A stretch of DNA of 64,000 nucleotides, taken from the NCBI GenBank assembly GCA_949383255.1, contig CASJPF010000002.1, forward strand, positions 62,001-126,000. The letters are read 5' to 3'. The position numbers and the translations under genes are program-made. The first letter of the stretch is position 1, and every line of letters begins with the position of its first letter. This document shows, in pieces, positions 1 to 64,000 of the stretch. The DNA comes from Lachnospiraceae bacterium (GTDB lineage Bacteria > Bacillota > Clostridia > Lachnospirales > Lachnospiraceae). The notes below the pieces were generated by a model, which did no database searches, was not told where the DNA came from, and saw nothing but the letters and a program-made list of their open reading frames with translations.

Positions 1-597
1 GCAGCGGTTAATATTGATTCGCTTGTTGATAATGGAACAACATCATGGGATGTTTTCTATAATACCAGTGATGGTGAATTTAAATATGTGGGACAGGAAG
101 GAAATAAATCCTTTAGTGTGAACTTAAGCATGTTGGGCGATAACTTTGACAATATTGATATTGACATGTCAGGAACTAGAAACGGAAACAATGGTAATAA
201 GTCTTCTGTTACGGGCAATAAGTTAGATGGGCGCAAGATTGGCACTAGAACAGGTGTATCCATTGGTACAGATGGTATTGTAACAGCACTGTACAGCAAT
301 GGTATGTCCAGAAAGCTTGGACAGCTCTGCGTTGCTACATTCCCAAATGCTATGGGACTTGAGAACTCTGGTGACAATCTCTATCAGGTGACAGCAAGTT
401 CCGGTGATGTCAATATTGTTGACATTAAGGCAAGTGGTACTGGTGTTATGACAAGCGGTGTGCTTGAGATGTCCAATGTAGACCTTTCACAACAGTTTAC
501 GGATATGATTACAACACAGAGAGGTTTCCAGGCAAACAGCCGTATTATTACAACTTCAGATACACTGCTTGAGGAGCTTGTAAACCTTAAGAGATAA
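1..597 (+). CDS. flgE: Flagellar hook protein FlgE, C-terminal part (gene starts before the window)
   Basis: The reading frame is open from base 1 to a TAA at 595-597, giving about 198 residues with no start in the window. FlgE polymerises into the extracellular hook joining the basal body rod to the filament. The C-terminus shows the flagellar rod/hook signature: a V-D-L-S-x-Q-F-T-D-M-I-T-T-Q-R-G-F-Q stretch followed by N-S-R-I-I-T-T-S-D and an E-E-L-V-N-L end, typical of FlgE/FlgG C-terminal helices. Its position ahead of flbD-motA-motB-fliL matches Bacillus and Clostridia fla/che order. The alternative (FlgG/FlgF-like) is less likely given this order. A terminator follows at once. Confidence 0.9.
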   Translation, partial: AAVNIDSLVDNGTTSWDVFYNTSDGEFKYVGQEGNKSFSVNLSMLGDNFDNIDIDMSGTRNGNNGNKSSVTGNKLDGRKIGTRTGVSIGTDGIVTALYSNGMSRKLGQLCVATFPNAMGLENSGDNLYQVTASSGDVNIVDIKASGTGVMTSGVLEMSNVDLSQQFTDMITTQRGFQANSRIITTSDTLLEELVNLKR

Positions 598-620
598 TAA
601 TATAAGATAATACAAATGGG

Positions 621-650
621 CAGGGAAGAAAATTTCCCTGTTCATTTTTG
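621..650 (+). terminator. Rho-independent terminator after flgE
   Basis: CAGGGAA (621-627) pairs with TTCCCTG (634-640) over a short A-rich loop and is followed by TTCATTTTTG. It lies 24 bases after the flgE stop, so the hook operon probably ends here and the genes from 931 need their own promoter. Confidence 0.6.
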
Positions 651-661
651 TTCGGTTTGTC

Positions 662-690
662 TTTTCATTGTTCAAAATATGTGTTATACT
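662..690 (+). promoter_or_regulatory. Candidate sigma-A promoter for the glycosyltransferase/flbD unit
   Basis: A good -10 box TATACT (685-690) has a weak -35 TTTTCA (662-667) at exactly 17 bases. A transcript from here would carry about 230 bases of leader, including a small GGGCGG/CCGCCC hairpin (740-757) and the repeat at 778-898. The -35 is poor, so this is only a candidate. Confidence 0.35.
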
Positions 691-777
691 ATCAACTATG
701 GATATAAGTTTTCTTTTAAAAAGATACAATTGGACTGCGGGGCGGCAAAAACCGCCCTGTACTTTTGCAGAGTCTGC

Positions 778-898
778 ACTGGCGGTCAGAAAGACTGATC
801 GTTTAGTATAAGATTACACAACTGCATAAGGAAATATGCCACTTTGCGGCTGTGGCTGGCGCAACACTCACGGCGAACTTCATTTACCGTGAGTATAT
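778..898 (+). repeat. R1-type intergenic element (long variant), leader of the glycosyltransferase gene
   Basis: This stretch matches the element at 62882-62992 base for base over several blocks (GCGGTCA-AAAGA-TGA, TAAGGAA-TATG, TTTGCGGCTG, CGTGAGTATA). The first 30 bases fold as a hairpin (ACTGGCGGTCA against TGATCGTTTAGT), the middle has GCCAC/GTGGC, and the end has ACTCACGG (866-873) against CCGTGAGT (887-894). It shares GGAAATATGCCAC with the elements at 11096, 28622 and 53548. It lies within the probable 5' leader of the gene at 931. I cannot assign it to a named RNA or transposon family. Confidence 0.6.
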
Positions 899-930
899 AA
901 CGAGAATAGGAGAGGAGTTGTATTACAGAT

Positions 931-2037
931 ATGGCAAGATTACCAGTCAGTGTGTGTATGATTGCAAAAAATGAAGAACAGTACATAGAACAGTGTCTCA
1001 AAAAACTTTTGCGGTACAATATGGAAATTGTAGTGGTGGATACAGGTTCCACAGATAGGACAAGAGAAATTGCAGCCAAGTATACGAATCATCTTTATGA
1101 TTTTGCGTGGTGTGATGATTTTAGCGCAGCGAGAAACTTTGCAGTCTCAAAAGCTTCGAACAATTGGATACTAATTCTTGACTGTGACGAGTATGTGCAG
1201 GAACTAGATGTAGCGAAGCTGCGCACTTGTATGCAAAAATATTCCAAGAATGTTGGTGTATTAGAGATTCAGAACGTTCACACAACTGTGGAGGGTGGGA
1301 TTCAAAAAGAGGGTATTCAATTAGATGAAGTTCCACGATTTTATAATAGAAATTATTATGAGTACCGCTTTCGGATTCATGAGCAGATAACACCAAAGCA
1401 ATCGATTCATTATAATGAGATTACCTTAGAGACGTTTCATCTGCCAATTGTTGTCAAACATTATGGTTATGATATTCCGCAACAAGAAATGATGAAAAAA
1501 CAGGAGAGAAATCTAAAACTTTTATTAAACTCTATCGGGGAAGTTCAGGAGATGGACGACTATATTTATTTTCAGATAGGTCAGTCCTATAATGTGCTAG
1601 GGGAATATGAGAAGGCGATAGAGGCGTATGATACCTGTCTTGCAATCAACTGTAATTCGGAGAGAAAATTTCTAAATACTTGTTTGGAATCCTATGCGGA
1701 TTGCCTAATAAAGATGGAAAATGCACAAGATGCGTACAGACTGCTTAACATGAACAGGGAATATTTAAGAACGACGAAACTTCGGTATCTTTTTGGAAAA
1801 GCAGCATATATGTGTAAAGATTATGGGACTGCGATTGGATTTCTGATAGGAATTACAGATGCAGCAGATTTTGAGCAGCTTGGCGAAGATGTTTTCGATG
1901 CGTATACTCGGATTTTTGCAATCTATCGTGAGACAGGACAGACCGATAAATTTGAGCAATATAAGGCAAAACTTGCAGAATTTGGAAGGCGGCATGGAAA
2001 ACAGATTACTTTTGAGGGAGAGGAGGTAGTGAGCTGA
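931..2037 (+). CDS. Family 2 glycosyltransferase with C-terminal TPR region
   Basis: This is a 368-residue cytoplasmic protein. Residues 1-100 form a GT-A nucleotide-sugar binding fold: I-A-K-N-E-E (11-16), D-T-G-S-T-D (37-42) and the metal-binding D-C-D at 84-86. Residues from about 200 on look like tetratricopeptide repeats (Y-F-Q-I-G-Q-S-Y, then G-E-Y-E-K-A-I-E-A-Y). Related TPR-fused glycosyltransferases transfer sugars to proteins or cell-wall polymers. Placement between flgE and flbD, with the stop one base before the flbD start, suggests modification of flagellin or another flagellar protein, but that is inference. An AGAGGAG site at 911-917 lies rather far from the ATG. Confidence 0.8.
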   Translation: MARLPVSVCMIAKNEEQYIEQCLKKLLRYNMEIVVVDTGSTDRTREIAAKYTNHLYDFAWCDDFSAARNFAVSKASNNWILILDCDEYVQELDVAKLRTCMQKYSKNVGVLEIQNVHTTVEGGIQKEGIQLDEVPRFYNRNYYEYRFRIHEQITPKQSIHYNEITLETFHLPIVVKHYGYDIPQQEMMKKQERNLKLLLNSIGEVQEMDDYIYFQIGQSYNVLGEYEKAIEAYDTCLAINCNSERKFLNTCLESYADCLIKMENAQDAYRLLNMNREYLRTTKLRYLFGKAAYMCKDYGTAIGFLIGITDAADFEQLGEDVFDAYTRIFAIYRETGQTDKFEQYKAKLAEFGRRHGKQITFEGEEVVS

Positions 2038-2038
2038 G

Positions 2039-2260
2039 ATGATTGAGGTGACAAAAATTAATGGTGCTAAAATTTTGGTGAATACTAGTTTAATTGAAGT
2101 TGTCGAGGAGACACCAGATACAGTTGTTACGTTAACCGATGGTAAAAAAATAATTGTAAAAGAAAGTAGACATGAAATCAAAAATCTAGTAAAATTAACA
2201 AGGCAGGAATATTTTGCGAAAACAGTGGGCATGGAAAGCTTAGAAAACACAGAAAAATGA
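2039..2260 (+). CDS. flbD: FlbD/SwrD family flagellar protein
   Basis: A 73-residue protein beginning M-I-E-V-T-K-I-N-G with a later V-T-L-T-D-G-K-K-I-I-V-K-E-S segment, the signature of the short FlbD family. In Bacillus subtilis the counterpart (SwrD, formerly YlzI) sits in the fla/che operon just before fliL and raises flagellar motor power; whether this protein does the same is inferred from family and position. It starts one base after the glycosyltransferase stop, so the two are co-translated, and precedes motA by about 160 bases that hold a promoter. Confidence 0.85.
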   Translation: MIEVTKINGAKILVNTSLIEVVEETPDTVVTLTDGKKIIVKESRHEIKNLVKLTRQEYFAKTVGMESLENTEK

Positions 2261-2334
2261 GGCGTAAAAAGCCGCTTAAATAAAATGTATAATGTAGCAA
2301 ATTAAGAAAATATAAGAAAATTTTCAGAAAATTG

Positions 2335-2363
2335 TTGCAATTTATGTAACCTTAAAGTATTAT
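2335..2363 (+). promoter_or_regulatory. Candidate sigma-A promoter for motA onward
   Basis: TTGCAA (2335-2340) and TATTAT (2358-2363) are separated by 17 bases in an A/T-rich stretch, about 60 bases before the motA start. The spacing is ideal and each box has one or two mismatches to consensus. Confidence 0.5.
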
Positions 2364-2424
2364 ATAACTATGGAGAAAAAAGGGCATAGAGAGTACTATG
2401 CCTATTAAAAAGGGGTGTGTGAAA

Positions 2425-3216
2425 GTGGATATAGCGTCTTTAGTGGGAATGCTTGTATGTATTGTCTTAGTTATATTTGGTATGATAGACTCGGCGGGCG
2501 GTATTAACGGAATTGGTTATTTCCTTGACCCGGCATCAGCTCTTATTACTTTTGGCGGTTCTTTCTTTGCGACGATGATGTCAGTGAGTATGGCAAACTT
2601 CGTTGGTGGTATTAAGAGTATGGCACTGATTTTTAAGCCAGTGAGTGTCAATGTTCCAGAGATGATTACTAAGATTATAGAGCTGTCCAACATTGCAAGA
2701 AAAGAGGGACTTCTTTCCCTAGAAGAAGCTGCGGGAAATCTTGATGACGAGTTTATGAAAAAAGGGATTATGCTGATCGTTGATGGTACAGATCCAGAAT
2801 TGGTGCGAGGTATCTTAGAAACGGAATTAAACAGCATTAATGATCGCCACAAATTAAGGTCAGGTTTTTGGGACTCTTTGGGTGCTATGGGTCCTGCATG
2901 GGGTATGATTGGTACACTGGTTGGTTTGATTTGTATGTTAAACAATATGTCTGATCCTTCCTCAATTGGACCAAAGATGGGTGTTGCTTTGATTACAACA
3001 TTCTATGGTTCTATCCTTGCAAACTGGATTTGTACTCCAACATCGAATAAATTGCAAGCGAACAATGCGGTTGAGATGCAGTCGAAGGAGATTATGATAG
3101 AAGGTCTACTGTCAATACAGGCAGGTGAGAATCCGCGCGTGATTGAGGAAAAATTAAAGTCATTCTTGTCACCGAGCGAGAGACCTTCTCAAGAAGGTGG
3201 TGGAGGTGAAGCTTAA
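2425..3216 (+). CDS. motA: Flagellar motor stator protein MotA
   Basis: MotA is the inner-membrane stator subunit that with MotB forms the ion channel driving rotation. The protein of about 263 residues shows an N-terminal hydrophobic segment, a second segment around L-I-T-F-G-G-S-F-F-A-T-M, a long charged cytoplasmic loop, and two C-terminal segments including G-A-M-G-P-A-W-G-M-I-G-T-L-V-G-L. I chose the GTG at 2425 because AAAAAGGGGTG lies just upstream and the protein then begins V-D-I-A-S-L-V-G as in relatives; an in-frame ATG at 2398 would add nine residues. The motA stop overlaps the motB start by one base, indicating coupled translation. Confidence 0.93.
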   Translation: MDIASLVGMLVCIVLVIFGMIDSAGGINGIGYFLDPASALITFGGSFFATMMSVSMANFVGGIKSMALIFKPVSVNVPEMITKIIELSNIARKEGLLSLEEAAGNLDDEFMKKGIMLIVDGTDPELVRGILETELNSINDRHKLRSGFWDSLGAMGPAWGMIGTLVGLICMLNNMSDPSSIGPKMGVALITTFYGSILANWICTPTSNKLQANNAVEMQSKEIMIEGLLSIQAGENPRVIEEKLKSFLSPSERPSQEGGGGEA

Positions 3217-4112
3217 TGGCGAAGAAGAAAGAAGAGTTTAAACTCCCGCCTGGGACCCCCGCGCCGTGGATGTCCACTTTCTCTGATATGATGACATTGC
3301 TGATGTGTTTTTTCGTTCTGTTGTTCTCTATGTCGGAAGTAGATGCGGCAAAGTTTGAGGAAGTTGCAAGATCATTTCAGTCCACAATCAGTATTTTTAG
3401 AGCGGGATCAAAGGCAGTTGGTGATGGTTTCTTAGTAAGTAATGGTGTAAGTCAGCTCAATATGCTTGATGAGTACATAAATAGCAGCGGTAAGACCGCT
3501 GATTCTGATTCTGATAGTTCAGACCCCACAAAGAACGGTGGTGCTGCGGCAGAAAAGTTGCAGGAGGCGGCAGCGCAGCTTGATATGACAAAGGAAGAGG
3601 TCGAATCATTAATGGAGACGCTTGGCGAGCTGGAGGAAGAGAAACTAAAACTTTCTGAGGAACTTGCGGAGAAAATGGAAGAAGCCCTAGAAGATAGTAT
3701 GATGGCAGATAAAGTGGATGTAGATTTTGACGCAGATTTCGTTACGCTTACATTAAATGGAGCATTTTTGTTTGATTCGGGAAAGGCAGATATCAAGCCG
3801 GATGCGATACCTGTGTTGGATAAAATTGGAGTGTTGCTCACTAGATACGCAGACTCGGGAATTGAGATTGAAGGGCATACGGATTCTGTCCCGCTAAATG
3901 GCGGTAGATATGAGAACAATGATGTGCTCAGCAGCTACAGAGCACTTGCTGTATTTAATTATCTGAAAGATAATGCGGCGCTTGACCCTGCAACTGTGAA
4001 GCACTCTGGCAGAGGAGAGTATTTGCCAATTGCGGACAATACAACATCGGAAGGCAGAGCAAAAAACAGACGGGTTGAGATAAAGATATACAATGCTTTA
4101 AGCACATATTAG
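3216..4112 (+). CDS. motB: Flagellar motor stator protein MotB
   Basis: A 298-residue protein with a single transmembrane helix and a peptidoglycan-binding OmpA-like domain that anchors the stator. The helix follows P-A-P-W-M-S-T-F-S-D, where Asp24 is the expected ion-carrying residue. A coiled coil rich in Glu and Lys (about 110-170) leads to the OmpA domain (about 185-295), which has G-H-T-D-S-V-P and a late G-R-A-K-N-R-R-V-E-I. The sequence does not settle whether protons or sodium drive it. The TAG stop is directly joined to a repeated element (4112-4176) that separates it from fliL. Confidence 0.93.
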   Translation: MAKKKEEFKLPPGTPAPWMSTFSDMMTLLMCFFVLLFSMSEVDAAKFEEVARSFQSTISIFRAGSKAVGDGFLVSNGVSQLNMLDEYINSSGKTADSDSDSSDPTKNGGAAAEKLQEAAAQLDMTKEEVESLMETLGELEEEKLKLSEELAEKMEEALEDSMMADKVDVDFDADFVTLTLNGAFLFDSGKADIKPDAIPVLDKIGVLLTRYADSGIEIEGHTDSVPLNGGRYENNDVLSSYRALAVFNYLKDNAALDPATVKHSGRGEYLPIADNTTSEGRAKNRRVEIKIYNALSTY

Positions 4113-4176
4113 GTTACTGTTTACGCCGACAATGCCTGAAATCCTGCTAAAAACTGATGAGGTATGAACTGTAACC
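4112..4176 (+). repeat. R3 short intercistronic element between motB and fliL
   Basis: A 65-base element bounded by GGTTAC and GTAACC, starting on the last base of the motB stop codon. Its core (GTTTACGCC-ACAAT-CCT, then AAATCCTGCTAAAAACT) recurs reverse-complemented at 8745-8800 between fliP and fliQ. Inside, ATGCCT can pair with AGGTAT. It resembles a miniature inverted-repeat element but carries no coding capacity. Confidence 0.65.
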
Positions 4177-4200
4177 ATATTAATGAAAGGGGAAAATAAA

Positions 4201-4713
4201 ATGAAACGTAATCTGTTATCAATTATCATTTTGGCATTGCTTGTTGTCAACATTGTGTTGACGGCAATTATGATGGTGAGCGTGTCAAGTGCATCTAAGA
4301 AGACTGCGTCCTTAGTGGCGGATATTTCCACACTCGTCGGAATTGAAGTCAATGGACTGCCGGATTCTAATTTGACGCCGGCGGTATCTATGGCGGATAC
4401 TGCAGTCCATAATGTTGCAGGAGAGCTGACAATTCCTTTGAAGAAAGGTGAGGACGGCGAGGATCACTATGCAGTGGGCAGTGTATCATTATCTATGGAC
4501 TCTAAGAATAAGGATTACAAAAAGTACTCAGAGACTATGGCAGATATGGATGGAATTATAAAGGATATTGTGTTTGCGGTTATGGGAAATTATACTGTAG
4601 ATGAGGCAAGAAGCAATTCTGAACCGATTAAAAATGAGATTCTCAAGAAGATTCAGGAACGGTTTGATTCCACATTTATCTATAGTGTATCTTATAATTT
4701 CTTGTACAATTGA
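4201..4713 (+). CDS. fliL: Flagellar basal body-associated protein FliL
   Basis: A 170-residue membrane protein with one N-terminal transmembrane helix (about residues 5-27, I-I-I-L-A-L-L-V-V-N-I-V-L) and an extracytoplasmic FliL domain. FliL associates with the stator around the motor and supports torque. I chose the ATG at 4201, preceded by AAAGGGG; an ATG at 4183 lies inside that ribosome binding site. The domain ends with an R-F-D-S-T-F-I-Y segment as expected for the family. Order motB-fliL-fliM is standard. Confidence 0.9.
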   Translation: MKRNLLSIIILALLVVNIVLTAIMMVSVSSASKKTASLVADISTLVGIEVNGLPDSNLTPAVSMADTAVHNVAGELTIPLKKGEDGEDHYAVGSVSLSMDSKNKDYKKYSETMADMDGIIKDIVFAVMGNYTVDEARSNSEPIKNEILKKIQERFDSTFIYSVSYNFLYN

Positions 4714-4793
4714 GAAATGGTATACAATAGCAACAAGATAAATAAGGGGATATAATGGACAGGATAATAAGTATGTAGGGGGTGATTGACTAC

Positions 4794-5774
4794 ATGGGAG
4801 AGGTGTTATCTCAAAGCGAAATAGACAGTTTGCTGGCGGCATTAAGTTCCGGTGAGCTGGATGTGGAGGATATGCAGGAGAAGGACGAGCGACAAGCAAA
4901 AAATTATGACTTTACTCGGCCTGCGAAATTCTCAAAAGAGCATTTAAGGACGTTGAATATGATTTTTGACCATTACGGAAGACTGTTATCAACCAATCTG
5001 CCGGTATACCTCAGAAAAAATGTACAGGTCAGTGTTGCAAGTTCTGAGACGGTAACCTTCGCAGAGTTTTCCAATGCTTTGTCAAATCCAGTGCTGCTCA
5101 CAGTTGTTAATTTTTCACCAATGCCCGGCTCTATTATTATGGAGCTAACAAGTGGTCTAGGATACGCAATTATAGACCGAATGCTTGGCGGCAGAGGGGA
5201 ATCTTTGGAAAAGGCAAGAGACTTTACGGAAATAGAGATGAGCATCATTGAGAGAATCATGGTAATCTGTATGCAACTGCTTCGAGAACCGTGGAAGAAT
5301 GTGGCAGAAGTCAATCCATATTTGGAAAGAATTGAGACGAATCCACAGTTTGCGCAGATTATTTCACCGAGCGATATGGTGGCTCTTGTGACCATGAATG
5401 TCAAGATTGGTGATGTCGAAGGTTTGATGAATGTATGTCTTCCGTTCTTTACATTGGAATCTGTAATGGATAGATTAAATACCAAGTTCTGGTATTCAAG
5501 TCTACAAAAAATGGATGATGAGGATTATGAGCAATTTATTGAATCGATGATACGCAGAGTGGACGTTCCTGTTAAGGCTGTGCTTGGCAAGAGTGTCATA
5601 ACAGTGAATGATTTTGTAAATATACAAGTAGGAGATATCATACGGCTTGATTCAAAAGTCGATGATGAACTGGATGTGTATGTGGGGGATATTAAAAAAT
5701 TTAGTGCTGTGCCGGGCGCAAGCAAAGAGGCATATGCAGTAAGGGTAACATCAGTAGTGAGGGAGGAGGAATAA
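4794..5774 (+). CDS. fliM: Flagellar motor switch protein FliM
   Basis: FliM forms the C-ring and binds phosphorylated CheY. The 326-residue protein begins M-G-E-V-L-S-Q-S-E-I-D-S-L-L, the conserved N-terminal CheY-binding peptide, followed by a CheC-like middle domain (about 45-230, with G-G-R-G-E) and a C-terminal SpoA/FliN-like domain (about 250-326). The ATG at 4794 follows AGGGGGTGAT; an in-frame GTG at 4782 falls inside that ribosome binding site and is rejected. It is spaced four bases from fliY. Confidence 0.95.
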   Translation: MGEVLSQSEIDSLLAALSSGELDVEDMQEKDERQAKNYDFTRPAKFSKEHLRTLNMIFDHYGRLLSTNLPVYLRKNVQVSVASSETVTFAEFSNALSNPVLLTVVNFSPMPGSIIMELTSGLGYAIIDRMLGGRGESLEKARDFTEIEMSIIERIMVICMQLLREPWKNVAEVNPYLERIETNPQFAQIISPSDMVALVTMNVKIGDVEGLMNVCLPFFTLESVMDRLNTKFWYSSLQKMDDEDYEQFIESMIRRVDVPVKAVLGKSVITVNDFVNIQVGDIIRLDSKVDDELDVYVGDIKKFSAVPGASKEAYAVRVTSVVREEE

Positions 5775-5778
5775 AACA

Positions 5779-7005
5779 ATGGATGGCATGTTATCTCAGG
5801 ATGAAATCAATGCATTGTTGAACGGTGTGGATCTGTCAGCGGATTCTGGGGAGTCGGGTTCGACAGCGACTTCTTCGACAGGAGAGGATCTTACCGATAT
5901 AGAAAAAGATGCAATAGGAGAGGTAGCCAATATCAGTATGGGTACTTCTGCCACGACACTGTTTTCATTAGTGAACAGAAAAGTAAATATCACAACACCA
6001 ATTGTAGAGATGTGTAACTGGCAGGATGTGTTGAATACCTATGAAAGACCTTGTGTTTTTATTCAGATTAAGTATACTGTCGGATTAAATGGCACGAATA
6101 TTTTAGTGTTAAAAGAGCATGATGTTAAAGTGATTACAGATCTGATGATGGGAGGGGACGGCACGAATATTGATGGAGAGCTCAGCGAACTGCACTTAAG
6201 TGCAATTTCTGAGGCGATGAACCAGATGATGGGTTCCTCTTCAACTTCACTTTCTTCTATGCTTGGAAAGACGATCGATATCAGCCCGCCAGAAGCAAGC
6301 CTTGTTGATTTGCATTCAAAGGAGCCACGAGATCTTTCGCCGTTTCTTGAAGATCGATTTGTAAAGATTTCATTTCGGATGCAGATTGACGATTTGGTAG
6401 ATTCTACCTTGATGCAGTTATATCCTCTTGATTTTGCGAAGTCGGTTTATGAGACGTTTATGGCACAGCAGATGGGTGGCATCTCAGAACCAGCACCCGC
6501 GCCAAGTCCTGCGCCAGCACCAAGTCCGACGCCTGCGCCAGCACCTATGCCAGATATGGGAATGCAGCAGCAGATGGGAATGCCGCAAGGCGGCTATGGT
6601 TATCCGCCCCAGATGGGAATGCCGCAAGGCGGTTATGGAATGCCACCGCAAATGGGAATGCCGCAGGGGGGGTATGGAATGCCGCCACAGATGGGCTATG
6701 GAATGCCGAACGTAAATATACAGCCAGCACAGTTCCAAAATTTTGCACAGGGACAGGGTGAGATGGTAAGTGCCGAGAGCATAGGCCTAATCAGAGATGT
6801 TCCTCTGGAAGTAACTGTAGAGCTGGGAAGAACCAGCAAATCTATTTCAGATATTCTGGAGTTTGCCCCAGGCACTATTATAGAACTTGACAAGATTGCA
6901 GGTGAGCCAATTGATGTGCTTGTAAATGGTAAGTTTGTCGCAAAAGGCGAAGTTGTAGTGATTGAGGAAAGTTTTGGTGTAAGAATTATGGAGATAATCA
7001 AATAA
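5779..7005 (+). CDS. fliY: Flagellar motor switch phosphatase FliY
   Basis: FliY is the Gram-positive C-ring component that fuses a CheC-type CheY-P phosphatase to a FliN-like SpoA domain. The 408-residue protein starts M-D-G-M-L-S-Q-D-E-I-N-A-L-L, a CheY-binding-like peptide. The CheC part (about 35-225) has two phosphatase helices, around I-G-E-V-A-N-I-S-M-G and I-S-E-A-M-N-Q-M-M-G. Residues about 233-320 form a low-complexity linker of P-A-P-x repeats and then M-G-M-P-Q-G-G-Y-G repeats. The C-terminal SpoA domain (about 330-408) starts near R-D-V-P-L-E-V-T-V-E-L-G. The linker is much longer than in typical FliY. Confidence 0.93.
   Translation: MDGMLSQDEINALLNGVDLSADSGESGSTATSSTGEDLTDIEKDAIGEVANISMGTSATTLFSLVNRKVNITTPIVEMCNWQDVLNTYERPCVFIQIKYTVGLNGTNILVLKEHDVKVITDLMMGGDGTNIDGELSELHLSAISEAMNQMMGSSSTSLSSMLGKTIDISPPEASLVDLHSKEPRDLSPFLEDRFVKISFRMQIDDLVDSTLMQLYPLDFAKSVYETFMAQQMGGISEPAPAPSPAPAPSPTPAPAPMPDMGMQQQMGMPQGGYGYPPQMGMPQGGYGMPPQMGMPQGGYGMPPQMGYGMPNVNIQPAQFQNFAQGQGEMVSAESIGLIRDVPLEVTVELGRTSKSISDILEFAPGTIIELDKIAGEPIDVLVNGKFVAKGEVVVIEESFGVRIMEIIK
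6571..6711 (+). repeat. 39-bp tandem repeat coding the FliY linker
   Basis: Three in-frame copies of a 13-codon unit (Q-M-G-M-P-Q-G-G-Y-G-x-P-P) run from 6571 to 6687, followed by a partial copy. Differences between copies are mostly at third codon positions. Upstream, 6490-6550 holds shorter Ala-Pro repeats. Copy number probably varies between strains. Confidence 0.85.
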
Positions 7006-7058
7006 TTGGAAATTGATTAAAAATAAAAAGTTCAAATTTAGAAAGGACAAGATTTATT

Positions 7059-7421
7059 ATGGCAAAGAGAATTCTGATTGTAGATGATGCTGCTTTCATG
7101 AGAATGATGATAAAAGATATTTTGACGAAGAACGGATATGAGATTGCTGCGGAGGCTGAAAATGGTAAAATAGCGGTTGATAAGTACAAGGAATCATCTC
7201 CAGATCTCACGCTTCTGGACATTACTATGCCAGAGATGGATGGAATTCAGGCGCTTAAGGCAATTAAGGGAATTGATCCGGGCGCAAATGTTATTATGTG
7301 TTCTGCAATGGGTCAGCAAGCGATGGTAATCGAGGCGATTCAGTCTGGTGCAAAGGATTTTATTGTAAAACCGTTTCAGGCAGAACGTGTTCTGGAGGCG
7401 GTTAAAAAGGTTGTAGGATAG
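7059..7421 (+). CDS. cheY: Chemotaxis response regulator CheY
   Basis: A single-domain receiver of 120 residues without an output domain. The acidic pocket is Asp9-Asp10, the phosphoacceptor is Asp54 (T-L-L-D-I-T-M-P-E-M-D-G), the switch hydroxyl is Ser82 and the conserved lysine is Lys104 (I-V-K-P-F). CheA phosphorylates it, and CheY-P binds FliM and FliY at the switch; FliY and CheC remove the phosphate. It lies between fliY and fliO as in Bacillus subtilis, with a GAAAGGA site just upstream. Confidence 0.95.
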   Translation: MAKRILIVDDAAFMRMMIKDILTKNGYEIAAEAENGKIAVDKYKESSPDLTLLDITMPEMDGIQALKAIKGIDPGANVIMCSAMGQQAMVIEAIQSGAKDFIVKPFQAERVLEAVKKVVG

Positions 7422-7428
7422 AAAGGTT

Positions 7429-7788
7429 ATGCTATTGACATCAAACAGGTTTGACTCTATTGTACAATTGTTAACGGTGATTTTGATATTTATATTTGTA
7501 TTGGCGCTTACATATTTTTCCACAAAGCTGACTGCAGGTCTTCAAAAAGGGAGACTTGCAGGTTCTAATGTAGAGATATTGGAAACATTTAAGATAGCGC
7601 CAACCAAATATATACAAGTTGTGAGGATAGGTGAAAAATATTTTTCCTATATAGTCTGTAAAGACACAGTTACTTTGCTTGGAGAAATGACAAAAGAAGA
7701 TATTTTGACATGGAACAAAGCGGAGACAGGACCAGCAGCTAATATGAATTTTAAAGAAATATTTGACAAGTTCAAAAAACAGCAGTAA
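7429..7788 (+). CDS. fliO: Flagellar export apparatus protein FliO (FliZ in Bacillus)
   Basis: A 119-residue protein with one N-terminal transmembrane helix (about 12-32, L-L-T-V-I-L-I-F-I-F-V-L-A-L) and a cytoplasmic FliO domain with the family pattern V-E-I-L-E-T-F-K-I-A-P-T-K-Y-I-Q-V-V-R-I-G. FliO helps assemble the FliP ring of the type III export gate. No separate signal peptide is present, unlike Bacillus FliZ. It starts eight bases after the cheY stop and precedes fliP. Confidence 0.85.
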   Translation: MLLTSNRFDSIVQLLTVILIFIFVLALTYFSTKLTAGLQKGRLAGSNVEILETFKIAPTKYIQVVRIGEKYFSYIVCKDTVTLLGEMTKEDILTWNKAETGPAANMNFKEIFDKFKKQQ

Positions 7789-7834
7789 ATTGATTTTAGT
7801 GTGAATGCGGGTTGCTGGATAAGGATAATATTAT

Positions 7835-8740
7835 ATGAGGAATAGATTCAGAAAATACAATATCAGGCAGGAATTGCGAAAAATTATATACATGCTCTGC
7901 ATGGTTTTTGTTATCTTGCTGGCAGATGTATTGGTGGCAAAGGCAACCAGTGACGATGGCGCGGCAGCAGAGGCAGTGATTGACAACCAGCAAGGGGATG
8001 AGAATAGGACAAATATTAATGACCCCGGTACTGCCCAGACAGGAGAAGACCTTCAGAAACTAAATATTGCAAATAATCTTACAATCACCTATGATAGTGG
8101 AAATGGAGAGTTAAGCGGAACATTAAGGATATTGCTGATACTGACGGCAATCGCTGTGGTGCCGATTTTATTGGTGACAATCACATCATTTACAAGAATC
8201 TTGATTGTGTTGCATTTTACAAGACAAGCTCTGAATACACAATCGGCGCCGCCGAATCAGGTGTTGATTGCAATTTCATTGTTCTTGACTTTTTTTATTA
8301 TGCAACCAGTGTTTACCAAGGTTTATACTGAGGCGATTATACCATATGACGCAGGAGAAATTGGTTTTGAGGAAGCTTGTAGTATTGCGGCAGCTCCAAT
8401 GAGACAGTTTATGTTTGAACAGACACAGAGAGGCGACATTAATGCTTTTATGCAGATTGCCAATGTAGCATGGGATGGTGAGACGGAGGCGCAAGTACCA
8501 ACTTCAGTACTGATTCCTTCTTTTATTGTCAGTGAACTGCGCACTGCTTTTATTATAGGTTTTATGATTTATGTTCCGTTTATTGTAATAGATATGGTTG
8601 TCGCATCGGTACTGATGAGTATGGGTATGATGATGCTTCCACCGACAACAATTTCTATGCCATTTAAGATTTTGTTGTTTGTGCTAGCAGATGGTTGGAA
8701 TTTAGTGATTGTGTATCTTGTAAGAACATTCTATTACTGA
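7835..8740 (+). CDS. fliP: Flagellar type III export gate protein FliP
   Basis: FliP forms the central pore of the export gate with FliQ and FliR. The 301-residue protein has an N-terminal hydrophobic signal-like segment (about 18-36), a polar stretch rich in Asp and Glu to about residue 90, then the FliP domain: T-S-F-T-R-I-L-I-V-L-H-F-T-R-Q-A-L, N-Q-V-L-I-A-I-S-L-F-L-T-F-F, and the signature F-I-I-G-F-M-I-Y-V-P-F-I-V-I-D-M-V-V. The acidic segment between signal and domain is longer than in many FliP proteins. An R3 element follows four bases after the stop. Confidence 0.95.
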   Translation: MRNRFRKYNIRQELRKIIYMLCMVFVILLADVLVAKATSDDGAAAEAVIDNQQGDENRTNINDPGTAQTGEDLQKLNIANNLTITYDSGNGELSGTLRILLILTAIAVVPILLVTITSFTRILIVLHFTRQALNTQSAPPNQVLIAISLFLTFFIMQPVFTKVYTEAIIPYDAGEIGFEEACSIAAAPMRQFMFEQTQRGDINAFMQIANVAWDGETEAQVPTSVLIPSFIVSELRTAFIIGFMIYVPFIVIDMVVASVLMSMGMMMLPPTTISMPFKILLFVLADGWNLVIVYLVRTFYY

Positions 8741-8744
8741 CATT

Positions 8745-8800
8745 GGTTCACATCCATTAGTTTTTAGCAGGATTTTAGGTATTGTTGGCGTAAACGGCAA
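8745..8800 (-). repeat. R3 short intercistronic element between fliP and fliQ
   Basis: The reverse complement aligns with the element at 4112-4176 through GTTTACGCCAACAATACCT, AAATCCTGCTAAAAACTAATG and a terminal GAACC. It is in opposite orientation to the first copy although both sit in the same operon. The terminal inverted repeats are less well kept here. Confidence 0.6.
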
Positions 8801-8864
8801 TAGTTTTGTATACAACAAACTAACCCGAAATCTTTTTGGGCGTTAGAAAGGGTATGGTGATTTA

Positions 8865-9134
8865 ATGACTGTAGAAATGGTGACAGATATTATGAAAGAA
8901 GGATTGTTTGTAATTCTTAAGACTGCCGCTCCTCCATTGATTGTATCATTGGTGATTGGTTTGGCTGTTAGTATTTTTCAGACAGTGACTTCTATTCAGG
9001 AACAGACGCTGACCTTTGTTCCTAAGATTGTGGGAATGTTTATCTGCCTGATGATTTTGGGAGATTGGATGTTGAATAATATGATAACTTATATGACTGA
9101 TTTATATCAGAATTTTGCCCTGTATATTAGATAG
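8865..9134 (+). CDS. fliQ: Flagellar type III export gate protein FliQ
   Basis: An 89-residue protein with two transmembrane helices (about 15-38 and 50-75) separated by the family's Q-T-V-T-S-I-Q-E-Q-T-L-T-F-V-P-K segment. FliQ packs around the FliP-FliR core of the export gate. Length is exactly that of the family. The gap of about 125 bases from fliP, unusual for these coupled genes, is filled by the R3 element. A GAAAGGG site lies a few bases before the ATG. Confidence 0.95.
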   Translation: MTVEMVTDIMKEGLFVILKTAAPPLIVSLVIGLAVSIFQTVTSIQEQTLTFVPKIVGMFICLMILGDWMLNNMITYMTDLYQNFALYIR

Positions 9135-9149
9135 TGGAAGGAGCAGGCA

Positions 9150-9932
9150 ATGGTAAATTTATCATTTCCGCTGTCGGAATTGGAGTATTTTCTGCTTGTG
9201 TTTGTGCGAGTCGCATCTTTTATTTTTGTCGCTCCGTTTTTTAGCACAAAAGGTGTACCGAATCATGTAAAAATAGGATTGAGTGTGTTTCTTGCTTATA
9301 TTATGTACTATTTTGGTCCAGAACATTTTTATCCAGAATACAATACTGTACTAGGATTTTGCACAGTTGTACTAAAGGAAGTGTCAGTGGGTTTGCTAAT
9401 TGGCTTGGCGGCCCAGATGTGTACTTCCATTGTTTTATTTGCGGGAAGAATTATAGACATGGAGGTAGGATTGTCTATGGCAAATGTATTTGATCCTACG
9501 ACAAATGAGCAATCTTCTATTACAGGTGCCTTGTTGCAGTATGGTGTGATGTTAATCTTGTATACAACTGGACTGCATCAGTTTTTGCTCAAGGCACTGA
9601 TGGAAACGTTTATATTGGTACCGATTGGTGGGGCGCATATTAATACAAACCGTCTGTTGGAAACATTAATTAATTTTTTGAGCAACTATATTATTATTGG
9701 ATTTCGGATTTGCCTTCCAATATTTGCCAGTATTACACTGATGAATATTGTACTTGCACTTTTGGCAAAACTTGCACCACAGATGAATATGTTTTCGGTT
9801 GGTATTCAGCTTAAATTGCTTGCAGGGCTTAGTGTTATCATGATAACAGTAACATTACTTCCGGATGTCTGCAATTTTATCACAACGCAGATACAACAAA
9901 TGATGGTATCGATAGTGGAGGGTATGATGTGA
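9150..9932 (+). CDS. fliR: Flagellar type III export gate protein FliR
   Basis: A 260-residue polytopic membrane protein with about six hydrophobic segments and the FliR signature around V-A-P-F-F-S-T-K-G-V-P-N-H-V-K-I-G and G-L-L-I-G-L-A-A-Q-M. FliR caps the FliP-FliQ helical pore. The stop codon overlaps the flhB GTG start (GTGA), indicating translational coupling; in some clostridia the two proteins are fused, but here they are separate. Confidence 0.94.
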   Translation: MVNLSFPLSELEYFLLVFVRVASFIFVAPFFSTKGVPNHVKIGLSVFLAYIMYYFGPEHFYPEYNTVLGFCTVVLKEVSVGLLIGLAAQMCTSIVLFAGRIIDMEVGLSMANVFDPTTNEQSSITGALLQYGVMLILYTTGLHQFLLKALMETFILVPIGGAHINTNRLLETLINFLSNYIIIGFRICLPIFASITLMNIVLALLAKLAPQMNMFSVGIQLKLLAGLSVIMITVTLLPDVCNFITTQIQQMMVSIVEGMM

Positions 9933-11041
9933 TATTAGAATATAATTTACAGTTTTTTGCTCAGGAAGGTCCAGGTGGAGAGAAGACAGAAGAGCCAACT
10001 GCAAAAAAGAAATCGGATACCCGAAAAGATGGTAAAGTTCCCAAAAGTAAGGAGTTGTCAAGCGGTGTGGAGCTGATTGCGCTCTTTTTAATCTTAAAGT
10101 TCTGGGTTGGCCATATGGGCGAGAATTTTATGAAGCTGTTTGGAGAAATCTATCAAAAGATGCCAGAGTATACGACTTATTGGAATGGGCGTATTGTCAG
10201 GGAAGATTACAAGGTTCTAATTAACAGTGTATATCTGGAGTTGCTAAAGCAATTGCTTCCGTTTTTTATTATCGGCATTGCAATAGCAATCGGCATTAAT
10301 ATGATGCAGTTTAAATTTCAGATTTCAACAAAACCATTACGTCCCAAATTCAGTAAATTTAATCCAATTTCAGGTATGAAGCGCCTGTTTTCAAAGGAGA
10401 AGATTATCGAGTTAATCAAATCTGTCGCAAAAATTATTTTGATTATGGCAATTGTATACTCGACAGTCAAGGATAAGTGGATCTATCTTGTTCAGTTTTA
10501 TGGAATGCCGCTCAATCAGGCGATAGAGCTAATTGGCAATGTGGTGATTGATATGGGACTAAAGATTTCTCTGGTCTTTATGATTATTGCATTTGCAGAT
10601 CTGTTTTATCAGCGTTATAAATTTAAGAATGATATCAAGATGACGAAGCAAGAAGTCAAGGATGAGTATAAAAATTCAGAAGGTGATCCACAAATTAAAG
10701 GTAAGATTCGGAGTAAGATGCGTGAGGCATCACAGCGGCGTATGATGCAGGATGTGCCAAAGGCGGATGTTGTAATCACCAATCCAACACATTACGCTGT
10801 CGCAATCCGATATGATGCTGCGACTGGTTCTGCGCCGTTAGTACTTGCAAAAGGTGCAGATTATGTAGCACAGAAGATTAAGGAGATTGCGCGGGAGAAC
10901 AATGTGGAGATTGTAGAGAATAAGCCGCTTGCCCGTATGTTATATGCCAATGTGGATATTGGACAGGAAGTGCCACCAGAATTGTATCAGGCTGTGGCAG
11001 AGGTTCTTGCTATGGTATACAAAATGCAAGGAAAAATTTAA
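9929..11041 (+). CDS. flhB: Flagellar export switch protein FlhB
   Basis: FlhB controls the change from hook to filament substrate export. The 370-residue protein has an N-terminal basic region (G-E-K-T-E-E-P-T-A-K-K), four transmembrane segments (about 45-225), and a cytoplasmic domain with the self-cleavage motif N-P-T-H at 285-288. The start is a GTG within the last codons of fliR (4-base overlap). The residues ahead of the usual start (I-L-E-Y-N-L-Q-F-F-A-Q) are common in clostridial FlhB. A strong terminator follows. Confidence 0.95.
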   Translation: MILEYNLQFFAQEGPGGEKTEEPTAKKKSDTRKDGKVPKSKELSSGVELIALFLILKFWVGHMGENFMKLFGEIYQKMPEYTTYWNGRIVREDYKVLINSVYLELLKQLLPFFIIGIAIAIGINMMQFKFQISTKPLRPKFSKFNPISGMKRLFSKEKIIELIKSVAKIILIMAIVYSTVKDKWIYLVQFYGMPLNQAIELIGNVVIDMGLKISLVFMIIAFADLFYQRYKFKNDIKMTKQEVKDEYKNSEGDPQIKGKIRSKMREASQRRMMQDVPKADVVITNPTHYAVAIRYDAATGSAPLVLAKGADYVAQKIKEIARENNVEIVENKPLARMLYANVDIGQEVPPELYQAVAEVLAMVYKMQGKI

Positions 11042-11052
11042 AAAATTGTTCG

Positions 11053-11095
11053 GAACTCTGTGTTTATAGCCAAAAAGCACAGAGTTCTTCGTTTT
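11053..11095 (+). terminator. Rho-independent terminator between flhB and flhA
   Basis: GAACTCTGTG (11053-11062) pairs perfectly with CACAGAGTTC (11078-11087), followed by TTCGTTTT. A ten-base-pair stem with a U-rich tail in the middle of the flagellar block means the genes before and after it are at least partly separate transcription units. Confidence 0.75.
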
Positions 11096-11219
11096 ATGCA
11101 CATGGGCACCCAAAGGAATATTGTCAGCGAAGCTGGGTAGACCTGTGCAGAGAAAATATGCCACTGAGGTGGCGCACAGGTCGCGTGGCGAGTAGGGGAA
11201 GAAATCTTTCCTACTCGAT
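11096..11219 (+). repeat. R1 composite intergenic element downstream of flhB
   Basis: Directly follows the terminator. Three modules are visible. B: CACCC, an AAAGGAATATTGT bulge, then CAGC-GAA-GCTG and GGGT (11107-11138). A: GACCTGTGC (11140-11148), an 11-base bulge AGAGAAAATAT, GCCAC-TGAG-GTGGC, and GCACAGGTC (11174-11182). C: GAGTAGG (11190-11196) against CCTACTC (11210-11216). Modules A and C recur at 28631 and 53555 with compensatory changes in the A stem. Confidence 0.75.
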
Positions 11220-11261
11220 TAATTTGTGTAAGTAATATAAAAAATAAAAAAAGTTAAAAAA

Positions 11262-11290
11262 TTTACAAATTATTATATACAAATTATGTT
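11262..11290 (+). promoter_or_regulatory. Candidate promoter for the flhA operon
   Basis: TTTACA (11262-11267) and TATGTT (11285-11290) are 17 bases apart, a possible sigma-A promoter. Overlapping it, TATA (11276-11279) and TGCGATAA (11296-11303) at 16 bases resemble the sigma-28 pattern TAAA-N15-GCCGATAA. Either could restart transcription after the flhB terminator; the sequence does not decide between them. Confidence 0.4.
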
Positions 11291-11368
11291 AATTGTGCGA
11301 TAATATGATATAGGAAAAACAGGGGATTATTGATAAGGGATTAAAAGGAGTTAAGGGGGAAAAGAGAC

Positions 11369-13408
11369 ATGAAGATGAAGAAGGCAGACATAGGCGTTGC
11401 TCTCTATTTACTTGGCGCTTTCATCATGTTGATTGTACCAATCAGTAGTACTATGCTGGATGTACTGTTAGCAATTAATATTTCGCTTGCATTTACGATC
11501 CTATTCACTACGATGTTTGCCAAGGAAGTTTTGGATTTGTCATTTTATCCAACAATTTTATTGTTTACAACAGTATTCAGAATTGCTCTAAATGTATCAT
11601 CAACCCGTCTGATTTTATCGACAGGAAATCCGGGGAATGTCGTTGCGACATTCGGTAATTTCGTGGGCGGCGGTGATCTTGTTATTGGTATTGTCGTGTT
11701 TATTATTTTGATTATAGTGCAGTTTGTGGTTATTAACAAAGGTTCTGAACGTGTTGCCGAGGTGACTGCCAGATTTACATTGGATGCGATGCCAGGCAAA
11801 CAGATGGCCATTGATGCAGATTTGAATACAGGTGCTATCACAGACGCAGAGGCTAAAATTCAGCGTGAGAAACTTCAGCAGGAGGCAAGTTTCTTTGGTT
11901 CTATGGATGGTGCTGTTAAGTATGTAAAAGGAGATGCGACCGCAGGTCTGATTATTACTTTTGTAAATATTGTCGGTGGTATTATTATGGGTGTTGTGCG
12001 GCAGGACATGAATATTGGCGCTGCGGCAGACAAATATACAATACTTACAATTGGTGATGGACTGGTAAGCCAGATTCCGTCTCTTCTTATCTCGTTATCA
12101 ACTGGTATTTTGGTGACAAAGGGCTCAAAGGAGGCAGACTTTGGCACCGTGCTTGTGAATCAGCTTTTTGGAATACCAAAAGTATTGTACATGGTAGGTG
12201 CAGTGCTTGCATTTTTAGGATTGGTGACGCCACTAAATCCTTTGATTTTTGTTTTGTTGGGTATTATTTTTATCGTGTGCGGACGCATGATTGCCTCCAC
12301 AATTGAAGTGGCAGGGATTGAGGCTGAGACGGATATGGAGGAAGATACCGCAGATGAAATCCGGAAACCAGAAAATGTCAACTCTCTATTGCAGGTAGAT
12401 CCAATCGAATTGGAGTTCGGCTATGGTATTATACCGCTTGCAGATGTCAATCAGGGCGGTGATCTTTTAGACCGCGTGGTTATGATTCGTAGACAGATTG
12501 CGTTGGAACTTGGTACAGTTGTACCGATTATCCGTCTGCGTGATAATATTCAGCTAAATCCGAATCAGTATATTATTAAGATTAAGGGGATTCAGGTGAG
12601 TGAGGGTGAGATTTTATTTGATCATTATATGGCAATGAATCCTGGTTTTGTGGAGGAGGAAATTTCTGGAATTCCTACTTTTGAACCATCATTTCATCTG
12701 CCGGCAATCTGGATTACAGAGAATCAGAGAGAGCGTGCAGAGAGTGTGGGATATACTGTTGTGGACCCTCCTTCTATTATAGCAACACATTTGACGGAGA
12801 TTATTAGACAGTATCTTGCAGACTTGCTGACAAGACAGGATGTACAGAATCTTGTCAACAACGTTAAAGAGACCAATCCTTCCCTTGTGGATGAGCTTGT
12901 TCCAAAGCTCTTAGGGCTTGGAGATATTCAGAAAGTATTACAAAATCTTTTAAAGGAAGGCATTTCTGTGCGAGATCTTGTCACAATTTTTGAGACGCTT
13001 GCCGATCATGCAGCGTCTACAAGAGATACTGATATTTTGACGGAGTATGTGAGACAGAGTTTAAAACGTGCTATCTCCAACAAGTATTTTCCAATGAATG
13101 AGACGACCAGTGTAGTTACACTTGATCCGGGATTGGAACAAGAAATTATGGGCAGTGTAAAGCAGACAGAGCAGGGAGCTTATCTGACACTTGACCCGGA
13201 GAAGACAAGAACAATAATGGCTTCTGTGGAATCCGAAGTAGGGAAGCTTGAAAAGCTTGGCAAGAATCCGATTGTGATTACCTCACCGATTGTTAGAATG
13301 TATTTTAAAAGACTTACAGAGGATTATTATAAAGATTTGGTGGTGGTGTCTTATAATGAAATTGATTCAAATGTTGAATTACAATCAGTAGGAATGGTGA
13401 CAGCATGA
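11369..13408 (+). CDS. flhA: Flagellar export apparatus protein FlhA
   Basis: FlhA is the large ring component of the type III export apparatus. The 679-residue protein has about eight transmembrane segments in its first 310 residues and a cytoplasmic substrate/chaperone docking domain (about 345-679). The FHIPEP-type signature region shows F-P-T-I-L-L-F-T-T-V-F-R-I-A-L-N-V-S-S-T-R-L-like residues, and R-F-T-L-D-A-M-P-G-K-Q-M-A-I-D-A-D is present. GGAG and GGGG sites precede the ATG. The stop overlaps the flhF start (ATGA). Length matches the family. Confidence 0.96.
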   Translation: MKMKKADIGVALYLLGAFIMLIVPISSTMLDVLLAINISLAFTILFTTMFAKEVLDLSFYPTILLFTTVFRIALNVSSTRLILSTGNPGNVVATFGNFVGGGDLVIGIVVFIILIIVQFVVINKGSERVAEVTARFTLDAMPGKQMAIDADLNTGAITDAEAKIQREKLQQEASFFGSMDGAVKYVKGDATAGLIITFVNIVGGIIMGVVRQDMNIGAAADKYTILTIGDGLVSQIPSLLISLSTGILVTKGSKEADFGTVLVNQLFGIPKVLYMVGAVLAFLGLVTPLNPLIFVLLGIIFIVCGRMIASTIEVAGIEAETDMEEDTADEIRKPENVNSLLQVDPIELEFGYGIIPLADVNQGGDLLDRVVMIRRQIALELGTVVPIIRLRDNIQLNPNQYIIKIKGIQVSEGEILFDHYMAMNPGFVEEEISGIPTFEPSFHLPAIWITENQRERAESVGYTVVDPPSIIATHLTEIIRQYLADLLTRQDVQNLVNNVKETNPSLVDELVPKLLGLGDIQKVLQNLLKEGISVRDLVTIFETLADHAASTRDTDILTEYVRQSLKRAISNKYFPMNETTSVVTLDPGLEQEIMGSVKQTEQGAYLTLDPEKTRTIMASVESEVGKLEKLGKNPIVITSPIVRMYFKRLTEDYYKDLVVVSYNEIDSNVELQSVGMVTA

Positions 13409-14778
13409 TAATAAAGAAATTTCAAGGGAAAACAAAAGAAGAGGCGCTTGCAAGTGCGCGGAGAGAGCTTGGCGATAACATTGTTGAGATGAATGTCAAG
13501 GCAGTTAAGCCTAAAGGGCTAAAGGGTATCTTTAAAGGTACGCGGTTTGAAGTTACTGTTGCAAGGGAAGATGAGAATGAAAAATATAGTGCCGTTGCGT
13601 CTACAGAAATTCAGAAGGATGGAGTGGCAGTCAGCATAGGGCAGAGTGCGCCACAAGCGAAGATTATTCCAATGAAGCAGCCTGAGAAACAAGGAGTTGT
13701 TGCAGAGGATGCAAAAGCTGTTGGTCAGGCGGTTGCGGATGTACTTTCCTCTTTTTCGCCGCAAAAGCTAGATATGGTGAGAGATGAGGCCCCTAAAGAA
13801 AAAACCGTGTCTGATCCGAAGGTGAATGAACCGACTAAGGAAAATCTTCGCGGTAATGGTTTGGAAGAAAAACTGGACAATTTGCAGAATTTGATTGAGA
13901 AACAGCTTTCACAACAGGAGAATAAACCGCAGTCAGAAGAGATCAAAAACACTGAGAGTGGGAGAAGGCAAGAAAATACAGAGCGTGTAAACTTTCTGAA
14001 ACTTCTGTATAATAAGATGATGGATAACGAGATTAATCAAAAGTATGCAAAGGATATTATAGAGGAGATTGACAAGAACTGCAAAGCGGATGTTACACTG
14101 GATTTTATGCTTTCGGAAATTTATCAGAGAATGATACTGAAACTTGGAAAACCCTATGTGATGGAGGAGAATGAGAGAAAACCAAAAGTAATTTTCTTTG
14201 TGGGACCAACAGGTGTTGGAAAGACGACTACCATCGCAAAGATTGCATCGTCCTTTCGGGTGGAACACAAGAAGAAAGTTGCGCTGCTCACAGCGGATAC
14301 TTACAGGATTGCTGCAGCAGAACAGTTGAGGACTTACGCAAATATTCTTGAAGTACCATTTCGGGTCGTGTACACGGCAAAGGAAATTGCCACCTCACTA
14401 GAAGATTTTAGAGAATGCGATTACATTTTAGTAGATACCACAGGGCATTCACCAAACAATGAAGCACAATGCGAGAGTATGAGTGATTTAATAAATTCTG
14501 TGGACAGCAATGCAGCTAAGGAAGTGTTTCTCGTGTTGTCGGCTTCAACAAAGTACGGAGATTTGATGAAAATTGCAGATACATACAAAGAGATAGCTGA
14601 TTATAAGTTAATTTTTACAAAATTAGATGAGACCGCTACGCTGGGAAATATTTATAACCTGAAACTATATACGGGCGCGACACTTTCCTATGTGACATGC
14701 GGTCAGAATGTACCAGATGATATTGAGTATTTCAATCCGCAGTCAACTGTAAAACAGTTGCTTGGGGGAAGGCGTTGA
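13405..14778 (+). CDS. flhF: Flagellar SRP-like GTPase FlhF
   Basis: FlhF is an SRP-family GTPase that sets flagellar position and number with FlhG. The 457-residue protein has an N-terminal basic region, a poorly conserved linker rich in Gln, Glu and Lys (about 65-190), and an NG domain: P-loop G-P-T-G-V-G-K-T-T-T near 268, D-T-Y-R-I-A-A-A-E-Q-L, D-T-T-G-H-S and T-K-L-D-E-T. The G3 motif reads D-T-T-G-H rather than the usual D-T-A-G-R. It starts inside the flhA stop and is followed by flhG. Confidence 0.94.
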   Translation: MIIKKFQGKTKEEALASARRELGDNIVEMNVKAVKPKGLKGIFKGTRFEVTVAREDENEKYSAVASTEIQKDGVAVSIGQSAPQAKIIPMKQPEKQGVVAEDAKAVGQAVADVLSSFSPQKLDMVRDEAPKEKTVSDPKVNEPTKENLRGNGLEEKLDNLQNLIEKQLSQQENKPQSEEIKNTESGRRQENTERVNFLKLLYNKMMDNEINQKYAKDIIEEIDKNCKADVTLDFMLSEIYQRMILKLGKPYVMEENERKPKVIFFVGPTGVGKTTTIAKIASSFRVEHKKKVALLTADTYRIAAAEQLRTYANILEVPFRVVYTAKEIATSLEDFRECDYILVDTTGHSPNNEAQCESMSDLINSVDSNAAKEVFLVLSASTKYGDLMKIADTYKEIADYKLIFTKLDETATLGNIYNLKLYTGATLSYVTCGQNVPDDIEYFNPQSTVKQLLGGRR

Positions 14779-14792
14779 TAGGAGGGGAATAT

Positions 14793-15677
14793 ATGGATCA
14801 GGCGGAACAGTTAAGAAATGTGATTAAAATGAATCCAGTCCCAAGGCCACTTTCAAGGGTTATCACAGTCACAAGTGGAAAAGGCGGCGTAGGGAAGTCT
14901 AATACTTCTATCAATCTTGCATGTCAATTTAAAAAAATGGGAAAGCGAGTCATTATACTGGATGCAGATTTTGGACTTGCTAATATCGAAATTATGTTTG
15001 GTACTGTGCCAAAACATAATCTGTGCGATCTGATATATCAGGGAAAAAATATTACGGATATCATAACATGGGGACCTATGGACATAGGATTTATATCAGG
15101 GGGGTCTGGAATTGCAGGGCTGTCAAATCTAAGTAGGGATTACTTAAATTATATCATACAGAATCTTGCAAAATTAGATGCGATTGCCGATATTATTATT
15201 ATAGATACAGGTGCGGGCATTTCTGATGCGGTGCTGGATTTTCTCGTTGCGAGCGGTGAAATCCTAGTAGTTGCTACTCCAGAACCCACATCGATTACAG
15301 ATTCGTATTCGCTCTTAAAAGCGTTAAATCGTCATTCTCGATTTTCTAGGGAAGATTCCAAGATTATGGTGATTGCAAACAAAGTGGCAGGCGCAGCAGA
15401 GGGCGAAGTCATGTACAATAAACTTGAGACGGTCGTCAGCAGATATCTCAAGCTTCCAGTATCCTATCTCGGAGCGATTCCGCAGGATTATCGTCTTGAA
15501 GATGCGGTTATGCAACAAAAACCTGTCAGCCTTCAGAGTCCAAATGCAAAATCATCAATTGCCTATGAGAAGATGGCATATGTATTGATGGACAAAGAAT
15601 ATGATAAGTCATTGGTGAAAAGAGGAATGGCTGCTTTTTTCTCGCATATTGTGGCAGGAAATAAAAAAATGGGATAG
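14793..15677 (+). CDS. flhG: MinD/ParA-type ATPase FlhG (YlxH)
   Basis: A 294-residue cytoplasmic ATPase that stimulates FlhF and limits flagellar number. The deviant Walker A is S-G-K-G-G-V-G-K-S-N-T-S (about 26-37), followed by D-A-D-F-G-L-A-N-I and I-I-I-D-T-G-A-G-I-S. The N-terminus (D-Q-A-E-Q-L-R) resembles the FlhF-activating motif, which contains a conserved Gln. The ATG at 14793 is preceded by AGGAGGGG; a TTG at 14775 overlaps the flhF end and is less likely. Immediately followed by the PilZ gene. Confidence 0.94.
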   Translation: MDQAEQLRNVIKMNPVPRPLSRVITVTSGKGGVGKSNTSINLACQFKKMGKRVIILDADFGLANIEIMFGTVPKHNLCDLIYQGKNITDIITWGPMDIGFISGGSGIAGLSNLSRDYLNYIIQNLAKLDAIADIIIIDTGAGISDAVLDFLVASGEILVVATPEPTSITDSYSLLKALNRHSRFSREDSKIMVIANKVAGAAEGEVMYNKLETVVSRYLKLPVSYLGAIPQDYRLEDAVMQQKPVSLQSPNAKSSIAYEKMAYVLMDKEYDKSLVKRGMAAFFSHIVAGNKKMG

Positions 15678-15704
15678 ATGAGAAACGATTTTCAGGAGGA
15701 GTCT

Positions 15705-16430
15705 ATGATAGAAAAATTTATATCATCGGGTGATAAACTGGAATTAAAATCGACAGTTCGTGTCATTCTTCCTGACGGCACAGAGGGAGTGAAGACATAC
15801 AAGTCTACTGTGTCCAATATTTTAGATGATGGACGGCTCGAACTGGTGATGCCAATGGAACAGACAAAATTGGTGTTGCTTCCCATAGACGGAGAATATG
15901 ATGTGTGTTTTTTTTCCCACAAAGGTGTGTACCGGGCGGATGTGCGAATTATTGAGCGCAGGAAGGTTGATGGAATCTATGTCTTTGTAGTTGAGTTGAT
16001 AAGCAATCTTCACCGATATCAGAGGAGAGAATATTATCGGTTTAACTGCGTGATTGATATGGCGATAAAGGAGATGACAAAGCAGGAGATTGATGCATAT
16101 GCTCAAGGTATGGTGTATCTTGCGCCAGATCGGGAAATGATAAGAGGCGTGATCGTAGACATTAGTGGCGGTGGAGCGCGATTTGTGTCGAGACAGAAGT
16201 TTGGAGAGGACAGTCATATTTTGATGAAGTTTAAGCTGAGTGTCCAAGAACAGGAGAAACTATTTCTGCTAGCCGCAAAGATTATTTATTCCAATGAGAT
16301 TGAAAATAGAGAAAACGAGTACGAAAACAGAGTCAAATTTGAATTTATTGATACGACAACACGCGAAGAGATTATCAAATATATTTTTAATGAGGAACGA
16401 AAAAATAGAAAGAACGGAAAGGGTCGTTGA
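15705..16430 (+). CDS. PilZ-domain c-di-GMP receptor (YcgR/YpfB family)
   Basis: A 241-residue protein with an N-terminal YcgR-like domain (about 15-100) and a C-terminal PilZ domain (about 105-225). The c-di-GMP binding motifs are visible: R-R-E-Y-Y-R near 112-117 and D-I-S-G-G-G-A-R-F near 155. Relatives act as c-di-GMP-dependent brakes on the flagellar motor; its place within the flhG-cheB stretch fits that role. The ATG at 15705 follows CAGGAGGAG; an ATG at 15678 immediately after flhG has no such site. Confidence 0.88.
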   Translation: MIEKFISSGDKLELKSTVRVILPDGTEGVKTYKSTVSNILDDGRLELVMPMEQTKLVLLPIDGEYDVCFFSHKGVYRADVRIIERRKVDGIYVFVVELISNLHRYQRREYYRFNCVIDMAIKEMTKQEIDAYAQGMVYLAPDREMIRGVIVDISGGGARFVSRQKFGEDSHILMKFKLSVQEQEKLFLLAAKIIYSNEIENRENEYENRVKFEFIDTTTREEIIKYIFNEERKNRKNGKGR

Positions 16431-16435
16431 ATAGT

Positions 16436-17545
16436 ATGACAATTAACTCGAATACATCAAAAATAAAGAAAAAAATACTTGTAGTTGATGATTCTGCACT
16501 TATGAGAAGGGTTATGTGTGATATAATCAATTCAGATGAACGGTTCCAAGTAGTGGAGCAGGCTTTTGATGGTCAGGCAGCGTATGAACTCTTGAAGAAG
16601 AATCAGTATGATGGTGTAGTACTTGACGTAAATATGCCAAAGATGAATGGGATTCAATTTTTGCGTGCTCTGCAGAAGGATAAGATTCGTGCCCGTATTA
16701 TGATGGCGAGTACAGATACCAGAGATGGCGCAGCCGTAACAATGGAGGCGTTGGATCTTGGAGCGATTGATTTTATAGAGAAACCGGTCAATATTGTCTA
16801 TCTGAAAAGCAGTGGTTTTAAGGATAAATTTCTGGATACTCTCCATGCAGTTGTATCCAGTCGCCAAACCAATATTTCCACCGCTCCTGTCCTGACAAGG
16901 GAAAAGCAGGAGGAAAGCACACAGAAGCTTGTAAACATTGTCAGAAAAAGCAAACCGATTGTAGGTGGACAGAAAATTGTTGCGCTTGCTTGTTCGACAG
17001 GAGGTCCCAAGGCGTTGCAGAGCGTTGTGCCGCGGTTGCCAGCGGAGCTTGCAGCTCCTGTATTGATTGTACAACATATGCCAAAAGGGTTTACCCAATC
17101 CCTTGCAGAACGACTGAACTCCATGAGTAAAATCAAGGTTAAGGAGGCAGCGGAGGGCGATGTGCTAGAGAATGGTGTGGTATATATTTCTATGGGTGGC
17201 AAACATATGAATGTGGCGACAAGAGGAGGCAGAGCGACGATTACATATACAGATGAGCCGCCGAGGGAGGGTGTTAAACCTTGCGCAAACTATATGTATG
17301 AATCCTTAAAATCAAGTAGTTATGCGCAGATTGTCTGTGTCGTGCTAACAGGAATGGGTGCGGATGGTACCAAGGGAATCGTGAATTTGGAAACTTCAAA
17401 AAAAATACACGTTATCGCGCAGGATGAGGCATCGTCAACGGTGTATGGAATGCCCAAGGCAATCGCTGCGACAGGATTGGTAAACCAAGTGGTCTCGCTT
17501 GATAACGTGGCCCAGGAAATTATTATGAATGTGGGGGTCAGGTAG
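16436..17545 (+). CDS. cheB: Chemotaxis protein-glutamate methylesterase CheB
   Basis: CheB removes methyl groups from chemoreceptors and deamidates glutamines, under control of CheA. The 369-residue protein has a receiver domain (about 12-135, with V-V-D-D-S and phosphoacceptor Asp in V-V-L-D-V-N-M-P) and a methylesterase domain (about 175-365) with catalytic Ser in A-C-S-T-G-G-P-K, His in V-Q-H-M-P-K-G-F and Asp in G-M-G-A-D-G. GGAAAGGG precedes the ATG at 16436; a TTG nine bases upstream is an alternative. No cheR is seen in the window. Confidence 0.95.
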   Translation: MTINSNTSKIKKKILVVDDSALMRRVMCDIINSDERFQVVEQAFDGQAAYELLKKNQYDGVVLDVNMPKMNGIQFLRALQKDKIRARIMMASTDTRDGAAVTMEALDLGAIDFIEKPVNIVYLKSSGFKDKFLDTLHAVVSSRQTNISTAPVLTREKQEESTQKLVNIVRKSKPIVGGQKIVALACSTGGPKALQSVVPRLPAELAAPVLIVQHMPKGFTQSLAERLNSMSKIKVKEAAEGDVLENGVVYISMGGKHMNVATRGGRATITYTDEPPREGVKPCANYMYESLKSSSYAQIVCVVLTGMGADGTKGIVNLETSKKIHVIAQDEASSTVYGMPKAIAATGLVNQVVSLDNVAQEIIMNVGVR

Positions 17546-17546
17546 A

Positions 17547-19718
17547 ATGGATACAAGTCAATATCTTGATATTTTCCTTGATGAGTCGAAAGAGCATTTA
17601 CAGAATCTGAGCGATCAGATTATGGATTTGGAGCAGAATCCTGAGAATATGGATACAATCAATGAAATATTCCGTGCGGCTCATTCCTTAAAGGGTATGG
17701 CAGGCACAATGGGGTATAAGCGGATGCAGACGCTTACGCATGATATGGAAAATGTTTTTTCTGAGGTTCGGAATGGTACTTTTAAAGTGCTCCCCGGAAT
17801 GATTGATATTTTGTTCAAAAGTTTGGATGCGTTAGAGGAATATGTGAATAATATTCAGCAGACGACAGAAGAGGGGACAAATGACAATCAGGATTTGATT
17901 GATGCGCTCAACAGTATCTTAAAAAATAATGGTGAAGTGGTTCTCGGTGAGAATTCAGCTTCTGCAAAGACAGAGGAGCCAGTTGCATCTTCTGCGCAGG
18001 ATGCGGGTGCAAACACCAAGCGGGAAAAGTGGCAGGAAATCAAGATTACTGATACAGAGCGGATGCTGGTTGATAAGGCGTACAGCGAGGGGCTAAAAGC
18101 ATTTGGCGTGACAGTCTATGTCGAGGAGGCATGTGTATTAAAGGCTGCGAGGGCATTTCTTGTATTTAAAGCACTTGAAAAGCTGGGAGAAATTATTGTA
18201 TCTTCTCCGACTGCACAGGATATTGAAGATGAAAAATTTGATTTGACATTTAGTCTAATATTGATTTCTGCAAATACTACAGAAGAGATTATTGAGGCAG
18301 TGAAGAGTGTTTCTGAGATAGAGGAGGCGTTCTGTGCAGAGTATACCTCAGCGAAAGAGGAAAAGCCAGCAGCGCCAGAGAAAGTTGTCGAGAGTAAAAC
18401 TGTAGAGGAGAGTAAGCCTGCAGCAACAGCATCGCCTGCTATGTCCAAGACTGTGCCAGCGCCTGCTCAAACACCAGTTCCAACAGCAAAACCTGCTGTG
18501 GCATCGACGTCATCTTCCTCGGCTTCCTCTTCTTCAAAACCAGCAGCAAAACCTGTGGTGAACAGAACTGTCAGAGTGGACATTGAGAAACTAGATAATT
18601 TGATGAATCTGGTCAGCGAGCTTATTATAGCGAAGAACTCGTTGATTTCTGCCACAGCAGCAGATGACAATAAAGGAGATAACGGTTCAGTCAATGAACA
18701 GATTGAGTATCTTGAGAGTGTTACGACAAATCTGCATGAGTCTGTTATGAAAGTGCGAATGGTTCCAATTGAGAGCGTTGTGGCAAAGTTCCCGCGTATG
18801 ATTCGGGATCTTTCTAAGAAGTTGAACAAGAAGATGGAACTTTACATGACAGGTGAGGATACAGAACTTGACCGTACTGTGGTGGATGAGATTGGCGATC
18901 CATTAATGCATATGCTTAGAAACTCAGCAGATCATGGTCTGGAGCCCAATGATGTGCGTGTTGCAAATGGAAAACCAGAGGTTGGTTCTATTTTCCTAGA
19001 TGCATATCAGGACGGCAATAATGTTGTGATTGAGGTGCGGGACGATGGCGGCGGAATTAATGTGGAAGCTGTCAGAAACAAAGCGATTGAGCGTGGCACA
19101 GTGACACCAGAACAGGCTGAGACAATGACGGAGAAGGAAATTATTGATCTTTTGTTCCTGCCAAGTTTCTCAACGGCTAAGAAGGTGTCTGATGTATCCG
19201 GTCGCGGTGTTGGGCTTGACGTTGTAAAGTCAAAAATTGAATCTCTGAGCGGCGAAGTTGAGGTAAAGAACCGCTTTGGCGAGGGTTCTTCTTGGATTAT
19301 TCGGCTGCCTTTGACTCTGGCAATTATTCAGGCGCTTATGGTTGTAATTGGTGATGAAAAGTATGCGATTGCACTTGGCTCGATTCAGACAATCGAGGAT
19401 GTTTTGCCGGAAGATATCAAGCTTGTACAAGCGAAGGAAGTAATCCATATTCGCGGAACGGTTATTCCAATTATCAGAATGGATAAGGTTTTAGATATGC
19501 CCCCAAGAGAAGGCGATAAGAATAAGAATCTCACCGTAATCATTGTGAAGAAGGGTGAAAAACAGGCAGGTTTGGTAGTAGACGAGCTTATCGGACAGCA
19601 GGAGGTTGTTATTAAATCTATGGGCAAGTATATTAAGGTGCCAAAGATGATAAGTGGTGCTACAATCTTAGGAAACGGTGAAGTGGCACTAATCCTTGAT
19701 ACAAATGCATTGATTTGA
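17547..19718 (+). CDS. cheA: Chemotaxis histidine kinase CheA
   Basis: CheA phosphorylates CheY and CheB in response to receptors. The 723-residue protein has an Hpt domain (1-110) with phosphoacceptor His46 in R-A-A-H-S-L-K-G, a P2 docking domain (about 165-265), an Ala/Pro/Ser-rich linker (about 285-340), a dimerisation domain, an HATPase domain with H-M-L-R-N-S-A-D-H-G-L-E, V-R-D-D-G-G-G-I and S-G-R-G-V-G-L-D, and a C-terminal CheW-like domain. The ATG at 17547 is two bases after the cheB stop; an in-frame ATG at 17529 overlaps cheB. Confidence 0.96.
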   Translation: MDTSQYLDIFLDESKEHLQNLSDQIMDLEQNPENMDTINEIFRAAHSLKGMAGTMGYKRMQTLTHDMENVFSEVRNGTFKVLPGMIDILFKSLDALEEYVNNIQQTTEEGTNDNQDLIDALNSILKNNGEVVLGENSASAKTEEPVASSAQDAGANTKREKWQEIKITDTERMLVDKAYSEGLKAFGVTVYVEEACVLKAARAFLVFKALEKLGEIIVSSPTAQDIEDEKFDLTFSLILISANTTEEIIEAVKSVSEIEEAFCAEYTSAKEEKPAAPEKVVESKTVEESKPAATASPAMSKTVPAPAQTPVPTAKPAVASTSSSSASSSSKPAAKPVVNRTVRVDIEKLDNLMNLVSELIIAKNSLISATAADDNKGDNGSVNEQIEYLESVTTNLHESVMKVRMVPIESVVAKFPRMIRDLSKKLNKKMELYMTGEDTELDRTVVDEIGDPLMHMLRNSADHGLEPNDVRVANGKPEVGSIFLDAYQDGNNVVIEVRDDGGGINVEAVRNKAIERGTVTPEQAETMTEKEIIDLLFLPSFSTAKKVSDVSGRGVGLDVVKSKIESLSGEVEVKNRFGEGSSWIIRLPLTLAIIQALMVVIGDEKYAIALGSIQTIEDVLPEDIKLVQAKEVIHIRGTVIPIIRMDKVLDMPPREGDKNKNLTVIIVKKGEKQAGLVVDELIGQQEVVIKSMGKYIKVPKMISGATILGNGEVALILDTNALI

Positions 19719-19759
19719 TTCTAATGACAATGAAAAGGAAGAAAGGCGGGGCATAGAAC

Positions 19760-20257
19760 ATGGATGTAGTAAAAATAATGGATGAGAAGAAGCGGAATGT
19801 GAGTCTGAACCGTCCGGTAGAGCACGATACCACGCAATTTATTGTGACACAACTCGGTGGGGAGCAATACGGAATTGATATTAAATATATATCAAATATT
19901 ATTCGGATGTCGAAAATCACAAGGGTACCTAAAGTGCCAAATTATATCAAAGGCGTAATCAATGTCCGGGGAGTTGTTATTCCAACGATTAGCCTCAGAT
20001 TAAAGATGGGACTGCCGGAAGATGAAGTCACCAAGAAGACACGTATCATTATTCTGACACTTGAGCAGCACGAGTCCATAGGAGTGTTGGTGGATGAGGT
20101 AAAAGAAGTTGTGACGCTCGATGAGGATCATATTGAGCGGATGGGATATGAAAAGGATGAAAAGGAACGTTTTCTTTCTGGTGTGGGAAAGTCTGATGGG
20201 AAGCTAATCTCATTATTGGATATCACGTCAGTGCTTGCGGAAGTGGTAGATGTATAA
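19760..20257 (+). CDS. cheW: Chemotaxis adaptor protein CheW
   Basis: CheW links chemoreceptors to CheA. The 165-residue protein is a single CheW (SH3-like) domain beginning near T-T-Q-F-I-V-T-Q-L-G, with the conserved I-T-R-V-P-K-V-P-N-Y-I-K-G-V-I-N-V-R-G and V-D-E-V-K-E-V. There is an N-terminal extension of about 25 charged residues before the domain. AAAGGCGGGG lies upstream of the ATG. It follows cheA by about 40 bases and precedes cheC. Confidence 0.95.
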   Translation: MDVVKIMDEKKRNVSLNRPVEHDTTQFIVTQLGGEQYGIDIKYISNIIRMSKITRVPKVPNYIKGVINVRGVVIPTISLRLKMGLPEDEVTKKTRIIILTLEQHESIGVLVDEVKEVVTLDEDHIERMGYEKDEKERFLSGVGKSDGKLISLLDITSVLAEVVDV

Positions 20258-20328
20258 TTCTGTCTGTTTGCTTTAGCGGCAGATGGGAGTTTGTGTGATT
20301 TTTGGTAGGGAAAGGCTTAGGTTTTATC

Positions 20329-20949
20329 ATGGCAGAAAATATGAGTTTCGAAAGGGTTACGACGGAGTATTATGATGTGTTAAAGGAGCTGGGAAATATT
20401 GGAGCAGGCAATGCAACAACAGCGCTTGCACAGATGCTTCAGACAAAGGTAGATATGAAAGTTCCACAGGTAAGGCTTCTCGATTTCAAAGATGTTGGTG
20501 TAGTTATGGGGGGAGAAGAGCAGCTTGTTGTAGGCATTTATCTGGCTGTAGAAGGTGATATTACAGGTAGTATTATGTTTATATTGGAACAGAATGCAGG
20601 AAAGGCTCTTGTGTCTAAACTTATGGGAATGCCGCCCTCAGAAGGTGAGTTTAGCGAGATTGAAATTTCAGCAATGAAAGAGATTGGAAATATTATTACA
20701 GGAGCTTATCTAAATTCACTTGCACAGATGACCAATCTCAAGATGCTTCCATCTGTTCCGGATCTGAGTATTGATATGCTCAATGCGATATTGAGTGTTC
20801 CGGCGATAGAGTTTGGTATCATAGGAGATCAGATTTTGCTAATACAGACGGTGTTTACAGATGATGTAGACTTGAATGGTTATTTTATTCTGATGCCAGA
20901 TCTTGAGTCTTACTCGAAGATGCTGGCTGCGCTCGGGTTGTCAGTATAA
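20329..20949 (+). CDS. cheC: CheY-P phosphatase CheC
   Basis: CheC dephosphorylates CheY-P and is partnered by CheD. The 206-residue protein has two matching phosphatase helices: E-L-G-N-I-G-A-G-N-A near residue 16 and E-I-G-N-I-I-T-G-A-Y-L-N near 123, both with the E-x-x-N pattern. The ATG at 20329 is chosen because a TTG at 20302 would overlap the GGGAAAGG stretch likely used as ribosome binding site; the ATG at 20341 is another possibility. Located next to cheD as usual. Confidence 0.94.
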   Translation: MAENMSFERVTTEYYDVLKELGNIGAGNATTALAQMLQTKVDMKVPQVRLLDFKDVGVVMGGEEQLVVGIYLAVEGDITGSIMFILEQNAGKALVSKLMGMPPSEGEFSEIEISAMKEIGNIITGAYLNSLAQMTNLKMLPSVPDLSIDMLNAILSVPAIEFGIIGDQILLIQTVFTDDVDLNGYFILMPDLESYSKMLAALGLSV

Positions 20950-20977
20950 CTAAATACAGAGAAGGGGCATTGTATCT

Positions 20978-21463
20978 ATGGCGAATATAGTAAAAGTGGG
21001 AATGGCAGACCTGAATGTGTGCAAAAGTCCTGATGGTATCACAACCCTAGGACTGGGTTCCTGTGTAGGAATCTGTATTAGGGACCCAGTTGCGAAAGTT
21101 GGGGGACTTGCACATGCCATGCTGCCAGACAGTAAACAAATAGAAAACAATTCAAACAGAGCCAAATTTGCAGATACAGGAATAGAAGATCTTGTACAAA
21201 AGATTCTTGCGATAGGTGGCAGAAGGGCAAGATTGGAAGCAAAATTAGCGGGTGGAGCACAGATGTTTGCATTTCAGAATAAATCGGACATGGTGCGTGT
21301 CGGAGAGAGAAATGTGGAAGCGAGCAAGAAGAAACTCAGAGAACTGGGTATTCCGCTGAAAGCACAGGATACAGGGCTAAATTATGGTCGTACAATTGTA
21401 TTTTATCCTGAGACAGGAGAATTAATTATTCGTTCCGCAGGAAAACCCGAAAAAAAGATATAA
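20978..21463 (+). CDS. cheD: Chemoreceptor glutamine deamidase CheD
   Basis: CheD deamidates receptor glutamines and binds CheC. The 161-residue protein carries the catalytic Cys in L-G-L-G-S-C-V-G-I-C, the His in G-G-L-A-H-A-M-L-P, and G-G-A-Q-M-F. GAAGGGG lies upstream of the ATG. The cheC-cheD pair with fliY is typical of the Bacillus-type chemotaxis pathway rather than the enteric CheZ pathway. Confidence 0.95.
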   Translation: MANIVKVGMADLNVCKSPDGITTLGLGSCVGICIRDPVAKVGGLAHAMLPDSKQIENNSNRAKFADTGIEDLVQKILAIGGRRARLEAKLAGGAQMFAFQNKSDMVRVGERNVEASKKKLRELGIPLKAQDTGLNYGRTIVFYPETGELIIRSAGKPEKKI

Positions 21464-21488
21464 CAGAACAATTTAAGGGGATAATGAG

Positions 21489-21914
21489 ATGGGAAATAAG
21501 ACAGGTCTTATCACGCCGTTTCTTATGCTTTTGGCAGGTGCGATAGCGTCTATCATTATGTATGTCAGGGGATATGAGTTGACAAAAATGCTGTGGGGAT
21601 TGCTGATTGTGCTATTGATATTTTACGTTCTTGGCGATGTGGCAAGGTATCTCTATGCATCAATCAGACCCCGTATCATACCAACAGGAGATCTGGAACA
21701 GATGGTTCAGGAAGCAAAAAGAAATGGAGATCTTACTGGAAATGTCGTTGCTTTTGCAAACGAGGAACAGAAGGATATGGAAGGTATGGATGCGGGTGGC
21801 TTTATGTCAGAAGATGCAGAGGGATATTCTGATGAGGAAATTTATGATTATTCTGATCAAGAGGCTGCCCCGTCAATGGAGTATGATAATGAGGACCCAT
21901 TTGGGGATGCATAA
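21489..21914 (+). CDS. Uncharacterised two-helix membrane protein in the fla/che operon
   Basis: I do not recognise a named family. The 141-residue protein has two predicted transmembrane helices (about 8-25 and 33-53) separated by a short M-Y-V-R-G-Y-E-L-T-K loop, then a hydrophilic tail that is strongly acidic at its end (many Asp, Glu, Tyr and Ser). GGGGATAATGAG precedes the ATG. It is tightly placed between cheD and fliA, so it is almost certainly expressed with the flagellar genes; a motor- or chemotaxis-linked role is inference from position only. Confidence 0.75.
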   Translation: MGNKTGLITPFLMLLAGAIASIIMYVRGYELTKMLWGLLIVLLIFYVLGDVARYLYASIRPRIIPTGDLEQMVQEAKRNGDLTGNVVAFANEEQKDMEGMDAGGFMSEDAEGYSDEEIYDYSDQEAAPSMEYDNEDPFGDA

Positions 21915-21960
21915 AACGGATTATTTGTGTAGGCAACATTGTGTATAACGGGGGAATAAC

Positions 21961-22725
21961 ATGAACGAAGCAGCACGCAAGAAACTTTGGGATGATTATG
22001 CCAGACTGAAATCACCAGATTTAAGGGAAAAACTGATATTGGAGTATGCACCGTTGGTCAAGGTAGTGGCAGGGCGTTTAAGCATGTATCTTGGCTATAA
22101 TGTGGAGTATGAGGATTTGGTAAGTTATGGAGTGTTCGGCTTGATTGATGCCATTGATAAGTTTGACACAGGCAAAGAAGTGAAGTTTGAGACTTATGCT
22201 AGTCTGCGTATTCGTGGTGCTATTCTGGATCAGATTCGGAAAATGGACTGGATACCGCGCACGATTAGACAGCGTCAGAAACAAATTGACACTGCGATGA
22301 AGGAGCTGGAACAACGCAATGGAAAACCCCCTTCAGATGCAGAAATCGCGTTATATATAGGAATCAGCGAGGATGAGTTTCTCGATTGGCAGAATCAAGT
22401 CAAGGCGGATAATATCATCTCTTTGAATGAATATGTGGAACAGGGAAATGATATTTCCTCAGAGAAGGGCATCACATCAGGATTTGATACACCAGAGAGT
22501 GTAGTTGAAAAAAGTGAGCTCAAAGAGGTGCTTGAAGAAGCGCTGGAAGTATTAACGGACAAAGAGAAAAAGGTGATTTTACTGTATTACTATGAAGAAC
22601 TTACCCTCAAAGAAATCAGTCGTGTGCTTGAGGTATCAGAGTCAAGGATATCGCAGCTTCATACGAAAGCGCTTCAGAAGATGAAAACAAAGATGGGAAA
22701 TTACATTGGAATATTGGAGCAATAA
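21961..22725 (+). CDS. fliA: Flagellar sigma factor FliA (sigma-28, SigD)
   Basis: FliA directs RNA polymerase to late flagellar genes such as flagellin. The 254-residue protein shows sigma region 2 (Y-A-P-L-V-K-V-V-A-G-R-L, V-E-Y-E-D-L-V-S-Y-G-V-F-G-L-I-D-A-I, F-E-T-Y-A-S-L-R-I-R-G-A-I-L-D), region 3 (M-D-W-I-P-R-T-I-R), and region 4 with a helix-turn-helix (L-T-L-K-E-I-S-R-V-L-E-V-S-E-S-R-I-S-Q). AACGGGGGAATAAC precedes the ATG. An anti-sigma FlgM is not found here. Confidence 0.96.
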   Translation: MNEAARKKLWDDYARLKSPDLREKLILEYAPLVKVVAGRLSMYLGYNVEYEDLVSYGVFGLIDAIDKFDTGKEVKFETYASLRIRGAILDQIRKMDWIPRTIRQRQKQIDTAMKELEQRNGKPPSDAEIALYIGISEDEFLDWQNQVKADNIISLNEYVEQGNDISSEKGITSGFDTPESVVEKSELKEVLEEALEVLTDKEKKVILLYYYEELTLKEISRVLEVSESRISQLHTKALQKMKTKMGNYIGILEQ

Positions 22726-22758
22726 CACACAAAACAATTGCATGGAGGCAAGACTGAT

Positions 22759-24348
22759 ATGAATGGATTTTTTCAGATACAGATAAAAGAACAGGGGGTA
22801 AACCTGCTGCTTTTTCCTCCTGTTGGGGAGGGAGAGAAGATACGTTCCACGGAATTAAAGGAGTATCTAAATAGAATTGGCGTACCCTATGATGTGAAGG
22901 CAATCAACTCTGCACTTTCTTCTATGGGTGAGGAGGAGATTGCCCTTTTTTTGACTGCAATGAAGCTTTCACCGGTGGATGCGATCTGCAATATTCAGGT
23001 GGCGCCTGACAAAATGTCGGTGGTCATGCGTTTGTATCCGCCTAGTACGGGTGGCCGCCCTGCAAGTAAAGAACAAATTATGGATTTACTCAATCAGTAC
23101 AAAGTTAGGGCAGGAATCGATGAGGAAGCAATTACGGTGGCACTTGAGGAGAATCTTTATTGTACAGATATTGTTGTTGCACGCGGAAAAATGCCTACTG
23201 TTGGCAAAGATGCTTCTATTATTTATCACTTTGACACCAATAATAATATCCGTCCGGAATTAAAAGAAGATGGAACAGTGGACTTTTTTAAATTAAATAC
23301 ATTACATCATTGTATAAAAGGGCAGGTTCTTGCAGAAATTATTCCAGAGGAGAGAGGCGAGAATGGATTTGATATTTATGGTTCTGTTATGCTTGCAAGA
23401 GAGGTAAAAAAGATTACATTTGTATATGGAAGAAACCTTGAGATTTCACAAGATGGACTGAAACTGACCAGTATGGTTGACGGGCATGCCTCTCTGGTGG
23501 ATGACACCGTTTTTGTATCAGATGTATACAGTGTGGAAGACGTGGGAACATCTACAGGAAACATTGAGTATCACGGAGATGTGGAAGTGAAGGGAAATGT
23601 TTGTGAGAACTTTAGTGTGAAGACAGACGGGAATGTTTTTGTGACAGGTGTTGTGGAAGGTGCAGTGATAGAGGCCGGTAAAGATATTATTATTGCCAGA
23701 GGAATGCACGGACAAAATAAAGGTCGATTGAAAGCTGGTGGAAACATTGTCGCAAAGTTTATCTCCGCTGCAAAGGTGGAGGCAGATGGATTTGTGGAGG
23801 CAGAACAGATTGTAAATGCCCATGTTTTCGCAGGCACCAATGTAAATGCAGACGCAGGAAAGGGATTGATTACAGGCGGAAAAGTAATCGCTAAATTGGC
23901 AATTAACGCCAAAAATATAGGGTCGCCTATGGGGGCTTCAACGATTGTTGAAGTAGGAAGTGACTTGAGTGCCAAAAAACGTCTTGCGGAGCTTCAAAAA
24001 AGCGTGGGAGAAAAATCAAAAACCATACCAAAGTTAAAAAAATCTCTGGAAGATGTTACCACTCGATTAAAACAGGGTGTTAAATTGACACAGGAGCAAC
24101 TCAGAAATGCCAAAATGTTACAGATAACACTTGCAGAGACACAGGCAAAAATCAAAGAGGAGTTAAGAGAGATTGAAAAGCTCGATAAGATGCTAAAGAA
24201 TGAGGGAATGTCGCATATTGATATTCGCGGAACAATGTACCAAGGAGTCGCTGTGGCAATTTCTGGAGCTACAATGACAGTGAAAAACGAATACACATTT
24301 TGTCGTTTGTACAAAAAAGATGCAGATATAGCTTCTACAAATTTGTAG
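22759..24348 (+). CDS. FapA/DUF342 family protein
   Basis: A 529-residue protein of the DUF342 (FapA) family. The N-terminal half carries the FapA region with R-P-A-S-K-E-Q, K-G-Q-V-L-A-E-I-I-P-E and N-G-F-D-I-Y-G; residues about 255-400 form a beta-helix of repeated D-V-E-V-K-G-N-V and G-G-N-I-V-A-K turns (polymer-forming type), and about 410-485 is a coiled coil (L-A-E-L-Q-K-S-V, E-L-R-E-I-E-K-L). Family members are linked to flagellar or cell-surface assembly but lack a firm biochemical role. The ATG at 22759 follows GGAGG; a TTG at 22738 would include the binding site. Confidence 0.82.
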   Translation: MNGFFQIQIKEQGVNLLLFPPVGEGEKIRSTELKEYLNRIGVPYDVKAINSALSSMGEEEIALFLTAMKLSPVDAICNIQVAPDKMSVVMRLYPPSTGGRPASKEQIMDLLNQYKVRAGIDEEAITVALEENLYCTDIVVARGKMPTVGKDASIIYHFDTNNNIRPELKEDGTVDFFKLNTLHHCIKGQVLAEIIPEERGENGFDIYGSVMLAREVKKITFVYGRNLEISQDGLKLTSMVDGHASLVDDTVFVSDVYSVEDVGTSTGNIEYHGDVEVKGNVCENFSVKTDGNVFVTGVVEGAVIEAGKDIIIARGMHGQNKGRLKAGGNIVAKFISAAKVEADGFVEAEQIVNAHVFAGTNVNADAGKGLITGGKVIAKLAINAKNIGSPMGASTIVEVGSDLSAKKRLAELQKSVGEKSKTIPKLKKSLEDVTTRLKQGVKLTQEQLRNAKMLQITLAETQAKIKEELREIEKLDKMLKNEGMSHIDIRGTMYQGVAVAISGATMTVKNEYTFCRLYKKDADIASTNL

Positions 24349-24437
24349 GGGCTATTGCCTTTTTTGTCGAAATATATTACAATAAATCGAAATACGGTAT
24401 CGCCTTGTAAATTGAGCGGCCCAGAGGAGGGATAAAA

Positions 24438-24749
24438 ATGGCTATTAGTCCAATACTGCTTAATGGAAGTATTCAGCAGACAGATAATGTTTTACACAAT
24501 CAGGTAAAACAGGTTGAGAAGGGTGTTGTGGATCAAGGAAATATTCAGGTTCAGGCAGAGAGAAAAGAACAGCAGATGGCAAAACAGGTCGTTCATGCAG
24601 ATGAAACTTTATTTAAGGAAGAGCGTTTTGATGCGAAAGAGAAAGGTCATAATGGCTATTCAGGGGACGGGGGAAAACGCAGGAAGAAAATAAAAGGTGA
24701 TGGAAGAGTTGTCGAGAAATCCGAAGGTGGATTTGATATAAAGATATAG
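24438..24749 (+). CDS. Uncharacterised small hydrophilic protein downstream of the DUF342 gene
   Basis: I do not recognise a family. The 103-residue protein starts M-A-I-S-P-I-L-L-N-G-S-I-Q-Q-T and is Gln-, Lys- and Glu-rich, with a coiled-coil-like middle (about 20-60) and a basic stretch G-G-K-R-R-K-K-I-K-G-D-G near residue 80, ending G-F-D-I-K-I. No membrane segment or signal peptide is visible. A strong CCCAGAGGAGGG site precedes the ATG, which supports real translation. Placed within the flagellar block, so a flagellar link is likely but unproven. Confidence 0.7.
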   Translation: MAISPILLNGSIQQTDNVLHNQVKQVEKGVVDQGNIQVQAERKEQQMAKQVVHADETLFKEERFDAKEKGHNGYSGDGGKRRKKIKGDGRVVEKSEGGFDIKI

Positions 24750-24798
24750 TGTGTTTGCTTTGTGTACATTGTAGAGGATTGGAAAGGTTTGGTAACAG

Positions 24799-25884
24799 AT
24801 GAATTGGTTGGAGATTGCGCTGCTGATATTTGGAACGTGTGCTTTTGCAGGAAGTTTTTTAATCAGAGGAAAGTCAGATGACAGTGGTCAGGAAGTGGAT
24901 GTGGAACTTATCCGAAGTGTCATAGAGAAAGAGATGAGGGATGCCAAAGAACGGGTCACTGAAGTTGTAGATGAAACACTTGAGTATGCAGTGGAAAAGA
25001 CAGAGCGTGCGTCAGAACGCATTTCAAACGAAAAGATTATGGCGATTAGCGAATATTCGGAGACAGTGCTTGCTGATATTAACAAATCTCATCAGGAAGT
25101 AGTGTTTTTGTATGATATGTTAAATGACAAGCATAATAATCTTAAAGAGACGATTAAGCATGTGGATAAAACAGCAAAGGAAGCAGAAGAAGCGGCCAAT
25201 GCTGCAGCGCTTGCCCTTGCAGCAAAAGCAAAGGAAGATGCTGAGACTAGAGAAAAAGAATTGACAAGAAAAAGTGTCAGTACGGACCGCGCTGCGTTGG
25301 ATAAGGAAGCGCAGGAAAAGGAATATGCGCGTCGGCAGATGGCAAGGCTGATTCTTCCAATGCAACAGGAAATGCAGATTCATCGGCAGGTGGATGCCCG
25401 CGCACTGGATATTGGTGCATTGGGATTAAACATGGGCAAAAAGGCACAGGTTGACAGACCGACGGAATTGAGTCCGCTTGTAGTAAAGAGTGTGGAGATT
25501 ATACCAGCGGATGTTGTTTTATCAAAAGATATGCAGCCTGTGCCGGAGAACACAGGTATTGTGCCTGTGAGTACGGCAGAATTGCAGACATTTGGTTCTC
25601 GTCCTGAGGATATGAAGGTTGTGGATGTAAAACCGGCTGAGATTAGACCTGTGGAAGTGTATTCTTTTGTAGATCAGGCACCACATATTGAGAGACCTGT
25701 AAAGAAAGATACGGCAAGTATGATTAAGCCACAAGATGTTTTTCTGGGAGCAGTAGAAAACAACAATGATAGAATTTTAAGGCTTTATAAAGAGGGTTAT
25801 TCTAATGTGGATATTGCCAAGGAGCTAGGACTTGGAGTTGGGGAGGTAAAATTGGTCATCAATCTGTTTAAGGGGGCTGTTTAA
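24799..25884 (+). CDS. Membrane-anchored coiled-coil protein, DUF6115/SwrB-like
   Basis: A 361-residue protein with one N-terminal transmembrane helix (about 4-24), a long coiled coil rich in Ala, Glu and Lys (about 35-190), a Pro/Val-rich stretch, and a C-terminal helix-turn-helix-like segment (I-L-R-L-Y-K-E-G-Y-S-N-V-D-I-A-K-E-L-G). The same arrangement and the place between sigma-28 and rpsB match Bacillus subtilis SwrB, which promotes basal-body maturation and type III export. The equivalence is inference from architecture and synteny; the sequence is about twice as long as SwrB. Its stop overlaps the next start by one base. Confidence 0.7.
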   Translation: MNWLEIALLIFGTCAFAGSFLIRGKSDDSGQEVDVELIRSVIEKEMRDAKERVTEVVDETLEYAVEKTERASERISNEKIMAISEYSETVLADINKSHQEVVFLYDMLNDKHNNLKETIKHVDKTAKEAEEAANAAALALAAKAKEDAETREKELTRKSVSTDRAALDKEAQEKEYARRQMARLILPMQQEMQIHRQVDARALDIGALGLNMGKKAQVDRPTELSPLVVKSVEIIPADVVLSKDMQPVPENTGIVPVSTAELQTFGSRPEDMKVVDVKPAEIRPVEVYSFVDQAPHIERPVKKDTASMIKPQDVFLGAVENNNDRILRLYKEGYSNVDIAKELGLGVGEVKLVINLFKGAV

Positions 25885-26474
25885 TGAAATTTAAATATAT
25901 GTTAAGGGGGCTTGGTCTGGGCATTTTGATTACCGCAGTGGTAATGGGGGCGTACACTAGGAGTGCTGTTGCGGATGCAAGGGTGTCTGTCTTAAAAGAA
26001 TATGGACTTGGAGAAGACAATGGACTTCCTGAAGAAACAGCAGAGGAACGCTCAACAGATGCAGAGTCTACGCCAGAATCAACAGAGCAGCCCGCTAGTA
26101 GAGATGAGGAGAAGGAAGCAGAGATTCAATCTGTGTTGGATGCGGCAAAAGACGCAGAGCAGGCTGAGTCTGTTAGTGCTGTATTGCCGGAGTCGGAGGA
26201 GCAACCGACAGATGCGGCAACTGGAGTATCTGATGACTCTGTGATAGTGGTGCCGACAGGCGAGGGCGATGTGGTTCAAATTGATATTACAAAGGGGGAT
26301 GATTCTGGAACAGTTTCCAGAAAGTTGTTTAATGCAGGGTTGATTGAGAATGCGTCTGAGTATGATGCATTTTTGATGCAGCATGGATATGATAAGCAAC
26401 TCAATGTAGGAAGTATTACAATCAATGCCGGAGCGGGCTGGCAGGAGATTGCAGAAAAATTAACTGAAAAATAA
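25884..26474 (+). CDS. Membrane-anchored protein with a C-terminal YceG/LysM-like domain
   Basis: A 196-residue protein: N-terminal signal-anchor (about 8-28), a long Glu/Ser/Ala/Pro-rich spacer (about 40-125), then a small domain (about 130-196) with D-I-T-K-G-D-D-S-G-T-V-S-R-K-L-F-N-A-G-L-I and a final W-Q-E-I-A-E-K-L. This pattern (ligand-binding, strand-helix, x-x-L-x-x-x-G-L-I) resembles the N-terminal module of MltG/YceG lytic transglycosylases, without the catalytic part. It could bind peptidoglycan near the flagellum, which is speculation. Translationally coupled to the upstream SwrB-like gene (TAATG-type overlap) and followed by a terminator. Confidence 0.7.
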   Translation: MKFKYMLRGLGLGILITAVVMGAYTRSAVADARVSVLKEYGLGEDNGLPEETAEERSTDAESTPESTEQPASRDEEKEAEIQSVLDAAKDAEQAESVSAVLPESEEQPTDAATGVSDDSVIVVPTGEGDVVQIDITKGDDSGTVSRKLFNAGLIENASEYDAFLMQHGYDKQLNVGSITINAGAGWQEIAEKLTEK

Positions 26475-26487
26475 TTAACACAAAAAG

Positions 26488-26510
26488 ACCTCTTGCACAA
26501 GAGGTTTTTT
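26488..26510 (+). terminator. Rho-independent terminator ending the fla/che operon
   Basis: ACCTCTT (26488-26494) and AAGAGGT pair around a GCAC loop, followed by a run of seven T. It separates the flagellar block from rpsB-tsf. Confidence 0.85.
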
Positions 26511-26586
26511 TGTGTTATATTATTAATATTGTGGCTGTATTTGGATATTGCAGTCATAGTGATCAGATAAAATACTATAGTATTCA

Positions 26587-26676
26587 CGCCCGCAGATTTG
26601 TGGTCCATGCCATGAGTAGCCCACAGAGAAGAAGCGGGCGGAAGCGCGGTAAAACCGCAGAAAATGGAGGTAAGTC
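26587..26676 (+). promoter_or_regulatory. Structured leader of rpsB, possible S2 autoregulatory element
   Basis: CGCCCGC (26587-26593) pairs with GCGGGCG (26634-26640), enclosing TGTGG (26599-26603) with CCACA (26621-26625). A second hairpin GCGG-TAAAA-CCGC follows, then ATGGAGG before the start. Ribosomal protein S2 represses its own operon through a leader in some bacteria; that this leader does so is inference. No convincing promoter could be fixed in 26511-26586. Confidence 0.45.
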
Positions 26677-27417
26677 ATGAGTGTTATTTCAATGAAGCAG
26701 TTGTTGGAAGCAGGTGTTCATTTTGGACATCTGACAAAAAGATGGAACCCTAAGATGGCTCCTTATATCTTTACAGAGAGAAATGGTATTTATATCATTG
26801 ACCTGCAGAAATCCGTGGGCAAGGTTGATGAGGCGTATAGGGCTGTAGCTGATATTGTAGCACAGGGCGGCACAATTCTTTTTGTAGGAACCAAAAAACA
26901 GGCGCAGGATGCTGTCCGCACAGAGGCAGAGCGCTGTGGAATGTTCTATGTAAATGAGAGATGGCTGGGCGGTATGCTCACAAACTTTAAGACAATAAGA
27001 AGCAGAATTACCAGATTAAAGGCAATTGAAGATATGGCAGAGAACGGAACATTTGATGTTCTTCCAAAGAAAGAAGTTATTCAGATTAAGAAGGAATGGG
27101 AAAAGCTTGAGCGGAATCTGGGCGGTATTAAGAATATGACAAGGGTTCCTGATGCAATTTTTGTTGTGGACCCGAAGAAGGAAAGAATCTGCGTGCAGGA
27201 GGCACATATACTTGGTATCCCTCTGATTGGTATTGCAGATACAAACTGTGACCCAGAAGAGTTGGATTATGTTATTCCGGGCAATGATGATGCGATTAGA
27301 GCTGTTAAGTTAATTGTTTCTGCTATGGCTGATGCCGTAATTGAGTCAAATCAGGGTGAGATGATGACAGATGCAGTGCCAGAAGAGGTTGTTGAGGAAG
27401 AGGCAGCGGCACAATAG
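26677..27417 (+). CDS. rpsB: 30S ribosomal protein S2
   Basis: A 246-residue S2 protein with all family landmarks: [44 protein letters not shown], and the C-terminal [10 protein letters not shown] and I-P-G-N-D-D-A-I-R. An acidic tail (residues about 225-246) extends past the core. A GGAGG site precedes the ATG. Cotranscribed with tsf, from which it is separated by an R2 element. Confidence 0.98.
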
Positions 27418-27423
27418 ATAGGA

Positions 27424-27555
27424 AACAGCTCAGGCAAGACTTTGCACTGCCCTGCAAAGTCCGTGGGAAAGAATAGTGGTTGAGATGCATCAAGCCACAG
27501 TCCGTGGTTTTGCATGGTTTGATGCTTGTAACAGGAAGCCAAAGGCTGGACTGTT
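27424..27555 (+). repeat. R2 structured intercistronic element between rpsB and tsf
   Basis: About 130 bases starting seven bases after the rpsB stop. Helices: AACAGCTCAG (27424-27433) with CTGGACTGTT (27546-27555), one mismatch; GACTTTGCA (27438-27446) with TGCAAAGTC (27453-27461); GCATCAAGCCA (27487-27497) with TGGTTTGATGC (27515-27525); and AGCC-AAA-GGCT at 27537-27547, which competes with the end of the outer stem. The copy at 56905-57041 keeps all helices, with G-U exchanges, and keeps the linkers GTCCGT, ATAGTGGTTGAGAT and TTGTAACAGGA. I cannot name it. Confidence 0.75.
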
Positions 27556-27587
27556 ACAAAGATAGAGGAAGCAGGAGGAACGTGAAA

Positions 27588-28526
27588 ATGGCTATTACAG
27601 CAGCAATGGTAAAAGAGTTGAGAGAGATGACAGGTGCCGGTATGATGGATTGCAAGAAGGCACTTAATGAGACAGATGGAAATATGGATGAGGCTGTTGA
27701 GTATTTGAGAAAGAATGGACAGGCTAAGGCGGATAAGAAGGCTGGACGTATTGCAGCAGAGGGTCTTTGTAGAGTCTGTACAGATGGCGATCAGGCAGCA
27801 GCGGTAGTGGAAGTAAATTCAGAGACAGATTTTGTGGCAAAGAATGAGCAATTTCAGAATTATGTCACAGCAGTTGCAAAACAGGCACTTGAGACGAGTA
27901 CTACAGATATTGATGCATTCCTTGCAGAACCGTGGAATGAGGATTCTTCAAAAACAGTGAAGGAAGCATTGGTTGAGAAGATTGCTGTTATTGGAGAGAA
28001 CCTAACTATCAGAAGATTTGAGAAAGTTACAGCGGAGAATGGCTGTGTTGTGACCTATACACATGGCGGCGGAAAGATTGGTGTCATTGTGGATGCTGAG
28101 ACCGCAGTAGTAAATGATGCAGTGAAGGAAGCGCTTCTAAATCTGGCGATGCAAGTTGCGGCACTTTATCCAAAGTATGTATCTTCTGAGGAAGTTTCTG
28201 AAGAGTACAAGGAGCATGAGAGAGAGATTATCACAGAACAGATTAAGAATGATCCGAAGATGGCTGGAAAGCCAGAGAAGGTAATCGAGGGTGCTGTTGT
28301 TGGTCGTCTTAACAAAGAGCTTAAAGAAATCTGCTTGTTAGAGCAGGTTTATGTGAAGGCTGAAGACGGAAAACAGACAGTGAAGCAGTATCTTGCTGAA
28401 GTTTCCGCAGATAATGACACAGAGATTAAGATTAAGAAATTTGTTCGTTTTGAGACCGGAGAAGGCATCGAGAAGAAAGTGGATGATTTTGCGGCTGAGG
28501 TTGCGGCACAAGCTGGAACTTTATAA
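27588..28526 (+). CDS. tsf: Translation elongation factor Ts
   Basis: EF-Ts exchanges GDP for GTP on EF-Tu. The 312-residue protein has the N-terminal UBA-like region M-V-K-E-L-R-E-M-T-G-A-G-M-M-D-C-K-K-A-L, the core D-F-V-A-K-N-E-Q-F, and a later T-H-G-G-G-K-I-G-V. The ATG at 27588 follows GCAGGAGGAAC. An open frame continues upstream to 27480, but those 36 codons are the R2 repeat and should not be annotated as protein. A terminator follows at 28589. Confidence 0.97.
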   Translation: MAITAAMVKELREMTGAGMMDCKKALNETDGNMDEAVEYLRKNGQAKADKKAGRIAAEGLCRVCTDGDQAAAVVEVNSETDFVAKNEQFQNYVTAVAKQALETSTTDIDAFLAEPWNEDSSKTVKEALVEKIAVIGENLTIRRFEKVTAENGCVVTYTHGGGKIGVIVDAETAVVNDAVKEALLNLAMQVAALYPKYVSSEEVSEEYKEHEREIITEQIKNDPKMAGKPEKVIEGAVVGRLNKELKEICLLEQVYVKAEDGKQTVKQYLAEVSADNDTEIKIKKFVRFETGEGIEKKVDDFAAEVAAQAGTL

Positions 28527-28588
28527 GGATTCCATAAATTGATCTGTCGCTATGAAAATTGATTCATGTTTATTATGAGTTGAGCAGC

Positions 28589-28624
28589 GAGTAGGGAAGA
28601 GAGACTTCCCTACTCTATTTTTTA
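28589..28624 (+). terminator. Rho-independent terminator after tsf
   Basis: GAGTAGGGAAG (28589-28599) pairs perfectly with CTTCCCTACTC (28605-28615), followed by TATTTTTTAT. The stem is nearly the same sequence as the C module of R1 elements, which suggests that R1 modules and terminators are related here. Confidence 0.8.
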
Positions 28625-28797
28625 TGCACAGACCTGTGTAGAGGAAATATGCCACTAACGTGGCGCACAGGTCGCGCAGCAAGTAGAGGAAAAATTTTTC
28701 TGCTACTCAATTGCGCACAAGCATCCAGATGAAATATGCCAGCAAGCTGATGGAGGTCCAACGCATAAGTAGGGAAGCCTTTCTTCCTTACTCAATT
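28622..28797 (+). repeat. R1 composite intergenic element downstream of tsf
   Basis: Begins directly after the tsf terminator tail with ATGCACA. Module A: GACCTGTGT (28631-28639), bulge AGAGGAAATAT, GCCAC-TAAC-GTGGC, GCACAGGTC (28665-28673). Module C: AGTAG...CTACT around GAAAAATTTTTC (28682-28707). Module B: CATC, GAAATATGC, CAGC-AA-GCTG, ATG (28722-28752). A second C-like hairpin, AGTAGGGAAG with CTTCCTTACT, ends at about 28792. The order A-C-B-C differs from the B-A-C order at 11096. Confidence 0.72.
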
Positions 28798-28809
28798 TGT
28801 GATGTAGCA

Positions 28810-29667
28810 TTACAAAAGTTTAGGCATAATTGCTTCGGCAGCTGCCGAGCGTGCCTTGGCATAAACTTCAGGGTTGCGTTTGCAAAAGACATAATATAGG
28901 CATTCTATAATAAAAAGTTGTCCCAACTTTGCTGCCACAGAGCCAGATTGCAACGGGCTTTCATTGTAGCCGCACAGTAATACAACATCTGCATATTTTG
29001 TGGCGCGTGAATTGGGAAAGTGTGTGATTAATATTACAGATACTTGGCGTTCTTTTGCAATGCGCATAATATCCTCCATATCTTTTGTGGAACCAGAATA
29101 GGAGAAAAACAGAATGACATCTTTGTGGGTGGCTAGCGAAATATTCATGACTTGCATATGCGAGTCCTCAATATGGACAAAACGGGAAGTTGCAGTGGAG
29201 AAACGTGCCCATGCCTCCATTGCCATAACCATACTGCCACCCTGTCCAAAACAAAAGACTCTATCAGCAGCAGAGATAAAATCTACAGCCCTGGAAATCT
29301 CAGTTTCGTCCAATAAATCCATAGTTTCATTTAATGAAAGAACACTGGAAGCATAAAGTTTATGAAAAATACTTCCAAGAGTGTCCTCCGAAGTGATTGT
29401 GTCAGGGGTGTCTGATGGGTCGCCAATATCTGTTACATAGGCAGCCTTGGCAAGTGCTAGTTTCAGGTTATTGTAGCCTGACAGTCCAAGGCTCCGGCAG
29501 AAGCGTGTGATGGAAGCTTCTGACACGCCGCTGCTTTCCGCAAGGGTTGAAATAGACATATATTGGGAATCGTGAGTATTGGCAAGAATGTAGTCAGCCA
29601 GTTTCCGGCTAGAACGTGTAAGTGAATGATATTGCTCCGTGATTAGTTCCAGAATGTTTCCTGCCAA
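28810..29667 (-). CDS. MurR/RpiR family transcriptional regulator
   Basis: A 285-residue repressor type with an N-terminal helix-turn-helix (about 20-60, M-S-I-S-T-L-A-E-S-S-G-V-S-E-A-S-I-T-R-F-C-R) and a SIS sugar-phosphate binding domain (about 125-260, G-Q-G-G-S-M-V-M and F-F-S-Y-S-G-S-T-K-D). Regulators of this family sense amino-sugar phosphates such as ManNAc-6-P or GlcNAc-6-P. The start is a TTG eight bases after AAAGGAG. It ends the nagB-nagA-ROK-rpiR operon and likely controls both divergent operons; a candidate operator is at 32740. Confidence 0.88.
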   Translation of the reverse strand: MAGNILELITEQYHSLTRSSRKLADYILANTHDSQYMSISTLAESSGVSEASITRFCRSLGLSGYNNLKLALAKAAYVTDIGDPSDTPDTITSEDTLGSIFHKLYASSVLSLNETMDLLDETEISRAVDFISAADRVFCFGQGGSMVMAMEAWARFSTATSRFVHIEDSHMQVMNISLATHKDVILFFSYSGSTKDMEDIMRIAKERQVSVILITHFPNSRATKYADVVLLCGYNESPLQSGSVAAKLGQLFIIECLYYVFCKRNPEVYAKARSAAAEAIMPKLL

Positions 29668-29682
29668 ACGATCATCTCCTTT

Positions 29683-30561
29683 CTAAAGTCCAAGTACAGC
29701 GGCGCCCAGCATTCCAGCGCAGTTGCCCAGCGCTGCTTTTTCCAGTTTCACCTGTCGAAAACTCGACATGATATTGGGATACAACAGTTTGCGAAGTTGT
29801 TCTATAACATAAGGCTGCTCCATAATACCGCCGCCAAGAATCACGCCTTCGGGATTTAACATATGGATAATCGTAGTCAGTCCATATATAATCTCCAAAA
29901 TCCAGCGGTCAACAAGTTCTTTGATGCCAGGTTCCTCTAAGCGTTCAAAGATTTTGCGTCCGTTTATTAGAGTAGCGTCAAACTGTTGTGCGTTTTTAAC
30001 CAGTGCTGTGGTAGAAGCGTATTTCTCGTAACAGCCAGAAAACATATCTTCTTCAATCTTGCGCGCTTCAGGGTGTGTGACAATCGCTCCAAATTCCCCG
30101 GCTGAATAACTACTGCCAGAGTATAGTTTTCCACCAGAAAAGATTGCGCCACCTACCCCTGTGCCATAAGTTAAACAGACAAAATTGCTGTAATTTTGCC
30201 CAGCTCCAAAAATAGACTCCCCAATTGCAGCTGCATTCACATCATTTTCTACTGCGACAGGGACACAAAACTCCCGTTCCATTATTTCTTTTAATTTTGT
30301 GCCTGTGTAGTCTGGAATATTCTCGTTTGCATAGATAATTTGTCCGCGTATAGGATCTACTTGTCCAGCGGTGCTGATTCCAATACGCTCAAACGAAGTG
30401 CACTGTCGGTATGCGGCAATAATTTCCTTTGCGCGGGCTGTCACATGAGCACCTCCAAGACTGGCTTCTGTCGGAGTTTCTTTGATGTCTGTTAATACTC
30501 CATCAAGATATAGACCTGATTTGATTGCGGTGCCACCAATATCAAGAACCATAGTAGTCAT
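29683..30561 (-). CDS. ROK family sugar kinase, probable N-acetylmannosamine kinase
   Basis: A 292-residue ROK kinase: ATP-binding D-I-G-G-T-A-I-K-S-G (about 7-16), catalytic E-N-D-V-N-A-A-A-I-G-E and phosphate loop Y-G-T-G-V-G-G-A-I-F. The usual ROK zinc motif C-x-C-G-x-x-G-C is absent; the equivalent region reads F-S-G-C-Y-E-K-Y-A-S. The pathway in this locus needs a ManNAc kinase to connect NanA and NanE, and this is the only candidate, so that activity is inferred from context. Glucokinase or GlcNAc kinase activity is also possible. Confidence 0.82.
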   Translation of the reverse strand: MTTMVLDIGGTAIKSGLYLDGVLTDIKETPTEASLGGAHVTARAKEIIAAYRQCTSFERIGISTAGQVDPIRGQIIYANENIPDYTGTKLKEIMEREFCVPVAVENDVNAAAIGESIFGAGQNYSNFVCLTYGTGVGGAIFSGGKLYSGSSYSAGEFGAIVTHPEARKIEEDMFSGCYEKYASTTALVKNAQQFDATLINGRKIFERLEEPGIKELVDRWILEIIYGLTTIIHMLNPEGVILGGGIMEQPYVIEQLRKLLYPNIMSSFRQVKLEKAALGNCAGMLGAAVLGL

Positions 30562-30653
30562 AGCACGTTTCCTCCTTGTTGTTCAACATAGACTTTCGGA
30601 GTCTCTTTCTGGGCGATTTAATTTAGGAACTGTAAAAATATTCTTAGGCAGTA

Positions 30654-31802
30654 CTATATGAGCGAAGCACGGTGAAATACCATTTTTAATGCGAGGTTGT
30701 CATCTAAAATCACAATGTTTGCGTATTTGCCCGGAGTCAAACTTCCATAATGTTCATAGATTCCAACTGCCTTTGCTGGATTGATAGCAGCACATTTGAC
30801 TGCGCTTGTAATGGGGATACCCATATCATGAACAGCAGTGCGCACACAATCCATAAGATTTGTGACAGAGCCAGCGATAGTGCCGTCCTCAAGAACAGCT
30901 AGATTTCCTTTAACAGTGACATTTTGCCCTCCTAGATCATACTGTCCGTCGGCAAGACCTGCCGCACGCATACTGTCGCTAATAAGAATGATTCTATCAT
31001 CACCAAAAATTTTAAAGGTGGTTCGCACCACGGCAGGATGAATGTGGATTCCATCGCAGATTAGTTCTGCCATGCAATGATTGTCATCGGCGGCTGCGCC
31101 AATTGGACCCGGAGCACGGTGACTGAAAGGCGGCATGGCATTGTATGTGTGGGTCAATTGTGATGCTCCGCACAAAATTGCTTCTTTTGTGGTGTCGTAA
31201 TCGGCAGTTGTGTGTGCGATAGAAATATTAACGCGATTACTATTTTCCCGAATAAAATTCATGGCGCCTTCCGTTTCTGGCGCGATTGCTACAGTGCGAA
31301 ATATATTGTCAGAGATTTCTTGTAAGTGATTGAACATGACAGTGTCAGCCACCGCAATATATTTTCCGTTTTGTGCACCTTTTTTGGCAGCGTTGATAAA
31401 AGGACCTTCCATGTAAAGACCACAGAAATCGGCTGCATCTTTGTCTTCCATGTCACGAAAGTCTTTTGCAGCACGGCAAATCTGTGTCAATATGTCCTCG
31501 GGCATCGTCATGGTGGCGGGTGTGATGGAAGTCACACCTTGGCTTAATTCATAGCGCGCAATTGTGCGTAGAGCTTCTACTGTACCATCACAACAGTCAC
31601 TTCCCATGCATCCATGAAAGTGGATATCAGTCAGACCGGGAATAACATAGTTTCCAGCGGCATCAATTACAGTTTCTTCGCCGGATACATTGCGATAGTC
31701 CTCTTCCGATACAATTTTTTCACCGCATATATATACGGTTTCGGGAGTAAAAAAGCCGTCTTCATGAAAGACAAGGCCGTTGATGATTTTTTTGAGTGCC
31801 AT
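30654..31802 (-). CDS. nagA: N-acetylglucosamine-6-phosphate deacetylase
   Basis: NagA converts GlcNAc-6-P to GlcN-6-P and acetate. The 382-residue amidohydrolase has metal/active-site residues in H-F-H-G-C-M-G, M-E-G-P-F-I, S-I-A-H-T-T-A-D-Y, T-H-T-Y-N-A-M-P-P and the catalytic Asp in L-I-S-D-S-M. Length is standard. It lies between nagB and the ROK kinase on the minus strand, about 70 bases after nagB, and supplies the substrate of NagB. Confidence 0.95.
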   Translation of the reverse strand: MALKKIINGLVFHEDGFFTPETVYICGEKIVSEEDYRNVSGEETVIDAAGNYVIPGLTDIHFHGCMGSDCCDGTVEALRTIARYELSQGVTSITPATMTMPEDILTQICRAAKDFRDMEDKDAADFCGLYMEGPFINAAKKGAQNGKYIAVADTVMFNHLQEISDNIFRTVAIAPETEGAMNFIRENSNRVNISIAHTTADYDTTKEAILCGASQLTHTYNAMPPFSHRAPGPIGAAADDNHCMAELICDGIHIHPAVVRTTFKIFGDDRIILISDSMRAAGLADGQYDLGGQNVTVKGNLAVLEDGTIAGSVTNLMDCVRTAVHDMGIPITSAVKCAAINPAKAVGIYEHYGSLTPGKYANIVILDDNLALKMVFHRASLI

Positions 31803-31872
31803 TATTGTCCGCCTTTCTTAGAAATTGTTCATCAATAACTTATGAACAGTTTTTTCCCTAAATTTTAGTGTG

Positions 31873-32598
31873 TTAGCATTTTGAAAGTGCAGCTTCGTCC
31901 GCCACTAGTGTTACATTGCGGTGTAACTGTAAGATAGAGGCTGGAACCTGTGGTGTAATGGGACCAAAGAATGCAGTTTTTACAATGTCTGCCTTGTCTT
32001 CACCAGATACGATAATAAGAATCCTGTGCGCGGACATAATTGTCTTGATACCCATCGTGTATGCCTGACGCGGAACTTCTGCTTCTGTCTCAAAAAAGCG
32101 CGCGTTCGCTTTAATTGTCTGTTCTGACAAGTCGATGCAGTGCGTCTCTGTGGAGAAAACGTTTCCTGGTTCATTAAAGCCAATATGCCCGTTGTGTCCT
32201 AAACCTAAAAGTTGGAGATCTGGCTCTCCTACAGCGCGTAGGATTTCATTGTAATTGTGGCATGCAACAGCGCTGTCTGGTTCTGTTCCGTCGGGAAGAA
32301 AAGTTCTGCTTTTGTCAATGTTTACTTTACTAAAAAGGTGCTCGTTCATAAAATAATAATAGCTTTGCGAATTGTCGCGGGTCAATCCTTTGTACTCGTC
32401 AAGATTGACCGTCATAACTTCTGAGAAGTCGAGATCTCCTTTTTCATACCAATCCACAAGCTGACGGTAAGTGCCTAATGGGGTTGAGCCAGTAGCGAGA
32501 CCAAGTACGCAGTTCGGCTTCATAATAATCTGGGCCGAAATAAGGTTCGCAGCCTTGCGGCTCATATCGTTGTAATCTTTTGCTCTGCAGATTTTCAT
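31873..32598 (-). CDS. nagB: Glucosamine-6-phosphate deaminase
   Basis: NagB isomerises and deaminates GlcN-6-P to fructose-6-P and ammonia. The 241-residue protein has L-G-L-A-T-G-S-T-P, N-L-D-E-Y-K-G-L (base Asp), and the ring-opening His in G-L-G-H-N-G-H-I-G-F-N-E-P. It is the short form, lacking the C-terminal extension of enteric NagB. First gene of the minus-strand operon; a well-spaced promoter lies at 32665-32693. Confidence 0.95.
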   Translation of the reverse strand: MKICRAKDYNDMSRKAANLISAQIIMKPNCVLGLATGSTPLGTYRQLVDWYEKGDLDFSEVMTVNLDEYKGLTRDNSQSYYYFMNEHLFSKVNIDKSRTFLPDGTEPDSAVACHNYNEILRAVGEPDLQLLGLGHNGHIGFNEPGNVFSTETHCIDLSEQTIKANARFFETEAEVPRQAYTMGIKTIMSAHRILIIVSGEDKADIVKTAFFGPITPQVPASILQLHRNVTLVADEAALSKC

Positions 32599-32664
32599 AG
32601 TGTACCTCCTAAACGAAATCTTTTAATATTTTACTAGAAATGGGGAAATTCCCTTTATAATTTT

Positions 32665-32693
32665 ACTATAACATATTATTTGTATTGTGGCAA
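32665..32693 (-). promoter_or_regulatory. Sigma-A promoter for the nagB operon
   Basis: On the minus strand, TTGCCA (32688-32693) and TATAGT (32665-32670) are separated by exactly 17 bases, about 65 bases before the nagB start. Confidence 0.6.
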
Positions 32694-32739
32694 TTGATAG
32701 AAGAGAAAAATGTTATAAATTTTCCATAGAAATTATTAA

Positions 32740-32754
32740 TGAAAATAATTTTCA
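32740..32754. promoter_or_regulatory. Candidate RpiR-family operator
   Basis: TGAAAAT-A-ATTTTCA is a perfect 15-base palindrome; its flanks (TTATTAA and AATAATA) extend the symmetry imperfectly. TGAAA...TTTCA-type sites are reported for amino-sugar RpiR regulators. It lies between the divergent nag and nan promoters, nearer the nag side. The rest of 32599-33045 is very A/T-rich, with further TTTTCA half-sites near 32901 and 32929. Confidence 0.45.
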
Positions 32755-32941
32755 ATAATATATTAAACGGAAACGCGCAGTTTATATGCATTTTTGTTTT
32801 ATGAATCGTAATTAGTTTTCAATGTTTAATGTACCAAATAGAGTGAGAAATTTGAATTAAAAAGTTTTGAGAATAAAAAAGATACAAAAGTGGTATAAAT
32901 TTTCAAAATTTTAAAAAATTAAAAATATTTTCAAAAATGTA

Positions 32942-32970
32942 TTGACAAAAATACAAGACAAAAGTACAAT
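32942..32970 (+). promoter_or_regulatory. Sigma-A promoter for the nan/ABC transporter operon
   Basis: A consensus TTGACA (32942-32947) is followed 17 bases later by TACAAT (32965-32970), leaving a leader of about 70 bases before the lipoprotein gene. Confidence 0.75.
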
Positions 32971-33045
32971 AAAGTCATAATTAACAAAAACCTAATTCAA
33001 GGTTGTATTTTTTTAAACATTTTTTCCAAAAAAGGAGGGCTTATT

Positions 33046-34431
33046 ATGAAGAAGCGTAAACTTATGGCACTGGCATTGAGCTGCGTTATGGTATGTTCTA
33101 TGACTGCATGTGGCGGTAAAGACACAGGATCAGATCAATCTGCATCTACTTCGACACCTGCACCCGCGCCTGCTGAGAAGGAGGAAGCACCTGCTGAAAA
33201 AGCGAGTACCACTGAAAACACAGACAGCCAGACCCCAACAGGGAGTACGCAGGCAGCGGACATTACTCTGTGGACCTATCCAATTGGAAGCTGGGGAGAT
33301 TCCGCTACTGTTGATGGTTTGATTGCAAACTTTAATGCGGTATATCCCGATATTAAAGTCACAGTAGAATATCTGGATTACACAAATGGTGATGATCAGA
33401 TCAATACAGCAATTGAAGGAAAACAGGCGCCAGACCTTGTAATGGAAGGACCAGAGCGTCTGGTGGCAAACTGGGGAGCAAAAGGTCTGATGGTTGATCT
33501 TGGAGACCTTTGGACAGATGATGCGAAATCTTTGATTTATGATTCTGTGCAGAATGCTTGTAAGAGCAATGATGGCGTATTTTATGAGTATCCGCTGTGT
33601 ATGACTGCACATACTATGGCAATCAACAGAGATATTTTTGAGGCAGCAGATGCACTTCAGTATCTTGATGAAGAGACTGGCACATGGACAACAGAAAATT
33701 TCCAGAAGGCAGTTCAGGCGGTATATGACTATGGTCAGACCAATGTAGGTGCAGTGTACTGTAGCGGACAGGGCGGTGATCAAGGAACACGTGCCTTGAT
33801 AAATAATTTATATGGTGGAACCTTTACCAATCCAGAACATACAGAGTACACAGCAAACAGTGCTGAGAATATTAAGGCGCTTGAGTTGTTAAAGAGCATG
33901 GACGGCATTAATTTTGATGCATCAATAGCAGGTGGTGACGAAATTAACATGTTCTGTAATGGTACTTTTGCAATGGCATTCTGCTGGAATGTATCACAGG
34001 AGAAGAACAATCTTGAAAACATTAGTTTTGATGCCTTACCTATGGCTTTCCCTTCAGAAGATGGTATCCCACAACTTTGCGGTGGTATTTGGGGCTTTGG
34101 TATTTTTGACAACGGCGATCCTGCTAAAATCGAGGCAGCAAAAACATTTATTGATTTTATGGCAAATGATGAGAAACAGGTTGTTGAGAGCGTGAAGGCT
34201 TCCAACTATTGGCCAGTAAAAGACCTTGGAAATATCTATGATGGCGATGCACTTATGACAGAGTACTCAAAATTTGTTGAGTATATGGGTGACTATTATC
34301 AGGTAGTAGGTGGATGGGCAGAAGCCCGCACAGCATGGTGGAATATGCTGCAGCAGGTTGGCTCAGGAACAGATGTAGCAACAGCAGTTGAGGAGTTTGT
34401 GACAACAGCAAATACAGCAGCGGCACAATAA
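33046..34431 (+). CDS. Sugar ABC transporter substrate-binding lipoprotein (probable sialic acid or amino-sugar binder)
   Basis: A 461-residue secreted lipoprotein. The signal peptide (M-K-K-R-K-L-M-A-L-A-L-S) ends at a lipobox with Cys22 (S-M-T-A-C-G-G-K), followed by a Ser/Thr/Pro/Glu-rich linker to about residue 73 and a family 1 extracellular solute-binding fold (D-I-T-L-W-T-Y-P-I-G; later G-G-I-W-G-F-G-I). The substrate is inferred from nanA, nanE and nag genes around it. AAAAGGAGGG precedes the ATG. A strong hairpin separates it from the permease genes, a common way to give the binding protein a higher level. Confidence 0.85.
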   Translation: MKKRKLMALALSCVMVCSMTACGGKDTGSDQSASTSTPAPAPAEKEEAPAEKASTTENTDSQTPTGSTQAADITLWTYPIGSWGDSATVDGLIANFNAVYPDIKVTVEYLDYTNGDDQINTAIEGKQAPDLVMEGPERLVANWGAKGLMVDLGDLWTDDAKSLIYDSVQNACKSNDGVFYEYPLCMTAHTMAINRDIFEAADALQYLDEETGTWTTENFQKAVQAVYDYGQTNVGAVYCSGQGGDQGTRALINNLYGGTFTNPEHTEYTANSAENIKALELLKSMDGINFDASIAGGDEINMFCNGTFAMAFCWNVSQEKNNLENISFDALPMAFPSEDGIPQLCGGIWGFGIFDNGDPAKIEAAKTFIDFMANDEKQVVESVKASNYWPVKDLGNIYDGDALMTEYSKFVEYMGDYYQVVGGWAEARTAWWNMLQQVGSGTDVATAVEEFVTTANTAAAQ

Positions 34432-34452
34432 ATAAATGATGCAGTCAGTGTT

Positions 34453-34485
34453 GCGCCCCTTCCCAGAGAGATGTGGGAGGGGCGC
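34453..34485 (+). promoter_or_regulatory. Intercistronic hairpin between binding protein and permease genes
   Basis: GCGCCCCTTCCCA (34453-34465) pairs with TGGGAGGGGCGC (34474-34485), leaving one bulged T. No U-run follows, so it probably stabilises the upstream mRNA or attenuates rather than terminates fully. Confidence 0.6.
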
Positions 34486-34511
34486 TTCCTAATAAGAAAG
34501 GAGGAATCCTT

Positions 34512-35408
34512 ATGTCAAAAAATAACAGCATGAGTAAGGCGTTGGTACGCAGAGAGACAATTGCTGGATATGCATTTATGCTGCCAAGTCTAATATTCTT
34601 TCTTGGATTTGTTATTTATCCTATGGTGCAATGTGTGTTTACAAGTTTCTTTGATGCGACCATGAACCGTGAGGATATTTTTATTGGGCTTGCGAATTAT
34701 AAGGAGTTGTTTCAGGATAAGGTATTTTTGGGCGCGCTGAAAAATACAGTGATAATCGTGGTGGTTTCCGTGCCGGTAACATGTATCTTTTCTCTATGGG
34801 TAAGTTCCGTTATTTATGATTTGGCTGGTCCTGCTTGTTCCGCGTTTCGCTGTATCTTTTATCTTCCGGTTGTAACTGGTTCCGTTGCAGTTGCAGTGGT
34901 ATGGAAGTGGATGTTCAACAATTATTATGGTATTTTTAACTATATTGGCACAAATACCGGACTGATTGAGAAGAACATTAACTGGCTGGGTGATGAAAAA
35001 TTTGCGCTGGGGTGTATTATACTAATTTTGTTGACAACTTCTGTAGGACAGCCAATTGTATTGTATGTATCTGCACTGAACAATGTGGACCAGTCGCTTG
35101 TGGAGGCGGCAGAGGTTGACGGTGCAACAAAATTTCAGTGTTTCTGGAAGATTAAGTGGTCGCAGATTATGCCTACAACGTTGTATATTCTTGTTATTAC
35201 AACAATTAATAGTTTCCAGTGCTTTGCGCTGATACAGTTGTTGACAAGTGGTGGTCCCAATCATAGTACAGACACAATTATGTATTATATTTACTATAAT
35301 GCATTTAAATTGTATCGTTATGGATATGGAAATGCAATGGGCGTTGTTCTTGCAATTATTATAGCGCTGTTGTCCGCAGTGCAGTTTAAGATGGCAGAGA
35401 GTAAGTAG
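34512..35408 (+). CDS. Sugar ABC transporter permease (MalF type)
   Basis: A 298-residue inner-membrane permease with about six transmembrane helices and the ABC permease EAA loop (E-A-A-E-V-D-G-A-T-K-F-Q-C-F-W-K-I-K). It begins with a basic N-terminus and a first helix G-Y-A-F-M-L-P-S-L-I-F-F-L-G-F. The ATG at 34512 follows AAGAAAGGAGG; an upstream in-frame codon at 34473 falls in the intercistronic hairpin. It pairs with the next gene to form the membrane pore. No ATPase gene is present in this operon. Confidence 0.9.
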   Translation: MSKNNSMSKALVRRETIAGYAFMLPSLIFFLGFVIYPMVQCVFTSFFDATMNREDIFIGLANYKELFQDKVFLGALKNTVIIVVVSVPVTCIFSLWVSSVIYDLAGPACSAFRCIFYLPVVTGSVAVAVVWKWMFNNYYGIFNYIGTNTGLIEKNINWLGDEKFALGCIILILLTTSVGQPIVLYVSALNNVDQSLVEAAEVDGATKFQCFWKIKWSQIMPTTLYILVITTINSFQCFALIQLLTSGGPNHSTDTIMYYIYYNAFKLYRYGYGNAMGVVLAIIIALLSAVQFKMAESK

Positions 35409-35425
35409 GAAAGGGGGAAATAAAT

Positions 35426-36331
35426 ATGAAACAGAGACAGTTTAACCGTTCAACCTGTTACAAAATTGTATCAGTTATTATTATCGCAATTTTGGCATTT
35501 ACATTTGCATTCCCGCTTTACTGGATTATTATTGGCTCTTTTAAGACGCCCGCTGCAATCAATGCGACGACACCACAGTGGTGGCCGCAGGAATGGGTTC
35601 TTGACAATTATAGAAAGCTTTTTAGCAGACAGGTTGCAGCGCTCTGGGAGATTCACATTCCATTTACCAGTATTAGTCTTATGGGGCCGGAAGTGCCTGC
35701 GGCAATTCGCTGGCTGTTAAACACGGTGTTTATGGCAGTTGCGGCAATGTTGTTGACCTGTACCACCGCAGCTATGGCGGGATATGCGCTTGCAAAAAAA
35801 CGCTTTGTTGGACGCACATTGGTCTTTTCGTTGATTGTATGTGCAATGGCGTTGCCAAAGCAAGTTATCTTGGTTCCTTTGCTGCGAGAGATGGCTTCAT
35901 TAGAATTGTACAACACAATATGGGCAGTTATTTTCCCGATTGTTGGCTGGCCGTTTGGTGTGTTTTTAATGAAACAGTTTTCGGAAGGGATTCCGGGGGA
36001 GATGATGGAGGCTGCCAAGATAGACGGCGCGGGAGAGTGGAAGACATTTTACACAATTGCACTTCCTCTGATTAAACCCGGTATTGGTGCGTTGGCAATT
36101 TTTACCTTTATTAATTCGTGGAATGATTATTTTATGCAGTTAATTATGCTGACGAGTACAAAGAACTTGACCATATCACTTGGTATTGCAAAGCTGCAGG
36201 CGGAGAATGCAACAGATTTTGGTTTGATTATGGCAGGTGCATCGCTGGCGGCAATTCCTATTATTATAATTTTCCTTATTTTCCAGAAGTATTTTACAAA
36301 GGGAATTACAATGGGTGCAGTCAAGGGATAG
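35426..36331 (+). CDS. Sugar ABC transporter permease (MalG type)
   Basis: A 301-residue permease with about six transmembrane helices and the EAA loop E-A-A-K-I-D-G-A-G-E-W-K-T-F. The N-terminal S-F-K-T-P and the C-terminal F-Q-K-Y-F-T-K-G-I-T-M-G-A-V-K-G are typical of carbohydrate permeases of this subfamily. AAAGGGGG precedes the ATG. A loop around residues 70-95 is longer than in MalG. Substrate is inferred from the locus as sialic acid or a derived amino sugar. Confidence 0.9.
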   Translation: MKQRQFNRSTCYKIVSVIIIAILAFTFAFPLYWIIIGSFKTPAAINATTPQWWPQEWVLDNYRKLFSRQVAALWEIHIPFTSISLMGPEVPAAIRWLLNTVFMAVAAMLLTCTTAAMAGYALAKKRFVGRTLVFSLIVCAMALPKQVILVPLLREMASLELYNTIWAVIFPIVGWPFGVFLMKQFSEGIPGEMMEAAKIDGAGEWKTFYTIALPLIKPGIGALAIFTFINSWNDYFMQLIMLTSTKNLTISLGIAKLQAENATDFGLIMAGASLAAIPIIIIFLIFQKYFTKGITMGAVKG

Positions 36332-36345
36332 TGAGGAGGTCCAAT

Positions 36346-36798
36346 ATGATTTATACAGAGATAGCCAATATTGAGCACTATTATGGTCTGGGTAAATATT
36401 TGGATAAAGCGGTTTCGTATCTAAGTAGTCACCCTCTAGACAATGTGCAGGCAGGACATTATGAAATTGATGGGAATATGGTGTATATGAATGTGTTTGA
36501 CTATGAGACAATTCTTGAGGAGGGCGCATTTTTTGAGGCACATAAAAAGTATGCGGACATTCATATGACAATTACTGGAGAGGAGATTGTCGGTGTGTCA
36601 GATATGTCCAAAGTGTCAGTAAAGACTTTTGATGAAGAGAAGGACCTTCTTGAAGTGGAAGGACCAGTCGAACATTATATAAAATTGATACCGGGAAAGG
36701 CATTGATTACACTACCAGAAGATGCGCACAAGGTTAAGCTGGCAGCGAAGAACCCTTCCACAGTGAAAAAGGCAGTGATAAAAGTGTACATAGGCTGA
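36346..36798 (+). CDS. YhcH/YjgK/YiaL family protein (NanQ-like)
   Basis: A 150-residue cupin-type protein. H-K-K-Y-A-D-I-H-M-T holds conserved His residues and a late L-P-E-D-A-H-K-V-K-L-A segment another, matching the metal site of the family. The Escherichia coli nan-operon homologue is thought to open or interconvert sialic-acid anomers; that role here is inferred. The ATG at 36346 follows GTGAGGAGG. Placed between transporter and lyase, it is part of the sialic-acid operon. Confidence 0.85.
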   Translation: MIYTEIANIEHYYGLGKYLDKAVSYLSSHPLDNVQAGHYEIDGNMVYMNVFDYETILEEGAFFEAHKKYADIHMTITGEEIVGVSDMSKVSVKTFDEEKDLLEVEGPVEHYIKLIPGKALITLPEDAHKVKLAAKNPSTVKKAVIKVYIG

Positions 36799-36837
36799 AA
36801 ATAAGGAGTGCGCCAAAGCGCACAGAAAGGGGCAGAT

Positions 36838-37755
36838 ATGAGAGATATTAACAAATATCAAGGAATTATTCCGGCGTTTTATGCCTGTTATGACGAGAGC
36901 GGTGAAGTGAACGAGGAACGTGTGGAACAATTGACAGACTATATGGTAAAGAAGGGTGTGAAGGGGCTCTATGTAGGTGGTTCTTCTGGAGAATGTATTT
37001 ATCAGAGTGTTGAGGACAGAAAACGCACGCTGGAGCGCGTTGTACAGGTAAGCGCAGGAAAACTAACGATTATTGCACATGTTGCGTGCAACAACACAGC
37101 AGACAGTAAGGTGCTTGCAGCCCATGCGCAGAGTTTGGGCGTGGATGCGATTGCAGCCATTCCACCAATCTATTTTCACCTGCCAGAGTATGCCATTGCA
37201 CAGTATTGGAATGATATTTCGGATGCTGCGCCAGACACAGACTTTATTATTTACAATATCCCACAGCTTGCAGGTGTGGCGTTAACAATGCCACTGTTTC
37301 GAGAAATGCGAAAAAATCCAAGAGTGGCAGCAGTAAAAAATAGTTCTATGCCAACACAAGATATTCAGATGTTCAAGGCTGAGGGAGGAGAAGGATTTGC
37401 AGTGCTTAATGGTCCTGATGAACAGCTTGTGGCAGGTCTTGCAATCGGTGCAGATGGTGGAATCGGTGGTACATATGGCGTTATGCCAGAACTTTATCTA
37501 AAGATTATGGAGTTGGTAAATGCAGGAAAAATTGATGCAGCGCAAAAAGTACAGTATGCGGCAAATGAGATTATCTATGCAATGTGTGCTTGTCATGGAA
37601 ATATGTATGGCGTGATTAAGGAAATTATTAAGATTCGAGAAGGTTTTGACATTGGCGGTGTGCGCAGACCATTACCATCATTAATCCCAGAGGATATGGA
37701 ACAGGTAAAGAAATGCGTGCAGTTGATTGACAAGGCAATAGACCAGTTTATATAG
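36838..37755 (+). CDS. nanA: N-acetylneuraminate lyase
   Basis: NanA splits Neu5Ac into ManNAc and pyruvate. The 305-residue protein belongs to the DHDPS/NAL aldolase family: G-G-S-S-G-E-C near residue 48 (GxxGE motif), catalytic Tyr in F-I-I-Y-N-I-P, and Schiff-base Lys in V-A-A-V-K-N-S-S. The S-G-E-C-I-Y-Q-S variant and the neighbours nanE, YhcH and nagAB favour NanA over dihydrodipicolinate synthase. AGAAAGGGGC precedes the ATG at 36838; the upstream ATG at 36808 has no site. Confidence 0.92.
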   Translation: MRDINKYQGIIPAFYACYDESGEVNEERVEQLTDYMVKKGVKGLYVGGSSGECIYQSVEDRKRTLERVVQVSAGKLTIIAHVACNNTADSKVLAAHAQSLGVDAIAAIPPIYFHLPEYAIAQYWNDISDAAPDTDFIIYNIPQLAGVALTMPLFREMRKNPRVAAVKNSSMPTQDIQMFKAEGGEGFAVLNGPDEQLVAGLAIGADGGIGGTYGVMPELYLKIMELVNAGKIDAAQKVQYAANEIIYAMCACHGNMYGVIKEIIKIREGFDIGGVRRPLPSLIPEDMEQVKKCVQLIDKAIDQFI

Positions 37756-37770
37756 GCAGGAGGATTTTTT

Positions 37771-38469
37771 ATGACAAAACAGGAATTATTGAATCAGATA
37801 AAAGGAAAAGTGATTGTATCCTGTCAGGCAGTTCCGGGGGAGCCCTTGTATGTGGAAGAAAAATCGATTATGTATTTGATGGCGCGCGCGGCAAAGCAGG
37901 CGGGGACTCCAATGATTCGCACAAGCAGTATTCGAGATGTTGTGGCGATTAAGGAGGAGACAGGGCTTCCTGTAATTGGCTTGATTAAGGTACAATACGA
38001 AGGGTTTGAGCGTTATATTACACCGACAATGAAAGAAGTAGATGCGTTGGTGGAAGCAGGTTCCGACATTGTGGCATTGGATTGTACCAATCAGAAACGT
38101 GGCGATGGGAAGAGCATTAGTGAGTATATTACAGAGGTGCGCACAAAATATCCAAATGTTGTTTTGATGGCAGATATTTCTACCTATGAAGAGGGTGTAA
38201 ATGCGTGGAAGCTTGGCATGGATATTGTCGGGACAACAATGAGCGGATATACAGCACATTCTCCAAAGCTTGACGGACCAGATTATGAACTTGTAAAAAA
38301 ATTGTCTGAAACGGTGGATATTCCAGTGATTGGTGAGGGAAGAGTACACAGCCCAGAGCAGGCAGTAAAAATGTTGGAGGCAGGCGCTTATGCTGTTGTG
38401 GTTGGAGGTGCTATTACAAGACCACTTGAAATTGCACAGCGTTTTATCAAAGCAGTGGAAAGTAGGTAG
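37771..38469 (+). CDS. nanE: N-acetylmannosamine-6-phosphate 2-epimerase
   Basis: NanE converts ManNAc-6-P to GlcNAc-6-P. The 232-residue TIM-barrel protein has V-I-V-S-C-Q-A-V-P-G-E-P-L at the start, I-G-L-I-K-V-Q-Y, D-I-V-A-L-D-C-T near residue 110 and I-G-E-G-R-V-H-S-P-E-Q-A with the catalytic-region Glu. AGGAGG precedes the ATG. It directly follows nanA, and its product feeds NagA. Confidence 0.95.
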   Translation: MTKQELLNQIKGKVIVSCQAVPGEPLYVEEKSIMYLMARAAKQAGTPMIRTSSIRDVVAIKEETGLPVIGLIKVQYEGFERYITPTMKEVDALVEAGSDIVALDCTNQKRGDGKSISEYITEVRTKYPNVVLMADISTYEEGVNAWKLGMDIVGTTMSGYTAHSPKLDGPDYELVKKLSETVDIPVIGEGRVHSPEQAVKMLEAGAYAVVVGGAITRPLEIAQRFIKAVESR

Positions 38470-38472
38470 TAT

Positions 38473-39123
38473 ATGAAAAAGCACATAGTATGTTTTGGGG
38501 ATTCCAACACACATGGATATTGTGCTAGTACAGGTGGGCGGTTTGATGAGACACAGCGCTGGTGTTGTTTACTTGAGAAAAAGCTTGGAGAGGACTACCT
38601 TGTGATTGAAGAAGGGTTGAGTGGGCGCACCACCTGTTTTACCGATCCAATTCATGAGGGATTAAATGGGCTAAATTTTATTTATCCGTGTCTTATGAGT
38701 CATGAACCAGTTGATTTGCTGATTATTATGCTAGGGACAAACGACACAAAAGAGCGTTTTGGCGCTTCGGCGGCGTGCATTGCATTAGGGCTAAAACGAC
38801 TGATTGGAAAAGCAATTGCAACAACAGACTGTTGGAGTAGTGGGAAGGCAAATATTTTAATTGTGTCACCGCAGAATATTGACGCTAGATATATAGATTC
38901 GGAAGTTGGCGCGACAATGGGGCATGGTTGTGCAGAGAAATCAACAGGATTGGCAGCAGAGTTTGCAAAGATTGCAGCGCTTATGAAATGTCATTTTCTG
39001 GATGCAAACAAAGAGATTTCGGCGCCTGTCAATGAGATTGATTATATGCACCTGACAGCGGAGGGACACAGACAACTAGCAGATGTATTGGCGAAGAAGA
39101 TTTCTAAAATCTTAATTCAGTAA
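38473..39123 (+). CDS. SGNH/GDSL hydrolase, possible sialic-acid O-acetylesterase
   Basis: A 216-residue cytoplasmic SGNH hydrolase. Block I is C-F-G-D-S-N-T-H-G (nucleophile Ser near 11), block III G-T-N-D-T near 89, and block V D-Y-M-H-L-T near 196 (Asp-x-x-His pair). It starts three bases after the nanE stop, last in the nan operon. Removal of acetyl groups from O-acetylated sialic acid is a reasonable guess from context; general arylesterase activity is equally consistent with the sequence. Confidence 0.8.
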   Translation: MKKHIVCFGDSNTHGYCASTGGRFDETQRWCCLLEKKLGEDYLVIEEGLSGRTTCFTDPIHEGLNGLNFIYPCLMSHEPVDLLIIMLGTNDTKERFGASAACIALGLKRLIGKAIATTDCWSSGKANILIVSPQNIDARYIDSEVGATMGHGCAEKSTGLAAEFAKIAALMKCHFLDANKEISAPVNEIDYMHLTAEGHRQLADVLAKKISKILIQ

Positions 39124-39152
39124 AAAGAACGAGTGTAAAACACTCGTTCTTT
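39124..39152. terminator. Bidirectional terminator between the nan operon and the minus-strand gene
   Basis: AAAGAACGAGTG (39124-39135) pairs with CACTCGTTCTTT (39141-39152) over a TAAAA loop. A-run and T-run on the two sides let it work for both convergent units. Confidence 0.85.
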
Positions 39153-39671
39153 CTATGCCGCGTAATCAATGTTGGCACCTCTAAATTTTGTAGCGTCAAG
39201 CTGCCTTTGATTTTTGGTGTAGGGGTTATCCTCATTAGAGTATTTGATTGTGGTGTTGGTAACACCGCCCGCAACATAAGTACGCCCGCATTCAGGGCAG
39301 ATGGAAGTATGGATTGATACAGAAGCATTTAATACTTTTCCATCTTTTTGAGCAGCTTTTTTATATGCATTAGAAACATGTTCCCCTTCATGTGCGCGCA
39401 CTCTGGCACCTGCGGATTCTGGTGAGATGTGTGACGCTGTTTTGAAGGAGACATTCTCGTCAGAGCCATCTTGATATTTGCGGTTAGCGCAGGTCTCACA
39501 GTCCTCTGGTGAGGAGCGTTTCCCAGGTTTTTTAACCTTGTCAGGATCAGCGCTGGGATCTACAGCATTGGGATTGGCTTCGTCTTTTCCTATAGGATTG
39601 GTAGATGGATAGACAGTGTTTGTATACATGGGATAATTGGGGTATAATCCCGAAAAATTGCCAATTGTCAT
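39153..39671 (-). CDS. Putative zinc metallohydrolase, SprA-related family
   Basis: A 172-residue protein. A Pro/Asn/Tyr-rich N-terminus (to about 60) is followed by C-E-T-C, K-Y-Q-D-G-S-D-E-N-V-S-F and the HExxH-type motif H-E-G-E-H-V-S-N-A, then C-P-E-C-G. The His-Glu-x-x-His core and two Cys pairs suggest a metal site; this pattern matches what I know of the SprA-related family, whose function is not established. The ATG at 39671 follows AAAAGGAGG; an in-frame ATG at 39698 overlaps that site. No signal peptide is visible. Confidence 0.65.
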   Translation of the reverse strand: MTIGNFSGLYPNYPMYTNTVYPSTNPIGKDEANPNAVDPSADPDKVKKPGKRSSPEDCETCANRKYQDGSDENVSFKTASHISPESAGARVRAHEGEHVSNAYKKAAQKDGKVLNASVSIHTSICPECGRTYVAGGVTNTTIKYSNEDNPYTKNQRQLDATKFRGANIDYAA

Positions 39672-39754
39672 ATGACAGGACCTCCTTTTCTTAGCCATAT
39701 TCTTGGATATGTTTTTTACAGTATAACATAAAAGGACTGTTATGGGAAGCGTAA

Positions 39755-39786
39755 AAAAGAGCTATTCCAATGGAATAGCTCTTTTA
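39755..39786 (-). terminator. Terminator of ppdK
   Basis: AAAAGAGCTATTCCA and TGGAATAGCTCTTTT form a near-perfect palindrome immediately beyond the ppdK stop, with T-rich sequence on the minus strand after the stem. Confidence 0.8.
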
Positions 39787-39811
39787 AAAGCGTTTATCAA
39801 ATTTATATTCA

Positions 39812-42448
39812 CTATTTCTGGCTGATAGCTGCCTGTGCTGCCGCCAGTCTTGCGATAGGCACACGGAATGGTGAACATGATACATAGTCTAGACCAATCT
39901 TGTGGCAGAACTCTACAGAAGAAGGATCTCCGCCGTGCTCACCGCAAATACCAACATGAAGATTTGGATTTACAGGCTTACCAAGTTTGAGAGAAATCTC
40001 CATCATCTTGCCGACACCAATCTGGTCAAGTTTTGCAAACGGATCGTTTTCAAAGATCTTTGTGTCATAGTAAGCATTTAAGAACTTACCGGCATCGTCT
40101 CTTGAGAAACCGAATGTCATCTGTGTCAGATCATTTGTACCAAAGCAGAAGAAGTCAGCTTCCTTTGCAATCTCCTCCGCTGTAAGTGCTGCTCTTGGAA
40201 TTTCGATCATTGTACCAACTTCGTACTTTAATGCAACTCCTGCTGCTTCGATTTCAGCGTCTGCTGTCTCGACAACAATGTTCTTTACAAATTTCAGCTC
40301 TCTTACTTCGCATACAAGAGGAATCATAATTTCTGGTTTTACTTCCCAATCTGGATGCTCTTTCTTAACTTCAATAGCTGCACGAATAACAGCTTTTGTC
40401 TGCATTCTTGCAATTTCAGGATAGGTTACAGCAAGACGGCAGCCTCTGTGACCCATCATTGGGTTAAACTCATGCAGAGAAGCGATAATATTCTTGATCT
40501 CCTCCACAGATTTGCCCTGTGCATTTGCAAGTTTTTCAATGTCTGCCTCCTCAGTTGGAACAAACTCATGAAGTGGCGGATCAAGGAAACGAATCGTAAC
40601 AGGATTTCCTTCCAGAGCCTCATACAATGCCTTGAAATCACTCTGCTGATAAGGAAGAATCTTCTCAAGTGCTGCCTCTCTTGCCTCAACAGTATCAGAG
40701 CAAATCATTTCACGGAATGCTGCAATTCTGCTCTCCTCAAAGAACATATGCTCTGTACGGCAGAGACCAATACCTTCTGCGCCAAGTTCCCTTGCCTTCT
40801 TTGCATCTGCTGGCGTGTCTGCGTTTGTTCTAACTCTCAGCTTTCTATACTTGTCAGCCCAAGCCATAACTCTGCCAAACTCACCTGCAATCTGTGCATC
40901 AACAGTTGGAATCTGACCGTCATAAATATTTCCAGTTGTACCATCAATAGAGATATAATCTCCCTCATGATACTCTTTTCCTGCCAAAGTAAATTTCTTA
41001 TTTTCTTCGTCCATAGCGATGTCGCCGCAGCCAGATACACAGCATGTACCCATACCACGTGCAACTACAGCAGCGTGTGAGGTCATACCACCACGCACTG
41101 TCAAGATACCCTGAGAAGCCTTCATACCAGTGATGTCTTCTGGTGATGTCTCAAGACGAACGAGAACAACCTTCTCGCCTCTTGCATTCCAGTTCTCTGC
41201 ATCTTCTGCTGTAAATACAATCTTTCCACATGCAGCACCCGGAGAAGCGCCAAGACCCTTTCCAGCAGGGGTAGCATTCTTCAATGCCTTTGCGTCAAAC
41301 TGAGGATGCAGCAGTGTGTCGAGGTTACGAGGATCAATCATAGCAACTGCCTCCGCCTCTGTCTTGTGTCCTTCATCAACCAAATCACATGCAATCTTTA
41401 AAGCTGCCTGTGCAGTTCTCTTACCATTGCGGCACTGTAACATATAGAGCTTTTTGTTCTCAACAGTGAATTCCATATCCTGCATATCATGGTAGTGATT
41501 CTCAAGTGTCTCACAAACCTTGATAAACTCTTCATATGCCTCAGGGAACTCCTGTTCCATCTGTGCAATTGGCATTGGAGTACGAACACCTGCAACAACG
41601 TCCTCGCCCTGTGCGTTCTTTAAGAACTCACCCATAAGTTTCTTCTCGCCTGTAGCCGGATCACGTGTAAATGCAACACCTGTACCAGATTCGTTGTTTA
41701 AGTTACCAAATACCATTGGCATTACATTTACTGCGGTACCCCAAGAATAAGGGATATCATTGTCACGGCGATATACGTTTGCACGAGGGTTGTCCCAAGA
41801 ACGGAAAACAGCTTCAATCGCAAGCTTTAACTGTTCTACAGGATCAGAAGGGAAGTCTTTGCCTAACTGATTCTTGTACTCAGCCTTGAACTGTTCTGCC
41901 AGTGTTTTTAAGTCTGCTGCTGTGAGATCAACATCAAACTGAACGTTTTTCTCTTCTTTCATTTTGTCAATAAGCTGCTCGAAGTATTTCTTGCCTACTT
42001 CCATAACAACGTCTGAGAACATTTGAATAAAACGTCTGTAAGAATCATATACAAAACGCTCGAATGCAGGATCAGGATTACCCTTAATCATTGCTTCTAC
42101 AACTTCGTCATTTAAACCAAGATTTAAGATAGTATCCATCATACCAGGCATGGATGCACGTGCACCAGAACGTACAGATACAAGCAAAGGATTTTTTAAA
42201 TCTCCAAATTTCTTTCCGTTTACGCGTTCCATCTCTGCGACGCCGTCCATAACCTGAGCCATGATCTCGTCGTTAATCTTGCGTCCGTCCTCATAGTACT
42301 GTGTACAAGCTTCTGTTGTGATTGTGAAGCCTTGAGGTACTGGCAGACCAATGCTTGTCATCTCTGCAAGGTTTGCACCTTTGCCGCCGAGAAGATTACG
42401 CATACTCATGTCGCCTTCTTTAAATGAATATACCCATTTTTTACTCAT
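39812..42448 (-). CDS. ppdK: Pyruvate, phosphate dikinase
   Basis: PPDK interconverts pyruvate, ATP and phosphate with PEP, AMP and pyrophosphate, and serves glycolysis in many Clostridia. The 878-residue protein has an N-terminal nucleotide-binding domain (K-G-A-N-L-A-E-M, S-V-R-S-G-A, G-M-M-D-T-I-L-N), the central swivelling domain with phospho-His in G-G-M-T-S-H-A-A-V-V-A-R-G, and a C-terminal PEP barrel (G-L-C-R-T-E-H-M-F, F-G-T-N-D-L-T-Q, G-I-C-G-E-H-G-G). Length is standard. No regulatory protein gene is adjacent. The promoter lies at 42516-42544. Confidence 0.97.
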   Translation of the reverse strand: MSKKWVYSFKEGDMSMRNLLGGKGANLAEMTSIGLPVPQGFTITTEACTQYYEDGRKINDEIMAQVMDGVAEMERVNGKKFGDLKNPLLVSVRSGARASMPGMMDTILNLGLNDEVVEAMIKGNPDPAFERFVYDSYRRFIQMFSDVVMEVGKKYFEQLIDKMKEEKNVQFDVDLTAADLKTLAEQFKAEYKNQLGKDFPSDPVEQLKLAIEAVFRSWDNPRANVYRRDNDIPYSWGTAVNVMPMVFGNLNNESGTGVAFTRDPATGEKKLMGEFLKNAQGEDVVAGVRTPMPIAQMEQEFPEAYEEFIKVCETLENHYHDMQDMEFTVENKKLYMLQCRNGKRTAQAALKIACDLVDEGHKTEAEAVAMIDPRNLDTLLHPQFDAKALKNATPAGKGLGASPGAACGKIVFTAEDAENWNARGEKVVLVRLETSPEDITGMKASQGILTVRGGMTSHAAVVARGMGTCCVSGCGDIAMDEENKKFTLAGKEYHEGDYISIDGTTGNIYDGQIPTVDAQIAGEFGRVMAWADKYRKLRVRTNADTPADAKKARELGAEGIGLCRTEHMFFEESRIAAFREMICSDTVEAREAALEKILPYQQSDFKALYEALEGNPVTIRFLDPPLHEFVPTEEADIEKLANAQGKSVEEIKNIIASLHEFNPMMGHRGCRLAVTYPEIARMQTKAVIRAAIEVKKEHPDWEVKPEIMIPLVCEVRELKFVKNIVVETADAEIEAAGVALKYEVGTMIEIPRAALTAEEIAKEADFFCFGTNDLTQMTFGFSRDDAGKFLNAYYDTKIFENDPFAKLDQIGVGKMMEISLKLGKPVNPNLHVGICGEHGGDPSSVEFCHKIGLDYVSCSPFRVPIARLAAAQAAISQK

Positions 42449-42515
42449 TGTTTTTCTCCTTTACTGAATGTGTTACTTTACATAGGTGCCGCGCAATGGC
42501 ACACCATATGTATAA

Positions 42516-42544
42516 ATGATAAACATAATATGGTAAATTGTCAA
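42516..42544 (-). promoter_or_regulatory. Sigma-A promoter for ppdK
   Basis: On the minus strand, consensus TTGACA (42539-42544) and TATCAT (42516-42521) are 17 bases apart. Confidence 0.7.
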
Positions 42545-42656
42545 GAATTTATCAAGGAAAAATTTTATGAGAAGAAACATAATTGTTACTTTTTATTTTA
42601 TTGGGGAGGGAAAGTGACAGGATAGGACTTTTTATGAAAAGCAATAGCCTTTGTGA

Positions 42657-42685
42657 TTTACTTTTGATTTTTGGTATGCTATACT
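42657..42685 (+). promoter_or_regulatory. Sigma-A promoter for ychF
   Basis: TTTACT (42657-42662) and TATACT (42680-42685) are 17 bases apart, about 95 bases before ychF. The remainder of the 42449-42781 gap is A/T-rich without other recognisable features. Confidence 0.55.
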
Positions 42686-42781
42686 AAGGCATTATGAGGA
42701 AAAACATAAAAGAAATAAACAATACCCTAAAGAATGAAAAGACTTATTACATCAAGAAAATTTAAAGGAGATTAAGATAAA

Positions 42782-43879
42782 ATGAAATTAGGAATTGTCG
42801 GGCTTCCAAACGTAGGAAAGAGTACATTGTTTAATTCACTGACAAAGGCAGGTGCAGAGTCTGCAAACTATCCATTCTGCACGATCGATCCCAATGTGGG
42901 CGTGGTGACAGTGCCAGACGAGCGGATAAAACTTCTTGGTGAGCTCTATCACACCAAAAAGGTAACGCCTGCGGTGATAGAGTTTGTTGATATTGCGGGA
43001 CTTGTAAAAGGTGCATCAAAAGGAGAAGGGCTGGGAAATCAGTTTCTTGCCAATATCCGTGAGGTTGATGCGATTGTCCATGTGGTAAGATGTTTCGAGG
43101 ATTCTAATATTGTCCATGTGGACGGCAACATCAATCCGCTGCGTGACATAGAAACCATTAATTTAGAACTTATTTTCTCTGATATTGAGATTCTTGAGCG
43201 CCGTATTGCGAAAGTGTCTAGGGGGGCGAAGAATGACAAGACACAGGCGAAGGAACTTGCACTTGCAGAGCGCATCAAAGCGCATCTGGAAGAAGGAAAA
43301 ATGGCAAAAAGCTTTGTTACCGAGGATGAAGAGGAAGTTTTATGGAGAAATGGGTATAATTTATTAACAGATAAGCCAGTTATTTTTGCTGCAAATGTAG
43401 CGGAGGAGGACCTTGCAAATGACGGCGTGGACAATGAAAGTGTGCAGGCAGTTCGTGAGTACGCCGCGAGTGAGGGCTTTGAAGTTTTTGTGATTTGTGC
43501 TCAAATCGAGCAGGAGATTGCAGAGCTTGATGACGATGAAAAATCTATGTTTCTTGAAGATTTAGGTTTGAAGGAGCCGGGGCTTGACAAGCTGATTGCA
43601 GCAAGTTACAGATTGTTAGGGCTGATTAGTTTTCTCACGGCAGGAGAGGATGAGTGCCGCGCGTGGACGATTAAGGTCGGAACAAAAGCACCGCAGGCAG
43701 CGGGCAAAATACACACAGATTTTGAGCGCGGTTTTATTCGTGCAGAAGTGGTAAACTATAAGGATTTATTGGAAAATGGCTCGCTTGCAGCGGCAAAAGA
43801 CAAGGGACTTGTCGGTCTCGAGGGCAAGGAATATGTTGTGAAGGATGGAGATGTGATTTTGTTCCGATTTAATGTATAA
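42782..43879 (+). CDS. ychF: Ribosome-binding ATPase/GTPase YchF
   Basis: YchF is a universally conserved Obg-family P-loop NTPase that prefers ATP and binds ribosomes. The 365-residue protein begins with the P-loop G-L-P-N-V-G-K-S-T-L-F-N (about 6-17), has D-I-A-G-L-V-K-G-A-S-K-G-E-G-L-G-N-Q-F-L, and the NxxE specificity region as N-V-A-E-E; the C-terminal TGS domain ends D-G-D-V-I-L-F-R-F-N-V. AAAGGAG precedes the ATG. Independent unit followed by lgt. Confidence 0.96.
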   Translation: MKLGIVGLPNVGKSTLFNSLTKAGAESANYPFCTIDPNVGVVTVPDERIKLLGELYHTKKVTPAVIEFVDIAGLVKGASKGEGLGNQFLANIREVDAIVHVVRCFEDSNIVHVDGNINPLRDIETINLELIFSDIEILERRIAKVSRGAKNDKTQAKELALAERIKAHLEEGKMAKSFVTEDEEEVLWRNGYNLLTDKPVIFAANVAEEDLANDGVDNESVQAVREYAASEGFEVFVICAQIEQEIAELDDDEKSMFLEDLGLKEPGLDKLIAASYRLLGLISFLTAGEDECRAWTIKVGTKAPQAAGKIHTDFERGFIRAEVVNYKDLLENGSLAAAKDKGLVGLEGKEYVVKDGDVILFRFNV

Positions 43880-43960
43880 TATGTGGGGAACATTGCGCAC
43901 AGGAAGAATGCAAGGTCAGCGTTTTTAAAAATTATTAAAAAAATAAGGTAGGTAAAAGAT

Positions 43961-44842
43961 ATGCCTGATACAATGGGAGTCAATGATATTGCTTTTCCAC
44001 ATCTGGGAATTTATCTGGAGAATTTGCCCAAAAGCTTTTCGGTCTTTGGGTTTGAGATTGCATTTTACGGTATGATTATCGGCATTGGTATAATACTTGG
44101 CGTGCTGATGGCGGAGCGCATGGCAAAAGCAGAGGGAATGGATACTGATATTATCTGGGATTTTGGTATCTATGCAGTAATTTTTTCAATTATTGGGGCG
44201 AGAATTTACTATGTGGTTTTTTCGTGGGATTTATACAAGAATGACCTTTTAAGTATTTTTAATTTCAGGCAAGGAGGACTTGCCATTTACGGTGCAGTGA
44301 TTGCTGCTTTTATCACTCTTTTTGTATACAGCAAAATTAAGAAGCTCTCACCATATCAGATTGGTGATTGCGGTGTGTATGGTTTAATTTTAGGGCAAAT
44401 TATTGGACGTTGGGGGAATTTTTTTAACAGGGAGGTTTTTGGCGGCTATACAGATTCTTTGTTTGCTATGAGGCTTCCAGTAGATGCAGTGCGTCCGTGG
44501 GACATTACAAAATCACAGCTTGATGGTATGGCACTTATGGGTGATGTCAATTTTATACAAGTGCATCCTACCTTTTTGTATGAAGGAGCATGGAATTTAG
44601 CGGTTCTAATCAGTATGCTTTTGTATCATAAGCGCAAAAAATATCATGGGCAAATGTGTCTTTTTTATCTTGGTGGTTATGGCATTGGGCGCTTTATTAT
44701 TGAAGGAATTCGTACTGACAGATTGCTGATACCGGGAACGCAAATTGCGGTGTCACAGCTTTTAGGGCTTATATTGTTTATCTTTTCTATTATAATGAAT
44801 GCGGTGATTCGGATTCGATTAAAGGGGGATAAGAATGAATGA
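43961..44842 (+). CDS. lgt: Prolipoprotein diacylglyceryl transferase
   Basis: Lgt attaches diacylglycerol from phosphatidylglycerol to lipobox Cys residues, here relevant for the two binding lipoproteins of this window. The 293-residue protein has about seven transmembrane helices, G-G-L-A-I-Y-G-A-V, the Lgt signature G-R-W-G-N-F-F-N-R-E-V-F-G-G and H-P-T-F-L-Y-E. An alternative ATG lies 12 bases downstream. Its stop overlaps the following glycosidase start by four bases, so the two are translationally coupled. Confidence 0.95.
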   Translation: MPDTMGVNDIAFPHLGIYLENLPKSFSVFGFEIAFYGMIIGIGIILGVLMAERMAKAEGMDTDIIWDFGIYAVIFSIIGARIYYVVFSWDLYKNDLLSIFNFRQGGLAIYGAVIAAFITLFVYSKIKKLSPYQIGDCGVYGLILGQIIGRWGNFFNREVFGGYTDSLFAMRLPVDAVRPWDITKSQLDGMALMGDVNFIQVHPTFLYEGAWNLAVLISMLLYHKRKKYHGQMCLFYLGGYGIGRFIIEGIRTDRLLIPGTQIAVSQLLGLILFIFSIIMNAVIRIRLKGDKNE

Positions 44843-47028
44843 CAAAAGATAAAATCGAGAAATTAATTGCACAGCTTACCTTGCAGGAGAAGGTGGATAT
44901 GATTCATGGAAATGGTCTTTTTGCGACAAAAGGAGTGGAACGCCTTGGAATCCCACCATTCATGACTTCAGATGGTCCAAGAGGGGTCCGAAAGGATTTT
45001 GGAAGCGCTTCTTGGAAAGAGGTAGGACTTAGCTATGACTATGTGTCTTATTTACCTTGTAACACTGCACTTGCTGCGACATGGAACAGAGCACTTGCGC
45101 ATGATACAGGAAAGTTGCTTGGCAAAGAGGCAAGAGGACGCGGTAAAGATATGATTTTAGCGCCGGGGATTAACATTATGCGCTCGCCGTTGTGCGGACG
45201 AAGTTTTGAGTACATGGGCGAGGACCCATATTTGGTTTCCGAGCTTGTGGTGCCGTTGATTCAGGGGGTGGAGGAGAATGATGTTGCGGCGTGCGTGAAG
45301 CATTATGCGGTGAACAATCAGGAGACAAGACGTCTTGAGGTAGATGTGGAAGTAAGTGAGCGTGCGCTTAGGGAGATTTATCTGCGGGGTTTTGAGGCGG
45401 CGGTAAAAAAAGGCAAAGTCAAAGGGATTATGGGAGCTTACAATAAGCTCCGCGGAACACATTGTTGTCATCATAAGTATCTGTTTGAGGAAGTACTGCG
45501 CAGAGAGTGGGGATTTGAGGGGATTATTGTGTCCGATTGGGGCGGTGTGCATAATACGAAGGAAGCACTGCTAAATGGGCTTGATATGGAAATGTCGGTC
45601 ACAAGTGATTTTGAGAATTACTATATGGCGGACCCAATGATTCAGATGATTGAGTGCGGTGAAGTGAATAAAAAGACAGCGCTTGCAAAAATTGATGAGA
45701 AAGTGCGTCATATTTTGAATGTTATGAGTCAGCTTCATATGCTGGATGGAGAGCGCAATGCCGGGGGGTACAATGATTATAACGACAAGGCTGCACTGCG
45801 TCAGACGGCACGGGAATCAATTGTTTTGTTAAAGAATGAAAAGAATATATTGCCGCTTGACAAAAAGAAAATAAAGAAACTGTTGGTGGTTGGTGAGAAC
45901 GCCAACAGGCAACATGCGTCGGGTGGTGGAAGCGCTGAAGTTAAGGCACTGTACGAGATAACTCCGCTTATGGGGATACATATGCTTCTGGGGGGAAACA
46001 CAGAAATTGTATATAAACCAGGATATTATAATGAAGATATTGGCAATATCTGGGCAAATACAGGCGACAGTGAGAACGGTCAAGCGGACAGTCTGAATCA
46101 GGACAATGTGGAATCCCCAGCACCCAGTGCATTGGTTGTGTCAGAAGAAAAAAGGCAACATCAGCGAGAAATGAATGAAAAGTATCTAAAAGAGGCGCTA
46201 GAAGCCGCAAAAGATGTTGATGCGGTTATTTTTGTGGGCGGTTTGACACATGATTACGACACAGAAGGGCAGGACAGGGCGGATATGAAGTTGCCCTATG
46301 AGCAGGATCGGTTAATATCAGAACTTTTAAAAATAAGACCAGATACTGTGGTTGCTCTTGTAGCGGGTTCTCCTGTGAATATGCACACGTGGCTTGATGA
46401 TGCGTCATCTCTCCTCTATAGTTGGTATTCAGGAATGGAGGGAGGTATAGCACTCGCAGAAGTGATTTTTGGTGATATAAATCCGTCAGGGCGTCTTCCA
46501 GAAACTTTTCCAATCAGTGAACATGATTGCCCAGCAGTGGTTCTCGGTGAGTTCCCGGGTGGGGATCGAGTGCATTACGGCGAGGATATTTTTGTGGGCT
46601 ATCGTTATTATGACACATATGATGTGCCAGTTGCTTTTCCGTTTGGATATGGTTTGTCCTATACAGATTTTGTGATGACAGGGATTCGGGCAGAAGTTTT
46701 GGAAGATACAGTGGAGAGCAAGGCGGTGAAAGTGAGTTTTGACATTTCCAATATTGGTGGGCGTGCTGGGGCGGCAGTCGCACAGATTTATGTTGCGGAT
46801 AAGTATCCCAAAGTTAAAAAACCAGCGAAAGAACTGAAATCCTTTGAAAAAATTTATCTCGAAGCCGGGGAGACGCGGGAAGTATCGCTGATGCTTGAGC
46901 GTGAAGCCTTTACCTATTATGATGAGATGTCTCACAGTTTTCGGGCAGATGCGGGAAATTATATGTTGCTGCTTGCCAAGAATGCGGAAGAAATCGTGGA
47001 TGTCACAGAAATTGAATTGAAATCTTAA
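44839..47028 (+). CDS. Glycoside hydrolase family 3 beta-glycosidase
   Basis: A 729-residue cytoplasmic GH3 enzyme with no signal peptide. The N-terminal barrel has M-T-S-D-G-P-R-G-V-R, C-V-K-H-Y-A-V-N-N-Q-E and the nucleophile Asp in I-I-V-S-D-W-G-G-V-H. The second domain carries G-G-L-T-H-D-Y-D-T-E-G-Q-D-R, and the C-terminus a fibronectin III-like domain (about 620-725). A polar insert of about 30 residues with many Asn, Asp and Ser (about 405-440) interrupts the second domain. Substrate is likely a beta-glucoside or xyloside taken up as oligosaccharide. Coupled to lgt by an ATGA overlap, an odd partner. Confidence 0.9.
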   Translation: MTKDKIEKLIAQLTLQEKVDMIHGNGLFATKGVERLGIPPFMTSDGPRGVRKDFGSASWKEVGLSYDYVSYLPCNTALAATWNRALAHDTGKLLGKEARGRGKDMILAPGINIMRSPLCGRSFEYMGEDPYLVSELVVPLIQGVEENDVAACVKHYAVNNQETRRLEVDVEVSERALREIYLRGFEAAVKKGKVKGIMGAYNKLRGTHCCHHKYLFEEVLRREWGFEGIIVSDWGGVHNTKEALLNGLDMEMSVTSDFENYYMADPMIQMIECGEVNKKTALAKIDEKVRHILNVMSQLHMLDGERNAGGYNDYNDKAALRQTARESIVLLKNEKNILPLDKKKIKKLLVVGENANRQHASGGGSAEVKALYEITPLMGIHMLLGGNTEIVYKPGYYNEDIGNIWANTGDSENGQADSLNQDNVESPAPSALVVSEEKRQHQREMNEKYLKEALEAAKDVDAVIFVGGLTHDYDTEGQDRADMKLPYEQDRLISELLKIRPDTVVALVAGSPVNMHTWLDDASSLLYSWYSGMEGGIALAEVIFGDINPSGRLPETFPISEHDCPAVVLGEFPGGDRVHYGEDIFVGYRYYDTYDVPVAFPFGYGLSYTDFVMTGIRAEVLEDTVESKAVKVSFDISNIGGRAGAAVAQIYVADKYPKVKKPAKELKSFEKIYLEAGETREVSLMLEREAFTYYDEMSHSFRADAGNYMLLLAKNAEEIVDVTEIELKS

Positions 47029-47099
47029 AAGGAGTTCCCCCTTTGCGATAGGGTGCATATAATAGATAAATGCGCTGTGTTGCATAGGGGGTATTTTTT

Positions 47100-47330
47100 A
47101 TGGTAAGTTACAAGGAACTCAAAAAAAAAGAAGTCATTTGTATCAAGGATTGCAGAAGGCTTGGACATGTGTGTGACTTGGAGATTGACGAGTGCAAGGG
47201 GTGTATCTGTAAGATTATTGTGCCTGGATGCAAGGGTTTTTGGTCGATGCTCACAGACGATTCAGTAATTGCTATTCCATATAATTGTATTCGTCAAATT
47301 GGACCAGATTTGATTTTAGTAGATATATAA
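47100..47330 (+). CDS. YlmC/YmxH family sporulation-associated protein
   Basis: A 76-residue PRC-barrel-type protein with C-R-R-L-G-H-V-C-D-L-E-I-D and I-A-I-P-Y-N-C-I-R-Q-I-G-P-D-L-I-L-V. Relatives in endospore formers are linked to sporulation genes, but no firm function is known. A TATAAT at 47058-47063 lies upstream without a clear -35. The ATG follows ATAGGGGG. It stands alone between the GH3 gene and nrdR. Confidence 0.8.
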   Translation: MVSYKELKKKEVICIKDCRRLGHVCDLEIDECKGCICKIIVPGCKGFWSMLTDDSVIAIPYNCIRQIGPDLILVDI

Positions 47331-47339
47331 GGGGCGCGA

Positions 47340-47368
47340 TTGACATTGATGGAAACATAAATTATACT
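47340..47368 (+). promoter_or_regulatory. Sigma-A promoter for nrdR
   Basis: TTGACA (47340-47345), 17 bases, TATACT (47363-47368): a near-perfect sigma-A promoter starting ten bases after the YlmC-family stop. Confidence 0.8.
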
Positions 47369-47459
47369 AAATGAGGGAAACTAGACATAAAAATAGCCTT
47401 TCGGGAATCGTTTTGTATTGAGAGAGCGAGAGGATTTAAAACAATTCGGAGGAAAAAGT

Positions 47460-47912
47460 ATGAAGTGCCCATTCTGCAATTATGAAAATACAAGAGTAAT
47501 TGATTCCAGACCTGCTGAGGATAACAGCTCCATACGCAGAAGACGCGTGTGTGATGTGTGTGACAAACGCTTTACAACTTACGAGAAGGTGGAAACGATA
47601 CCACTTGTCATTATCAAGAAAGATGATAATAGAGAGGCATATGACCGTGCCAAAATTGAAACTGGTGTTCTGCGCGCCTGCCACAAGCGTCCAGTTAGCA
47701 CAGATAACATTGAAGTGCTAGTGGACGAGGTGGAGGCGGATATTCTTAATCGCGGTGAAAAAGAAATTAGCAGCCGCATTATTGGGGAACTGGTGATGAA
47801 CAAGCTTAAGGATTTGGATGCTGTGGCATATGTTCGTTTTGCATCTGTTTACCGCGAATTTAAGGACCTGAACACTTTTTTGGATGAACTTAAAAAAGTG
47901 TTGGACAAATAA
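47460..47912 (+). CDS. nrdR: Transcriptional repressor NrdR
   Basis: NrdR represses ribonucleotide reductase genes in response to ATP/dATP. The 150-residue protein has the zinc ribbon C-P-F-C...C-D-V-C with R-V-I-D-S-R and R-R-R-V-C between, K-R-F-T-T-Y-E, and an ATP-cone (about 48-138) with Y-V-R-F-A-S-V-Y-R-E-F. The ATG at 47460 follows CGGAGGAAAA; an in-frame ATG at 47418 has no site and adds a non-conserved leader. Confidence 0.96.
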   Translation: MKCPFCNYENTRVIDSRPAEDNSSIRRRRVCDVCDKRFTTYEKVETIPLVIIKKDDNREAYDRAKIETGVLRACHKRPVSTDNIEVLVDEVEADILNRGEKEISSRIIGELVMNKLKDLDAVAYVRFASVYREFKDLNTFLDELKKVLDK

Positions 47913-47942
47913 ATATGCACGAAAACGAGGCAGCAAGAAATA

Positions 47943-49697
47943 ATGATAGAGCATATTTACAAGAAAGAGAGATTAATATTTGTTATTGGATTGCTTATTG
48001 TATTGACAGCAATGGTTCCATATCTTATTCTAGGCGAAAATATGATTGTTTTTTATCCTGATCAGCTTGACGGAGAAGTATTAGGCTATATTTTACATGC
48101 AAAATATCTTTTTACTGGAATAGACACATATCCAGAGATGATGAATGGAATATCGGAAAATGGGTTGTTTCCGCCAGCGCCACTACTTGTATTGCTGTAT
48201 AAAATATTGCGTCCCGCGGCGGCTTTTGTGTGGAATCAAATCTTTTGTATGGTGACAGCTTATATTGGCATGTACTTCTGTATAAAAACAGCGGTGAACA
48301 ACAATATAATTGCCGTGTTTTGTGGTATTTTGTTTGCGTATTTGCCATTGCTTTCCGTGTATGGGCTTTGCCAGTATGGATTGCCGCTCTTGTGTTATTA
48401 TTTTTATCTTTTATATAGAGGAAAACACAAAATATTAGCATTGAGTGGTGTTGTATTTTATGGGCTCTTATCCTCTCTTGTTTTGATCGGATATAGTGTG
48501 TTGGGTTTTGTGGCGTTATATCTGTTGTGGTTGGTATGGAAGAAACAGGCGATATATCACAAATGGGTGTGTGTTGGCTGGTTGAGTCTCCTGTGCACAT
48601 ACTTATTTACCAATTATAAGCTCCTTTTACAAATATTTGGAGTTGGGAGCCAGACACCTAGTCATAAAGAAGTGATTGTGCGTTACGGGCAGAATGTGAT
48701 AAATGCATTCCGCGTAGTTTTTTATGAAGGAACACTGCATACACCAACGCATCAGAAGGGAATTGTTGTTGTTACCATTGTGATTTTAGTACTTGGTGCC
48801 TGTGGATATAGACGTCTTCAAGGACAACTGTGCAGAACCTTTTGGCTGTTAGCAGCCGGATTTTGTTTTAATTTGTTCTGTGCGCTGTTTTATGCTTTTT
48901 GTCAGTCTGATTTTATAGCGGACTTGCGAAATCAGGCAGGAGGAATTATCAAAGAGTTTCAGGTGGACAGGCTCTATTGGCTGACAGTGTTTGTCTGGTA
49001 CTTTCTTTTGGGAGCTGATTTGTATTTGATATGGGAATGGACAAAACACTGCATGAGAGATAGGAAAATAGTTTGTATTGTGGCTGGAAGTGTATTTTTG
49101 TCAGGAGTAGTGTTTGTGTCAGCGGCCACGGTGTACTATTATAGTGATTTTAGTAAAAATCTTCATCGGCTACGGCAAGGGGAATCCTATCCGCGCGTAA
49201 CATGGAATGATTTTTATGCGCCGAAGATTTTTTCACAGATTGATTCTTTTATTGGGCGGGAGAAATCTTCTTATCGGACGCTGAGTTTTGGCATCTATCC
49301 GGCAATTGCACTGTACAATGGATTTTACTGTTTGGATGGCTATTCCAACAATTATGACCTTGCATATCTTTACACATTTCGAGAGATTATTCAAGGAGAG
49401 TTAGAAAAAGAGGAGTCTTTAAGAAAATATTATGATGAGTGGGGTTGTCGGTGTTATGTTCTGAGTGCAGAGCTTGGAATCAACAATTATCTAGTGCACA
49501 AAAGCGCTTGTTCTAAAGAAATAAACCTTGCATTCAACACAGATGCCGCAAAAAAGATGGGAGCACAATATTTATTTTCGGCAGTAAAAATTGCAAATGC
49601 GGAAAAATTAGGGCTGACTTTGCTGCGCGAAACGCCATTTGAGACACCAGACAGTTACTATGCAGTTTATTTATATGGACTGGGAACAGAAGAGTAG
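47943..49697 (+). CDS. Polytopic membrane protein, resembling DUF6044/YfhO-like glycosyltransferases
   Basis: A 584-residue protein with about ten to eleven transmembrane helices in its first 400 residues and a soluble extracytoplasmic C-terminal part (about 400-580). An early D-Q-L-D-G-E acidic motif after the first helix matches the arrangement of GT-C-type membrane glycosyltransferases, where such residues bind metal or lipid-phosphate sugar. The C-terminal part includes L-D-G-Y-S-N-N-Y-D. I assign DUF6044 only tentatively. It starts 30 bases after nrdR but is probably unrelated in function. Confidence 0.65.
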   Translation: MIEHIYKKERLIFVIGLLIVLTAMVPYLILGENMIVFYPDQLDGEVLGYILHAKYLFTGIDTYPEMMNGISENGLFPPAPLLVLLYKILRPAAAFVWNQIFCMVTAYIGMYFCIKTAVNNNIIAVFCGILFAYLPLLSVYGLCQYGLPLLCYYFYLLYRGKHKILALSGVVFYGLLSSLVLIGYSVLGFVALYLLWLVWKKQAIYHKWVCVGWLSLLCTYLFTNYKLLLQIFGVGSQTPSHKEVIVRYGQNVINAFRVVFYEGTLHTPTHQKGIVVVTIVILVLGACGYRRLQGQLCRTFWLLAAGFCFNLFCALFYAFCQSDFIADLRNQAGGIIKEFQVDRLYWLTVFVWYFLLGADLYLIWEWTKHCMRDRKIVCIVAGSVFLSGVVFVSAATVYYYSDFSKNLHRLRQGESYPRVTWNDFYAPKIFSQIDSFIGREKSSYRTLSFGIYPAIALYNGFYCLDGYSNNYDLAYLYTFREIIQGELEKEESLRKYYDEWGCRCYVLSAELGINNYLVHKSACSKEINLAFNTDAAKKMGAQYLFSAVKIANAEKLGLTLLRETPFETPDSYYAVYLYGLGTEE

Positions 49698-49765
49698 GCG
49701 AAAACGTCCAAGGTTTCTTTAAGCACATTGTATACAATAAAAAACAAGATATTTTTTAAAACAAC

Positions 49766-49794
49766 TTGCATTTTTAGAAATATTTTTATAAAAT
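49766..49794 (+). promoter_or_regulatory. Candidate sigma-A promoter for the dpp operon
   Basis: TTGCAT (49766-49771) and TAAAAT (49789-49794) at 17 bases. The leader that follows holds a small CACGCA/TGCGTG hairpin (around 49817-49830). Nothing else was recognised in 49698-49953. Confidence 0.5.
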
Positions 49795-49953
49795 TTAACC
49801 GAACACAGAAGATGGTACACGCAAATGCGTGACTGTACATTGTGTGATGGTATGATATTATGCGGATTGCTGATGCAGAAAGCTTTGCATAGCTTCTCAT
49901 AATATTTGTACATAATGAAAAACTAAATAAAGCATAAAAAAGGAGTAAAAGAC

Positions 49954-51612
49954 ATGACAAAGAGAGGACAGAAATTTGGTAAAGTTCTTTTTGCGAGTAT
50001 GTTGCTTACACTGACTGTTGCACTGAGCGGATGCGCAGGTGACAAGGCGGCTGGAGACTCTAAACAGATTGCAGATACGTCTGCCGCAAACAGCAGTGAG
50101 GTAAATACCGCGATCAATGCTGAAACAAGCGTTTCGTCAGAGGAAATGAGCGAGACAAGTGAGGCGAATGAGACAACGGATGATGCATCACATATTACCA
50201 TAGGTATTCCACAGGATTTAGATAGTCTGGTGCCAAGTTTATCACAGGGCGCTGGCACGCAAGAAATTCTCTACAATATCTATGAGGGCTTATATAAGCC
50301 GGACAGCGAGGGCAATCTGGTTCCCGCAGTAGCGAGTGATTATACAATGTCCGAAGATGGGCTTGTGTACACATTTACTTTGAGAGATGGGATTCAATTT
50401 CACAATGGAAATCCTGTTACTGTGGCGGACGTGAAATATTCGATTGAAACCTGCGCCGGTCTTAATGGGGGAGAGCCTGTTATATCGGCGTTTTCTAATA
50501 TTGAAAGTGTCGAGACCCCCGATGAAAGCACCATTGTTATTACATTAAAGGAATCAAGCAGTCCTTTTATGGCAATTTTGTCAACTGTTGAGGCGGCGAT
50601 TGTACCAGCAGATGTGGCTGATTTACAGACAAATCCAGTTGGAACTGGTCCATATAAATTTGTGTCGCGTTCCCTTCAGGAGAATGTGGTGCTTGAGCGG
50701 TTTGACCAATACTGGGGAGAACCAGCACATATCAAAGATATTACTTTGAAAGTGCTTGCAGATTCCGACTCGATTGTGATGAATCTTAAGGGGGGCGCAG
50801 TTGATCTTGTCGCGCGCGTTTCCACCACACAGGCGGCAGAACTTGGCGATGATTTTGAGGTGTTAGAGGGAACGATGAACTTGGTACAAGCATTGTATCT
50901 CAATAATGCAGCAGCGCCGTTTGACATTGAGAAGGTGCGTCAGGCATTGTGCTATGCAGTCAACAAACAGGAGATTTTGGATTTTGTGTCAGAGGGAAAG
51001 GGAACTCCTGTCGGGAGTAGCATGTTCCCTGCATTCGGAAAATATTATGTCGAGGAGTTAAATAATCTGTATACAACAAATATTGAGAAGGCAAAGGAGT
51101 TATTGACGGAGGCTGGTTATCCAGATGGATTTAGCTTTACAATGAAGGTGCCGTCAAACTATCAGCAACATGTTGATACAGCGCAAGTGGTCGCAGAGCA
51201 ATTAAAGCAAATTAATGTCACCGCAAATATTGAATTAATTGAGTGGGAGACTTGGCTGAGTGATGTCTATCAAGGACGTGATTTTGAGGCGACACTGGTC
51301 GGTGTAGATGCATCGACTTTAACTGCGGGAGCAATGCTTAGCAGATTTCGTTCAGATGCACACAATAATTTTATCAACTATAACAATCAGGAATATGATG
51401 CTGCTTATGCGGAGGCACTTGCTGCTGAGGCAGTGATGGATGATGGCAAGGCGACAGAAGCGTACAAGAAATGTGAGACAATTCTTGCAGAGACTGCTGC
51501 AAATGTCTATATTCAGGATATGTGTGAGTTGGTGGCAGTGAGAAAGGGATATACAGGGTATACATTCTATCCTTTATATATACAAGATTTCTCGAAACTG
51601 GATGTACAATAA
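49954..51612 (+). CDS. Peptide ABC transporter substrate-binding lipoprotein
   Basis: A 552-residue family 5 binding protein (DppA/OppA/NikA type). The signal peptide ends at a lipobox L-S-G-C with Cys near 27; a Ser/Thr/Glu-rich linker runs to about 75. The mature fold starts I-T-I-G-I-P-Q-D-L-D-S-L, with Y-E-G-L-Y-K, Y-T-F-T-L-R-D-G-I-Q-F-H-N-G-N-P-V-T and P-V-G-T-G-P-Y-K. AAAAGGAG precedes the ATG. Substrate could be di- or oligopeptides, or nickel-chelate; peptide is the default for this family. Confidence 0.9.
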   Translation: MTKRGQKFGKVLFASMLLTLTVALSGCAGDKAAGDSKQIADTSAANSSEVNTAINAETSVSSEEMSETSEANETTDDASHITIGIPQDLDSLVPSLSQGAGTQEILYNIYEGLYKPDSEGNLVPAVASDYTMSEDGLVYTFTLRDGIQFHNGNPVTVADVKYSIETCAGLNGGEPVISAFSNIESVETPDESTIVITLKESSSPFMAILSTVEAAIVPADVADLQTNPVGTGPYKFVSRSLQENVVLERFDQYWGEPAHIKDITLKVLADSDSIVMNLKGGAVDLVARVSTTQAAELGDDFEVLEGTMNLVQALYLNNAAAPFDIEKVRQALCYAVNKQEILDFVSEGKGTPVGSSMFPAFGKYYVEELNNLYTTNIEKAKELLTEAGYPDGFSFTMKVPSNYQQHVDTAQVVAEQLKQINVTANIELIEWETWLSDVYQGRDFEATLVGVDASTLTAGAMLSRFRSDAHNNFINYNNQEYDAAYAEALAAEAVMDDGKATEAYKKCETILAETAANVYIQDMCELVAVRKGYTGYTFYPLYIQDFSKLDVQ

Positions 51613-51689
51613 GTCTGCATGGTAGGATTAGAATTAGTTTTGGAGCGATAGATTTTATAGAACAATCGCAAATAAAAGGAGACGAGGAT

Positions 51690-52628
51690 ATGACATACAT
51701 TGGTAAAAAGCTGGCGACAATGATTATCACGCTTTTATGTATTTCGTTCCTCGTCTATCTTGCTTTTGACCTAATACCAGGAGATGCAGCGTTAGCGGCA
51801 TTAGGGACAGATGCGACACCAGAAAGTCTTGCGGCGTTGCGGGAGCAATTGGGGTTAAACAGACCGTTTTTGGAACGGTATTTGGAATGGCTGGTTTTTT
51901 TTGTCAATGGTGATTTTGGGACTTCATACAAGTACCATATTCCTGTTGCGGACATGATTGTGTCTAAGTTGCCAATAACAGTTATTATGGCAATGATATC
52001 TTTTTTTATCATGGTAGTAATCTCGCTGCCAATTGGCATTTACACGGCAAAACACAGCGGTAAAAGAATTGATCGCATGATTATAGCGCTCAATCAGATC
52101 GTAATGTCAGTTCCACATTTTTTTATGGGAATTTTAATTACATATTTTTTCGGATTGATATTAAGATTATTCACTCCGGGGGGATTTGTGTCTTACGAGA
52201 CAGATTTTTTGGGATTTCTCGCCTATATTATTTTCCCCTGTTTTGCTATAGCGCTTCCAAAGATTGCAATGTCAATTAAATTACTGCGTAGCTCCTGTAT
52301 TGAAGAGGCAAAAAAAGATTATGTGAGAACGGCGTACAGCAAAGGAAATGACACAAACAAGGTTCTATATAGACATGTGCTGCGAAATGCAATGATTCCT
52401 GTAATTACACTATGGGGAATGACACTTGCGGATATGCTTGTGGGCAGTATTGTTATTGAACAAGTGTTTAATATACCGGGGATAGGACGCATTCTTTTGA
52501 CTTCTATATCCTATCGGGATTATCCAGTGGTGGAGGCGATTATTGTACTGATTGCTTTTGTGGTGATTGTGACAAATTTTATTGTTGATGTGGTTTATCA
52601 ACTAGTCGACCCGCGTATCAGCATATAA
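51690..52628 (+). CDS. dppB: Peptide ABC transporter permease (DppB type)
   Basis: A 312-residue permease with six transmembrane helices: N-terminal helix I-I-T-L-L-C-I-S-F-L-V-Y-L-A-F, then D-L-I-P-G-D-A-A and R-E-Q-L-G-L-N-R-P-F, a family mark, and the EAA-like loop R-T-A-Y-S-K-G. The C-terminus ends Q-L-V-D-P-R-I. AAAAGGAGACGAGG precedes the ATG. It follows the binding protein by about 75 bases. Confidence 0.9.
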   Translation: MTYIGKKLATMIITLLCISFLVYLAFDLIPGDAALAALGTDATPESLAALREQLGLNRPFLERYLEWLVFFVNGDFGTSYKYHIPVADMIVSKLPITVIMAMISFFIMVVISLPIGIYTAKHSGKRIDRMIIALNQIVMSVPHFFMGILITYFFGLILRLFTPGGFVSYETDFLGFLAYIIFPCFAIALPKIAMSIKLLRSSCIEEAKKDYVRTAYSKGNDTNKVLYRHVLRNAMIPVITLWGMTLADMLVGSIVIEQVFNIPGIGRILLTSISYRDYPVVEAIIVLIAFVVIVTNFIVDVVYQLVDPRISI

Positions 52629-52706
52629 GGTAAAGGAAATGATGCAGGCAGTGTGAAAAAGAATATTTCACACCTCCTGATTTGAGTGCCCATAAAAAGT
52701 GGGCAG

Positions 52707-53513
52707 ATGGGAGTTCTTGTGAAAAGGAAAAAAAGATATGCGCCGAATTTTATAATAGGTCTTATAATAACAGGTGCAATGTTATTGTTGATTTTGATTG
52801 GTTTTATTCACACGCCGTATGATATTACAAAGATGGACAGCACTGTAAAGCTGGCGGAGCCATCACTAAAACATTTGATGGGTTGTGATAATTTTGGTCG
52901 GGATATCTTTTCTCGGGTGCTGAAAGGTATGGGCAACACCTTTGTGATTGCGACAGCAACGGTTTCCATAGGAACTGTTTGTGGTGTGATTATTGGGGCA
53001 TTTACAGGATACTTTGGCGGTTGGCTGGATGAGGTACTGATGCGGATCAATGATGTGGTGTTTGCGTTTCCAAGTATTTTGCTGGCGCTTGTGTTTGTCA
53101 GTATCTTTGGCACTGGGAAATACAATGTGATTGGCGCGCTTGGCATTGCGTTTATACCAAGTTTTGCTCGCATTGTCAGAGGAGAGTTTATCAAGTATCG
53201 GGAAATGGACTATGTGAAGAGTGCAAGACTTGCCGGAGTGCCAGAGTTTCGCATTATTTTTGTGCATATTCTGCCAAATGCCATGCCGGTGTTGTTGTCT
53301 TCTATTATGATTGGTTTTAACAATGCTGTGCTTGCTGAGGCAGGCATGAGTTATCTGGGCATTGGCGTACAGCCGCCCAGCGCAAGTCTTGGAAGTATGT
53401 TATCGGAGTCACAGACATATCTTTTTTCTGCACCTTGGTATGCGTTGTTTCCCGGATTAATGATTATTTTAATGGTGTTGGGGCTGTCACTTTTAGCGGA
53501 CAAGAAGAGATAA
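52707..53513 (+). CDS. dppC: Peptide ABC transporter permease (DppC type)
   Basis: A 268-residue permease with about six transmembrane helices, the H-x-x-G-C-D-N-F-G-R-D-I-F-S-R motif of DppC near residue 57, and the loop S-A-R-L-A-G-V-P-E-F-R-I. The C-terminus ends in L-L-A-D-K-K-R, slightly shorter than usual. The start is uncertain: ATG 52707 is used, but a GTG at 52719, preceded by GGGAG, and a GTG at 52686 are also in frame. A strong terminator follows, so the ATPases 2.6 kb downstream need another transcript or readthrough. Confidence 0.88.
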   Translation: MGVLVKRKKRYAPNFIIGLIITGAMLLLILIGFIHTPYDITKMDSTVKLAEPSLKHLMGCDNFGRDIFSRVLKGMGNTFVIATATVSIGTVCGVIIGAFTGYFGGWLDEVLMRINDVVFAFPSILLALVFVSIFGTGKYNVIGALGIAFIPSFARIVRGEFIKYREMDYVKSARLAGVPEFRIIFVHILPNAMPVLLSSIMIGFNNAVLAEAGMSYLGIGVQPPSASLGSMLSESQTYLFSAPWYALFPGLMIILMVLGLSLLADKKR

Positions 53514-53547
53514 GAGACAATTGATAATTTCAATTGTTTCTTTTTTT
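53514..53547 (+). terminator. Rho-independent terminator after dppC
   Basis: GAGACAATTGA (53514-53524) pairs with TCAATTGTTTC (53530-53540, one G-U) over TAATT, followed by seven T. Confidence 0.85.
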
Positions 53548-53660
53548 ATGCACAGACCTGCGCAAAGGAAATATGCCACTAACGTGGCGCGCAGGTCGCG
53601 CGGCGAGTAGGGGAAATCTTCCCTACTCGATTGCACATGGGCACCAAAAAATATTGTCAG
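53548..53660 (+). repeat. R1 composite intergenic element downstream of dppC
   Basis: Begins with ATGCACA on the terminator tail. Module A: GACCTGCGC (53555-53563), bulge AAAGGAAATAT, GCCAC-TAAC-GTGGC, GCGCAGGTC (53589-53597). Module C: GAGTAGGG with CCCTACTC (about 53605-53628). A degenerate B module (GCACCAAAAAATATTGTCAG) ends it. Relative to the copies at 11140 and 28631 a T-A pair of the A stem is replaced by C-G, keeping the helix. Confidence 0.75.
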
Positions 53661-53708
53661 TTTATACGTAGATTCGCACAGAACAAAAGAATATTAAAAA
53701 ATATTTCA

Positions 53709-53737
53709 TTGACAGAATAAGGCTCCTGTGTTATTCT
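53709..53737 (+). promoter_or_regulatory. Sigma-A promoter for the padR cassette
   Basis: Consensus TTGACA (53709-53714) and TATTCT (53732-53737) at 17 bases. The predicted start of transcription falls at the left arm of the dyad at 53742. Confidence 0.65.
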
Positions 53738-53741
53738 TATA

Positions 53742-53786
53742 CTACGATAGACATAGCAATGACAGACGTTGCATTGTCTATCGTAG
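53742..53786. promoter_or_regulatory. PadR operator (large inverted repeat)
   Basis: CTACGATAGACA (53742-53753) and TGTCTATCGTAG (53775-53786) are perfect 12-base arms; inside, GCAA (53756-53759) and TTGC (53769-53772) share the same centre. Placed just after the -10 box and about 45 bases before padR, this is a likely autoregulatory site blocking transcription. Confidence 0.7.
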
Positions 53787-53832
53787 ATAATATTAAGGAA
53801 TGATAAATCGTTCTTATGAAGGGAGGTTTTCT

Positions 53833-54177
53833 ATGAGCAGTATCAGCAGCGATATTATACGCGGGTACAATGACACAATGATTTTGTATTTGCTGTGGGA
53901 TGCACCATCTTATGGGTATGAGATTTCAAAGAGAATCAAGAATCTGTCGGAAGAAAAATATGTGATTAAAGAGACGACGCTCTATTCTGCTTTTACAAGG
54001 CTGGAAAAAAATGGATTTGTTGAGTCTTTTTCCGAGAATGTTACAATCAACGGAAAACGCAGAACATACTATAAAATCACAGAACAGGGCAGGCAGTATT
54101 ACCGTGAGAAGTGCGCAGAGTGGACATTGACTAAGGAAGTTGTGGAAAAATTTATTAAGCAGGATGGGGGGATATAA
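53833..54177 (+). CDS. PadR family transcriptional regulator
   Basis: A 114-residue winged-helix repressor: D-T-M-I-L-Y-L-L-W-D-A-P-S-Y-G-Y-E-I-S-K-like start (kept short here), T-L-Y-S-A-F-T-R-L-E-K-N-G recognition helix, and wing R-R-T-Y-Y-K-I-T-E-Q-G. It belongs to the small PadR class with a short C-terminal dimerisation helix. The ATG at 53833 follows GAAGGGAGG. It overlaps nothing but is four bases from the next gene, forming a three-gene cassette with the DUF1700-like and DUF4097 genes, and probably represses itself through the dyad at 53742. Confidence 0.9.
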   Translation: MSSISSDIIRGYNDTMILYLLWDAPSYGYEISKRIKNLSEEKYVIKETTLYSAFTRLEKNGFVESFSENVTINGKRRTYYKITEQGRQYYREKCAEWTLTKEVVEKFIKQDGGI

Positions 54178-54181
54178 GAGT

Positions 54182-55147
54182 ATGGAGACAATTAGAAATT
54201 ATCTGGAAACAATGTTTGCAAGACTTCCTATTACATTAGAAGTGCAAAAGGCAAAGAATGAGTTGTGGCAGATGATGGAGGATAAATATACAGAATTAAT
54301 CAAAGATGGCAAGACAGAGAACGAGGCAGTTGGCATTGTGATTTCTGAGTTTGGAAATCTTGACGAGTTGGCAGAGGAACTTGGCATTAGCAGTTTTGTG
54401 ATTCAGGGGAATCAGAAATCGTCAGAAGGGTTTTGCAATATGAAACTTGCGGAAGTCAAGGATTATTTACATGATAAGACACGTTCTGCATACACAGTTG
54501 CACTTGGCGTATTTTTATGTATTATCAGTTGTTGTGGGTATATGTTGGATATTAGCTGGAATTGGCGTGGCGGAGTCTTTGCCATATGCTTTATGTTTTT
54601 GATGATAGCGGCAGCAGTCAGCTTGTTTCTTTTTTCAAGTTTTGTTATGGGAAAGTGGAAATTCTTGAAGGAAAAAAGATGCAGTGTGGATTTTGCGACA
54701 GCAGAGTATGTACATAATCGCCGCGAGAGTTTTCGCGTCACACATGCCATGATGATTACGATCGGTGTTATTTTGTGCATTTTGAGTGTACTTCCAATTG
54801 TGATTGTAAGCAGTATCTTGTCATGGAGTAGCGGCTTTGGTGTAGTGTTGATGTTTGTGTTTGTTGGAGTTGGAGTTTTTCTGATTGTGGCAGCAGTAAA
54901 TGTAAATTCAGGTATGACAACAATTCTTTCTTTAAATAAAAGTGATACTATGGGAAGTTGTTTTGTGCCATCCCAAAAACAGGTAAGTTATAAAAACGCG
55001 ACAATCTCGCAGATAATGTCTATTTACTGGCCGACAGTAACTTGTATTTATCTTTGCTGGAGTTTTTTGAGTTTTGACTGGCATATCACATGGATTATAT
55101 GGGTGATTGCTGCGCTGGTACAACAACTTATACGTGCTGTTTGGTAG
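54182..55147 (+). CDS. Membrane protein with N-terminal permease-prefix (DUF1700-like) domain
   Basis: A 321-residue protein. The first 75 residues (I-R-N-Y-L-E-T-M-F, then A-V-G-I-V-I-S-E-F-G-N-L-D-E-L-A-E-E-L) form the helical permease-prefix/DUF1700 domain. About five or six transmembrane helices follow (near 105-125, 135-160, 205-235, 235-260 and 285-315). Such proteins accompany PadR regulators in Firmicutes and may pass an envelope signal to PadR; this role is inferred. GGGGGGATATAAGAG precedes the ATG. Confidence 0.8.
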   Translation: METIRNYLETMFARLPITLEVQKAKNELWQMMEDKYTELIKDGKTENEAVGIVISEFGNLDELAEELGISSFVIQGNQKSSEGFCNMKLAEVKDYLHDKTRSAYTVALGVFLCIISCCGYMLDISWNWRGGVFAICFMFLMIAAAVSLFLFSSFVMGKWKFLKEKRCSVDFATAEYVHNRRESFRVTHAMMITIGVILCILSVLPIVIVSSILSWSSGFGVVLMFVFVGVGVFLIVAAVNVNSGMTTILSLNKSDTMGSCFVPSQKQVSYKNATISQIMSIYWPTVTCIYLCWSFLSFDWHITWIIWVIAALVQQLIRAVW

Positions 55148-55180
55148 CGGTAAGCAAAAATGATTTTTAGGAGGGTAATT

Positions 55181-56005
55181 ATGAGTATGAGAAAAAATAT
55201 ATGGATGGCAGTACTTACGATTATTACAATCTGCTGTGTAATTGGCGGCACATTTTATCACACAGGTATCTTTGGACTTAGAGGCGGCTTTCGCTTTGGA
55301 GAGAATAGAGCGACAAGTGCAAGTTCAGATTTGGAAGCGTTTCGCGGTATCAATGTAGATGCAGATATGATGAATTTATCAATTGAATCGGGGAACCGTT
55401 TCTATCTTGATGGTAAGTATACAGATAGACTAAAATTTGAATATGAAGTAAAAGACGAAACGCTTTACGTAAAACAAAGAAGTTCTAGAATGGATTTTTG
55501 GGGAAGAAGTATGAATGAGGACTGCAATGTCACATTAACTGTGCCACAAAATACAACAATAGATTTTATAGAAGCGAAGGTTGCTATGGGCAATATTAAT
55601 ATAGAGAACATTGCATCTTTAGACTGCGAGGCGATGACAAATATGGGAAATTGTACGCTTGAGAAGTGCAGTTTTAGCAAGGCGGATATTGATACCAATA
55701 TGGGGGAAATTACAATAAAAGATACAGCGCTTGGCGAGGCGGAAATTGACAATGATATGGGAACAATTAGAATGGAACATTGTATTTTTCAAAATCTAAA
55801 AGCAGATAATTCTATGGGAGAGATATATATTGATGCAGATCAGAACCTTGACCAATATGAAATTGAATTCAAAGCAGAAATGGGCAATGTGAGAGTAAAT
55901 GGTCAAAGTCAGGGAACAAAATACCGTCAGTCGGGAAATTCAGGAAAACTTGAAGCCAGTACCAGCATGGGAAGTGTGATAGTAGAATATAAAAATGCAG
56001 AATAA
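55181..56005 (+). CDS. DUF4097 family beta-strand repeat protein
   Basis: A 274-residue protein with an N-terminal transmembrane anchor (about 5-27) and an extracytoplasmic right-handed beta-repeat domain. Repeats of about 18-20 residues centre on M-G-N-I-N-I-E-N, M-G-N-C-T-L-E-K, M-G-E-I-T-I-K-D, M-G-T-I-R-M-E and M-G-E-I-Y-I-D, typical of DUF4097 (adhesin-like) proteins. Function is not established; the PadR plus permease-prefix plus DUF4097 trio resembles cell-envelope stress modules. AGGAGGG precedes the ATG at 55181. Confidence 0.85.
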   Translation: MSMRKNIWMAVLTIITICCVIGGTFYHTGIFGLRGGFRFGENRATSASSDLEAFRGINVDADMMNLSIESGNRFYLDGKYTDRLKFEYEVKDETLYVKQRSSRMDFWGRSMNEDCNVTLTVPQNTTIDFIEAKVAMGNINIENIASLDCEAMTNMGNCTLEKCSFSKADIDTNMGEITIKDTALGEAEIDNDMGTIRMEHCIFQNLKADNSMGEIYIDADQNLDQYEIEFKAEMGNVRVNGQSQGTKYRQSGNSGKLEASTSMGSVIVEYKNAE

Positions 56006-56041
56006 AGATAGATTTTTCCTATGTGTTGTGGTAAAATAAAA

Positions 56042-56070
56042 GTTACAGTTCGGCAGAGTTGAACTGTAAC
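56042..56070 (+). other. Hairpin between the DUF4097 gene and dppD
   Basis: GTTACAGTTC (56042-56051) and GAACTGTAAC (56061-56070) are a perfect ten-base inverted repeat with a nine-base loop. No U-run follows. The right arm equals the end of the R3 element at 4112-4176, and R2 at 56905 starts with a near-complement of it, so it may be a repeat remnant rather than a terminator. Confidence 0.55.
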
Positions 56071-56104
56071 AAATAAAGAAGCTGTTAAAGGTCAGAGAAA
56101 ATAG

Positions 56105-56908
56105 ATGGAACAAATATTATTAAAGGTAGAAGATTTAAATATAGAATTTCATGACCATGATGTGCCAGAACGCGTTGTGAATCATTTGGCTATGGATTTG
56201 CGGCAGGGAGAGATTCTTGGAATTGTCGGGGAATCTGGATCGGGAAAGTCGATGACAGCAATGGCAATTGCAGGGCTGTTGCGGCGACATGATATGAAAA
56301 TGGAGGGAAAGATTCTGTTTAAGGGAAAAGAACTTCTCCATGAGAATCGGAAAACGCTTCGGCAAATACAAGGAAATGAAATTGGCATTGTTTTTCAGGA
56401 ACCTATGACCTCTCTAAATCCAGTAAAGCGTATTGGTTGGCAAGTGGAGGAAAGTTTGCGTATTCATAGACCAGAAATGCAAAAAGAGGAACGCTATCGA
56501 CGTGTAGTGAAAGCGCTGGAGAATGTGGAGCTTGAGAATCCGCAGCTTATCTGTAGAAAGTATCCACATGAGCTTTCCGGTGGCATGCGGCAGCGTGTTA
56601 TGATTGCCTCTGCAATGATTTGCGAGCCAAAGCTTTTGATTGCAGATGAGCCGACAACAGCGCTCGATGTGACAATACAGTTACAGATTGTAAAGCTTTT
56701 ACAACGGCTGAACCAAGAAAAGCAGATGGCGGTTTTGTTTATATCTCATGATCTAAGCCTAGTAAAACGTTTGTGCCACAGAATTATTGTAATGCATAAT
56801 GGAAATATGGTGGAGGCGGGAACGACAGAAGAAATATTTTATCACCCAAAAGAAGATTACACAAAGGAATTGATTAACGCAATACCAAAACTTGAAAAAA
56901 TTCGGTAA
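56105..56908 (+). CDS. dppD: Peptide ABC transporter ATP-binding protein (DppD type)
   Basis: A 267-residue ATPase: Walker A G-E-S-G-S-G-K-S-M-T (about 40-49), Q-loop F-Q-E-P-M-T-S-L-N-P, signature L-S-G-G-M-R-Q-R, Walker B L-L-I-A-D-E-P-T-T-A-L-D and H-loop F-I-S-H-D-L. It lacks the C-terminal oligopeptide extension present in many DppD proteins (about 325 residues). The ATG has only a weak AGAGAAAA site. The stop codon lies inside the first bases of an R2 element. Confidence 0.92.
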   Translation: MEQILLKVEDLNIEFHDHDVPERVVNHLAMDLRQGEILGIVGESGSGKSMTAMAIAGLLRRHDMKMEGKILFKGKELLHENRKTLRQIQGNEIGIVFQEPMTSLNPVKRIGWQVEESLRIHRPEMQKEERYRRVVKALENVELENPQLICRKYPHELSGGMRQRVMIASAMICEPKLLIADEPTTALDVTIQLQIVKLLQRLNQEKQMAVLFISHDLSLVKRLCHRIIVMHNGNMVEAGTTEEIFYHPKEDYTKELINAIPKLEKIR

Positions 56909-57041
56909 CAGTTCAGCACAGGATTTTGCATTTACTGCAAAGTCCGTAAGAAAACATAGTGGTTGAGATGCATCAAGCCATCGCGAAGCGATTGTGCATG
57001 GCTTGATGCTTGTAACAGGAAGCCAAAGGCTGAGCTGTCAC
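56905..57041 (+). repeat. R2 structured intercistronic element after dppD
   Basis: Starts at the dppD stop. Helices: ACAGTTCAGC (56908-56917) with GCTGAGCTGT (57029-57038); GGATTTTGCA (56921-56930) with TGCAAAGTCC (56936-56945); GCATCAAGCCA (56970-56980) with TGGCTTGATGC (56999-57009); TCGC-GAA-GCGA inside it (56981-56991). All helices are shared with 27424-27555, with G-U or paired changes between the copies. Confidence 0.75.
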
Positions 57042-57076
57042 AAGATTGGATAAGAGTGTTTGATGAGGTCGCTTTT

Positions 57077-57628
57077 ATGAAAAAGATACTACCATTTATT
57101 TTTATTATTCTTTTCCCCTATTATATTGTATTTTTGATAGTCAGCCTTTTTAATCAATGTTTGATGAAATATGTTTTCCAGAATAATTTTTATATTGGGC
57201 TTTTATCATTTTGCGTTTTTGGTGTTATTGCATTTGTAAACGTAATTATTCTATGCGTAAATAATTTTGCAGGCAAATTCAATGCGATCGAAGCCGCCCA
57301 AATCAATATGATAATAAAGATGATTCAAATTCCTGCTTATCTATTTATTTTCGTGATAGGTTTCATGTGTCTGCTTACGATATTTACAGTTGGGATTTCG
57401 TTTGTTTTATTGATTTTAGACGGCATATCCATTATTTTAAGTGGTTTGATTGGCGTGTTTGTTGTAAGACGCTGCTATGCAGATGGAATTTTAACAAGGA
57501 CAGAAATGCTCCTTCATAGTATTTTACAATTTGTTTTTTGTTTTGATGTTGTCAGCGCAATCATTGTGTATAGAAAAATAAAAACAATAAATATTGCATC
57601 AAAGAGTGTATTTTTCTCATGTCAATAG
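57077..57628 (+). CDS. Uncharacterised membrane protein between dppD and dppF
   Basis: A 183-residue protein with four or five predicted transmembrane helices (near 5-27, 37-60, 80-103, 105-130, 145-170). It may belong to the DUF6652 family, but I am not sure. The ATG at 57077 follows GATGAGG; the open frame continues upstream to 56963 through the R2 repeat, and those 38 codons should not be counted as protein. Its place between two ATPase genes of one transporter is unusual. Confidence 0.65.
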
Positions 57629-57639
57629 GGAGGGGTGGT

Positions 57640-58413
57640 ATGGAAACGATACTGAATGTAAGAAACTTAAATGTGTATTACAAAAATAAGGAAACCTTGC
57701 TAAATCGTTTTTGCGGAAAGTCAAAAGATAATTTGCAGCATGTCCTAAAGAATGTGAGCTTTGACATGAAAAAAGGAGAGGTGCTTGGACTGGTCGGTGA
57801 GAGCGGCTGTGGAAAGACTTCGCTTGCCAAAGCAATTTTAGGGATGCAGAAGCAATATGATGGTATGATTGCGCTTGATTGTCCCAATCCGCAAATGGTT
57901 TTTCAAGATCCATACAGTTCACTCAATCCTTCCAAAAAAATTGGATGGATATTGGAGGAGCCACTTCGTATGAAAGCCCGAAAGAAAAAGAAAGAAGGAG
58001 AATTTTCTAAAATAGAGCGTGTCAAAAAGGTTGACCAGATGCTTGTGCGCGTGGGATTAGACGAAAGGTTAAAAGAACATTATCCAACAGAACTTTCCGG
58101 TGGCCAGCGCCAGCGCGTTGCAATTGCGGCAGCACTTTTGTGCGACACAAATTTTCTGATTGCGGACGAGCCAGTATCTGCACTGGATGTAACCATACAA
58201 GCGCAGATTATTAGACTTTTGCTAAAACTTCATAGAGAGCTTGGCGTTTCAATTCTCTTTATATCACATGATCTTCGCGTTGTGTATCAGATGTGTGACA
58301 GAGTGATTATTATGAAAAATGGGGAAATTCTTGAACAGGGAAAAGTCGAGGAGGTATACGAGAACCCAACTTCTGACTATACCCGACTATTGCTTGAAGC
58401 GGCAAATTTGTGA
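57640..58413 (+). CDS. dppF: Peptide ABC transporter ATP-binding protein (DppF type)
   Basis: A 257-residue ATPase with Walker [11 protein letters not shown] (about 48-57), Q-loop [10 protein letters not shown], signature L-S-G-G-Q-R-Q-R, Walker [13 protein letters not shown] and F-I-S-H-D-L-R. It lacks the usual C-terminal extension. The ATG at 57640 follows GGGAGGGG. Together with dppD and the 49954-53513 genes it completes one transporter. Confidence 0.92.
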
Positions 58414-58431
58414 CAGGAGGGTATTCAATAA

Positions 58432-58935
58432 ATGCTGCAATGTTTTTATCCAAAAGAATATTTGGATTCTACGTATCTCATTGATTTTGAAAAAAAATAT
58501 GAGCAAGGTTATAGAGGTATCATTTTTGATATTGATAATACGCTGGTACCACATGGGCTTCCAGCAGACGAGCGCGCAATCGCGCTGTTTTTGCGTTTAA
58601 AAAAGATTGGATATCAAGTGACCATGCTCTCAAACAATAAGGAGCCACGCGTGAAGATGTTTTGCGATGCAGTGAATGCGCCTTATATTTATAAGGCAGG
58701 AAAGCCAAATCCTGAAAACTATAGAAAAGCAATGAAAAATATGGGGACAGCGGAAAGAAATACCCTGTTTGTTGGCGACCAGATTTTTACAGATGTGTGG
58801 GGGGCAAACAGAGCGGGAATTTACTCGATTTTGGTAAAACCAATTCACCCCAAGGAAGAGATACAAATTGTGTTAAAGCGATATCTTGAAAAGATTGTGT
58901 TATTTGCATATCAGAGGCATATGCGTAGAAAATAA
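58432..58935 (+). CDS. YqeG family HAD IIIA-type phosphatase
   Basis: A 167-residue HAD hydrolase with the catalytic D-I-D-N-T-L motif near residue 31, L-S-N-N-K-E-P-R, K-P-N-P and the Asp motif V-G-D-Q-I-F-T-D-V-W-G-A-N-R. Homologues usually act in a yqeG-yqeH-aroE cluster in Bacilli; here it precedes aroE without yqeH. Substrate unknown. GACAGGAGG precedes the ATG. Confidence 0.92.
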   Translation: MLQCFYPKEYLDSTYLIDFEKKYEQGYRGIIFDIDNTLVPHGLPADERAIALFLRLKKIGYQVTMLSNNKEPRVKMFCDAVNAPYIYKAGKPNPENYRKAMKNMGTAERNTLFVGDQIFTDVWGANRAGIYSILVKPIHPKEEIQIVLKRYLEKIVLFAYQRHMRRK

Positions 58936-59054
58936 ACACTTGTTTAAAATTTGCCTTTTGAACAGCCATAAAAACGATAAATCTATTTAGAATAATAGAA
59001 GTATACCAAATAAGAAAATACTAAAAATATTTTATATTGAGGGGGAGGACATAA

Positions 59055-59960
59055 ATGGAAATTAATGGAAAGACAAAAATATATGGGATTATTGGAAATC
59101 CAGTGGAACATACAATGTCGCCACTCATTCATGGTGCACTTGCAGACGCGCTTGGTATTAATATGGTATATGTGCCATTTCAAGTGGCAGAAGGACAACT
59201 TGAAACAGCGATAAAAGGGGCTTATGGGTTAAATATTTGCGGAATGAATATTACAGTGCCATATAAGAATACTGTGATTCCCTTTTTGACAGAAGTTGAT
59301 ATGCGTGCAAAAGTGGCAGGTTCTGTCAATACACTTGTGCGTGACAGCCGTGAGGACAGAGTAGGATTTATCGGCTACAATACCGATATGAATGGACTTT
59401 GGCATGCCATGAAAGAGGATGGAATATCTCTCAAAGATGAGCAGATTATTGTGCTTGGCGCAGGCGGTGTGGGGCGTGCAGTTGCATTTATGTGTGCAAA
59501 TAGCGGTGCACAAAAAGTCTATTTGCTCAACCGCAATACCGCAAAAGCAGATGATGTGGCTGCAAAAATCAATGATAGCCTTCGTCGATATGGTAGGGAT
59601 TGCGTGACAGCAATGGCGTTGACTGACTATAAGAAACTTTTGACAGGGACAGAAAACAGATATATTGTGATACAATGTACCAGTGTAGGGCTTGCGCCAA
59701 ATGCGGACAATGCGGTTATTGAGGACGGCGATTTTTATCATTATGTGAAATTTGGATATGATTTGATTTACACACCGTGGGAAACAAAGTTTATGCAGTT
59801 GGTGACAGCAAACGGCGGTGTGGCATACAATGGGCTGAAAATGCTTTTGCATCAGGGAATAGAGGCTTTTGAAATGTGGACGGGCTGCAAGGTGACCAGA
59901 GAAAATGCTGATAGAGTTTATCAAATGCTTCAAAATAAGTTAGGAGTTGTAGGAAAATAG
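59055..59960 (+). CDS. aroE: Shikimate dehydrogenase
   Basis: AroE reduces 3-dehydroshikimate to shikimate with NADPH. The 301-residue protein has the substrate-binding region N-P-V-E-H-T-M-S-P-L-I-H (about 15-26), catalytic Lys in I-T-V-P-Y-K, and the NADP fold G-A-G-G-V-G-R-A-V near 138. The length and N-terminus fit the AroE group rather than quinate dehydrogenase. GAGGGGGAGG precedes the ATG. It opens an aromatic amino-acid cluster aroE-aroK-aroQ. Confidence 0.94.
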   Translation: MEINGKTKIYGIIGNPVEHTMSPLIHGALADALGINMVYVPFQVAEGQLETAIKGAYGLNICGMNITVPYKNTVIPFLTEVDMRAKVAGSVNTLVRDSREDRVGFIGYNTDMNGLWHAMKEDGISLKDEQIIVLGAGGVGRAVAFMCANSGAQKVYLLNRNTAKADDVAAKINDSLRRYGRDCVTAMALTDYKKLLTGTENRYIVIQCTSVGLAPNADNAVIEDGDFYHYVKFGYDLIYTPWETKFMQLVTANGGVAYNGLKMLLHQGIEAFEMWTGCKVTRENADRVYQMLQNKLGVVGK

Positions 59961-60051
59961 TGATACAAATCCTTAATGTGGAATGAGAGAATGGATTGGA
60001 TACAAAATTGTTTAACGGAGTATTCAAACTGTTATAAAACTGGGGATTTAT

Positions 60052-60567
60052 ATGGAAAATATTATTTTGACAGGTTATATGGGAAGCGGCAAGACAACGA
60101 TTGGAAAAAATCTTGCAAAACAAAAGAATTTTACATTTGTGGATACGGACGAGATGATTGTGAAACAACAACATAGCAGTATTAATAAAATTTTCGCCAC
60201 AGAGGGCGAGCAAGCATTTCGTGATATGGAGACTGCATTGTTGCGACAATTCATTGCAGATAAAAAAGAACATATGGTTATATCAACGGGCGGTGGAATG
60301 CCCTTGCGTGCAGAGAACAGGCAACTTTTGTCACGCCTTGGCAAAGTGGTATATCTAAAGGCAAGCCCCAAAACAATTTATGACAGAATCAAAGGGGATA
60401 CAACTAGACCACTTTTGCAGTGTGAGAATCCTATGAAACGAATTGAAGAGATGATTGCAGCGCGGGAACCCTTGTATGAGGAGGGCGCAATGCTTGTGGT
60501 GGACGTCAATGCATTAAGGCAGTCGGAAGCGACATTGTTAATTTTGGAAAAATGTATTTTGATTTAA
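60052..60567 (+). CDS. aroK: Shikimate kinase
   Basis: A 171-residue P-loop kinase that phosphorylates shikimate. P-loop G-Y-M-G-S-G-K-T-T-I-G near residue 7, D-T-D-E-M-I for shikimate binding, S-T-G-G-G-M-P and the lid Arg in T-R-P-L-L. The ribosome binding site is weak (GGGG nine bases upstream). About 90 bases after aroE. Confidence 0.94.
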   Translation: MENIILTGYMGSGKTTIGKNLAKQKNFTFVDTDEMIVKQQHSSINKIFATEGEQAFRDMETALLRQFIADKKEHMVISTGGGMPLRAENRQLLSRLGKVVYLKASPKTIYDRIKGDTTRPLLQCENPMKRIEEMIAAREPLYEEGAMLVVDVNALRQSEATLLILEKCILI

Positions 60568-60588
60568 AGAATACCGATTATTTTTATA

Positions 60589-60617
60589 TTGAAGTATGAT
60601 TAGAATTATTTTATAAG
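60589..60617 (+). promoter_or_regulatory. Candidate sigma-A promoter for aroQ
   Basis: TTGAAG (60589-60594) and TATAAG (60612-60617) at 17 bases, about 40 bases before aroQ. Confidence 0.45.
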
Positions 60618-60655
60618 ATTAAAAAGATAGTTTGTTAACGAAAGGATAGCAAAAG

Positions 60656-61093
60656 ATGAAGTTGCAAGTGATTAATGGACCAAATCTAAATTTTTTGGGA
60701 ATTCGGGAAAAAGGCATATATGGGACACAGGATTATCAATACCTTTTAGAGATGATACAGAAAAAGGCAGAGGAGACAGACTGTGAGATTGAATGTTTTC
60801 AGTCAAACCATGAAGGGGCTATTATAGACAAGATACAGGAGTCATATTTTGATGGGACAGAAGGCATTGTTATTAATCCGGGTGCCTACACACATTATTC
60901 GTATGCGATACGAGATGCGCTTGCAAGCATTACAGTTCCTAAAGTAGAAATCCATATCTCGGACATTACGCAGCGCGAGGAATTTCGGCGTGTCTCTGTG
61001 ACCAAAGAGGTGTGTGATTATCAGATTTATGGACAGGGTTTAAACGGATATCTAATGGCGATTGATTTTATCCTTGCGAAATGTAAAAAATAG
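60656..61093 (+). CDS. aroQ: Type II 3-dehydroquinate dehydratase
   Basis: AroQ converts 3-dehydroquinate to 3-dehydroshikimate, the substrate of AroE. The 145-residue protein has N-G-P-N-L-N-F-L-G-I-R, the catalytic-loop I-Y-G, F-Q-S-N-H-E-G-A-I, N-P-G-A-Y-T-H-Y-S and E-I-H-I-S-D-I-T-Q-R-E. AACGAAAGGA precedes the ATG. It sits immediately before efp, as in Bacillus. Confidence 0.96.
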   Translation: MKLQVINGPNLNFLGIREKGIYGTQDYQYLLEMIQKKAEETDCEIECFQSNHEGAIIDKIQESYFDGTEGIVINPGAYTHYSYAIRDALASITVPKVEIHISDITQREEFRRVSVTKEVCDYQIYGQGLNGYLMAIDFILAKCKK

Positions 61094-61096
61094 TAG

Positions 61097-61125
61097 TTGA
61101 AATCTCGCTCATTTTGTTATAAAAT
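61097..61125 (+). promoter_or_regulatory. Candidate sigma-A promoter for efp
   Basis: TTGAAA (61097-61102) and TAAAAT (61120-61125) at 17 bases, about 50 bases before efp. Confidence 0.5.
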
Positions 61126-61176
61126 GGTTAACGGATTTATAAACGTGAAAAGTGAATATTAGGAGGAATAGTTTTT

Positions 61177-61734
61177 ATGATATCAGCAGGCGATTTCAGA
61201 AATGGTATTACGATAGAATATGAGAACAGCATCTATCAGATTATTGAATTTCAGCATGTAAAACCGGGTAAGGGTGCAGCTTTTGTCAGAACAAAACTTA
61301 AGAATATTATTAGCGGGGGTGTTGTGGAGAAGACTTTCCGCCCAACTGAGAAGTGCCCGCAGGCGCGTATTGATAGAAAAGAGATGCAGTACTTGTATGC
61401 AGATGGTGATCTATTCTATTTTATGGATACAGAAAACTATGAACAGATTGGTTTAAATGCGGACAAGGTGGGGGATGCGCTTAAGTTTGTCAAGGAAAAT
61501 GAGATGGTAAAAGTATGTTCGCACAATGGCAATGTGTTTGCAATTGAGCCGCCTCTGTTTGTGGAACTAACAATCACCGATACAGAACCGGGATTTAAGG
61601 GTGACACTGCTACAGGTGCGACAAAACCGGCTACCGTTGAGACAGGTGCGACAGTGTATGTTCCGTTATTTGTTGATGTAAATGATATTATTAAGATTGA
61701 CACTAGAACAGGGGAATATCTGTCAAGAGTATAG
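61177..61734 (+). CDS. efp: Elongation factor P
   Basis: EF-P relieves ribosome stalling at proline stretches, relevant to the Pro-rich FliY linker encoded in this window. The 185-residue protein has K-P-G-K-G-A-A-F near 30-37, with the modifiable Lys, the KOW and OB domains, and [10 protein letters not shown] near 135. No modification gene was recognised nearby. AGGAGGAATAG precedes the ATG. Confidence 0.97.
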
Positions 61735-61932
61735 TTTATCGTAACGAAAGTCAGAGAATGAGAGAAGACAATGAGAGAAATGTTTATAGTATATTTTTCT
61801 TATTGTCTTTTTTGTATGCGCGCAAAGATAGATTTTTAAAACAGTTTGCGTCTGAAAGTACAAAAGATTCTAAAAGTTTATCAAGACGACAGAGGGGGAA
61901 AATAGATTTGTTGAAAAGGAGTATAAAGAAGA

Positions 61933-62853
61933 ATGGAGTTTTCAAGTTTTACAATGTTTGTAAGAGAAGAAGTGGAGAAAAGGACAGGGGACTGTTATAA
62001 AGTGCGGCTGGATGATGTCCGCAAAAATAATGGTATTGTGTTGAAAGGGCTTACGGTAACACAAGACGACAGCAATATTTCACCAACGATATATCTCAAT
62101 AGTTATTATGAGGAGTATATTAGGGGAAGGGCAACTCTTATTAATGTGGTCAATGATGTGATAGATACCTATCATAGAAATAAGGTCAATCAAAGTGTGG
62201 ATATGCGTTATTTTCTAAATTATGAGAGTGTAAAACGCAGAATTATCTATAAGCTTGTTAACACTGAGAAAAATAGGGAGTTATTGGAAGATGTTCCGCA
62301 CATAGAGTTTCTTGATTTGTCTATTATCTTTCAGTGTCTTGTAACGCAAGAGGAGTTTGGCAGGGCTTCTATTTTAATACATAATGTGCACTTAAAACTT
62401 TGGGATGTGTCTGTGGAAGCACTCTATCAATCTGCAAAAGAGAATACGCAACAGCTTCAGGAATATGAAATTAAAGGTATGACAGAGGTTTTGCATGAGA
62501 TAATGAGTAGTGCGGAAGCATTAGAAAATTCTGCAAGGGAAGACTGTACATCTGATTTTTCAAGTAGTGTGCCGATGTATGTTTTAAGCAATAAAAGCAG
62601 AGTGGAGGGGGCGGCTTGCATGCTGTATCCGAATCTGATTCGGGATTTTGCGGAGGCAATTCAAAGTAGTTTTTATATTATACCATCTTCTATACATGAA
62701 CTGTTGCTATTGCCGACAAAACATCTTGAAGAGAGTCAGGAAATTAAGAACATGATTAGGGAAATCAATGACACACAAGTCCATGCAGAGGAGATTCTAT
62801 CTTATTCCCTGTATCTCTACGACAAGGAGGAACAAAGGATTGTAAAGATTTGA
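61933..62853 (+). CDS. DUF5688 family protein
   Basis: A 306-residue protein that I place in DUF5688 by its N-terminus (F-V-R-E-E-V-E-K-R, then V-L-K-G-L-T-V-T-Q-D-D-S-N-I-S-P-T-I-Y-L-N) and its length. No membrane segment or catalytic motif is evident; function unknown. AAAAGGAG lies 11 bases before the ATG. The 198 bases between efp and this gene hold no clear feature beyond an 80-codon open frame that overlaps its start. Confidence 0.75.
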   Translation: MEFSSFTMFVREEVEKRTGDCYKVRLDDVRKNNGIVLKGLTVTQDDSNISPTIYLNSYYEEYIRGRATLINVVNDVIDTYHRNKVNQSVDMRYFLNYESVKRRIIYKLVNTEKNRELLEDVPHIEFLDLSIIFQCLVTQEEFGRASILIHNVHLKLWDVSVEALYQSAKENTQQLQEYEIKGMTEVLHEIMSSAEALENSAREDCTSDFSSSVPMYVLSNKSRVEGAACMLYPNLIRDFAEAIQSSFYIIPSSIHELLLLPTKHLEESQEIKNMIREINDTQVHAEEILSYSLYLYDKEEQRIVKI

Positions 62854-62881
62854 TTGATATCCATAGGATATTGAAGTATAA

Positions 62882-62992
62882 TATACTAGCGGTCAAAAAG
62901 ATTGACTGCTAGTATAAAGCGATGTACACAGCTGTATAAGGAAGTATGTTGTTTTGCGGCTGGTACACATTTAACGTGAGTATAAATTAAGG
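62882..62992 (+). repeat. R1-type intergenic element (long variant), leader of the TtcA-like gene
   Basis: Begins with TATACTAGCGGTCA (62882-62895) pairing over 14 positions with TGACTGCTAGTATA (62903-62916). A second stem pairs TGTAC-A-CAGCTG with CGGCTG-GTACA (about 62933-62967) around the conserved TAAGGAAGTATG and TTTTGCGG. It matches 778-898 block by block, and the first stem differs from that copy by changes that mostly keep pairing. It lies about 60 bases before the gene at 63055. Confidence 0.6.
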
Positions 62993-63054
62993 TGTATCGA
63001 AAAAGTTTAGCGGGCGCGCTGTACAGGTTTGGACAAAGGAGTGAAGGGAAAAAC

Positions 63055-64000
63055 ATGACACAGGTGTCAGAAAAAGACAGAGATTATCTGGAAATAGAGC
63101 AGGATTTAAGAAAACGGTATCGCAAAAATCTCTGGTGTAAGTTTACAAAGGCAATACGTGCGTATGAACTTGTGCAAAAAGGAGATAAAATTGCTGTCTG
63201 CATTTCTGGTGGAAAAGATTCTATGCTGATGGCAAAGTTGTTTCAAGAGCTAAAGAGACACAATAAATTTGATTTTGATGTGTTATTTTTGGTGATGGAT
63301 CCCGGATACAAAACAGAGAACAGACAGTTAATTGAACAGAATGCAGAGCGTTTGAATATTCCATTAACTATTTTTTCGTCGGATATCTTCGCGTCAGTGT
63401 ACGAAATAGAAAATTCTCCTTGTTATTTGTGCGCTAGAATGAGGCGTGGCTATCTGTACAGCAAAGCACAGGAACTAGGTTGCAATAAGATTGCACTGGG
63501 ACATCATTTTGATGATGTGATTGAAACGGTTTTGATGGGCATGTTGTATGGGGCGCAAGTACAAACTATGATGCCAAAACTTCACAGCACAAACTTTAAA
63601 GGAATGGAGCTAATACGACCGATGTATTTGATTCGGGAGGAGCATATTGAGGCGTGGCGGGATTATAATCATCTGCGTTTTTTGCAGTGCGCATGTAAGT
63701 TTACGGAGAACAGCACTTTTCGCGGTGATTTGGAAAACACTTCAAAACGCCGCGAGATAAAACAATTGATACGTCAGTTAAGACAAATCAATCCGTTTGT
63801 GGAAAACAATATATTTAAAAGTGTTGAGAATGTCAATTTAAGTACAGTTATCGCGTATAAACAGGAAGGGGTGCGGCATCATTTTCTGGAAGATTATGAA
63901 GCGGTAGAAAATGAGAGTACAAAAGACATGCTGCAAAAGGAAAAGATTGTCTTAGAAGAACAAACAAAAGTTTATAATGCGGAGACTACTGCAGAAAAAT
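63055..64000 (+). CDS. TtcA-like tRNA 2-thiocytidine biosynthesis protein (3' end outside window)
   Basis: The frame is open for 315 codons to the end of the window. Residues 51-56 are S-G-G-K-D-S, the PP-loop for ATP-dependent adenylation, followed by a G-H-H-F-D-D-V-I-E-T motif. Cys123 and Cys126 form C-Y-L-C, and Cys212 and Cys214 form C-A-C; TtcA binds an iron-sulfur cluster through two Cys of a C-x-x-C and one later Cys, so this fits. The extra residues after about 275 are not typical, so a TtcA-like enzyme of unknown target is possible. AAGGAGTGAAGGG precedes the ATG. Confidence 0.85.
   Translation, partial: MTQVSEKDRDYLEIEQDLRKRYRKNLWCKFTKAIRAYELVQKGDKIAVCISGGKDSMLMAKLFQELKRHNKFDFDVLFLVMDPGYKTENRQLIEQNAERLNIPLTIFSSDIFASVYEIENSPCYLCARMRRGYLYSKAQELGCNKIALGHHFDDVIETVLMGMLYGAQVQTMMPKLHSTNFKGMELIRPMYLIREEHIEAWRDYNHLRFLQCACKFTENSTFRGDLENTSKRREIKQLIRQLRQINPFVENNIFKSVENVNLSTVIAYKQEGVRHHFLEDYEAVENESTKDMLQKEKIVLEEQTKVYNAETTAEK

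Follow-up and report, generated by a model that had tools for sequence, protein, structure and literature searches.

The window analysed here, a 64,000-nucleotide stretch of a Lachnospiraceae genome, carries two copies of an element that we refer to as R2, one in the spacer between rpsB and tsf and one behind an ABC-transporter ATPase gene (Table 1). Open reading frames were taken from the ORF listing, and the names rpsB and tsf follow an earlier reading and gene position. The genes that neighbour the two copies are unrelated. The rpsB stop codon (27415-27417) sits inside the left target duplication of copy 1, and the TAA stop of the ATPase gene (56906-56908) is located in the left end of copy 2. 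A first-pass annotation of this DNA had drawn attention to both copies, whose similarity is indeed far beyond chance, and one copy used as a DNA query matched at least 41 places in the genome (114 first-look candidates, of which 40 were scored). Both of its sites are real, with the limits of copy 2 unchanged and those of copy 1 corrected from 27424-27555 to 27422-27557, and its description of hairpins, near-identical linkers and a swapped yet paired inner stem (CCAC/GTGG versus TCGC/GCGA) is accurate. A solo 29-bp palindrome upstream of copy 2 is a minimal relative of the element. We found no terminator-like site at either copy and a single promoter-like site, which lies inside tsf, and on these grounds a terminator or promoter role was rejected.

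Table 1. Positions of the R2 copies, their parts and the solo palindrome in the window.
Feature	Position	Strand	Remark
MITE copy 1 (R2 subfamily), rpsB–tsf spacer	27422..27557, 136 nt	+	co-oriented with rpsB and tsf
Copy 1 left target duplication, ATAGATAG	27414..27421	.	7/8 identical to right duplication
Copy 1 right target duplication, AAAGATAG	27558..27565	.	
Copy 1 hairpin 1, GACTTTGCA/TGCAAAGTC	27438..27461	+	fold and covariation
Copy 1 hairpin 2, outer and inner stem, 3' bulge	27487..27525	+	fold and covariation
Copy 1 hairpin 3, internal end copy GTAACAG with right end CTGTTAC	27528..27557	+	
MITE copy 2 (R2 subfamily), behind ABC-transporter ATPase gene	56905..57041, 137 nt	+	
Copy 2 left target duplication, AAAATTCG	56897..56904	.	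6/8 identical to right duplication
Copy 2 right target duplication, AAGATTGG	57042..57049	.	
Copy 2 hairpin 1, GGATTTTGCA/TGCAAAGTCC	56921..56945	+	
Copy 2 hairpin 2, GCATCAAGCC/GGCTTGATGC, inner ATCGC/GCGAT	56970..57009	+	
Copy 2 right-end palindrome (hairpin 3)	57012..57041	+	alternative: right end pairs with left end
Solo 29-bp palindrome (L050), ends as in the element	56042..56070	.	duplications 7/8 identical: AAATAAAA (56034-56041), AAATAAAG (56071-56078)

A widespread miniature transposon and its likely mover

At both window sites a miniature transposon (MITE) has inserted, and they do not represent a conserved locus. R2 forms a subfamily of this MITE, which measures roughly 130-140 bp and is found widely in Lachnospiraceae. 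The ends are inverted (GTWAC..TTCAG), and terminal inverted repeats of the GTWACAGTTCAG type occur at 186 places with at most one mismatch versus 13 for a reversed control. At 136-137 nt in the window and about 126-170 nt for most of 127 genome matches, some of them truncated, the element falls under the approximately 300 bp expected of a MITE and is too small for a transposase. Flanking 8-bp duplications identical at six or more positions border 101 of 129 distinct R2 copies (2.1% expected), 25 of 39 copies of other subfamilies and 23 of 31 copies in a set from other genera, own genome included. The 127 matches came from a broad covariance model (150 of 2451 candidates scored), the kind of search that the first-pass annotation had proposed. 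Covariance searching also returned matches in 59 of 299 genomes of the family, with membership of Lachnospiraceae taken from contig identity.

Such dispersed copies are characteristic of MITEs, as are empty sites in relatives, and the rpsB/tsf spacer provides the latter. Among 30 loci of the genus, 13 could not be read by our script; the 17 readable ones, own included, comprise three with the whole element and 14 without it. The element is therefore not kept between two gene pairs, as had been proposed, but was inserted there. Elements in this spacer belong to at least two lineages, one represented by the window's genome and G007, the other by G006, which has another subtype offset by 1 bp. 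The G004 spacer, one of the 14, holds an apparent remnant, as judged by eye. A transposon-end match, named earlier as one of the findings that would refute a structured-RNA reading, is what the inverted ends and 8-bp target duplications amount to.

None of the 50,697 phage records and 72,556 plasmid records searched matched the element, although records very near the window's genome may be missing from them, and we set phage or plasmid carriage aside. Scans with the Rfam 15 covariance models gave nothing on the elements in the window at the gathering threshold, and only weak overlaps with neighbouring sequence in three loci (L001, L002 and L007) up to E 10; in 20 loci from other subfamilies, scanned up to E 1, the elements likewise stayed without a match. 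Identity with an Rfam family was rejected accordingly, in agreement with the first-pass annotation, which could not place the element in a known family. Searches of open-licence PubMed Central listed no paper that describes it in the title or at the start of the abstract.

The MITE is probably moved by an IS66-like transposase whose element has ends nearly identical to its own and is flanked by 8-bp duplications. Sequence comparison gives good support to movement in trans by a divergent, single-gene DDE enzyme of this type that would recognise the same ends as those of the MITE. IS66-like elements occur that have GTTAC[ACT][AGT]TTCA[CG] ends and 8-bp duplications. One of them, L109, has GTTACAGTTCAG at both ends, a 12-nt end identical to that of the MITE, and its duplication is unseen because the locus stops at a contig end; another, L142, has ends GTTACTGTTCAG/GTTACAGTTCAG and the duplication AAAATCGG at 8/8. 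Within the genus, the end of L091 is 11/12 identical, and GTTACTGTTCAC is the end both of some MITE subfamilies and of IS elements in G004 and G001. All four proteins scanned exceeded the cut-off for PF03050, the IS66 DDE transposase (E 3.4e-24 for L091). With 130-168 bits, four of four proteins did not reach the NCBIfam IS66 transposase cut-off of 180 bits and represent a divergent branch, and we therefore call them IS66-like. Duplications identical at 8/8 positions, with the best pair chosen by script, flank 15 of 48 IS66-like loci; the others are cut by a contig end, decayed or had no duplication found.

IS66-like matches occur in 15 of the 38 genus genomes, several as fragments only, and we did not find an intact IS66-like element in the genus whose end is exactly that of R2. 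The near-complete genome G002 has 47 exact ends, no inward pair of which lies 0.8-4 kb apart as a full-length partner would, and the transposase sequences found in it were weak fragments only. Classical IS66 was rejected as mover: among ten loci, only L059, itself of the divergent branch, combined GTTA/GTAA-type ends with a duplication. Origin of the core by internal deletion of an IS was likewise rejected, since a search of the 48 IS66-like loci did not find the core within them (L114 gave one marginal match, E 0.2) and the IS end regions appear dissimilar by eye. One separate MITE lies adjacent to the IS66-like locus L128.

A fold kept across unrelated arms

Two hairpins that covary make up the core together with a similar linker and hairpin 3, which an internal copy of the end forms with the right end. 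Recurrent unpaired motifs are the loop GCAYTTRCTGC, the linker CCGTRNGAAAA and a T-rich 3' bulge, often TTTGCAT. Eight of the 11 strongest covarying column pairs, out of 9,045, belong to the two inner hairpins. The two transposon ends make up the stem previously described as closing the structure. By strength of covariation its 13 pairs come at 426-8817 of 9045, and it is absent from the minimum-energy RNA fold of copy 1 and present in that of copy 2. In 36 diverse copies, spanning subfamilies with unrelated arms, 94.6% of pair cells hold, compared with 29-43% when the pairing is slid, so the other refuting finding named earlier, many copies lacking the helices, is not what we observe. Both arms often change together. 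Substitution is 3-4 times rarer at helix positions, the ends included, than at unpaired ones (C>T, 0.056 versus 0.200; G>A, 0.044 versus 0.145). The first-pass proposal of a structured RNA was right about strongly maintained pairing and missed the transposable nature of the element.

That the core works as an RNA has moderate support, and the case for RNA action falls short of proof. The polarity of the wobble pairs is evident between subfamilies and not within R2. Departures to G-U versus A-C number 27:6 between subfamilies, for copies found by a structure-aware search and with A4 aligned to the model, and 9:2 in the other-genera set; the reference is an unpaired C>T to G>A rate ratio of 1.38. 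Within R2, the ratio is the same for hairpins 1 and 2 (61:32) as for the transposon ends (83:44), and the pairing-preserving G-U exchanges cited earlier are not decisive there as proof of RNA. Between co-directional genes, 97 copies point with the genes and 23 against. One set gave 62:13 (p = 8e-9) and another 23:3 (p = 9e-5), and the bias is not significant in the other-genera set (12:7, p = 0.36); it does not grow with copy age (42:12, 32:4 and 23:7 for copies with 8/8, 6-7 and 5 or fewer identical duplication positions). In 34 of 111 copies, the upstream sense gene stops between -25 and +3 nt relative to the element, and the mirrored case accounts for 5 of 37. In orthologous insertions (10 pooled pairs of 11 found), helices changed by 3.5% and loops by 6.1%, which is not significant (p = 0.06).

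A proposed mobile RNA module and competing explanations

On balance, we think it probable that the element is a mobile RNA module that shares the transcripts of adjacent genes, a MITE that is moved by an IS66-like transposase and acts in cis through its folded core. The transposase would act in trans on the MITE ends. Copies often lie directly behind stop codons and mostly point with neighbouring genes, and are therefore probably transcribed with them. The folded transcript may then act in cis to protect the 3' end of the messenger, to direct its processing or to insulate it, which would make insertions inside operons tolerable and would keep the fold under selection in lineages that continue jumping. 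We regard as unlikely a stronger version in which the core is more than a passive fold: an RNA with an active job that carries the recurrent unpaired motifs and is bound by the IS66-like transposase or by a protein of the host, such that transposition or messenger fate becomes RNA-dependent, and that has spread, on differing IS66-like ends, across dozens of genera.

It is also doubtful that the fold matters as DNA, with hairpins extruded from single-stranded or supercoiled DNA serving as transposition substrate for transposase or host factor and the transcript being irrelevant. Pairing that is kept although individual insertions are probably expendable, a wobble ratio inside R2 that favours neither strand, helices whose constraint after insertion does not significantly exceed that of loops, and a hairpin 3 built from the ends themselves are all consistent with this explanation. 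However, a DNA hairpin predicts neither orientation following neighbour genes nor a one-strand excess of G-U over A-C between subfamilies, and solo 29-bp palindromes with 8-bp duplications (L042, L043 and L050) suggest that the core is dispensable for movement. Template switching during replication is an established mutational route that gives matched changes in both arms of a palindrome, and the fold of a purely selfish element could be a functionless product of such perfecting of imperfect palindromes. The joint changes of the arms fit this idea, as does the lack of covariation in the distant end-to-end pairing, which template switching could hardly reach. We nonetheless consider it quite improbable, given that it predicts neither the reduced helix substitution nor the similarity of loops and linker, and also leaves the constant length of the stems, the bias in orientation and the G-U excess unpredicted. 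Finally, strong covariation and the presence of rpsB/tsf spacer elements in at least two lineages, perhaps with the G004 remnant, could indicate a domesticated cis-regulator or stand-alone structured RNA that is selected per site and merely transposon-like. This appears very improbable in light of the unrelated genes at the two window copies, the lack of a whole element in most readable rpsB/tsf spacers, the number of matches in one genome, the fresh duplications and the lack of an Rfam match on the element, and it is already weakened by the lineage-specific copies with duplications that we observed.

Returning to the mobile RNA module, MITEs are usually regarded as the decayed remains of transposons. 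In the present case, a single fold persists across unrelated arms, several transposon ends and 59 of 299 sampled genomes of a major gut family, and fold-bearing copies, abundant in the window's genome, reach even the rpsB-tsf spacer. If RNA-active, they would constitute a movable layer of messenger processing in these bacteria that our Rfam scans did not recognise, and selection of bacterial MITEs for their RNA would become a directly testable question.

Comparison with known systems

The IS66 family is tied to the element as its likely mover, with a PF03050 transposase, inverted ends and 8-bp duplications; the MITE has about 12 bp of the ends in common with it, and the MITE core was not found within the 48 IS66-like loci. 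Relative to the ERIC/IRU repeats of enterobacteria, whose termini are probably different, the element has several separate hairpins, covarying arms of unrelated sequence, IS66-like ends and 8-bp duplications. In the part of PMC2229807 that we draw on, ERIC/IRU is likewise a small MITE-like intergenic repeat whose folded transcript is co-transcribed with its neighbours and has an orientation-dependent effect; it occurs in other bacteria, and we set it apart by this description. The same part of PMC2229807 presents Correia/NEMIS of Neisseria as a MITE with inverted ends, like ours, and puts forward the hairpins of its transcript as RNase III sites. There, by a general statement of that source, the hairpin arises from the paired ends, whereas here the inner hairpins covary and the ends do not. 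The nearest architecture in that part of PMC2229807 is that of the CIR repeats of Caulobacter, two hairpin arms joined by a linker. For CIR, a loop with a GANTC motif is described, a distinction again made by description, whereas the present element is marked by its transposase link and by arm turnover across whole subfamilies.

Copies, ends and insertion sites of the R2 element

The first-pass annotation had claimed two R2 copies in the window, and both were confirmed, with the limits given in the table. Used as a DNA query, an R2 copy returned at least 41 matches in its own genome (GCA_949383255.1), and 30 fetched copies share a common end pair and are mostly flanked by 8-bp direct duplications. 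From 140 loci in the genus we obtained 133 distinct elements, of which four low consensus scorers were removed to leave 129; the flanks are identical at six or more of eight positions in 101 of these 129, compared with 2.1% for flanks shuffled among the copies. Because of these common ends and duplications, R2 is a transposable element, a miniature inverted-repeat type (MITE) of approximately 130-140 bp. The end GTWACAGTTCAGC, allowing at most one mismatch, occurs at 186 places in the own genome, whereas the reversed control gives 13. The same genome also carries subfamilies that share the R2 ends but enclose other hairpins.

Further element types were observed there. A 187-bp MITE (three loci of about 187 nt each, L031-L033) has R2 ends around a different, hairpin-rich interior (CATG...) that looks like another structured cargo. 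Solo 29-bp palindromes made of two facing ends only (L042, L043 and L050) have duplications of their own, identical by eye at 8, 8 and 7 of 8 positions, and are possibly very small independently mobile units. At L025, one element apparently lies inside another of a related subfamily, a nested insertion. In genome G002, locus L350 holds three related elements in tandem with the same 8-bp duplication, GAACTTGA, separating each, which suggests serial insertion or amplification via the duplications.

Features with coordinates (window positions unless a locus or contig is named)
Feature	Location	Remark
R2 copy 1	27422-27557	rpsB/tsf
R2 copy 2	56905-57041	upstream ORF ends at 56908, within left end
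Solo palindrome (L050)	56042-56070	29 bp
Repeat of another family, about 75 nt	11127-11201; 28618-28692; 53542-53616	long hairpin, three copies
Tandem elements (L350)	G002:C1:889886-891709	
Deleted IS66-like copy (L208)	G000:C58:15400-16700	own genome
MITE with other ends	L093:4421-4564 (= L128:3327-3470)	
6S RNA near element	L356:986-1170	Rfam, above cut-off
T-box leader near element	L002:1206-1418	Rfam, above cut-off
T-box near element	L393:1727-1971	Rfam, below cut-off

For the rpsB/tsf spacer, 30 loci were fetched and 17 were readable by script, the own genome included. A whole element is present in three of these 17, namely the own genome, G007 (identical) and G006 (a different subtype, offset by 1 base pair), and in none of the other 14, one of which (G004) has a spacer that by eye resembles the 3' part of another subfamily. 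Just downstream of tsf lies one copy of the 75-nt repeat family, the hairpin of which (GACCTGTG...CACAGGTC) encloses a ...GCCACT/GTGGC inner stem.

A covariance model of the R2 subfamily (R1) matched 34 of 38 genus genomes. A broad model gave 127 matches in the own genome (150 of 2,451 candidates scored) and matched 59 of 299 genomes of the family, Lachnospiraceae (298 genera, own included), when 11 candidates were scored in each. Among 391 genomes drawn from the whole class it matched 6, own included, all within the own family (3 of 223 genera); here eight candidates were scored per genome under stricter filters, and absence elsewhere holds only at that sensitivity.

A fold maintained across unrelated arms

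Covariation was ranked over 9,045 column pairs in a sequence-only alignment of the 129 copies. Of the best 11, eight belong to the helices of hairpins 1 and 2, the inner core; the remainder comprise one loop pair in hairpin 1 and two cross pairs in the inner stem of hairpin 2. Helix pairs account for 10 of the top 50. The closing stem and small GCC-AAA-GGC stem that had also been proposed were without covariation support, their 13 and 4 pairs ranking 426-8817 and 3765-7309, respectively. Hairpin 3, the right-end palindrome, consists of an internal end copy plus the right end and comes in three main versions that track the end sequence; its outer pairs rank 54-4045.

In a 36-member MAFFT alignment of diverse subfamilies (A3), with arms unrelated in sequence and a structure derived from two of the members, 94.6% of 1,138 cells are paired (shuffled mean 75.7%, slid 29.2-42.7%) and 195 are double-change cells (shuffled 60, slid at most 35). 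In A4, which comprises 32 matches at 30 loci (29 other genomes plus the own) and is model-aligned and hence biased towards the model, 96.0% of cells are paired with 164 double changes. Recurrent unpaired parts are the loop GCA[CT]TT[GA]CTGC, the linker CCGTRNGAAAA and a bulge rich in T, which within the genus often reads TTTGCAT and varies more outside it. In sense, RNA folding z-scores of single copies are -2.0 for window copy 1, -5.3 for window copy 2 and between -5.9 and -8.2 for three further copies; in antisense, the window copies score -2.3 and -4.8.

Evidence for and against action as RNA

The element pairs and has moved in the past; that it also acts as RNA is likely. In an orientation test that relies on crude ORF calls, includes a few insertions shared by close genomes and requires both neighbours to be co-directional, 62 of 75 elements in the R2 set point with the genes (n=129, 27 without usable context), as do 23 of 26 in other subfamilies (39 copies, five without), both significant; the set from other genera (29 other genomes, four copies without) gave 12 of 19, which is not significant. 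Copy 2 provides the stop codon of an upstream ABC-transporter ATPase ORF. Judging from the sequence, GTWAC stands at both ends, so stop-codon supply does not explain the direction of the element. Also in favour of action as RNA, the upstream gene ends -25 to +3 nt from the element in 34 of the 111 copies that have one in sense (mirrored case 5 of 37).

Wobble pairing between subfamilies likewise favours action as RNA. On this strand, hairpins 1 and 2 show more G-U than A-C, by 27:6 in A3 and 9:2 in A4, and the members of both alignments come from a structure-aware search that may favour G-U somewhat; at unpaired positions, C>T is 1.38 times as frequent as G>A. Three results speak against action as RNA. 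Within R2, hairpins and ends have the same wobble ratio. Older copies show no stronger orientation bias than younger ones. Among orthologous insertions (11 pairs found, 10 pooled), 3.5% of helix, 6.1% of loop and 8.4% of flank positions changed (helix versus loop, p = 0.06).

IS66-like elements and comparison with known systems

IS66 elements start and finish with GTAA-type ends and are flanked by 8-bp duplications. A first search found no IS66 transposase in the own genome. Across the genus, a divergent single-gene IS66-like branch was found, with elements of about 2.25 kb, 8-bp duplications and ends such as GTTACTGTTCAC or GTTACTTTTCAC; its proteins score above the PF03050 cut-off and below that of NCBIfam. 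This branch is the likely mover of the MITE. A more sensitive search recovered IS66-like fragments in the own genome from an internally deleted copy (L208), in which the start of the transposase frame is joined to its end and the right end is GTTACTTTTCAC. In 48 IS66-like loci from a named genome collection, at least five of them already seen, 15 showed an 8/8 duplication around the end pair that a script picked as best. Both ends of L109, which runs to the contig end, are GTTACAGTTCAG, identical to the end of the MITE; L142 has ends GTTACTGTTCAG and GTTACAGTTCAG and the duplication AAAATCGG. GTTACTGTTCAC is the end of some MITE subfamilies in the genus and also of the IS elements in G004 and G001. 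Against this mover, IS66-like matches occur in 15 of the 38 genus genomes, several as fragments only, and the exact R2 end was not seen among the matches in these 38; G002 has 42 R1 matches but only weak IS66-like fragments. Elsewhere, a MITE of the same architecture with other ends (GTGACTATTCAC/GTTACTATTCAC) directly adjoins an IS66-like element.

Rfam scans and searches of the open-licence literature did not return the element, and 'IS66' and 'Lachnospir' are absent from the text of PMC10969869. Passages of PMC2229807 and PMC10969869 describe bacterial MITEs with folded transcripts; they also cover ERIC, whose effect on messenger stability depends on orientation, and CIR, in which a linker joins two arms, so this kind of element is already known. 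What sets this one apart is the persistence of a single fold while the arms are unrelated in sequence, with several kinds of transposon end and in many genera, together with a connection to IS66-like elements.
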